From positions 1-26,713 of the IMG/VR virus record IMGVR_UViG_3300030382_001862: DNA of 26,713 bases. One strand, 5' to 3'. The notes under the pieces are model-generated. The model did not search any database and had not been told where the DNA came from. It worked only from the letters and a program-made list of their open reading frames with translations. Shown here one piece after another: positions 1-26,713 of this stretch. Origin of the DNA: a virus. Position numbers and translations under genes: made by a program. Each line of letters starts with the position of its first letter. The first letter of the stretch is position 1.

Positions 1-39
1 AAAAAACAGACCTGATGTCGTTTTTGGATATATGGGTGT

Positions 40-88
40 GAACTGGTTTGGTCCTGAACTGGTTTGATTCTGAACTTGAACTGGTTTT
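40..88. repeat. Three direct repeats GAACTGGTTT
   Basis: The 10-mer GAACTGGTTT occurs at 40, 56 and 78, and a truncated GAACT lies at 72. The cluster fills the only non-coding stretch left of the first gene (about 16-104). Its place between the HNH gene (if the ends join) and the terminase genes makes a terminase-binding or cos-proximal role possible, but a regulator-binding array is equally possible. No promoter consensus was recognised in it. The repeats are seen directly; the role is inference. Confidence 0.6.
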
Positions 89-104
89 GGTTTGAAAAAA
101 AAAA

Positions 105-230
105 ATGAGAAAAAAAATATTTTTGTTTCTAGGAATTATTTGCATGTCAATTTTATTTTCATGCACAACAAAGAAACATGTCATCACAGAATGGGATGGT
201 GACAGGGAAATCAGATGGCATTCAAAATGA
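105..230 (+). CDS. Small lipoprotein, 41 aa
   Basis: The start is an ATG preceded by a run of eleven A. The N-terminus MRKK is followed by a hydrophobic stretch (about residues 5-19) ending in a lipobox ILFSC, with the lipidated Cys at residue 20. That leaves a mature peptide of only 22 residues (CTTKKHVITEW and onward). The stop overlaps the preferred start of the ParB-like gene by ATGA, which supports real translation. The role is unknown. Known short phage lipoproteins include outer-membrane spanins (Rz1 type) and superinfection-exclusion lipoproteins. The lysis genes lie far away at 18107-18998, so an exclusion or membrane-marking role fits the position at least as well as a spanin. No acidic lipoprotein export signal follows the Cys. 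Confidence 0.7.
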   Translation: MRKKIFLFLGIICMSILFSCTTKKHVITEWDGDREIRWHSK

Positions 231-661
231 AAGTAAAAATCAAAAACATCCAGGATCTAATTTTTGCAGATTACAATCCAAGAATTTTGACCAAAGATCA
301 ACACAAGGATCTGACTGATTCATTGACCAGGTTTGGTTTTGTTGATCCTGTGATCATCAACATAAATTCATCCAGAAAAAACATGATCATTGGTGGACAT
401 CAAAGGACCAGAGTTTGGAAAAGCATGGGACATAAAACTGTTCCATGTGTTGAATTGGATCTGACAATTGATCAGGAAAAAGAATTGAATGTCAGATTGA
501 ACAAAAATGTTGGATCATGGGATCATGATATGTTGGCAAACAATTTTGATCTGGATGAATTGAAAGAATGGGGGTTTGATGATAAGGACTTTTTTCATAA
601 AATTGATGATCTGGATATTGAAAAAGATCCAAAAGAAAAATGTGAACATTGTGGCAAATAA
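227..661 (+). CDS. ParB/Spo0J N-terminal-domain protein
   Basis: The 144-residue product matches the ParB-like nuclease/partition N-terminal fold. It has an ADYNPR box near the start, a hydrophobic FVDPVII strand, and the IIGGHQRTRVWKSMG box typical of the family, followed by conserved helices (EKELNVRLNKN). The C-terminus ends in CEHCGK, half of a zinc-knuckle. The HTH DNA-binding half of true ParB is missing, so this is not a plasmid partition protein. Phage relatives often sit near DNA methyltransferases or terminases. The ATG at 227 overlaps the lipoprotein stop (ATGA); an upstream in-frame ATG at 215 would add four residues. It lies just upstream of the terminase genes, so a packaging or DNA-modification role is possible but unproven. 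Confidence 0.8.
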   Translation: MKVKIKNIQDLIFADYNPRILTKDQHKDLTDSLTRFGFVDPVIININSSRKNMIIGGHQRTRVWKSMGHKTVPCVELDLTIDQEKELNVRLNKNVGSWDHDMLANNFDLDELKEWGFDDKDFFHKIDDLDIEKDPKEKCEHCGK

Positions 662-672
662 AAAATAAATAA

Positions 673-804
673 ATGGCAAAGAAAAACATGTTTGTGTTTA
701 GGGAAAAAAGACACAAGAAAAGAAAAGGAATTCATTCCAAAAATAAAAGCAGAACAAAAGGTGGACCACAATATGTCAAACCATATATTGGACAAGGAAG
801 ATGA
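673..804 (+). CDS. Small basic protein, 43 aa
   Basis: This is an uninterrupted 43-codon frame with an A-rich leader and ATGG start. Its stop overlaps the start of the next gene by ATGA, a pattern used throughout this genome. The protein is very basic (many Lys/Arg, including HKKRKG and KSRTKGG) and ends in KPYIGQGR. That composition suggests nucleic-acid binding. I do not recognise a family. It sits between the ParB-like protein and a zinc-ribbon protein, just before terminase. Short length is the only reason for doubt. Confidence 0.7.
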   Translation: MAKKNMFVFREKRHKKRKGIHSKNKSRTKGGPQYVKPYIGQGR

Positions 805-989
805 CAAAATATAAATGTGAAAAATGTGGACTTGAAAAAGAATTGCAAAAAGCAACTTTGACTTTGATCAATGGATCATGGGAAACCAAGGAAGGATATT
901 GTGTGAAGTGTGAAATATATATGTCATCCAAACCAAAAGATGGAATTCCATCACTGATCAGAACAGAAGAAACATTGACAAAAAAATAA
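801..989 (+). CDS. Zinc-ribbon small protein, 62 aa
   Basis: Two CxxC pairs (Cys6/Cys9 in CEKCG and Cys34/Cys37 in CVKC) about 25 residues apart fit a treble-clef or ribbon zinc site. The remainder is a short basic/polar tail. The start overlaps the previous stop (ATGA), and its own TAA shares one base with the ATG of the terminase small subunit. Zinc-ribbon micro-proteins near terminase are common in phages but their function is generally unknown. Nucleic-acid or protein binding is inferred only from the zinc site. Confidence 0.75.
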   Translation: MTKYKCEKCGLEKELQKATLTLINGSWETKEGYCVKCEIYMSSKPKDGIPSLIRTEETLTKK

Positions 990-1465
990 TGGCAAAAGGT
1001 AGAAAAAAAATTCCAACAAAATTGAAAGAATTAAGAGGAACAACCAGAGCAGATCGCATGGTGGAAAATGAAATGGTGGTTGCACTTGTTCCAGAAATTC
1101 CAGATCCACCAAATTGGCTGTCAGAAATTGGGAAAATGGAATGGACCAAAGTGTGTTCAGAATTGTTTGGGAAACAAATGTTGCATCAAATTGATTTGAG
1201 ATTGATTGAATCATATTGCAATGCCATGTCTTTGCACATTGAAACTGAAATGATGTTGCGAAAAAAAGGAAGGATTCAAGTGTATAAAAATTCAGATGGA
1301 ACAATCAAACATGCACAGTCAGTTCCATTTCAAAAGATTGCCAATGATGCACTTGAAAGAGCATTGAAAATTGCCAGGGAATTTGGGTTGACACCATCAT
1401 CCAGGACTGGAATATCAGCACCAACAATCAACATTCAAAACAATCAAACAAATTATTTTGACTAA
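989..1465 (+). CDS. terS: Terminase small subunit, P27 family
   Basis: The 158-residue protein has the P27-family layout. A basic N-terminus (AKGRKKIPTKLKELRGT) is followed by the conserved PPNWLSEIGKMEWTKV helix, a central helical region (IDLRLIESYCNAM), and a C-terminal segment that ends in a Gly/Ser/Asn-rich tail (residues about 130-158). Small subunits recognise the packaging site and hand DNA to the large subunit. P27-type small subunits pair with the pfam03354-type large subunit seen next. The start is set by the TAATG overlap with the upstream gene. The 3' end overlaps the large-subunit gene by 8 bases. Confidence 0.9.
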   Translation: MAKGRKKIPTKLKELRGTTRADRMVENEMVVALVPEIPDPPNWLSEIGKMEWTKVCSELFGKQMLHQIDLRLIESYCNAMSLHIETEMMLRKKGRIQVYKNSDGTIKHAQSVPFQKIANDALERALKIAREFGLTPSSRTGISAPTINIQNNQTNYFD

Positions 1466-3023
1466 AAATAAAAAATATTTTTTTGATGAAAATGAAGCAG
1501 ACAGGGCAGTGTCATTCATTGAGAATTTTATCCAACACACCAAGGGTGAATTGACAGGAAAAAATATGATCCTGGAAACATGGCAAAAAGATGACATCAT
1601 CAAACCATTGTTTGGATGGAAAAACAAAGACACAGGTTTGAGAAAATACAGACAAGCATATATTGAGATCCCAAGGAAAAATGGAAAATCAACATTGGCA
1701 GCAGCCATTGCAATTTATATTTTATTTGCAGATTCAGAAAGGGGTGCAGAGGTGTTCAGTTGTGCAGGTGACAGATCACAAGCATCAATCATATTTGACA
1801 TTGCAAAAACAATGATCAGAAATGACAATGATCTGAAAAGCAGGGCAAAAATATACAGATCATCCATTGTCAATCCATCCAAAGGCAACACATATAAGGC
1901 ACTGTCAGCAGATGCAAAATTGCAACATGGACACAATGCACATGCAATCATTTTTGATGAATTACACACACAACCAAATGATGAATTGTTTCAGACCATG
2001 AAAACATCCATGGGTGCAAGGACACAGCCATTGTTGATTTCATTGACCACAGCAGGATCAAACAAAACTGATGGAAACATTTGTTGGATCATGCATGAAT
2101 ATGCACAGAAGGTGAAATTTGGAATCATTGATGATCCAACATTTTTGACAGTTATATATGCAGCAGATGAAAAGGATGACATTCAATTGGAATCAACTTG
2201 GAAAAAAGCAAATCCAAATTATGGTGTGTCTGTCAGAAAAGATTATATGAAAGAACAGGCAAAATTGGCAATGGATTTGCCATCATATGAAAACAGTTTC
2301 AGAAGGTTGCATTTGAATCAATGGACCACCAATGAAACAAAATGGATTTCAGACAAACAATGGATGGCATGTGATCAAAAATTGGACCTGGAAAAATTGA
2401 AAGATGTTGAATGTTTTGCAGGACTTGATCTGTCAAGTGTCAGAGATCTTTCAGCATTCACATTGTTTTTTCCAATGGATGATGGATCATATCACATCCT
2501 TCCTTTTTTCTGGTTGCCAAAATTGACAGCAGCAGAAAGATCAAAGAAAGACAAAGTTCCTTATTTGGAATGGGCAAGTCAAGGACATATTGAATTGACA
2601 GAAGGTGATGTTCAAGATTATGATTTCATCAGAAAAAAAATCAATGATCTTGCATTGCAATACAGGATCAAATCAATTGCATTTGACAGATGGAATGCCA
2701 GTCAGTTGGTGATCCAATTGCAAGATGATGGTGCAAACCTGTCACCATTTGGAATGGGATATGTGTCACAATCAGCACCAACAAAGGAAATGGAAAAGAT
2801 GGTTTTGAAAAAACTTTTGGTGCATGGTGGCAATCCTGTGTTGAGGTGGCAAATGCAAAATGTCCAATTGAAAATTGATCCTGCATCAAATTGCAAAGTT
2901 GACAAAGCAAAGTCCACAGAAAAAGTGGATGGTGTAATATCCACAATCATGTCAATTGGTGAATGGATGTTGTCAGACACAAAGGGATCTGTTTATGACA
3001 CAAGAGGAATCATTGCACTGTGA
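1458..3023 (+). CDS. terL: Terminase large subunit
   Basis: The 521-residue packaging motor has an N-terminal ATPase and a C-terminal nuclease. A modified Walker A is at residues 71-79 (IPRKNGKST), Walker B at 164-168 (IIFDE), and a coupling-type LLISLTTAG motif at 192-200. The nuclease acidic residues are probably D324 (AGLDLSS), D410 (SIAFDRW) and D491 (EKVDGV), in the RNase H-like order. The N-terminal HTKGELTGKNMILETWQ segment is a hallmark of the HK97-type family. No in-frame ATG exists before residue 37, which would cut into conserved sequence, so the TTG at 1458 is the likely start, overlapping the small-subunit gene. Paired with an HNH endonuclease, this family usually uses cos-type packaging. 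Confidence 0.95.
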   Translation: MTKNKKYFFDENEADRAVSFIENFIQHTKGELTGKNMILETWQKDDIIKPLFGWKNKDTGLRKYRQAYIEIPRKNGKSTLAAAIAIYILFADSERGAEVFSCAGDRSQASIIFDIAKTMIRNDNDLKSRAKIYRSSIVNPSKGNTYKALSADAKLQHGHNAHAIIFDELHTQPNDELFQTMKTSMGARTQPLLISLTTAGSNKTDGNICWIMHEYAQKVKFGIIDDPTFLTVIYAADEKDDIQLESTWKKANPNYGVSVRKDYMKEQAKLAMDLPSYENSFRRLHLNQWTTNETKWISDKQWMACDQKLDLEKLKDVECFAGLDLSSVRDLSAFTLFFPMDDGSYHILPFFWLPKLTAAERSKKDKVPYLEWASQGHIELTEGDVQDYDFIRKKINDLALQYRIKSIAFDRWNASQLVIQLQDDGANLSPFGMGYVSQSAPTKEMEKMVLKKLLVHGGNPVLRWQMQNVQLKIDPASNCKVDKAKSTEKVDGVISTIMSIGEWMLSDTKGSVYDTRGIIAL

Positions 3024-3262
3024 CAAAATATCCAAAACATATTTTGAAGATGTTGACAGAACATGGTTTTGATGACAGATATTTTTTTCATTGTAAAAGA
3101 TCCAGAACATACATTGATGCTTATGCAAAAACAGAAAAGGAATTTCATTCATATTTTGACATCCACAAATATGCATCATATGATTCATTCAGAGTTTCAC
3201 ACAACAAAAGAATGAGATCCAAAAAGAATTTTTTTATTGCAAAATATCAATTTTTTAAGTGA
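3020..3262 (+). CDS. Hypothetical protein, 80 aa
   Basis: The GTG at 3020 overlaps the terminase stop (GTGA), the same coupling pattern as its neighbours; an internal ATG at 3050 is the alternative start. The product is rich in Tyr, Phe, His and Lys (FDDRYFFHCKRS, FHSYFDIHKYASYDSF) and ends in a basic stretch. I see no recognisable domain, signal peptide or membrane helix. It is the last gene before the first intergenic control region, so it closes the packaging operon. Confidence 0.65.
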   Translation: MTKYPKHILKMLTEHGFDDRYFFHCKRSRTYIDAYAKTEKEFHSYFDIHKYASYDSFRVSHNKRMRSKKNFFIAKYQFFK

Positions 3263-3296
3263 AAAAAGGTGAATTCATCAAGGAACACCAAATCCA

Positions 3297-3398
3297 CACA
3301 CAGCCATTTTAAGGGGTGTTGTTGCCATTTTGTTACTGTTGACAAGTGTTAGTATTAAACAATTGAGATATTGCAACAGGATCAATTCACTTGATAAG
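3297..3398 (+). repeat. 102-bp intergenic repeat, copy 1
   Basis: This 102-base segment matches 19064-19165 at 92 of 102 positions without gaps. It contains two GCCATTTT boxes 20 bases apart (3303 and 3323), TGTTGACAA at 3337, an invariant core TATTAAACAATTGAGAT, and TTGCAACAGGATCAATT. GTTGC near 3321 and GCAAC near 3373 could pair as a long-range stem. It lies 82 bases before the portal gene and just upstream of a consensus promoter. An operator/enhancer, a phage-specific promoter or a leader RNA are the candidates. Confidence 0.9.
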
Positions 3399-3433
3399 GA
3401 AAAATCACCAAAAAAAGGAAACTGAATTCCATA

Positions 3434-3461
3434 TTGACACAGGGTTTGTTTCGTATTTTTG
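3434..3461 (+). promoter_or_regulatory. Bacteroidota-type promoter before portal
   Basis: TTG (3434-3436), 17 bases, then TATTTTTG (3454-3461) match the -33/-7 consensus TTG-N17-23-TAnnTTTG described for flavobacterial housekeeping promoters. Transcription would begin around 3468, giving a very short leader before the portal ATG at 3481. It should drive the head and tail genes. It lies 36 bases downstream of repeat copy 1, which could be its control site. Confidence 0.6.
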
Positions 3462-3480
3462 AAAAAATTACTTTCATTTT

Positions 3481-4677
3481 ATGGGATTCTTTGACCAGAT
3501 CACAAATCTTTTTTCAGGAAAATCAAAAAAACGATCAGCATATATTGATCCAAACAGATTCTATTTCAACAGCAATAGTGGTGCAATAGTAAACAAAACA
3601 ACAGCATTGGGATTCACACCAGTGTTCAATGCAGTCAGATTATTGTCAGAATCTATTTCACAGATTCCTTTGGAAATATGTGAAAAGACATCAACTGGTG
3701 ATATCATCAAAAGGAATGATCATCCATTGTCCAGGATCTTGACATTGAATCCAAATGCGAATCAAACCAAAGTTTCATTTTTTTCCAAGATCATTGTGGA
3801 CCTTTGTTTGGATGGAAATTCATATGTGTTCATTGAAAGGAATGGATCAGGTGTTCCAGTTGATTTGTATTGTATCAATGCAGATCACATTGAAATGAAA
3901 TACAAAGACAAAGAAATATTCTATCAAAACAAAGATGATGGAACAGTGTATGCAAACAATGAATTGTTGCATTTCAAAACACTTTCAACAAATGGATATT
4001 TGGGTGTGTCACCAATTGAACAATGTAAAAATGCAATTGGATGGGGTTTGGCAGTGGAAACATATGGAAACACATTTTTCAAAAATGGTGCAAAATTGTC
4101 TGGTGTTTTATCAACAGACAGACAGATGTCAGAACTATCAATTGAAAGATTGAAAACATCATTTCAGGAACAATATGCAAATCTGAATGATGCCAACAAA
4201 ACACTGATCCTGGAAGAAGGATTGAAGTTTCAAAGCGTGGCAATCAGCAATGAACAAGCACAATTCTTGGCATCCAGAGATATGGCAATCCAGGAAATTG
4301 CAAGGGTTTACAATATTCCACCACACATGTTGAAAGATCTTTCAAAATCATCTTTCAATAATATAGAACAACAATCAGCAGAATTTGTCAGATATACAGT
4401 TCAACCATATTTGTCAATCCTGGAAAGTGAAATGGATCTGAAATTGTTCAAACAAAATGAGCAGGGAAAAATGTTCACCAATTTTGATGTCAATGGTTTG
4501 TTGAGGGGATCACCAAATGATCGTGCATCCTTTTATCAAAAGATGATCACAATTGGTGCAATGACTGTCAATGAAGTAAGGGATCGTGAAAATATGAACA
4601 GAGTGGATTCAGGTGATGAATTGTATTTGCCAAAGAACATGGACACACTTGATGAAATAAACAAAGAAGAAAACTGA
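3481..4677 (+). CDS. Portal protein, HK97 family
   Basis: The 398-residue product has the HK97-type portal pattern. The N-terminus MGFFDQITNLF is followed by the conserved TALGFTPVFNAVRLLSESISQIPLEI segment, then HPLSRILTLNPN, DLCLDGNSYVFIERN, and the clip/wing region. A conserved helix (IQEIARVYNIPPHML, FNNIEQQSAEFV) lies at about residues 270-305. The portal forms the dodecameric DNA-entry channel at one head vertex and docks the terminase. It is the first gene of the head operon, 20 bases behind a consensus promoter. Its stop overlaps the protease start (TGATG). Confidence 0.95.
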   Translation: MGFFDQITNLFSGKSKKRSAYIDPNRFYFNSNSGAIVNKTTALGFTPVFNAVRLLSESISQIPLEICEKTSTGDIIKRNDHPLSRILTLNPNANQTKVSFFSKIIVDLCLDGNSYVFIERNGSGVPVDLYCINADHIEMKYKDKEIFYQNKDDGTVYANNELLHFKTLSTNGYLGVSPIEQCKNAIGWGLAVETYGNTFFKNGAKLSGVLSTDRQMSELSIERLKTSFQEQYANLNDANKTLILEEGLKFQSVAISNEQAQFLASRDMAIQEIARVYNIPPHMLKDLSKSSFNNIEQQSAEFVRYTVQPYLSILESEMDLKLFKQNEQGKMFTNFDVNGLLRGSPNDRASFYQKMITIGAMTVNEVRDRENMNRVDSGDELYLPKNMDTLDEINKEEN

Positions 4678-5618
4678 TGCCAAGTATTGAATGCGAAAAT
4701 GGAAAATGGAAATGGGGTGTTCAAGGTGAATGCATATATGATTCCAAAGAAATGGCAGATGAAGAAAATATTGATTATCAAGAAAAATCAGAAAATAAAG
4801 AAATTATGAAAAAAAATGAACAAAGACATGTGAAGGAAATCATTGAAGATGATGAAACCATCACAATTGTATATGATAAAACAGATGACTTTGAAGGAAT
4901 AAAAGTCAAAGAATCAGACACACCAGATGAAGGTCCAGAAACAGATGTTGAGGATGAATATGAAGAAGAAGAAACAGAAGAAGAAGAAACAGAAAGATCC
5001 AACATTTGGACAGATCCAACACAGATGGAAAAAAGATTCTACAATATAAAATTGGAAAAAAGAAACAGTGGATCAGAAACCACACCAGTGGTGGTTGGAC
5101 ATGCAGCAGTGTTTGACACATTGAGTGAAGATCTTGGTGGATTCCAGGAACGAATCAACAAGAATGCATTTGATGGGGTGTTGGACAATGATGTCAGAGC
5201 ATTTTTCAATCATGATCCAAATCATCTTTTGGCAAGAACATCATCAGGAACATTGAAATTGTCAGTGGATGAAAAAGGTTTGAAATATGAATTTTCAGTT
5301 CCAGACACATCATCAGGAAGGGATCTGTTGGTGTCAATGGAAAGGGGTGATATCAGTCAAAGTTCCTTTGCATTCACAATTGATGATGATTCATGGGACA
5401 AAGAAAATGGAATGGATATCAGAACAATCAACAAAGTCAAAAGATTGTATGATGTCAGTCCAGTGTCAATCCCTGCATATCCAGGTGCAAATGATCTGGC
5501 AGTGGCACAAAGAGGGTTGGCAATACATAACGAACAAAAACAAAGAAAGGATGAGGAAATTGACTTGATCAAAAGAAACTTATTAGAATTAAAAATCAAA
5601 ATACTTAAAAGAAAATAA
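4677..5618 (+). CDS. Prohead protease with acidic N-terminal extension
   Basis: The 313-residue protein carries an HK97-type (S78-like) maturation protease at about residues 119-285: RFYNIKLEKR, VVVGHAAVFDTLS, FFNHDPNHLLAR (probable catalytic His179) and GDISQSSFAF (probable catalytic Ser229/230), then YDVSPVSIPAYPGAN. It cleaves the capsid delta domain after assembly. Before it lies an extension of about 115 residues. This begins with a Cys-containing motif (ECENGKWKWGVQGEC) and runs into a Glu/Asp-rich low-complexity stretch at 80-107, which is absent from the compact HK97 protease. The C-terminus is a basic/helical tail. The start is fixed by TGATG overlap with the portal stop. Confidence 0.9.
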   Translation: MPSIECENGKWKWGVQGECIYDSKEMADEENIDYQEKSENKEIMKKNEQRHVKEIIEDDETITIVYDKTDDFEGIKVKESDTPDEGPETDVEDEYEEEETEEEETERSNIWTDPTQMEKRFYNIKLEKRNSGSETTPVVVGHAAVFDTLSEDLGGFQERINKNAFDGVLDNDVRAFFNHDPNHLLARTSSGTLKLSVDEKGLKYEFSVPDTSSGRDLLVSMERGDISQSSFAFTIDDDSWDKENGMDIRTINKVKRLYDVSPVSIPAYPGANDLAVAQRGLAIHNEQKQRKDEEIDLIKRNLLELKIKILKRK

Positions 5619-5619
5619 A

Positions 5620-6864
5620 ATGAAAAAATCTATCGTATTAAAAGAAGAAAGATCAGAATTCATTGCAAATCTTGAAACAATCAAGGATCTTGCAACAAAT
5701 GAAAACAGAGATCTTTCAGATGATGAAAACACAGAAGTGGATTCATTACTAGCAAAAATTGATGATGTTGATGCACTTATTGAAAGAGCAGACAAAGTTG
5801 AAGCACAACTGAAAAGATCAGCATCATTGTCAGGTGCAACAGTTCAACACAGCATCCCTGCAAATGAAACAAGTTCATGGTCCTTATTTAAGGCAGTGAA
5901 TGAAATCAGAAGTGGTGGACAATTGACTGGACTTGAAAAAGAATTACATCAAGAAGCAGAAGGTGAAGCAAGAAAAGGATTGCAAGGAATTGGAATTCCA
6001 TCTTTCATGACAGAAAAAAGACAAATTGACCAAGGAACATCAGCAATTGCACCAACATCAGTGGGTGCATATGTGGATTCATTAGCACAATCTGGTGTAT
6101 ATAGCAGAGTGGGTTTGAATGATCTTGGAACAGTTGCAGCAGACACAGTGTTGCCAATTGCAGGTGGATCAACTGTTGCATGGGCAACAGAAGTTGCAGC
6201 AGCAGCAGATGGTGGTGCTGACTTTGACAAAGTTACATTGACACCAAAAAGATTGACTGGATATGCAAACCTGTCAAATGTTATTTTGGCACAAAATGGA
6301 ACAGCAGCAGAAGCAGCAGTGATGAATGATATGGGAAGAAACATGGCAACACAAATTGATGCAGCAATGTTTGGATCAGCATCAGTTGCAGCAGCACCAG
6401 CAGCAATTGTTGCAACAGCAGGAACATTGACATTCACTGAATCAGCAGCAGGTGGATCAGCAGGTCTTGCATCAGATGCACTTGAAGCAATTCAAACAAT
6501 TGCAGATGATCATGGACTTGATGGAAATCTTGCATTTGTGAATCAATGGGCAATGTATAATGGCTTAAAAGCAGCAACACAAGTTTCATCAGTGTTGGCA
6601 GCATACATTGATGACAGATTGATGGGCTATCCTGGATATTTCAGTTCAGCACCTGCAACAGCAGGTGGACCACCACCAACATCAGCAGATGGTTTATTTG
6701 GTGACTTTGGTCGTGTTTACATGGCAACTTTTGGACCATCAAATATCTTGGTTGATCCATATTCAAGAGCAGTGAATAATGAAGTGCGTTTGGTGATGAA
6801 TAACCACATGGACTGGGGTGTTGCATCAGGTGCATCATTTGTGAAATATACATCTGTATTATAG
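5620..6864 (+). CDS. Major capsid protein, HK97 fold
   Basis: The 414-residue protein follows the protease by one base. Residues 1-65 are a charged coiled coil (EFIANLETIKDLATNENRD, VDALIERADKVEAQL), matching the delta/scaffold domain, so no separate scaffold gene is needed. The mature part holds HK97-fold features: VGAYVDSLAQSGVYSRVGL (N-arm/E-loop side), WATEVAAA, KRLTGYANLSNVIL, and a C-terminal region with SRAVNNEVRLVMNNHMDWGV. Ala codons are almost all GCA. The gene ends in three consecutive in-frame TAG codons (6862-6870), then a strong terminator, consistent with very high expression. The protease cleavage site cannot be placed from sequence alone. Confidence 0.93.
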   Translation: MKKSIVLKEERSEFIANLETIKDLATNENRDLSDDENTEVDSLLAKIDDVDALIERADKVEAQLKRSASLSGATVQHSIPANETSSWSLFKAVNEIRSGGQLTGLEKELHQEAEGEARKGLQGIGIPSFMTEKRQIDQGTSAIAPTSVGAYVDSLAQSGVYSRVGLNDLGTVAADTVLPIAGGSTVAWATEVAAAADGGADFDKVTLTPKRLTGYANLSNVILAQNGTAAEAAVMNDMGRNMATQIDAAMFGSASVAAAPAAIVATAGTLTFTESAAGGSAGLASDALEAIQTIADDHGLDGNLAFVNQWAMYNGLKAATQVSSVLAAYIDDRLMGYPGYFSSAPATAGGPPPTSADGLFGDFGRVYMATFGPSNILVDPYSRAVNNEVRLVMNNHMDWGVASGASFVKYTSVL

Positions 6865-6895
6865 TAGTAGCAGCATCAGGTTTTAGAATAATTTG

Positions 6896-6931
6896 AAAAA
6901 GGGTGGTGGATGACCACCATCCTTTTTTTTT
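6896..6931 (+). terminator. Intrinsic terminator after capsid gene
   Basis: GGGTGGTGG (6901-6909) pairs with CCACCATCC (6914-6922) through nine pairs with one G-U, closing a four-base loop ATGA and followed by nine T. A-rich sequence upstream could extend the stem. It probably attenuates transcription between the abundant capsid mRNA and the connector genes, since no promoter is evident before 6947. Confidence 0.9.
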
Positions 6932-6946
6932 AACACAAAAAAGAAA

Positions 6947-7594
6947 ATGGCAATCACTTATTTCAATTATCCATTCAATGAACATCATTTGCCACAGCGT
7001 GGAATCACACCAGAAACAACATCAGGTGCAAGAACATGGTTGGTTGATCTTGCCACAGCAAAGGAACATTTGAGAATTGGACACACAGATGATGACACAT
7101 ATATCACAAGATTGACAAAGGCAGCACAATTGGTGTGTGAAAGTTACACAGGAATTGTTTTCACACTATTAGCGATTAAAATGCAGTGTGACAATTGGCA
7201 ACAAACAATGGAAATTCCAGAAGTTTCATCAATTTCATCAATTTCATCAATCAAATATATGGATGATGCAGATCCATCAGTTCAACAAACTTGGTCAGCA
7301 GCAGATTATTATCTTGCATCAGTATCACAAAGATCCAGAATTTCTTTGAAACCAGGATCATCATATCCAAGTTTAAGGGGTGGCATTGGTGATATTGAAA
7401 TCCGAATGGATGCAAAGCCACCATGGAACATTGACACCACAACAGATCTGTCAGAAGTTGCAGTTCAGGCAGTGTTGATCACAATTTCAGACATGTATGA
7501 AAACAGACAATCAGTGGTGGTTGGTAGGATTGCATCAAGGATTCCAAAGACAGCAGAATATTTGTTGAACACCTTAAAAGTTCAAACATTATGA
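6947..7594 (+). CDS. Head-tail connector (gp6-like)
   Basis: The 215-residue protein resembles the gp6/phiE125 gp8 connector family. Diagnostic parts are VDLATAKEHLRIGHTDDDTY, ITRLTKAAQLVCESYTG, a middle beta region, and the C-terminal helix VAVQAVLITISDMYENRQ. These proteins form the ring under the portal. The central SSISSISSIKY is encoded by a 9-base unit (TTTCATCAA) repeated three times at 7224-7250, a possible slippage-made insertion at a family-conserved loop. The gene overlaps the next one by four bases (ATGA). Confidence 0.88.
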   Translation: MAITYFNYPFNEHHLPQRGITPETTSGARTWLVDLATAKEHLRIGHTDDDTYITRLTKAAQLVCESYTGIVFTLLAIKMQCDNWQQTMEIPEVSSISSISSIKYMDDADPSVQQTWSAADYYLASVSQRSRISLKPGSSYPSLRGGIGDIEIRMDAKPPWNIDTTTDLSEVAVQAVLITISDMYENRQSVVVGRIASRIPKTAEYLLNTLKVQTL

Positions 7595-7932
7595 TTGCAG
7601 TTGGAATGATGGACAGAAAAATTGTTTTGCAGGAAAGATCACAAAGTGTGGATGGAACATATGGTGGAATCAACACCATCACATACACACCAAATGCAGA
7701 AGAAATTTGGTCACATGTGATCTGGAAAGGTGGAAAGGTGGATGAAAAAGGTGATCAGTTGCAGAACAATCAAGTGGTGGAATTTTATTGCAGGAATGGT
7801 GGTGCAATGGCAACAGCAACTGTTGAAGATTATATTGAAATGAATTCAGAAAAACATTACATTGATGTGATCAATGTGGTGGATGGCAGGGAAAAATATT
7901 TGCAAATCATTACAACACAGGTCACAACATGA
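7591..7932 (+). CDS. Head closure protein
   Basis: The 113-residue beta-rich protein has the Phage_H_T_join/SPP1 gp16-like pattern: an N-terminal MDRKIVLQERSQSVDGTYG strand with the typical Gly-rich turn, EEIWSHVIWKGG, EFYCRNGG, and a C-terminal YIDVINVVDGREKYLQI strand pair. It would cap the connector and join the tail. The order connector, closure, gp10-like, tail terminator is the standard siphovirus neck order, which strengthens this call. Start and stop both use ATGA overlaps. Confidence 0.85.
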   Translation: MIAVGMMDRKIVLQERSQSVDGTYGGINTITYTPNAEEIWSHVIWKGGKVDEKGDQLQNNQVVEFYCRNGGAMATATVEDYIEMNSEKHYIDVINVVDGREKYLQIITTQVTT

Positions 7933-8384
7933 GCATGAATGTCACAAAATTGATGGGATGGCAGGGTGTCCAAAGGGATCTGGCAAAATTACCTTATTTG
8001 ATTGATCAAAAGAAATTTTTCATTGCAGCATTCAGAAAAGTTGGAAACAAAGTCAGAGATGCAGCAAAGGCAAATGTTCCAACAGATACAAAAGTTTTAC
8101 AAAAACACATCAAAGTTTTTGTGACAAAAAAAGGAAGGCAAAATGGATATGTGACCATTGGTGTGAAATTCAAAAGTTCAGACAAATGGTCTGGTGGACC
8201 ATCATATGCATCAAAAGTTGAATATGGAACATCAGTCACAGCAGCACAACCATATATGCGTCCTGCATTTGACCAAACAAAAGGAATTGTTCAAGCAGAA
8301 ATGATTGGTGCATGTAAGCAGGTAGTTGGAAAAGCAATCAAAGGATTGAACAAAGGGAAAAGATATTATCAATGGAAAATATAA
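7929..8384 (+). CDS. HK97 gp10-like neck/tail protein
   Basis: The 151-residue basic protein fits the HK97 gp10-like family. The N-terminal helix (WQGVQRDLAKLPYLIDQ) is followed by KVGNKVRDAAKANVPTDTKVL, the strand YVTIGVKFK, and the characteristic end ASKVEYGTSVTAAQPYMRPA with following helix. It probably helps complete the head-tail joint. ATGA overlap joins it to the closure gene. The C-terminal LNKGKRYYQW segment is a short basic tail. Confidence 0.85.
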   Translation: MSMNVTKLMGWQGVQRDLAKLPYLIDQKKFFIAAFRKVGNKVRDAAKANVPTDTKVLQKHIKVFVTKKGRQNGYVTIGVKFKSSDKWSGGPSYASKVEYGTSVTAAQPYMRPAFDQTKGIVQAEMIGACKQVVGKAIKGLNKGKRYYQWKI

Positions 8385-8387
8385 GTC

Positions 8388-9578
8388 ATGGGTGAATTTA
8401 CAATTGGATCAACAATATACACAAAATTGTCAATGGATGCAACCATCACTGGATATGTTGGAACATCACCTGTCAGAATTTTTCCAGATGTTGCACCATT
8501 AAATGTTGCACAAACATTTCCTTATATTGTTTACACAGTAATAAGTCAAGTTCCAACAAATACAAAAGGACCAATTGATGAAGGTGATGCAGTTGCAACA
8601 GGACCATCACATCAAAGAAGTCCATTGGATGTTGTAAGGGTGCAAATCAGCAGTTTCACACAAGATTATGGAACAGGGGTGGTTTTAGCAGACAGGATCA
8701 GAAAGGTGTTGGACAGGGGTGTTGGATCAGGATTCACAGTTGGATCAGGTCCAGACATTGATTCAATTGTATATGATGGACTGTCAACAAATTATGAAAG
8801 TAAAACCAAGCCACAAGGGGTGCATGAATTCACACAGGAATATATCATCAGAATAATTTGCACAGATATTGCACCAGGATGGACAAATGTATATTCATCA
8901 TCTTTTGATGGTGTTGATCAATATGTGCAAATTGGTGATTCCAGTTCATTTTCATTTGGAAATGGCACAACAGATTCACCATTTTCAATTTCATTTTGGG
9001 CATATTTTGATTCAATGGCAGGATCAGTTGGTGTGTTGGGAAAAGATTCTGGTGTTGCAGGGACACAAGAATATCAGATCAGATTGGGTTTCAGCAATTT
9101 AAGATTCAGATTGTATGATCCTGTCAATTTAGGATATATCACAAAGAATTTGAATGTGGCATTGAACACATCACAATGGTATCACATCACATGCACATAT
9201 GATGGATCAGGGGTGGTTGCAGGGATGTTGATATATGTGGATGCATCAATTCCATCCCTTGGTGAAACAACATCAGGATCATATACAGCAATGGATGACA
9301 CAGCAGCAGATTTCACCATTGGTGCAACAAATGCAACATATTTTGAAGGCAATTTGGATGAAATTGCAATGTTTGACATTGAACTTTCAGCAGCACAAGT
9401 GTTGGCAATATGGAATGCAGGAACACCAGACAATTTGGTGTCACACACTGGTTTGGTTGGATATTGGCGAATGGGTGATTCAGGTGCATTTCCAGGGATC
9501 AATGACAATAGCACCAACAGCAACAATGGAACATGTCAAAATATGATTGCAAGTGACTTTGAAAATGTAATACCTTAA
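8388..9578 (+). CDS. Tail terminator fused to LamG domain
   Basis: The 396-residue protein is nearly three times the usual length for this neck position. Residues 1-160 match the DUF3168/gp17-like tail-terminator pattern: IGSTIYTKLSMD, VRIFPDVAP, TFPYIVYTVIS, DVVRVQISSFTQDYGTGVVLADRIRKVLD, EFTQEYIIRI. Residues about 169-395 are a LamG-like jellyroll: DGVDQYVQIGD, FSISFWAYFDS, WYHITCTYDGSG, IYVDA, FTIGATN, EGNLDEIAMFDIELSAAQV, LVGYWRMGD. LamG domains often bind glycans or act as decorations. The fusion would place a binding module on the neck rather than the tail tip. It is one continuous frame with no composition change at the joint. Confidence 0.85.
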   Translation: MGEFTIGSTIYTKLSMDATITGYVGTSPVRIFPDVAPLNVAQTFPYIVYTVISQVPTNTKGPIDEGDAVATGPSHQRSPLDVVRVQISSFTQDYGTGVVLADRIRKVLDRGVGSGFTVGSGPDIDSIVYDGLSTNYESKTKPQGVHEFTQEYIIRIICTDIAPGWTNVYSSSFDGVDQYVQIGDSSSFSFGNGTTDSPFSISFWAYFDSMAGSVGVLGKDSGVAGTQEYQIRLGFSNLRFRLYDPVNLGYITKNLNVALNTSQWYHITCTYDGSGVVAGMLIYVDASIPSLGETTSGSYTAMDDTAADFTIGATNATYFEGNLDEIAMFDIELSAAQVLAIWNAGTPDNLVSHTGLVGYWRMGDSGAFPGINDNSTNSNNGTCQNMIASDFENVIP

Positions 9579-9581
9579 AAA

Positions 9582-9812
9582 ATGGACATGAAATATATCA
9601 TATTTGAAAAAGCAAATGTTGATCAGATCAACTTTGAACAGGTGATTGAAACCAGTTTGGAAACATTAAGATCATCCATTGATGATCAATCTGTGATCTT
9701 GAAATTCATTGGTGAAACACCATCATTTTTGGATGGATTGACACAATATTCACACAGTGAAATTTTAGCAATAATAAATGATCCAGAAAATGGTTGGATC
9801 AGTAACACATAA
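9582..9812 (+). CDS. Hypothetical protein, 76 aa
   Basis: The product is short and acidic and starts MDMKYIIFEKANVDQINFEQV; the ATG at 9588 is an alternative start. It has a helical middle (ETSLETLRSSIDDQSVI) and a C-terminal HSEILAIINDPENGW. No membrane segment or cysteine is present. It sits between tail terminator and tail tube with three bases of spacing, so a structural or tail-assembly accessory role is likely from context only. Confidence 0.75.
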   Translation: MDMKYIIFEKANVDQINFEQVIETSLETLRSSIDDQSVILKFIGETPSFLDGLTQYSHSEILAIINDPENGWISNT

Positions 9813-9825
9813 AAATTAAGAAATT

Positions 9826-10023
9826 ATGCCAGAAGTAATATTGAAAAAAGAAATCATCAGAACATATGGTGAATTTGAAAAAATATTTCCAGTTGGAACA
9901 AAATATTTTGTGAACTGGGAAACATATCATCAAATGGTCCAAGATGGAACATGTGATGAAATTGGATCAAGTCCAAAGAAAACGAAAACAAAAACAAAGT
10001 CAAAAACTAAAAAAACAGAATAA
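9826..10023 (+). CDS. Hypothetical protein with K/T-rich tail, 65 aa
   Basis: The first 50 residues are mixed charged/hydrophobic (EIIRTYGEFEKIFPVGTKYFVNWETYHQMV). The last 16 are a KTKTKTKSKTKKTE-like basic repeat. A nearly identical nucleotide stretch encodes the basic tail of the membrane protein ending at 24381. I recognise no family. It is placed in the head-tail block and probably is a minor structural or assembly protein. Confidence 0.7.
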   Translation: MPEVILKKEIIRTYGEFEKIFPVGTKYFVNWETYHQMVQDGTCDEIGSSPKKTKTKTKSKTKKTE

Positions 10024-10024
10024 A

Positions 10025-10375
10025 ATGGCACTACATACACCACAAAATATTTCAGAGGATGGGATTGTTCCAATTCTGGCAGGGGTGACAGCAGGTGACA
10101 ATACCTGGGAAAATACAGGATCAGAAATCATCATGATTGTGAATGGGGGTGAAGATGCAATAACAATTGATGTTGAAGTGGTGGTGACCAGTTTGGACAT
10201 GCCGACATATGGTGAAGTCACCAAAAGGGATGCATCATTGGTTGTGGCAGGAACATCAACAGGAATCATTGGACCATTTCCAGCACCTGCATACAATGAT
10301 GATGATGGAATTGTGAATTTTACTTTCACATCAGCAACATCAGTGACTGTGGCAGTTTTGACAATTGGAAATTAA
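10025..10375 (+). CDS. Hypothetical beta-rich structural protein, 116 aa
   Basis: The start is the ATG at 10025, one base after the preceding stop; an upstream in-frame start at 9944 would overlap most of the previous gene and is rejected. The protein is beta-rich and acidic: DGIVPILAGVTAGDNTWENTGSE, MIVNGG, VTIDVEVV-type strands, and a TFTSATSVTVAVLTIGN end. It resembles small head-decoration or tail-associated beta-sandwich proteins by composition only. It lies directly before the tail tube genes. Confidence 0.75.
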   Translation: MALHTPQNISEDGIVPILAGVTAGDNTWENTGSEIIMIVNGGEDAITIDVEVVVTSLDMPTYGEVTKRDASLVVAGTSTGIIGPFPAPAYNDDDGIVNFTFTSATSVTVAVLTIGN

Positions 10376-10416
10376 AAACATTAAAAGAATTACAAACATT
10401 AAAAAAATAGAAAAAA

Positions 10417-10848
10417 ATGGCAACAAGTGGAATAATAAATGGAACTAAATTTGGAATTTATGAAGATTCTAAATTAGTAGCATATGCAACATCAGGATCA
10501 ATTTCAATCAATCATTCAGCACGAGAAACATCCAACAAAGAAGATCTGGGATGGAAAACTGTGATGGAAGGACAAAGAGATTGGGAAATCAGTGTTGAAG
10601 GAATGGTGGCATTCCTTGATTTAAGTGCAGGTGCAATTGCAGGATCAACAGTTGATGAATTGTTCACATCCTACATCACAACCAGAGGAACATACACGAT
10701 CAGTTTTGAATCATCAGAATCTGGTGACAAAAAATGGTCTGGAAAAGGTTACATCAGCAGCATTAGTATGGATGCACCGAATGAGGAATCAACAACTTAT
10801 TCTGTTTCCTTTACTGGAACAGCAGCATTGACAATGGCAACAGTATAA
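10417..10848 (+). CDS. Major tail tube protein, copy 1
   Basis: The 143-residue product has the TP901-1/HK97-like tail-tube signature. The N-terminus MATSGIINGTKFGIYEDS is followed by VAYATSGSISINHSARETS, the WEISVEGMVAF strand, FESSESGDKKWSGKGYISSISM, and the closing PNEESTTYSVSFTGTA. Tube proteins stack as hexamers along the tape measure. A paralogue follows at 10879. The leader is A-rich, with a short ACATTAAAA direct repeat at 10374-10398. Confidence 0.9.
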   Translation: MATSGIINGTKFGIYEDSKLVAYATSGSISINHSARETSNKEDLGWKTVMEGQRDWEISVEGMVAFLDLSAGAIAGSTVDELFTSYITTRGTYTISFESSESGDKKWSGKGYISSISMDAPNEESTTYSVSFTGTAALTMATV

Positions 10849-10878
10849 TATTTTAACAATCAAAGACAAAAACCATAA

Positions 10879-11307
10879 ATGGCAACACAGGGAATTGTAA
10901 ATGGAACAGATGTCAGAATCACAATGGTCAACAGTGGTGCAGCGAATGTCATTGCATATTCAACAAGTTGTGCAGTGTCAATTTCACACAGTCCAAGATC
11001 AACAACAAATTCCACATCTGGTGCATATGCAACAAAGATGGCAGGATTGATTGAATGGGAAATTGAAGTTTCTGCAATGATGTCCATGTCTGGTGCAACA
11101 GGATATAAATGGTATCAGATCTGGTTGTCCTGGATGGAAACCAGAGAAGTTTTCAGGGTGTATTACAAAACATTTGAATCTGGTGACAGATATTTTTATG
11201 GTGATGTGATAATGACAGGAATGTCAATGGAAAATCCAAATGAAGAATCATCAACATTTTCATGTTCCTTTGCAGGATCAGGGGTGTTGAATTTGGGTGT
11301 GATTTGA
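10879..11307 (+). CDS. Tail tube paralogue, copy 2
   Basis: The 142-residue protein aligns along its whole length with the preceding gene product. Shared landmarks are MAT-GI-NGT, a VIAYSTSCAVSISHS strand, WEIEVSAM, FESGDRYFYGDVIMTGMSM, and PNEESSTFSCSFAGSG. Identity looks like roughly 35%. It is therefore an ancient tandem duplicate. It may form part of a mixed tube, a tail-end ring, or a specialised tube segment. Two Cys residues (CAVSIS, FSCSF) are absent from copy 1. Confidence 0.87.
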   Translation: MATQGIVNGTDVRITMVNSGAANVIAYSTSCAVSISHSPRSTTNSTSGAYATKMAGLIEWEIEVSAMMSMSGATGYKWYQIWLSWMETREVFRVYYKTFESGDRYFYGDVIMTGMSMENPNEESSTFSCSFAGSGVLNLGVI

Positions 11308-11336
11308 TTGTGTAAAATATTAAAGAGTTAGGTGAA

Positions 11337-11377
11337 AGCAGGGACAATTTTCATTTCATGTGAACTTTGTCTTTGCT
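11337..11377 (+). other. Stem-loop upstream of chaperone gene
   Basis: AGCAGGGACAA (11337-11347) pairs with TTGTCTTTGCT (11367-11377) through 11 pairs with two G-U. A small inner stem TTCA/TGAA lies in the 19-base loop. No T-tract follows, so it is not a standard terminator. It lies in the 110-base gap between tail tube and chaperone genes and may process or stabilise mRNA. No promoter consensus was found in this gap. Confidence 0.5.
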
Positions 11378-11417
11378 GATCCTATTAAAAAACAGTAATA
11401 ATTAAAAAAAGCATGAA

Positions 11418-11780
11418 ATGAATTATGAAATTGTAAAACTAGGAAAAAAGGATTTGCCAATGTATTTTGGATTCAATGCATTGAGAAAATATTGCAGATC
11501 AACAGGAACATCATTGCAGAAACTTGGAACACTTGGAACTGAAATGTCTTTGGATGATATTGTGGAATTGATATTCCATGGAACACAAGAAGGTCACAGA
11601 AGGGCAGGTGTTGATTTCAAGATGAATTCAGATGATATTGCAGATCTGTTGGATGGTGATCAAACAGGAATGCAAAAAGCAATGGAATTGTTTGCAGAAC
11701 ATATGGGATTGACTTTTGGAACTGGTGATGATGAAAAGAAAGAAACCAAAAAAAAGCAGAATCCCAAGTCACAGAAATAG
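11418..11780 (+). CDS. Tail assembly chaperone, G protein
   Basis: The 120-residue protein lies directly before the tape measure, the fixed place for tail chaperones. Residues 1-90 carry the domain (MNYEIVKLGKKDLPMYFGFNA, LRKYCRSTGTSLQKL, DDIVELIFHGTQEGHRRAG). The C-terminus is a Lys-rich linker (DDEKKETKKKQNPKSQK) encoded over the slippery site. In frame it ends at TAG 11778-11780, but a -1 shift at A_AAA_AAG fuses it to the downstream GT part. This gives a longer product of about 235 residues. The ratio of the two forms controls tail-tube assembly around the tape measure in lambda-like systems. Confidence 0.88.
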   Translation: MNYEIVKLGKKDLPMYFGFNALRKYCRSTGTSLQKLGTLGTEMSLDDIVELIFHGTQEGHRRAGVDFKMNSDDIADLLDGDQTGMQKAMELFAEHMGLTFGTGDDEKKETKKKQNPKSQK

Positions 11781-11793
11781 AACTGACTTGGGA
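11750..11793 (+). promoter_or_regulatory. Programmed -1 frameshift signal
   Basis: The heptamer A_AAA_AAG (11750-11756) is in the correct frame of the G gene. Five bases later a perfect 10-bp stem forms between TCCCAAGTCA (11762-11771) and TGACTTGGGA (11784-11793), with a 12-base loop containing the zero-frame TAG. The -1 frame is open from 11756 to the stop at 12124. Slippery site, spacer and stem all match the classic prokaryotic arrangement (dnaX-like heptamer). Confidence 0.92.
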
Positions 11794-12124
11794 CTATATT
11801 GAAAAAATTGGTTTGGGACAACTTGGGATGAATGTGGATGAATTGTATGTGATGACACCTGCAATGTTTTACAATGCACAGGAAGGATTGTTTGATCAAT
11901 GGCAAATGCAAACAGAAAAGGATTGGGAAATTGCAAGGTGGATGTGTGCAGTGATCATCAATCCACATGTGAAAAAGAATATGAAACCAAAGGACATCAC
12001 ACAATTTCCTTGGGAAAAAAGTAAGACCAGAAAGACACAAAAAGAAGTGAAAAAATTGCAAAATGAAGCAGAATTGTATAAGAAAATTGTGGAAAAAGAA
12101 ATAAAAGAAAATGGCAAGAAATAA
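11756..12124 (+). CDS. Tail assembly chaperone, T part (-1 frame)
   Basis: Read from the shift point, this frame gives 122 residues, beginning AESQVTEIELTWDYIEKIGL and continuing GMNVDELYVMTPAMFYNAQEGLFDQW, WMCAVIINPHVKK and a C-terminal charged coiled coil (KTQKEVKKLQNEAELYKKIVEKEIKENG). There is no good independent start; TTG 11813 or ATG 11828 would delete the conserved DYIEKIG segment. It is therefore expressed mainly as the G-T fusion. The end overlaps the tape measure start by 14 bases. Confidence 0.85.
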   Translation, partial: AESQVTEIELTWDYIEKIGLGQLGMNVDELYVMTPAMFYNAQEGLFDQWQMQTEKDWEIARWMCAVIINPHVKKNMKPKDITQFPWEKSKTRKTQKEVKKLQNEAELYKKIVEKEIKENGKK

Positions 12125-14732
12125 CACATCCATGAACATCATCCTTGGTGTGACCAACACTGGTCTATACAAGGGACTGAATATGGCATCAGCAAGGGTT
12201 GCCAAGTTTGCAGGTAAAATGAAGGCAGTTGGGATGTCTATCACATCAGCATTCACAATGCCATTTGCACTGATTGCAGGTGCATCAGTTAACATGGCAA
12301 TGAAATTTGAAAAATCCATGACCAAAATTCAGACATTGGTTTTGGGATCTGGAAAGGACATGGATGCATATGCAGCAGCAGTCAAAAACATTTCCAGTGT
12401 CACAGCAGTATCAGCAAATGAAACAGCAGAAGGACTTTATTTTTTAACATCAGCAGGATTGAGGGGTGTCAATGCACTAGAAACATTGACCACAGTCAAC
12501 AAAGGTGTTGCCATTGGACTTGGTGAATCAACAGATCTGGCAAAGGTTGCAGCAGCAGCACAGAATGCATATGGTGTTGAAACGATCACAGCAACACAAG
12601 CAATTGATGCATTTGGGATGGCAGTAAGGACAGGGATGTTTGAATCATCTGAACTTGCAGAATCACTTGGAACACAGGTTGGAATGGCAGCAGAACTTGG
12701 AATTTCCTTTGATGAATTACTTGCAAACATTTCCACATATACAAAAACAACTGGTGATGCAAGATCAGCAACAACAGGGTTTGGTGGTGTGATGATGGCA
12801 TTTGCCAAAGAAACTGGCAAAGGTGGTAAGGCATTGGACAAAGTAAATATGTCATATGAAGGTCTAAGGCAAAAATTGCAGGATCAAGGTTTACAAGCAA
12901 CATTGTTTGAAATGAAAGATGCATTTGCAGCACAAGGGGTGCAGATGACAGAATTCTTTGGGAAATCACAAGCAGTCAAAAACATCATGGGTGTTTTAGG
13001 TGAACAAGGTGAAAATTACAAAACAATTTTGGATGACATGACCACATCAGCAGGATTCACAGCAGATGCATTTGATGTTTTATCCAACACACCAGGATTC
13101 AAAATTGAACAATCAATCAACAACATCAAACTTTCATTCCAGGAAATTGGTGACACTATCATGCCAACAATTGCAGCCATGATCCAAGGCATTGCAAATG
13201 CCATTAGTTGGTTTACAAATTTAGATCAAAGCACAAAAAATTGGGCATTAGCAATTGCAGGAATCATTGCACTTTCAGGACCTTTGATTTCATTCATGGG
13301 ATTCCTGGCAGGTGTTTTGTCATTCCTTATTTCACCAATTGGATTGATCATTGCAGCAATTGCAGCACTGGGCATTGCAATATATAAAAACTGGGACACA
13401 GTGAAAAAATGGATTGTTGGCATTGTCAATTATTTCATCAAATTATACAATGAATCAATGGTGTTCAGGGGTGCAGTTCAATATGTGATCATGGCATTCA
13501 AAAACTTATGGGAACAGGCAAAATTCACATTCAAAACTTTGTGGAATATTGTCAAATTGGTTGCCAAAAATCTTGGGACTGTATTGGGTGGAATTGGAAA
13601 AATGATCTTGGGTGTGTTCACATTAAGTTGGGATGATGTGAAGGCAGGATTCAAAGATATCACAGGTGGTATCAAAGACAATTTGGAAACAGCATTCAAT
13701 GATATTGGAAAAGATGCAGTGGACTTTGGAACAAATGTTGGAAAAAATATCACAGATGCAGTCAATAAAACATTAAGATCAGAAACCATTGAATTCATTG
13801 ATGAAAATGATGTTCAGGGTGCAGTGGATGGCATGGTTGATTGGGCAAAACAAGGTCTGGCAAAAGTCAAAGAATTGTTTTCATCAGGATCAGGTGAAGT
13901 GAATTTTGAAGATGTATTTGGTGATGTTCCACAACCAACAGGAACAACAGGAACAACAGGAACAACAGGAACAACAGGAACAACAGGTGGTGATGATGAT
14001 GGTGCAAAAGGTTATGAAGCCACATTGTCAAAGCAAAAATCAGCATTAAGAACACATCTAGAAGGGATGTCAGCAGGATGGAAAAACTTTTTTGCAGGAC
14101 AGGATGAAGCATGGTTGGCATGGGGTGGAAAGACACAGGAAATTGCATTGGCAGTGACAGAATTCTTGACACAAGGAATGCAACAATTGTCAGCAATTTC
14201 AGCACAAAGACATCAAAATGAAATGACACAATTGTCAAATGAACAAGCAGCAGAAATTGCCAATTTGGAATCCAGAGGTTTATCAGAAGAAGAATTTGCA
14301 ACAGAAAAAGAAGCCATTGACAAAAGATATGCAAAGCAAAAAAAGGAACTGGAAATCAAACAAGCAAAAAGAGAAAAGAAAATGGCAGTGTTTCAAGCCA
14401 TTATCAACACAGCAGCAGGGATTGCAAAGGCAATTCCAAATCCATGGTTGATGGCATTTGCAGGGATCATGGGTGGAATGCAGATTGCAGCAGTAAGAGC
14501 AGCACCAATTCCAATGGCAAAGGGTGCATTGGCATTCAGTCCAACAAATGCAATTGTTGGTGACAATCCAAATGCAAGGAATGATCCAGAAGTCATTGCA
14601 CCATTGTCAAAATTAGTTCAAATAATGGGACAGGCAACACAGGGTGCAGTCAGAGTAGTTGGTCAAATATCTGGAAATGATGTTGTTTTATCAAGTGACA
14701 AAGCACATATTGGATTGGCACGATATGCATAA
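12111..14732 (+). CDS. Tape measure protein
   Basis: This 873-residue protein sets tail length and probably helps DNA cross the host envelope. The N-terminal 350 residues match the TP901-type tape measure core (MAMKFEKSMTKIQTLV, AVSANETAEGLYFLTSAGLRG, NAYGV). Residues about 376-426 are very hydrophobic (ALAIAGIIALSGPLISFMG, then a second span) and could insert in a membrane. A GTT tripeptide repeat lies near 610-625. Residues 700-760 are a charged coiled coil. The end has the usual AIVGDNPNARNDPEVIAPL motif. At about 1.5 angstrom per residue the tail would be about 130 nm. Confidence 0.93.
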   Translation: MARNNTSMNIILGVTNTGLYKGLNMASARVAKFAGKMKAVGMSITSAFTMPFALIAGASVNMAMKFEKSMTKIQTLVLGSGKDMDAYAAAVKNISSVTAVSANETAEGLYFLTSAGLRGVNALETLTTVNKGVAIGLGESTDLAKVAAAAQNAYGVETITATQAIDAFGMAVRTGMFESSELAESLGTQVGMAAELGISFDELLANISTYTKTTGDARSATTGFGGVMMAFAKETGKGGKALDKVNMSYEGLRQKLQDQGLQATLFEMKDAFAAQGVQMTEFFGKSQAVKNIMGVLGEQGENYKTILDDMTTSAGFTADAFDVLSNTPGFKIEQSINNIKLSFQEIGDTIMPTIAAMIQGIANAISWFTNLDQSTKNWALAIAGIIALSGPLISFMGFLAGVLSFLISPIGLIIAAIAALGIAIYKNWDTVKKWIVGIVNYFIKLYNESMVFRGAVQYVIMAFKNLWEQAKFTFKTLWNIVKLVAKNLGTVLGGIGKMILGVFTLSWDDVKAGFKDITGGIKDNLETAFNDIGKDAVDFGTNVGKNITDAVNKTLRSETIEFIDENDVQGAVDGMVDWAKQGLAKVKELFSSGSGEVNFEDVFGDVPQPTGTTGTTGTTGTTGTTGGDDDGAKGYEATLSKQKSALRTHLEGMSAGWKNFFAGQDEAWLAWGGKTQEIALAVTEFLTQGMQQLSAISAQRHQNEMTQLSNEQAAEIANLESRGLSEEEFATEKEAIDKRYAKQKKELEIKQAKREKKMAVFQAIINTAAGIAKAIPNPWLMAFAGIMGGMQIAAVRAAPIPMAKGALAFSPTNAIVGDNPNARNDPEVIAPLSKLVQIMGQATQGAVRVVGQISGNDVVLSSDKAHIGLARYA
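13941..13985 (+). repeat. Tandem 9-bp repeat GGAACAACA x5
   Basis: Five perfect copies of GGAACAACA lie in frame in the tape measure gene and encode Gly-Thr-Thr repeats, directly followed by Gly and Asp codons. It looks like a flexible linker between the membrane/assembly part and the C-terminal coiled coil. Perfect repeats suggest recent copy-number change, which would alter linker length and possibly tail length slightly. Confidence 0.95.
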
Positions 14733-14742
14733 AATATAAAAA

Positions 14743-17700
14743 ATGGCAACAGTAAATTCAGTATATACATTAAGATTTGACACAACATTCAAATCTGTCA
14801 GCAAAAGGATCTGGTGGGTTGGAATTTATGACAGAACATCATTTCAATACAATGGATCTTTTGACATCACTGATGGTGGGTTGGAAATTCAATATGATTG
14901 TGAAGGTGATGAAAAATATGCACCAATTGTTGGATCAAAATTGAATCTGAATTTCATGTTGGATCTGGATGACATAGCACATCAAGAATTCATTGATGAC
15001 ATTCTTGGATATACTAGCAAAGTATATATTGAAGGTGACATTTTTATTTTGGTAAGGGTTTCCAATGGTAGTGGTGCAATCATTTTTGATGGTGAATATT
15101 TGATGGACCTGGACACATTGCCAGATGTTGCCAGTCCATTTCCGATTCAATTGACATTCACTGATGGGATTGGAAAATTGAAAGAAATTGCATTTGAATC
15201 AGCAACCAATGATGCAACAGCAACAGAATATCATCTGTTGGGACATCAACAATTCAATTGGTGGATTGGTGAAGTGATCCAACACACAAAGTTTTACAAA
15301 AATCCTGCAAATCCAGATGGATTCTGGGATGATAGGGACAGCAAATCAGCATTTCAAACATGTTGCAGGTGGTATAATAGTGAACATTATTATTCACCAA
15401 CATCAACAAGCAAATGGTCAGATGTGTTGCAAATGACATCAGCAAAAATGAATTGGGCAAGGAAATACAATCCATCAAATGGTCAGATCAATATTGCAAA
15501 TGCATATGATGTATTGAAAGCAATTTGCAAGTCCTGGGGAATGAGAGTGATCAAATGGAATGGGATCTTTTATTTTTATCAGATCAAAGAATTGGACATT
15601 CCAAATGAATATCCAGGGACTTTTGACCAAAAATGGACTGGGGTTTTGGATGAACATATGTATAGGTATCGTGCAAGTGGGAATCCCACATCACAATACA
15701 ATTCAATGGGTTTCAGAAGATGGGACAGACATGCAAATTATATGTATAATGTTTCACATCCTGGTGCAAGGACACAAAAGTTAGAAGGTGGATCATATAA
15801 GTTTTTGCCAGTATTGAAAGAAGTGAAAGTGAATTTGGTGCATGAAGGATTTCAAAATGTCTTTGGTGGAATTCCTGTTGGAAATGCATACAATACAAAT
15901 GGAATGCCATTCATCAGTGGACCATTTTTGAATTCAGCACAATTCAAATTTGAAACAACTTTGTATATTGATGTTGAAGGACCTGGTGGACCAAATTGCA
16001 CATTTTTTGATTTGTTTCAAGTTCCTTTGCGAATCATTGCAATGCCACCTGGTGCAACAACTATTGGTCAAGGACTTGCCACATTGACATATGATCCAGT
16101 GGCAAACACATATGGATGGGATGACACACCAACATATGTTGGATTGGATCTTGGTGTGATTATCAATCACACATCAATGGGTGGTCCATATGCAGGATCA
16201 GGTTTGCACACTATTCCATTAGCACCACAATTGTCATTTCCAGGATATAGGGATGCATCAACAGATTATTGGATCACCAACAGTTCACCAATATATGCAA
16301 CAAATCAATGGGGAACATGGATCAACATTCAAACAGGAAATCCATATGGATCAGGATATATATTTCCAACATGGTCAAATCCATTGAACAGTGGTGCATT
16401 GAATCCACCTTCATGGTCAACAGGATCATTCAACAATTATCTTTCAGTGATTCAACCTGTTGCAACAACACAAGCAACAATGAACACAATTTTCATCAAT
16501 ACACAGACAGATGATTCACACAAAATTGATTGGGGTGATGTGTTTTGGGGTGATGGACCTGAATTCTGGGATGATTCAGCATTGAGAATCAGAACAGGTG
16601 CATCAACCTGGGAATTTTCAGATTGGACATCATCAGATTGGTTGCCAAGGAATTACACACAAGGATTGCCACCATCAGGATCTGGACATGAATTCACAGC
16701 ACTGTTATGTTATGCAATGAAAAGATCACAATCCCAAGTGATCAGAAGGGCAAATTTCAAATTGGCAGATTCACCAGTTGGAACATCATATTTGGGTTTT
16801 GAAATACAAGTGAATCCAGTTGGAAACATTCAGGATATTTATCAGGATGCATATGGAACACCAGAAACAACAAGATATTTTTTCAGAAGGGGATCATTCA
16901 ACATGATCACAAATGAATGGGATGGTGAATGGATTGAATCCACAGAGGTTGAATTGGGTGGTGGAAATAACAATTCATCAAAAATTGCAGGTGGAACAAA
17001 TTTGGTTGGTAGAGGAACAGAACTTTCAGCAGCAATTGGATCAGCAGCAGCACCACATGATTCAAGGGCAAGATTGATGTTGTTGATAGTATCAGAAGAA
17101 GTTGTTGCAGATGTTGCCATCACCACATTGGAAATTGAAACCAACAGATCAGAAGAAATTGATCCAGAAACACAATTCAAAATTGGTGATGATTACAATT
17201 TGAAAGATGGTGATGAGGTTTGGTTGTGTTTCAAGGATGGATATAAAATGAAATTGACATTGACAGCAGATGTAACAACAGAATCCACCACCATTTCATT
17301 CAGTTCAGTGACACCAACAGCATCAAGCAATGGGTTTTCATCAATACAGATTCCAATGTTGAAATTGTTTGAAAATATGAACAGAAAAACATCTGGACAA
17401 ATTGCAGGGTTTGATGTTGATGCAACATCATTGACAAAAGGATCTGTTTCCATTGATGGTTTCATTGATTCAGATTCAATGTCTGGTGCAACAAATTCCA
17501 AATTGTCCACATCAGAATCCATCAAAGCATATGTGGATGCACAAGTTCATGATGGTGAAGTCATGCCAGATTTTTCAATGCAGCAATGCAGTGGAACAGC
17601 AACCACCAGTGCAACAAATGGTGTTGTTGGACCAGTGCCATTTGACACCAAAGGTGAACAAGGAACAGCATCCACACTGGAACAGTATGGTGCAGCAGGT

Positions 17701-18105
17701 GTGCCAGAAGTAACAGATTCAGCATATTGTTGGACAATTGGTGATGGTGAAACATGGGATGGAATATATCAGTTCAATTGGAATGTTGCAACAGATGTGT
17801 CAACATATACAACCAGAATTTTGGTGGGTGTGAAATTGCAACAGGGTGTGGTTTATGATCCAGGTGAAGGTGAATTGATCATGGACTGGGGTGATGTGAA
17901 TGGAAGTGTTTCATATGTATATGACAGAGGGACTGGATCAATCATTGGTGGCAGCACATCAGGATCAGTGTTGATTTCATTCAGTGGTGCAGCACAATTA
18001 TATTATAGGTTGGTGTTTTGGAAAGTCAGTGCATCAGCAGCAACAGCAACAGCAACAACACAAACAGATGGATGTCAATTAACTATTAAAAAATTAGAAG
18101 ATTAA
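14743..18105 (+). CDS. Tail tip / baseplate protein, 1120 aa
   Basis: This is the largest gene, placed just after the tape measure where distal tail and host-recognition proteins lie. Residues 1-160 are beta-rich (TLRFDTTFKSVSKRIWWVG, GGLEIQYDCEGDEKYAPIVGS, QLTFTDGIGKLKEI) and look like a distal-tail/hub head. A Trp/Tyr-rich middle follows, including IKWNGIFYFYQI. Near residue 925 a STSESIKAYVDAQV linker of the kind seen in tail fibres leads to a C-terminal beta domain of about 190 residues ending LTIKKLED. The linker suggests that the end is a receptor-binding or trimerisation head. No enzymatic motif was found. The function is inferred from position and domain style. Confidence 0.8.
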   Translation: MATVNSVYTLRFDTTFKSVSKRIWWVGIYDRTSFQYNGSFDITDGGLEIQYDCEGDEKYAPIVGSKLNLNFMLDLDDIAHQEFIDDILGYTSKVYIEGDIFILVRVSNGSGAIIFDGEYLMDLDTLPDVASPFPIQLTFTDGIGKLKEIAFESATNDATATEYHLLGHQQFNWWIGEVIQHTKFYKNPANPDGFWDDRDSKSAFQTCCRWYNSEHYYSPTSTSKWSDVLQMTSAKMNWARKYNPSNGQINIANAYDVLKAICKSWGMRVIKWNGIFYFYQIKELDIPNEYPGTFDQKWTGVLDEHMYRYRASGNPTSQYNSMGFRRWDRHANYMYNVSHPGARTQKLEGGSYKFLPVLKEVKVNLVHEGFQNVFGGIPVGNAYNTNGMPFISGPFLNSAQFKFETTLYIDVEGPGGPNCTFFDLFQVPLRIIAMPPGATTIGQGLATLTYDPVANTYGWDDTPTYVGLDLGVIINHTSMGGPYAGSGLHTIPLAPQLSFPGYRDASTDYWITNSSPIYATNQWGTWINIQTGNPYGSGYIFPTWSNPLNSGALNPPSWSTGSFNNYLSVIQPVATTQATMNTIFINTQTDDSHKIDWGDVFWGDGPEFWDDSALRIRTGASTWEFSDWTSSDWLPRNYTQGLPPSGSGHEFTALLCYAMKRSQSQVIRRANFKLADSPVGTSYLGFEIQVNPVGNIQDIYQDAYGTPETTRYFFRRGSFNMITNEWDGEWIESTEVELGGGNNNSSKIAGGTNLVGRGTELSAAIGSAAAPHDSRARLMLLIVSEEVVADVAITTLEIETNRSEEIDPETQFKIGDDYNLKDGDEVWLCFKDGYKMKLTLTADVTTESTTISFSSVTPTASSNGFSSIQIPMLKLFENMNRKTSGQIAGFDVDATSLTKGSVSIDGFIDSDSMSGATNSKLSTSESIKAYVDAQVHDGEVMPDFSMQQCSGTATTSATNGVVGPVPFDTKGEQGTASTLEQYGAAGVPEVTDSAYCWTIGDGETWDGIYQFNWNVATDVSTYTTRILVGVKLQQGVVYDPGEGELIMDWGDVNGSVSYVYDRGTGSIIGGSTSGSVLISFSGAAQLYYRLVFWKVSASAATATATTQTDGCQLTIKKLED

Positions 18106-18106
18106 A

Positions 18107-18268
18107 ATGAAGAATGAAATAAAAGACACAGCAGAAATCTTATTGATGAATGGAACAGCAGTTGGATTTCATATTACACAGTGCAATGAAATATTGACAT
18201 TTGTTTCTTTGATCCTGGCAATTTCCATTTCCATTTTCAAATTGACACAATGGATCAGAAAAAAATAA
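18107..18268 (+). CDS. Small membrane protein, holin candidate, 53 aa
   Basis: The ATG lies one base after the tail-tip stop. The product has a soluble N-terminal half (KDTAEILLMNGTAVGFHITQ), one hydrophobic helix (about residues 29-47, ILTFVSLILAISISIFKL) and a basic end WIRKK, which predicts N-out/C-in topology. It overlaps the next short gene by 19 bases and leads into the M15 peptidase, so a holin or lysis-regulator role is likely. A two-helix protein at 18792 competes for the holin call. Confidence 0.7.
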   Translation: MKNEIKDTAEILLMNGTAVGFHITQCNEILTFVSLILAISISIFKLTQWIRKK

Positions 18269-18393
18269 AAAAACAAAAGGGTGTTTTGTCAGTGGTGGAA
18301 ATCAAACAATTGGTCCAAGATGTTTTCAAAAATGAAAATAAAAATGAAAAAATGGTGGTTAGATCCAGAAAGAAATATGGCAGTAAAAGGTGA
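18250..18393 (+). CDS. Small basic protein in lysis module, 47 aa
   Basis: The frame starts at the ATG overlapping the end of the membrane protein gene and ends 16 bases inside the M15 peptidase gene. The protein has a hydrophobic/charged helix (GVLSVVEIKQLVQDVF) between two strongly basic ends. No signal or membrane helix is present. The double overlap fits translational coupling typical of lysis modules. Length and lack of homology knowledge keep confidence moderate. Confidence 0.6.
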   Translation: MDQKKIKKQKGVLSVVEIKQLVQDVFKNENKNEKMVVRSRKKYGSKR

Positions 18394-18775
18394 ATTGAAA
18401 TATTTTCAGTTGGATGAATTTGATTCACCAGATCAACCAGGATCTGGAAAAGAAAATATGGATCTGAATTTTGTTCACAGATTGGATGATGCCAGAGGAT
18501 TGGCAGGTGTTCCATTTAAGATCACCAGTGGATTCAGATCACCAGAATATCATCTGCAATTGAAATCAAGAGGATATCACACAGCAAAAAATTCAGCACA
18601 TTTGGAAGGGTTGGCAGCAGATATTGCAACACCAGATTCCAGGTCAAGATACAAGATCATAAGATCATTGATGGATGTTGGATTCACCAGGTTTGGAATT
18701 GGTGAAAGATTCATTCATGTTGATTGTGATCAAAGCAAAGACAAATCCCAAAATGTTTGTTGGGACTATTACTAA
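18377..18775 (+). CDS. M15-family peptidase, endolysin
   Basis: The 132-residue protein fits the short Peptidase_M15_3 (D-Ala-D-Ala carboxypeptidase-like) endolysins. LKYFQLDEFDSP at the start is followed by FKITSGFRSPEYH, the zinc motif SAHLEGLAAD (His75, Asp82) and GERFIHVDCD (His114), all required ligands. Arg54 matches the family substrate residue. It should cut peptide bonds in host peptidoglycan. The start ATG at 18377 gives the canonical N-terminus; a GTG at 18281 in the same frame would add 32 non-conserved residues overlapping another gene. No signal peptide is seen, so release needs a holin. Confidence 0.9.
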   Translation: MAVKGELKYFQLDEFDSPDQPGSGKENMDLNFVHRLDDARGLAGVPFKITSGFRSPEYHLQLKSRGYHTAKNSAHLEGLAADIATPDSRSRYKIIRSLMDVGFTRFGIGERFIHVDCDQSKDKSQNVCWDYY

Positions 18776-18791
18776 TTAAAAAACAAATAAA

Positions 18792-18998
18792 ATGAAAAAA
18801 TGGTTTTCAGGAATTATTGTGAAACAAATATTTCACAGTAAGAAATTTATATATGCAATCAGTTCAATCATTGTTCCTGCAATATGCACAGCACTTGGTG
18901 TTGATGAACAAACAGCAACAAATCTGTTTTTTGCCTTGTTAAGTTTGGCAGGATTTCAGGGACTTGCTGACTTTGGAAAAGAAGCAAAAAGGAAATAA
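18792..18998 (+). CDS. Holin-like membrane protein, 68 aa
   Basis: After a basic start (MKKWFSGIIVKQIFHSKK) come two hydrophobic stretches, at about residues 19-35 (FIYAISSIIVPAICTAL) and 44-58 (NLFFALLSLAGFQGL), then a charged tail DFGKEAKRK. The size, two helices and position next to the peptidase fit a class II holin. A terminator follows within seven bases, closing the late operon. Whether this or the 53-residue protein at 18107 makes the lethal lesion cannot be decided from sequence. Confidence 0.75.
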   Translation: MKKWFSGIIVKQIFHSKKFIYAISSIIVPAICTALGVDEQTATNLFFALLSLAGFQGLADFGKEAKRK

Positions 18999-19004
18999 AA
19001 TATC

Positions 19005-19036
19005 AAAAAAAGGGGTGGAATTTTCCACCTTTTTTG
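19005..19036 (+). terminator. Intrinsic terminator after lysis module
   Basis: GGTGGA (19014-19019) pairs with TCCACC (19024-19029) around a four-base loop, extended by G-U and A-T pairs from the flanking A and T runs. Six T follow. The A-run on the left makes it potentially bidirectional. It separates the late genes from repeat copy 2 and the replication module. Confidence 0.85.
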
Positions 19037-19063
19037 TCTTATTGTTAAAAACCACAGAATGTC

Positions 19064-19165
19064 CACACAGCCATTTTAAGGGTGTCTGTTGCCATTTTGT
19101 TACTGTTGATAACTGTTAGTATTAAACAATTGAGATCTTGCAACAGGATCAATTTCCTAGATAAG
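19064..19165 (+). repeat. 102-bp intergenic repeat, copy 2
   Basis: This copy matches 3297-3398 at 92 of 102 positions. TGTTGATAA is at 19104, with a direct repeat ACTGTT ten bases apart. The pair CTGTTGC / GCAACAG could form a 7-bp long-range stem; copy 1 keeps this stem with a G-U. It lies right after a terminator and 17 bases before the metallophosphoesterase ATG, so the promoter for the replication module must lie in or very near it, although no TAnnTTTG box is visible. Confidence 0.9.
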
Positions 19166-19182
19166 AAAAAAAGCAAAAAAAT

Positions 19183-20412
19183 ATGTATAAAAAATACAAA
19201 GATGAGGTGATCAAAATGTGGTTGGATGGGTTTGGATCGTATCATATTGCACAGGAATTGATTGAAAAACATCATTTGGATCTTGGAAAAAAAGAGTTGA
19301 AAAACATTGTTGAACAACTGATCAAACATCATTTGGTTGACAAAGAAATTTTGAAATCCAATGTCAAACTTTCAAAACAAAAACAGAAACAACAAGATCT
19401 GAACAGAATTGAAAGGAAGTCATTCAGAGAACATGCAAGGATTGAAAATGCAGTTTCAGAATATGGAAAGGAAATTGCAACACTTTTGAAAGATTACAAT
19501 CTGACATTAAAAACAAAACAACACAGATCAAAAACCAATGATGCAGTCATGGTGGTCCATTTGACAGACACACATTTCAATGAACTGGTGAACATTGATG
19601 GAAACAAATATGATTTCCTGATTGCATCAAAACGAATCCAGAAATTTGCAACAGCAGCAAAGAAACATGCAAAGTTGTATAATATCAAAAACATCTTATT
19701 GGCAATCACTGGTGATCTGATGAATTCAGACAGAAGGTTGGATGAACTTTTGCAGATGTCAACAAACAGAGCAAAGGCAACATTTTTGTCAGTGAATATT
19801 TTGACACATTTCATCAATGATCTGAATTCAATTGGCAATGTGAATGTGGCATGTGTCACTGGAAATGAATCCAGAGTGAAAGAACACAATGGATGGGTGG
19901 ATGCAACAGCATCAGACAATTATGATTTCACCATATATGAAATGTTGAGGTTGTTATTTGATGGAAAAAAAGGGGTGTCATTCCTGGATTGTGGACTTGA
20001 AGTTGTTGTGAATGTAGCAAATAAAAATGTTTTGTTGATTCATGGACATCAATTGAAAGGAATGAATGATGTTCAATTTTCAAAACTGATCACAAAGCAT
20101 TTGAACAAAGGAACAAAAATTGACTTTGTAATTTGTGGACATAAGCATCATTGCATCATTGGTGACTTTTATGCACAAGCAGGAAGTCCAGTTGGTGCAA
20201 ATTCATATTCTGACAATGCATTGAATCTTTCATCATGTGCAAGTCAGAACATATATATTTTCACAAAGGATGGCAGGAATGATGTCAGGATTGATCTGCA
20301 AAACACTGATGACTTTGATGGATATGAAATCAATTTGAAACTTGCAGAATATAATGCAAAATCATTGTTGAAAACAAAAACCAAAAAGACATTGTTTGAA
20401 GTGGTGATATAA
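19183..20412 (+). CDS. HTH-metallophosphoesterase
   Basis: The 409-residue protein has an N-terminal helix-turn-helix-like region (about residues 5-55, MWLDGFGSYHIAQELIEKH), a basic coiled linker (60-110) and a calcineurin-like phosphoesterase. Metal ligands are all present: D129-T-H131, GD177-178, GNE227-229 in place of the more common GNH, H287-G-H289 and CGHKH318-322. Related phage enzymes resemble SbcD/Mre11-type nucleases or phosphatases. The DNA-binding N-terminus favours a nucleic-acid substrate, but this is inference. It is the first gene after repeat copy 2 and is followed by its own terminator, so it forms a single-gene unit. Confidence 0.88.
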   Translation: MYKKYKDEVIKMWLDGFGSYHIAQELIEKHHLDLGKKELKNIVEQLIKHHLVDKEILKSNVKLSKQKQKQQDLNRIERKSFREHARIENAVSEYGKEIATLLKDYNLTLKTKQHRSKTNDAVMVVHLTDTHFNELVNIDGNKYDFLIASKRIQKFATAAKKHAKLYNIKNILLAITGDLMNSDRRLDELLQMSTNRAKATFLSVNILTHFINDLNSIGNVNVACVTGNESRVKEHNGWVDATASDNYDFTIYEMLRLLFDGKKGVSFLDCGLEVVVNVANKNVLLIHGHQLKGMNDVQFSKLITKHLNKGTKIDFVICGHKHHCIIGDFYAQAGSPVGANSYSDNALNLSSCASQNIYIFTKDGRNDVRIDLQNTDDFDGYEINLKLAEYNAKSLLKTKTKKTLFEVVI

Positions 20413-20420
20413 TATCTTTG
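20392..20420 (+). promoter_or_regulatory. Possible promoter at end of phosphoesterase gene
   Basis: TTG (20392-20394), 18 bases, then TATCTTTG (20413-20420) match the Bacteroidota consensus. The box covers the gene's stop codon. A transcript would run about 85 bases to the terminator at 20474-20511, so it would make only a small RNA unless the terminator is read through. TTG is common here, so a chance match is possible. Confidence 0.35.
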
Positions 20421-20473
20421 CATTTCAATTGGTCAAAATTAGATCATAATACTTTGTGTTTAGTTATAGTTGT

Positions 20474-20511
20474 AAAAAAGGGATTGGTGCATGTCACTGA
20501 TCCTTTTTTTT
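20474..20511 (+). terminator. Intrinsic terminator after phosphoesterase gene
   Basis: GGATTGGTG (20481-20489) pairs with CACTGATCC (20495-20503) through nine pairs including two G-U, with a five-base loop CATGT, followed by eight T and preceded by six A. It separates the phosphoesterase from the short-gene replication cluster. Confidence 0.88.
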
Positions 20512-20528
20512 GTTTATCAAAAAAGCAT

Positions 20529-20583
20529 TGTTGATAAGTCATCTGTTGACAAACCAAATCTTTCAACATTCTTTGTAGTTTTG
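20529..20583 (+). promoter_or_regulatory. Candidate control region of replication cluster
   Basis: The 100 bases between terminator and the gene at 20612 hold TGTTGATAA (20529-20537) and TGTTGACAA (20544-20552), the motif found once in each copy of the 102-bp repeat. A TAGTTTTG box is at 20576-20583 and fits TAnnTTTG, but no TTG lies at 17-23 bases upstream (nearest gives 27). The region must start transcription of the downstream cluster because a terminator precedes it. The exact promoter is uncertain. Confidence 0.45.
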
Positions 20584-20611
20584 GGCAACTATTAACTTAA
20601 AAAACAAAGAC

Positions 20612-20878
20612 ATGACAAATCAAAGGTTGAAAGAATTGCAAATTGAAATTGCTAAACTAAAAGAAATTGACAAACAGATCACATTGAAAGTTCAACACAG
20701 GTTGAATGTGATGGATCAGGATGAATGTGATCAGGATGAAGGTGAATTTCTACATGGTGCAAGATTAAGGGAATCTGGAATTTCACATGATGAATATGAA
20801 AATGGTGATGAATATGATCAAGGTGACAGTTCACATGATGCACACTATAATGCAGGACCAGATCCATCAATGTGGTGA
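20612..20878 (+). CDS. Acidic hypothetical protein, 88 aa
   Basis: The N-terminal third is a coiled-coil-like helix (RLKELQIEIAKLKEIDKQIT). The rest is strongly acidic and His-rich (DQDECDQDEGEF, SHDEYENGDEYDQGDSSHD), ending DPSMW. It is the first gene of the replication cluster. Strongly acidic small phage proteins can be DNA mimics or metal binders, but nothing here proves either. I do not recognise a family. Confidence 0.75.
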   Translation: MTNQRLKELQIEIAKLKEIDKQITLKVQHRLNVMDQDECDQDEGEFLHGARLRESGISHDEYENGDEYDQGDSSHDAHYNAGPDPSMW

Positions 20879-20880
20879 TC

Positions 20881-21174
20881 ATGGATATTGACAGAAAAAC
20901 ATATTTTTTCAGATCACCTGTTGAATATAGATTGAACAATTTGATCACAGCATATGAAAACATGGCAATTGAATATAAGGAAATGAAAAGTGTTGCAATT
21001 GCATATTCAATATGTGCAGATCAATTAAGAAAAGAATTGACAGGGATCATCAGGGATGACAATCATCAGATCACAGTTTTGAAAAATGCAGAAAACATGA
21101 AAATGTTTGGCATGATCAGTGATGAATTGTTGAATGGAACAAATAATATTAAAATAAAAAAATCAAAAGAATGA
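20881..21174 (+). CDS. Hypothetical protein, 97 aa
   Basis: The ATG at 20881 is two bases past the previous stop; GTG at 20872 or 20875 would add three or two residues. The protein is mostly helical (FRSPVEYRLNNLITAYENMA, MKSVAIAYSICADQLRKEL) with a basic C-terminus KIKKSKE. No known motif was found. Its stop overlaps the SSB-like gene by ATGA, so the two are probably co-translated. Confidence 0.75.
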   Translation: MDIDRKTYFFRSPVEYRLNNLITAYENMAIEYKEMKSVAIAYSICADQLRKELTGIIRDDNHQITVLKNAENMKMFGMISDELLNGTNNIKIKKSKE

Positions 21175-21593
21175 TGGAAACACACAAATCAAAGATCACC
21201 AGGATCATCAAACAAGATCCTGATGAATGGACCAAGGCAAATGGCATGTTCAAATTTGAAATTGAATTTGAAAATGGACACAAAGGCATCATGTATAAAA
21301 AGACACCAGACACACCACATGCAGTTGGTGATTTGTTGGAATATACATTGAACGAAAAAGGAACAATCAAAGTTGCATATGATGGTCCAAAAAAAGGATT
21401 TCAAGGACAATCAAATGATGATGTGATCATGTTGCAATGTATGTATAAAGCAGCAGCAGCATTTTATGCACACAGATCATCAATCACAGAAATACAAGTT
21501 TCATCCACAGCAAAATTGTGGTTTGACACAGCAAAGGACCAATTGTCTGGTGCAGAGATTGAACAAGATACAAATGATGATGTGCCATTTTAA
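21171..21593 (+). CDS. SSB-like OB-fold protein
   Basis: The 140-residue protein has a beta-rich core (KITRIIKQ, MFKFEIEFENGHKGIMYKK, GDLLEYTLNEKGTIKVAY) consistent with an OB fold. A helical region (IMLQCMYKAAAAFY, AKLWFDTAKDQL) follows, and then an acidic tail ending NDDVPF. That tip closely resembles the DDDIPF tip of bacterial SSB, which recruits replication and repair proteins. It is thus a likely single-strand binding protein of the replication cluster. It is not a close relative of standard SSB, so the family call rests on the fold pattern and the tip. Confidence 0.65.
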   Translation: MMETHKSKITRIIKQDPDEWTKANGMFKFEIEFENGHKGIMYKKTPDTPHAVGDLLEYTLNEKGTIKVAYDGPKKGFQGQSNDDVIMLQCMYKAAAAFYAHRSSITEIQVSSTAKLWFDTAKDQLSGAEIEQDTNDDVPF

Positions 21594-21594
21594 G

Positions 21595-21987
21595 ATGGAA
21601 AAATCAGTCCAAATTGCAAAAAGTGTTTTGGCAAATATGTTCAACATTGATGTGATCCATTTTGACAAACATGTTTCAAGATCAGCAAACATCAATGAAG
21701 CCAGAAGATTTCTGATCTATTATTTAGTAAAGGAATTGAATGTCAAATATTTGCACATGAAACATCATGTCCCTGCATTGACAAATCATGCAACAGCAAT
21801 CCACCATTTCAAAAAGATGGAACAATTGATGGATGTGGAATGGATCACCAGGCAAAGATATGATGAATTCAAAAAGAAAATGGACACAGAAGGTCACAGT
21901 CATTTGTTGAAAGATTACACAAATGCAATCAAGGAAATGCATATGATCAAAGACAGGTTGGAAAAATTGAAAGACATGATTGAATGA
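21595..21987 (+). CDS. DnaA C-terminal-domain-like DNA-binding protein
   Basis: The 130-residue protein resembles domain IV of DnaA, which reads origin boxes. Residues 30-78 hold INEARRFLIYYLVKELN, a turn, and TNHATAIHHFKKM, the counterpart of the DnaA signature (DHSTVIHA in hosts). The AAA+ domain is absent; the C-terminus (85-130) is a charged coiled coil instead. It may mark the phage origin, or compete with host DnaA at its boxes. The ATG at 21595 follows the SSB-like stop by one base; a longer frame from 21466 would overlap that gene and is rejected. Confidence 0.75.
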   Translation: MEKSVQIAKSVLANMFNIDVIHFDKHVSRSANINEARRFLIYYLVKELNVKYLHMKHHVPALTNHATAIHHFKKMEQLMDVEWITRQRYDEFKKKMDTEGHSHLLKDYTNAIKEMHMIKDRLEKLKDMIE

Positions 21988-22166
21988 CAGAATTCTTTGA
22001 CAAAATAAATTTGAGCAATGCAAGATCAGATGATGAAACCTTTGATCAATACAAAGAAAGATTGAAAAAGAATCAGATCAAGATCAAGATGCATTTGAAA
22101 GGTGAAGTGATCTGGGATTCAAAATCACTTGGAACATATATCAGAAAGCACCATGGAAATATCTGA
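21984..22166 (+). CDS. Hypothetical protein, 60 aa
   Basis: The start overlaps the previous stop (ATGA). The product has an acidic helix (RSDDETFDQYKERLKKNQIKI) and a compact end LKGEVIWDSKSLGTYIRKHHG. No family is recognised. Its 3' end overlaps the next gene by 14 bases. Confidence 0.75.
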   Translation: MTEFFDKINLSNARSDDETFDQYKERLKKNQIKIKMHLKGEVIWDSKSLGTYIRKHHGNI

Positions 22167-22572
22167 ATTCATAAGGATCAAAAGAAATGTGGTTGAGGTG
22201 ATCCAAACTGAATTGTCTGGACATCCACAAAGGAAGGTCATTGAATATGTGGATCTGTTGGAAAATGAGATCATCAAATTGGATGGGATCATTGACACAC
22301 ATGAAAGAATCAATGAAAGTTGTGATCCAGGATCAATTGAATTTGATGTTGAAAATATCACAGATGATTCAGAATTTTATATTGGATCAGTATATACAAG
22401 GAAGGATCTTGAAAATGAATGCAATGAATATTTTGAAAAATACAACAGGGACACTGATCTTGAAAAATTAGATCCTGATGACTATCATCAGCAGATGTCC
22501 AAGGCATACAACAGATTGACAGTCAGAAAGCATATGAGATTGAAAAAATTCAAAAACAAAAATCAACTATAA
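22153..22572 (+). CDS. Hypothetical acidic protein, 139 aa
   Basis: The first ATG in frame is at 22153; an upstream TTG at 22129 would add eight residues. The protein is highly charged and helical (IRIKRNVVEVIQTEL, RKVIEYVDLLENEIIKLDGI), has an acidic middle (DVENITDDSEFYIGS) and a basic end (KHMRLKKFKNKNQL). No motif is recognised. The gene lies in the densest GATC patch of the window. Confidence 0.72.
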   Translation: MEISEFIRIKRNVVEVIQTELSGHPQRKVIEYVDLLENEIIKLDGIIDTHERINESCDPGSIEFDVENITDDSEFYIGSVYTRKDLENECNEYFEKYNRDTDLEKLDPDDYHQQMSKAYNRLTVRKHMRLKKFKNKNQL

Positions 22573-22573
22573 T

Positions 22574-22879
22574 ATGAAAGCACAAATCACAAGTTTCAAA
22601 GAACAGACATCAAAATATGGTGACACATTTTTTTATGTTTTTTTTAAGGATCAAAATGGAAAAAGTTTCAGATCATGTATATATCAGAACATGAGAAACT
22701 TTGCCAAATGGAAAAAAGTATTGAGATCTGGAATGGTCCTGGACAATCTATCTTTGAAATCAAAAGGATTGATTGATGCAGATTCATCATTCCAAATTGT
22801 AGGGATCAGAAATTTCAAAAAACCAGTTGTGATCCAGGATCAACCAGTCATTCAACCTGTTCAAACAACACTTTTTTAA
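22574..22879 (+). CDS. OB-like protein with possible clamp-binding tail
   Basis: The 101-residue protein begins with a beta-rich region (AQITSFKEQTSKYGDTFFYV, FFKDQNGKSFRSCIY), then a helix/basic part (NFAKWKKVLRSG) and another strand pair, consistent with a small OB-type nucleic-acid binder. The C-terminal ten residues include Pro/Gln-rich sequence ending QTTLF, which resembles the QxxLF motif that binds the bacterial sliding clamp. It is located between a hypothetical gene and the HTH initiator. The OB and clamp assignments are inferences from pattern. Confidence 0.6.
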   Translation: MKAQITSFKEQTSKYGDTFFYVFFKDQNGKSFRSCIYQNMRNFAKWKKVLRSGMVLDNLSLKSKGLIDADSSFQIVGIRNFKKPVVIQDQPVIQPVQTTLF

Positions 22880-22880
22880 T

Positions 22881-23552
22881 ATGGACAATCCATCATATTA
22901 TGCAATCATCCCTGCCAATGTTAGATATGCAAACATCAAACCAAATGCAAAATTGTTGTATGGTGAAATCACAGCACTTTCAAATCAGAAAGGATATTGT
23001 TGGTCATCAAATAACTATTTTGCAGAATTGTATGGTGTTTCAAAGAACACAATCAGTTTGTGGATCAACCAATTGAAGAAACATGGATTCATTCATGTTG
23101 AGGTGATAAGGGATCAAAACAAGCAGGTGATCAAAAGGACAATGACTATCATCAAAAATGATGACAGGTCACCAATTTTCAAAGAACAGGGTGTCATCAC
23201 AAATGGTGAAAGTAATATCATAAAAAATAATACTACAATGAATATTCTATCATTAAGAAAAATGAAATTTGGATCAGAAGTTTCAGATGAAAGTCAAGGA
23301 ATTTTGTCTGTTGATCAAGCCAATGAATTCCTGGAATATTGGACAGAAGAAACAAAAAGCAAAACAAATCCAAGAATGAAATTTGAACTTGAAAGAACTT
23401 GGAACACTAAAAAAAGATTGTTGAGGTGGAAAAATAACAATGAAAAATGGAACAAAAAAAGTCCAGGATCATCCAGATCAAAGATCCAGAATTCAGTTGA
23501 TGAATGGATCAAAGCAAAGGATTTCATTAAAAAACAACAGTCATGCAAATAA
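22881..23552 (+). CDS. HTH replication initiator-like protein
   Basis: The 223-residue protein starts with the typical YYAIIPANVRYANIKPNAKL segment of phage/plasmid winged-helix (HTH_36-type) initiators. It continues GEITALSNQKGYCWSSNNYF and the recognition helix VSKNTISLWINQLKKHGFI (about residues 55-75). The C-terminal half is charged and helical, with EFLEYWTEETKSK and a basic stretch. Such proteins bind the phage origin and recruit a helicase. No helicase is recognised here, so the host enzyme may be recruited. Confidence 0.8.
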   Translation: MDNPSYYAIIPANVRYANIKPNAKLLYGEITALSNQKGYCWSSNNYFAELYGVSKNTISLWINQLKKHGFIHVEVIRDQNKQVIKRTMTIIKNDDRSPIFKEQGVITNGESNIIKNNTTMNILSLRKMKFGSEVSDESQGILSVDQANEFLEYWTEETKSKTNPRMKFELERTWNTKKRLLRWKNNNEKWNKKSPGSSRSKIQNSVDEWIKAKDFIKKQQSCK

Positions 23553-23923
23553 AAGAATATCAAACAAAAGACCTGCAATTGAAATGTGTTGATCTATTGG
23601 CAAAAACATATTTGGAATTGGGACAAAAATCAGATTCAGAAACAATGATCACATTGTCACAAATATTTGCAGATGACCTGCAAACAGATTTCCAAGATCT
23701 GACAATGGATGACATCATTCATGCATTCAAGCAGGGGGTGCGAAATACAGATGATTTCCATTTGACTGTGAAAACTTATTACAAATGGATCAAAGCACAC
23801 AGACAGATCATTTGGAACAACATTGAAACATCAGCAGATCAAATGGATAAGCGTTTGAAATACAGGTCAAGGAATGGAACTGGTTTGAAAAAAATATCAA
23901 TCAATAAAACTTTAATATCATGA
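23543..23923 (+). CDS. Hypothetical helical protein, 126 aa
   Basis: The ATG overlaps the initiator gene by ten bases. The protein is all-helical in appearance: KDLQLKCVDLLAKTYLEL, SETMITLSQIFADDLQTDFQ, MDDIIHAFKQGVRN, FHLTVKTYYKWIKAHRQII. The conserved-looking RNTDDFHLTVKTYYKWIKAH segment suggests a small DNA-replication accessory factor such as a helicase loader partner. This rests on its coupling to the initiator gene, not on a recognised motif. Confidence 0.75.
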   Translation: MQIKEYQTKDLQLKCVDLLAKTYLELGQKSDSETMITLSQIFADDLQTDFQDLTMDDIIHAFKQGVRNTDDFHLTVKTYYKWIKAHRQIIWNNIETSADQMDKRLKYRSRNGTGLKKISINKTLIS

Positions 23924-24381
23924 CTACAATTATTTTTCCAATTTTAACATTCACCACAGTATTTTTCACAGGGATTGCCATTGGCATGTATATATCAAGC
24001 CAGATCAAGAAAAGAATTGACAAACAAACAGACAATGATGATCTGACTTTGGTCCAGAAAGATGACAATGGAAATTTGGTGAAAATTCCAGTCCAAGATC
24101 ACACATATATAAAACCAAAGCCATTGATTGGTTTGAGAAAGACAAAAATCAAATTGAACAAATATGAATTGGACTATCTGATGAATCAGATTGAAAAGCA
24201 TTTGAATTCAATTGGTGAAACATATGAAGAAAGTGAATATGTCAAAGAATTATATGAAAACTTATTAAAAACAAAAACCAATGACAAAACATCTGATCAA
24301 TGGGAAACCATACAGCCAGGAAAAAAAGAAACCAAGTCCAAAACTAAAAAAACCAGAAAAAAGAAAAAACAGAATGATTGA
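23920..24381 (+). CDS. Membrane-anchored protein with basic tail, 153 aa
   Basis: One N-terminal hydrophobic helix (about residues 3-26, IIFPILTFTTVFFTGIAIGM) is followed by a basic cytoplasmic part (SSQIKKRIDKQ). The middle is mixed, and the end is very basic (KETKSKTKKTRKKKKQ). There is no signal peptidase site, so it should stay anchored with the basic region inside. The tail's DNA is nearly identical to that of the protein ending at 10023. A membrane tether for phage DNA is one guess; the function is unknown. Confidence 0.75.
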   Translation: MTTIIFPILTFTTVFFTGIAIGMYISSQIKKRIDKQTDNDDLTLVQKDDNGNLVKIPVQDHTYIKPKPLIGLRKTKIKLNKYELDYLMNQIEKHLNSIGETYEESEYVKELYENLLKTKTNDKTSDQWETIQPGKKETKSKTKKTRKKKKQND

Positions 24382-24772
24382 TCACACAATGGAAAAGATT
24401 GTGGTTGCAGTTTCAGGACCATTGGACATTGGCAAAAGTCGTTTGGATCATGTGACTGGATCAACATATTCTGATCTTGAAACAGTGACAGGAAAAATGA
24501 TATTCATTGCAAACAAAGACAGATTCACAAGATGGGAAACATGGATGAAAGAAAATGATCAATGGAATGAAATTGATGAAATATATGTGTTTGACAGATA
24601 TCACAAATCTGGTGATGATATGATCCAAAGGTGTTCAATGCACTTGCATGAATTTTCCTGGTCCATAACATTGAAAGATGAATTCAAAGAATGTTGGTGG
24701 AATGGTGAAGTCAGTGGTTGCCAATTGTTTTCTGAATTTGCACTTGATCCAGACAATGAAGCATGGAATTGA
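24374..24772 (+). CDS. Small P-loop-like protein, 132 aa
   Basis: From the ATG at 24374 (alternative 24389) the protein reads into a hydrophobic strand and GPLDIGKS (residues 15-22), a Walker A pattern. Further on, EIYVFDRYHKSGDD (about residues 69-82) recalls the DRY motif of thymidylate-type kinases. The end is shorter and different from known kinases, and no lid is visible. The protein may be a reduced nucleotide kinase or a relic. A longer upstream start at 24281 would overlap the previous gene over 100 bases and is rejected. Confidence 0.65.
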   Translation: MIDHTMEKIVVAVSGPLDIGKSRLDHVTGSTYSDLETVTGKMIFIANKDRFTRWETWMKENDQWNEIDEIYVFDRYHKSGDDMIQRCSMHLHEFSWSITLKDEFKECWWNGEVSGCQLFSEFALDPDNEAWN

Positions 24773-24832
24773 TGATGTTAAAAAGAAAGAAAGAAACCAA
24801 ATGAAAAAAGGAATGTCATCTTTTATATTTGC

Positions 24833-25054
24833 ATGATGGCATCAACTTTGTTTCATTGGAAAAAAGTATATGAAAAAGAAAAAGATGATCCAAGTGTTCC
24901 ATCAAAGTTTTTTTGCATCAAAAGGGATGGCAAAGGAAAATTGATTGAGGTGATATATATATACAAATTGAAAGATCATATCAAAGATGATATATATACT
25001 TTCAAAGAAATTATTGAAGTAATGGAAAAAGAAAAATCAAATGTTCAAGTTTAG
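24833..25054 (+). CDS. Hypothetical protein, 73 aa, ends at amber
   Basis: The ATG overlaps the stop of a mini-ORF (ATGA). The product is charged with alternating strands and helices (STLFHWKKVYEKEKDDPSV, KFFCIKRDGKGKLIEVIYIY, EIIEVMEKEKSN). It ends at TAG, rare in this genome. The same frame continues open for 66 more codons with genome-like codon use (to the TGA ending at 25255), so this may be the N-terminal half of a broken or read-through gene. No family is recognised. Confidence 0.6.
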   Translation: MMASTLFHWKKVYEKEKDDPSVPSKFFCIKRDGKGKLIEVIYIYKLKDHIKDDIYTFKEIIEVMEKEKSNVQV

Positions 25055-25105
25055 GATCTGGAAAATACAATTCCAATTGATTCCACCAAAGATCTGGATG
25101 ATGTT

Positions 25106-25255
25106 ATGAATGATCTGACAAAACATTTCATTGATCAAGTAAAAAAGGAAAAGGAATTTGAAAAGATCAGAAAGGCAAAGGTGATTGATTCAAATGAATA
25201 TTTGAAAAGATATCAGGATCAAAAACGAAACAGGAAACATGAAAGCAACAATTGA
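25106..25255 (+). CDS. Hypothetical charged protein, 49 aa
   Basis: This begins at the first ATG after the in-frame TAG at 25052-25054 and is in the same frame as the upstream gene. The sequence is charged and helical (NDLTKHFIDQVKKEKEFEKI, NEYLKRYQDQKRNRKHESNN). The 17 codons between TAG and this ATG also look coding (DLENTIPIDSTKDLDD), so the real start may lie further upstream or the TAG may be bypassed. Its end overlaps the next gene by 17 bases. Confidence 0.5.
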   Translation: MNDLTKHFIDQVKKEKEFEKIRKAKVIDSNEYLKRYQDQKRNRKHESNN

Positions 25256-25436
25256 ATTTGAATTGAATGATCCTGGAATTGGAAAAGAAATGATGAAGGA
25301 ATTGATGGTTGATCATATGGTGGAAATCCTGGATCAATGGACCAAAGGAAATGCAATCATCACAATTGAATTTGAAACAATTAAAAAAGAAAAAAATGAA
25401 AGCACTGACAAATGGGATCATATATACATTAACTAG
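25239..25436 (+). CDS. Hypothetical protein, 65 aa
   Basis: The frame reads MKATIEFELNDPGIGKEMMK, DHMVEILDQWTKGNAIITIE and ends in a charged stretch. It overlaps the previous gene by 17 bases and the next membrane protein by 41 bases. Length and lack of a recognised family make this a modest call. The pattern of strand, helix, strand suggests a folded domain. Confidence 0.55.
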   Translation: MKATIEFELNDPGIGKEMMKELMVDHMVEILDQWTKGNAIITIEFETIKKEKNESTDKWDHIYIN

Positions 25437-25542
25437 CATCATCATGTTGCCAGTGATCCTGTGCATATTTGTGGGATCATTGGTTTGGTTTATGTTTATT
25501 GAAACAATAAAGAAAGTCAAAGAACAACAGAACAATGAATGA
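25396..25542 (+). CDS. Small membrane protein, 48 aa
   Basis: The ATG at 25396 is preceded by six A. The product has a strongly hydrophobic stretch (about residues 8-35, IIYTLTSIIMLPVILCIFVG then SLVWFMFI) and a basic tail (TIKKVKEQQNNE). A frame extended to an ATG at 25309 would add 29 residues overlapping another gene and is less likely. Its end overlaps the nuclease gene by eight bases. Possible roles include membrane regulation or superinfection exclusion; none is shown. Confidence 0.6.
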   Translation: MKALTNGIIYTLTSIIMLPVILCIFVGSLVWFMFIETIKKVKEQQNNE

Positions 25543-25897
25543 ACAACAATTGCAGGAATCATTTGTGAAATATATTCAGTTGAAATATAAAGGGATCAGA
25601 TTCTGTTCATCACTTGGTGGAATCAGGACCACAATGAAACAGGCAATCAAAGCAAAGAATGGTGGATATGTGAAAGGGATGCCAGACATGCAGATCATGT
25701 CAGCCAGGGGTGGATTCCATGGATTGTTCATTGAATTAAAGACAGACAAAGGAAGGGCAACCAAACACCAGAAGGAATGGATCAATGATCTGATCAGGTC
25801 TGGATATTATGCAGAGGTGTGCAAAGGGATTGATCAGGCAATGGATTGTGTGGATTCATATATGCAATTGAAACAAACAAAGGTTTGCAAATGTTAA
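25535..25897 (+). CDS. VRR-NUC nuclease
   Basis: The 120-residue protein matches the compact phage VRR-NUC fold of the PD-(D/E)xK superfamily. Key parts are Asp51 in KGMPDMQI, Glu67-x-Lys69 in LFIELKTDKGRATKHQKEW, Gln79, and the closing GYYAEVCKGIDQAMDCV helix-strand. VRR-NUC enzymes act on branched DNA as Holliday-junction or flap nucleases, so it may resolve packaged or replicating concatemers. The start overlaps the upstream membrane protein gene; the next gene starts one base after its stop. Confidence 0.85.
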   Translation: MNEQQLQESFVKYIQLKYKGIRFCSSLGGIRTTMKQAIKAKNGGYVKGMPDMQIMSARGGFHGLFIELKTDKGRATKHQKEWINDLIRSGYYAEVCKGIDQAMDCVDSYMQLKQTKVCKC

Positions 25898-25898
25898 G

Positions 25899-26231
25899 AT
25901 GAAAAGAACAAAGAAAGAAAACAAAATCAAAAAGGAACTGATGAAATTATATCAGACCATTGCAGATGAAAGACCACACTATTGCACAGGGTGTGGCAGA
26001 TCAGATGTTCCATTGTCACACAGCCACATCATTCCAGTCAGCAGAAGGAAGGACCTACAATTGGAAAAAGAGAATATCACATATCATTGTTTGAGTATGG
26101 GACACCAAAGGAAGGGATGCCATGAAATGCATGAATCAAGATCAGGAAGGATGATGTTGTTGGACTATCACAAGAATCTGGAATATATATTGGAAACAGA
26201 TCCAGAATATTATTTCCTGATCACTGAATAA
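25899..26231 (+). CDS. HNH-like nuclease or zinc protein, 110 aa
   Basis: After a basic N-terminus, CTGCGRSD (Cys29/Cys32), SHSHIIPVSRRKDL (His43 in the beta-beta-metal hairpin), ENITYHCL (Asn59, Cys64) and GCHEMHES (Cys74/His75) form an HNH-type zinc and metal site. Such proteins resemble phage recombination/HNH nucleases. Whether it cuts DNA is not certain because it lacks the DH pair seen in the next gene's HNH. It follows the VRR-NUC gene directly. Confidence 0.75.
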   Translation: MKRTKKENKIKKELMKLYQTIADERPHYCTGCGRSDVPLSHSHIIPVSRRKDLQLEKENITYHCLSMGHQRKGCHEMHESRSGRMMLLDYHKNLEYILETDPEYYFLITE

Positions 26232-26236
26232 AAGGG

Positions 26237-26279
26237 TTTGAAAAAAAAGGGTGTGGGTGTTTGAAAAAAAAGGGGTGTG
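26237..26279. repeat. Direct repeats TTTGAAAAAAAAGGG
   Basis: Two copies of TTTGAAAAAAAAGGG(G)TGTG begin at 26237 and 26260, 23 bases apart, at the start of the 131-base gap before the HNH gene. The gap also has an A/T-rich block (26313-26345). No promoter consensus or terminator was seen. If the ends are joined, the region is close to terminase and could be packaging-related; this is only a possibility. Confidence 0.7.
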
Positions 26280-26362
26280 TGTTTTGGAAAAGACCTGGAC
26301 TGTGCAGGAATTAAAGAATAAAAAAATAAAATAAAAACATTAAGAATTAAGATCAGATCACA

Positions 26363-26713
26363 ATGCCAACACTACCAAAGGAAAGAAATAAGCCATGGGT
26401 TGTATCAAGGGAAAGAAACAAGCCAGGATCAAGAGCAGCCAAATCACACAATGAAATGATGCATGTGTATCAGACACAGCAGTGGAGATCAACAAGGTCC
26501 TATCACATACAAATGAATCCAATTTGTGTTCATTGTAAGAAGAAAGAAAACAGGGTGGTGGCAGGTGATGTGGTTGATCACATCATCCCTATCAGACAGG
26601 GTGGTGATCCCTTCAATAAAAATAATTTACAAACACTGTGTCATGGTTGCCACAGCATCAAGAGTAGGCAAGAAAGGGACACCATCACATACACAGGTGA
26701 TAGTATGTATAGA
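26363..26713 (+). CDS. HNH endonuclease (3' end off window)
   Basis: The 117 codons present run off the right edge with no stop. Features are a basic Pro/Lys N-terminus, ICVHC (Cys55/Cys58), VVDHIIPIRQGGD (Asp72-His73), NKNNLQTLCHGCHSIK (Asn88, Cys93, Cys96, His97), all HNH ligands. In HK97-like cos phages this endonuclease lies beside terminase and assists cos cleavage. If the window is circular, the frame continues for four codons at 1-12 and stops at TGA 13-15. Confidence 0.88.
   Translation, partial: MPTLPKERNKPWVVSRERNKPGSRAAKSHNEMMHVYQTQQWRSTRSYHIQMNPICVHCKKKENRVVAGDVVDHIIPIRQGGDPFNKNNLQTLCHGCHSIKSRQERDTITYTGDSMYR

Follow-up and report, generated by a model that had tools for sequence, protein, structure and literature searches.

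Genome-wide removal of CpG from an HK97-type phage and rapid turnover of this state among its relatives

Results

The stretch of DNA analysed here, hereafter the window, comprises the 26,713 nucleotides of IMG/VR record IMGVR_UViG_3300030382_001862. Its gene order, as read from Pfam matches (large terminase subunit TerL, portal, S78 protease, HK97 capsid, tape measure), is that of an HK97-type siphovirus, and every recognised gene lies on the + strand. A ParB_N protein (215–661, PF02195) is followed by the terminase small subunit TerS (989–1465, PF05119), TerL, which was used for the tree below (1458–3023, PF20441 and PF03354), the portal protein (3481–4677, PF04860), the prohead protease (4677–5618, PF04586) and the HK97-type major capsid protein (5620–6864, PF05065). 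Two adjacent paralogous tail-type proteins (10417–10848 and 10879–11307) match one and the same protein of the relative G001, with 80% and 37% identity. Further downstream lie the tail tape measure protein (12111–14732, PF10145), an endolysin-like M15 peptidase (18281–18775, PF08291), a metallophosphatase-type exonuclease (19183–20412, PF00149, phrog_284), an HTH_36 replication initiation protein (22881–23552, PF13730, phrog_270/19658) and a VRR-NUC nuclease (25535–25897, PF08774). The right end carries a small HNH-like protein (25899–26231), recognised by reading its sequence with no Pfam match and 79% identical in G001, and an HNH endonuclease (26363–26713, PF01844) that runs past the end of the window. 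A tail protein of 1120 aa had no match in one viral scan.

The best match among GTDB genomes is L054, a phage contig in a Flavobacteriales MAG whose TerL is 57% identical to that of the window. In L054 the counterparts of the right-end genes (VRR-NUC, HNH, HNH) directly precede TerS, with a homologue of the small HNH-like protein at the same place in the gene order, which suggests that the window is a near-complete genome. The host is probably a marine member of the Bacteroidota, and probably of the Flavobacteriales, as indicated by this one MAG contig, which could be mis-binned. The remaining relatives are contigs from IMG/VR and, judging by the identifiers of their samples, probably mostly of marine origin. 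Searches of cultured phages returned mostly Firmicutes phages for TerL, at no more than 47% identity, and one weak match to a Roseobacter phage for the major capsid protein.

In relatives, a fusion of ParB_N with a DNA methyltransferase is encoded next to TerS, and the ParB_N protein of the window corresponds to its N-terminal part (60–64% identity to residues 1–128 in L142 and to the fusion of L143). The fusion lies upstream of TerL in L142, L143, L149 and L152, and its methyltransferase half is missing from the window, G001, L003, L004 and L134. Neither Pfam matches nor motifs pointed to a methyltransferase among the window proteins examined.

An exact count over the whole window (1–26713) found 38 CG dinucleotides where the base counts predict 829, which gives a strand-symmetric odds ratio of 0.045 at a GC content of 35.8%. 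The original prediction, made by eye, had put these values at about 40, 800, 0.05 and 35%, and is confirmed. Every 1-kb bin contains 5 CG or fewer and, from the CG positions, the longest CG-free gap extends over 3.2 kb (16032–19237). The segment 22081–22560, given earlier as an example without CG, indeed has none, and the true gap around it reaches from 21355 to 23740, with flanking CGs at 21353 and 23741. The codon preferences described at the same time were borne out by counting: 242 of 261 Arg codons are AGA or AGG, NCA codons prevail for Ala (GCA, 474/506), Ser (TCA, 334/527) and Thr (ACA, 393/512), and TTG is used 312 times against 65 for TTA. The suspected enrichment of CA and TG is also real, with a CA/TG ratio of 1.80. 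What had not been noticed is that TpA (0.32) and AG/CT (0.66) are low, that several palindromes are entirely absent, and that the words CTC, GCT, CCC and CTTC are distributed asymmetrically between the strands.

In order to locate the depletion, CpG ratios were computed by site. They are 0.16 at codon positions 1–2, 0.03 at positions 2–3, 0.02 at codon junctions and 0.05 outside the listed genes; the depletion is weaker only in the CGN codons of Arg (0.16). When genes were randomised with their proteins kept, they carried about 25 times more CG, the observed number being 0.04 of expectation (z −39), and when codon usage was kept as well it was still 0.10 of expectation (z −26). Chance is ruled out by the protein-preserving randomisation, and a codon or translation bias by the equally low CG at junctions and in intergenic DNA. 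These data show that CpG was removed from the window genome-wide at the level of the DNA sequence, mainly through synonymous changes.

We then compared the CpG state of relatives on a tree of TerL from 58 phages, on which ratios below 0.25 were scored as low. The low state requires at least nine changes on the tree, six of which are forced by strongly supported branches. At 81–86% TerL protein identity, L003 and L034 have ratios of 0.07–0.11 and L004 and G001 of 0.68–0.70; this group also includes L272 (0.06) and L035 (0.09). Similarly, L140 (0.06) is the sister of L141 (0.44). These results show repeated and rapid gain or loss of the CpG-depleted state among relatives. The original prediction would have been refuted if all related flavobacterial phages and hosts had shown the same ratio, which is not the case for these relatives and the Flavobacteriales genomes sampled. 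The view that such depletion is not usual for phages held against four cultured flavobacterial phages (0.46–0.94, 12 kb each) and failed within the window's own family, where 21 contigs, including overlapping and near-identical ones, lie below 0.15. No description of CpG-depleted phages emerged from our search of the open-access literature.

G001 is syntenic with the window and has essentially all genes in common with it, yet its CpG ratio is 0.70. This one full-length comparison shows a CpG state that does not track gene content. Because the same genes coexist with a ratio of 0.70, the cause probably lies outside the phage, as far as can be judged from the window/G001 pair. A phage-encoded agent is unsupported, given this shared gene content and the finding that the ParB_N-methyltransferase fusion occurs independently of the CpG state; in group B, L149 and L152 retain the fusion and are still depleted of CpG, a finding that also counts against the model proposed below.

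The depletion is nearly independent of context, NCGN words lying at 0.00–0.15 in group A, 0.02–0.20 in group B and 0.00–0.15 in L140. Words that are not palindromic (ACGA, ACGC, ACGG, CCGA, CCGC and GCGA) are also at 0.00–0.20 in these three. It is unusual that the depleted groups avoid the CpG dinucleotide itself in nearly every context. In G001 (L023–L024) and L004, CCGC/GCGG is enriched 3.3-fold and 2.3-fold respectively and CCGG is nearly absent.

Other short words are missing from the window as well. There is no AGCT, GGCC, GTAC or NCGN palindrome and, among 6-base palindromes, no GGATCC, CTGCAG, TTTAAA, GTGCAC or ATTAAT; GATC (287) and TGCA (311) are abundant. Palindromes are missing far more often than non-palindromic words of equal length: those below 0.2 of expectation are 3/10 palindromic against 1/99 non-palindromic 4-mers, and 5/20 against 5/906 for 6-mers. 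The avoided sites also differ between relatives. G006 has 0 GATC against 112 expected and lacks TTTAAA (0/36), G012 lacks CTAG (0/36), G017 (L225–L226) is poor in CATG (3/85), and G016 (L224) has neither CCAG/CTGG (0/66 in 16 kb) nor GATC. Both features are expected of phages that avoid restriction sites, since host enzymes differ, and the missing palindromes carry the signature known for avoidance of Type II sites. Among the testable 6-base palindromes of G017, 11/33 are nearly absent. GATC, which is enriched in the window, is fully absent from many relatives in the groups around the window (L026–L031, L134, L274).

On the coding strand of the window, CTC occurs 0 times against 78 for GAG, GCT 8 against 258 for AGC, CCC 12 against 232 for GGG, and CTTC 3 against 125 for GAAG. 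TpA, at 0.32, is depleted in every context except ATAT, which is at about 1.0 in group A. Loss of TpA is separable from loss of CpG, as L004 has ratios of 0.36 for TA and 0.68 for CpG. Neither the TpA depletion nor the strand-asymmetric words follow from Type II restriction. The asymmetry could reflect either the one-way orientation of Type III sites or selection at the RNA level, two possibilities that are inseparable in the window since all its genes lie on one strand.

Discussion

The absence of 4- and 6-base palindromes, together with the rapid turnover of CpG avoidance between close relatives, favours restriction as the selective force. Two causes had been offered in the original prediction, CpG methylation with deamination and selection against host restriction sites; the second is supported and the first is not. 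If hosts methylated CpG and the 5-methylcytosine then deaminated, the loss would result from mutation, not selection. This would agree with the CA/TG ratio of the window, with the 75 of 133 changed CG sites relative to G001 that are CA or TG, and with the context-free depletion, which a CpG methyltransferase would produce. However, G016 and G017, with CpG ratios of 0.06 and 0.17, have CA/TG ratios no higher than 1.02 and 1.07, respectively. The window has an excess of 92 per kb for CA and TG combined, which nearly equals the sum of its deficits in TA (70 per kb) and CG (30 per kb), so that most of it balances the TpA deficit rather than the CG deficit, and deamination alone gives no reason for a loss of TA. 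Where L141 CGs can be aligned, L140 has TG 19, AG 17, CT 12 and CA 6 times, that is 25 TG/CA against 29 AG/CT. Conversion of Arg CGN to AGR moreover needs a C-to-A transversion, and 28 of 42 CGN codons of G001 are AGA or AGG in the window. The CGN share of Arg codons falls from 0.34 in G001 to 0.08 in the window at nearly constant Arg content (3.8% against 3.7%). CpG is thus not retained at Arg CGN sites where its loss by deamination would alter the protein, contrary to what that process predicts. Across the phage contigs compared, which are not phylogenetically independent, the CGN share also correlates with junction CpG (rho 0.66). Deamination is rejected by the CA/TG, substitution and Arg-codon tests, and we consider it extremely unlikely. 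It is also quite improbable that the phage takes its composition from a CpG-free host genome. Phages often follow host composition, and the Flavobacteriales, as the likely host order, reach down to 0.34 (median 0.63) in 77 samples of at most 20 kb each. Nevertheless, none of these samples is free of CpG, and their TA minimum (0.56) and CA maximum (1.29) likewise leave none near the window. Close relatives with the same genes span 0.04 to 0.70, and the absent palindromes are a signature of restriction.

Selection on mRNA would account for both the CpG/TpA loss and the strand asymmetry if a host RNase or toxin cut CpG, UpA, CUC, GCU, CUUC and CCC, and the scarcity of GCT, CTC, CCC and CTTC on the strand to which all genes belong fits such an activity. 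Against it, the missing GGATCC, CTGCAG and TTTAAA point to double-stranded DNA; groups B and L140 are depleted of CpG with no avoidance of CTC or GCT, so the two are separable; and L004 avoids CTC, CCC and TA yet has a CpG ratio of 0.68. We regard this explanation as very doubtful. The loss of CpG might instead be the sum of many ordinary CG-containing Type II sites, with no agent acting on CpG as such. In favour of this, depletion in group A is strongest in CCGG, TCGA, GCGC and ACGT, numerous other palindromes have been eliminated, and G001 and group C show site-by-site patterns. The asymmetric contexts at 0.00–0.20 in groups A, B and L140 argue against this sum, and an agent at the CpG level is favoured because separate 4-bp enzymes would have to combine some ten specificities, and to do so on several occasions; a mere sum of sites thus seems unlikely. 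That host restriction is the selective force, in either of these two forms, is likely, and we lean slightly towards the form that includes a putative CpG-level defence.

In the model that we propose, the phage lineage would be under strong selection from the restriction systems of its host population. Ordinary Type II enzymes in these hosts would purge particular palindromes, and a putative further activity would make any CpG costly regardless of the neighbouring bases. Candidates for it are a restriction enzyme with CG at the core of its site or, alternatively, two activities in different host strains, a methyltransferase that marks CpG in one and modification-dependent (Type IV) cleavage at the marked CpG in the other. 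The phage, in which no methyltransferase was detected, would respond by deleting its CG targets. It is possible, though we would put it somewhat short of an even chance, that marine Bacteroidota carry an undescribed defence against bare CpG, common enough to have caused several independent erasures in phages; either a nuclease with a 2-bp core or CpG methylation with modification-dependent cutting would serve. Our searches of the open-access literature yielded no restriction enzyme known to target CG alone. M.SssI of Spiroplasma is a bacterial methyltransferase specific for CG whatever its neighbours, a property also required of the agent postulated in the hosts of the window; unlike that agent, an enzyme that only methylates would exert no selection against CpG.

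Vertebrate RNA viruses also show suppressed CpG and UpA with high CA/TG, mostly through synonymous changes, and the window resembles them in all these respects. It differs in being a bacterial dsDNA phage, which faces neither ZAP nor RNase L, in its much stronger depletion, and in that CpG loss is separable from TA loss among its relatives. Elimination of sites is a widespread anti-restriction strategy of dsDNA phages (Rusinov et al. 2018, PMC6286503), and the near-complete loss of short palindromic Type II sites from the window is of this kind. In contrast, the window erases a dinucleotide in nearly every context, and that paper mentions neither CpG nor dinucleotides and reports no systematic strand-asymmetric avoidance. 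Phages are known to drop sites of 4–6 bp; the erasure of a dinucleotide from a whole genome, gained and lost several times within one family, would mean, if the proposed explanation is true, that some bacteria attack DNA through a cue of two bases. Syntenic relatives that differ in CpG already provide a natural experiment, and a list of the words erased could be used to predict the defence specificities of uncultured hosts.

As for the strand-asymmetric words, Type III sites are 5–6 bp long, unlike the oriented words of the window, which have 3–4 bases. Phage T7 keeps its EcoP15I sites in one orientation only (PMC3874151), and GCT, CTTC and CCC are likewise found in one orientation in the window. 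Oriented words were also observed in relatives, namely GCTT in L003 and L272 and CAATC in G006.
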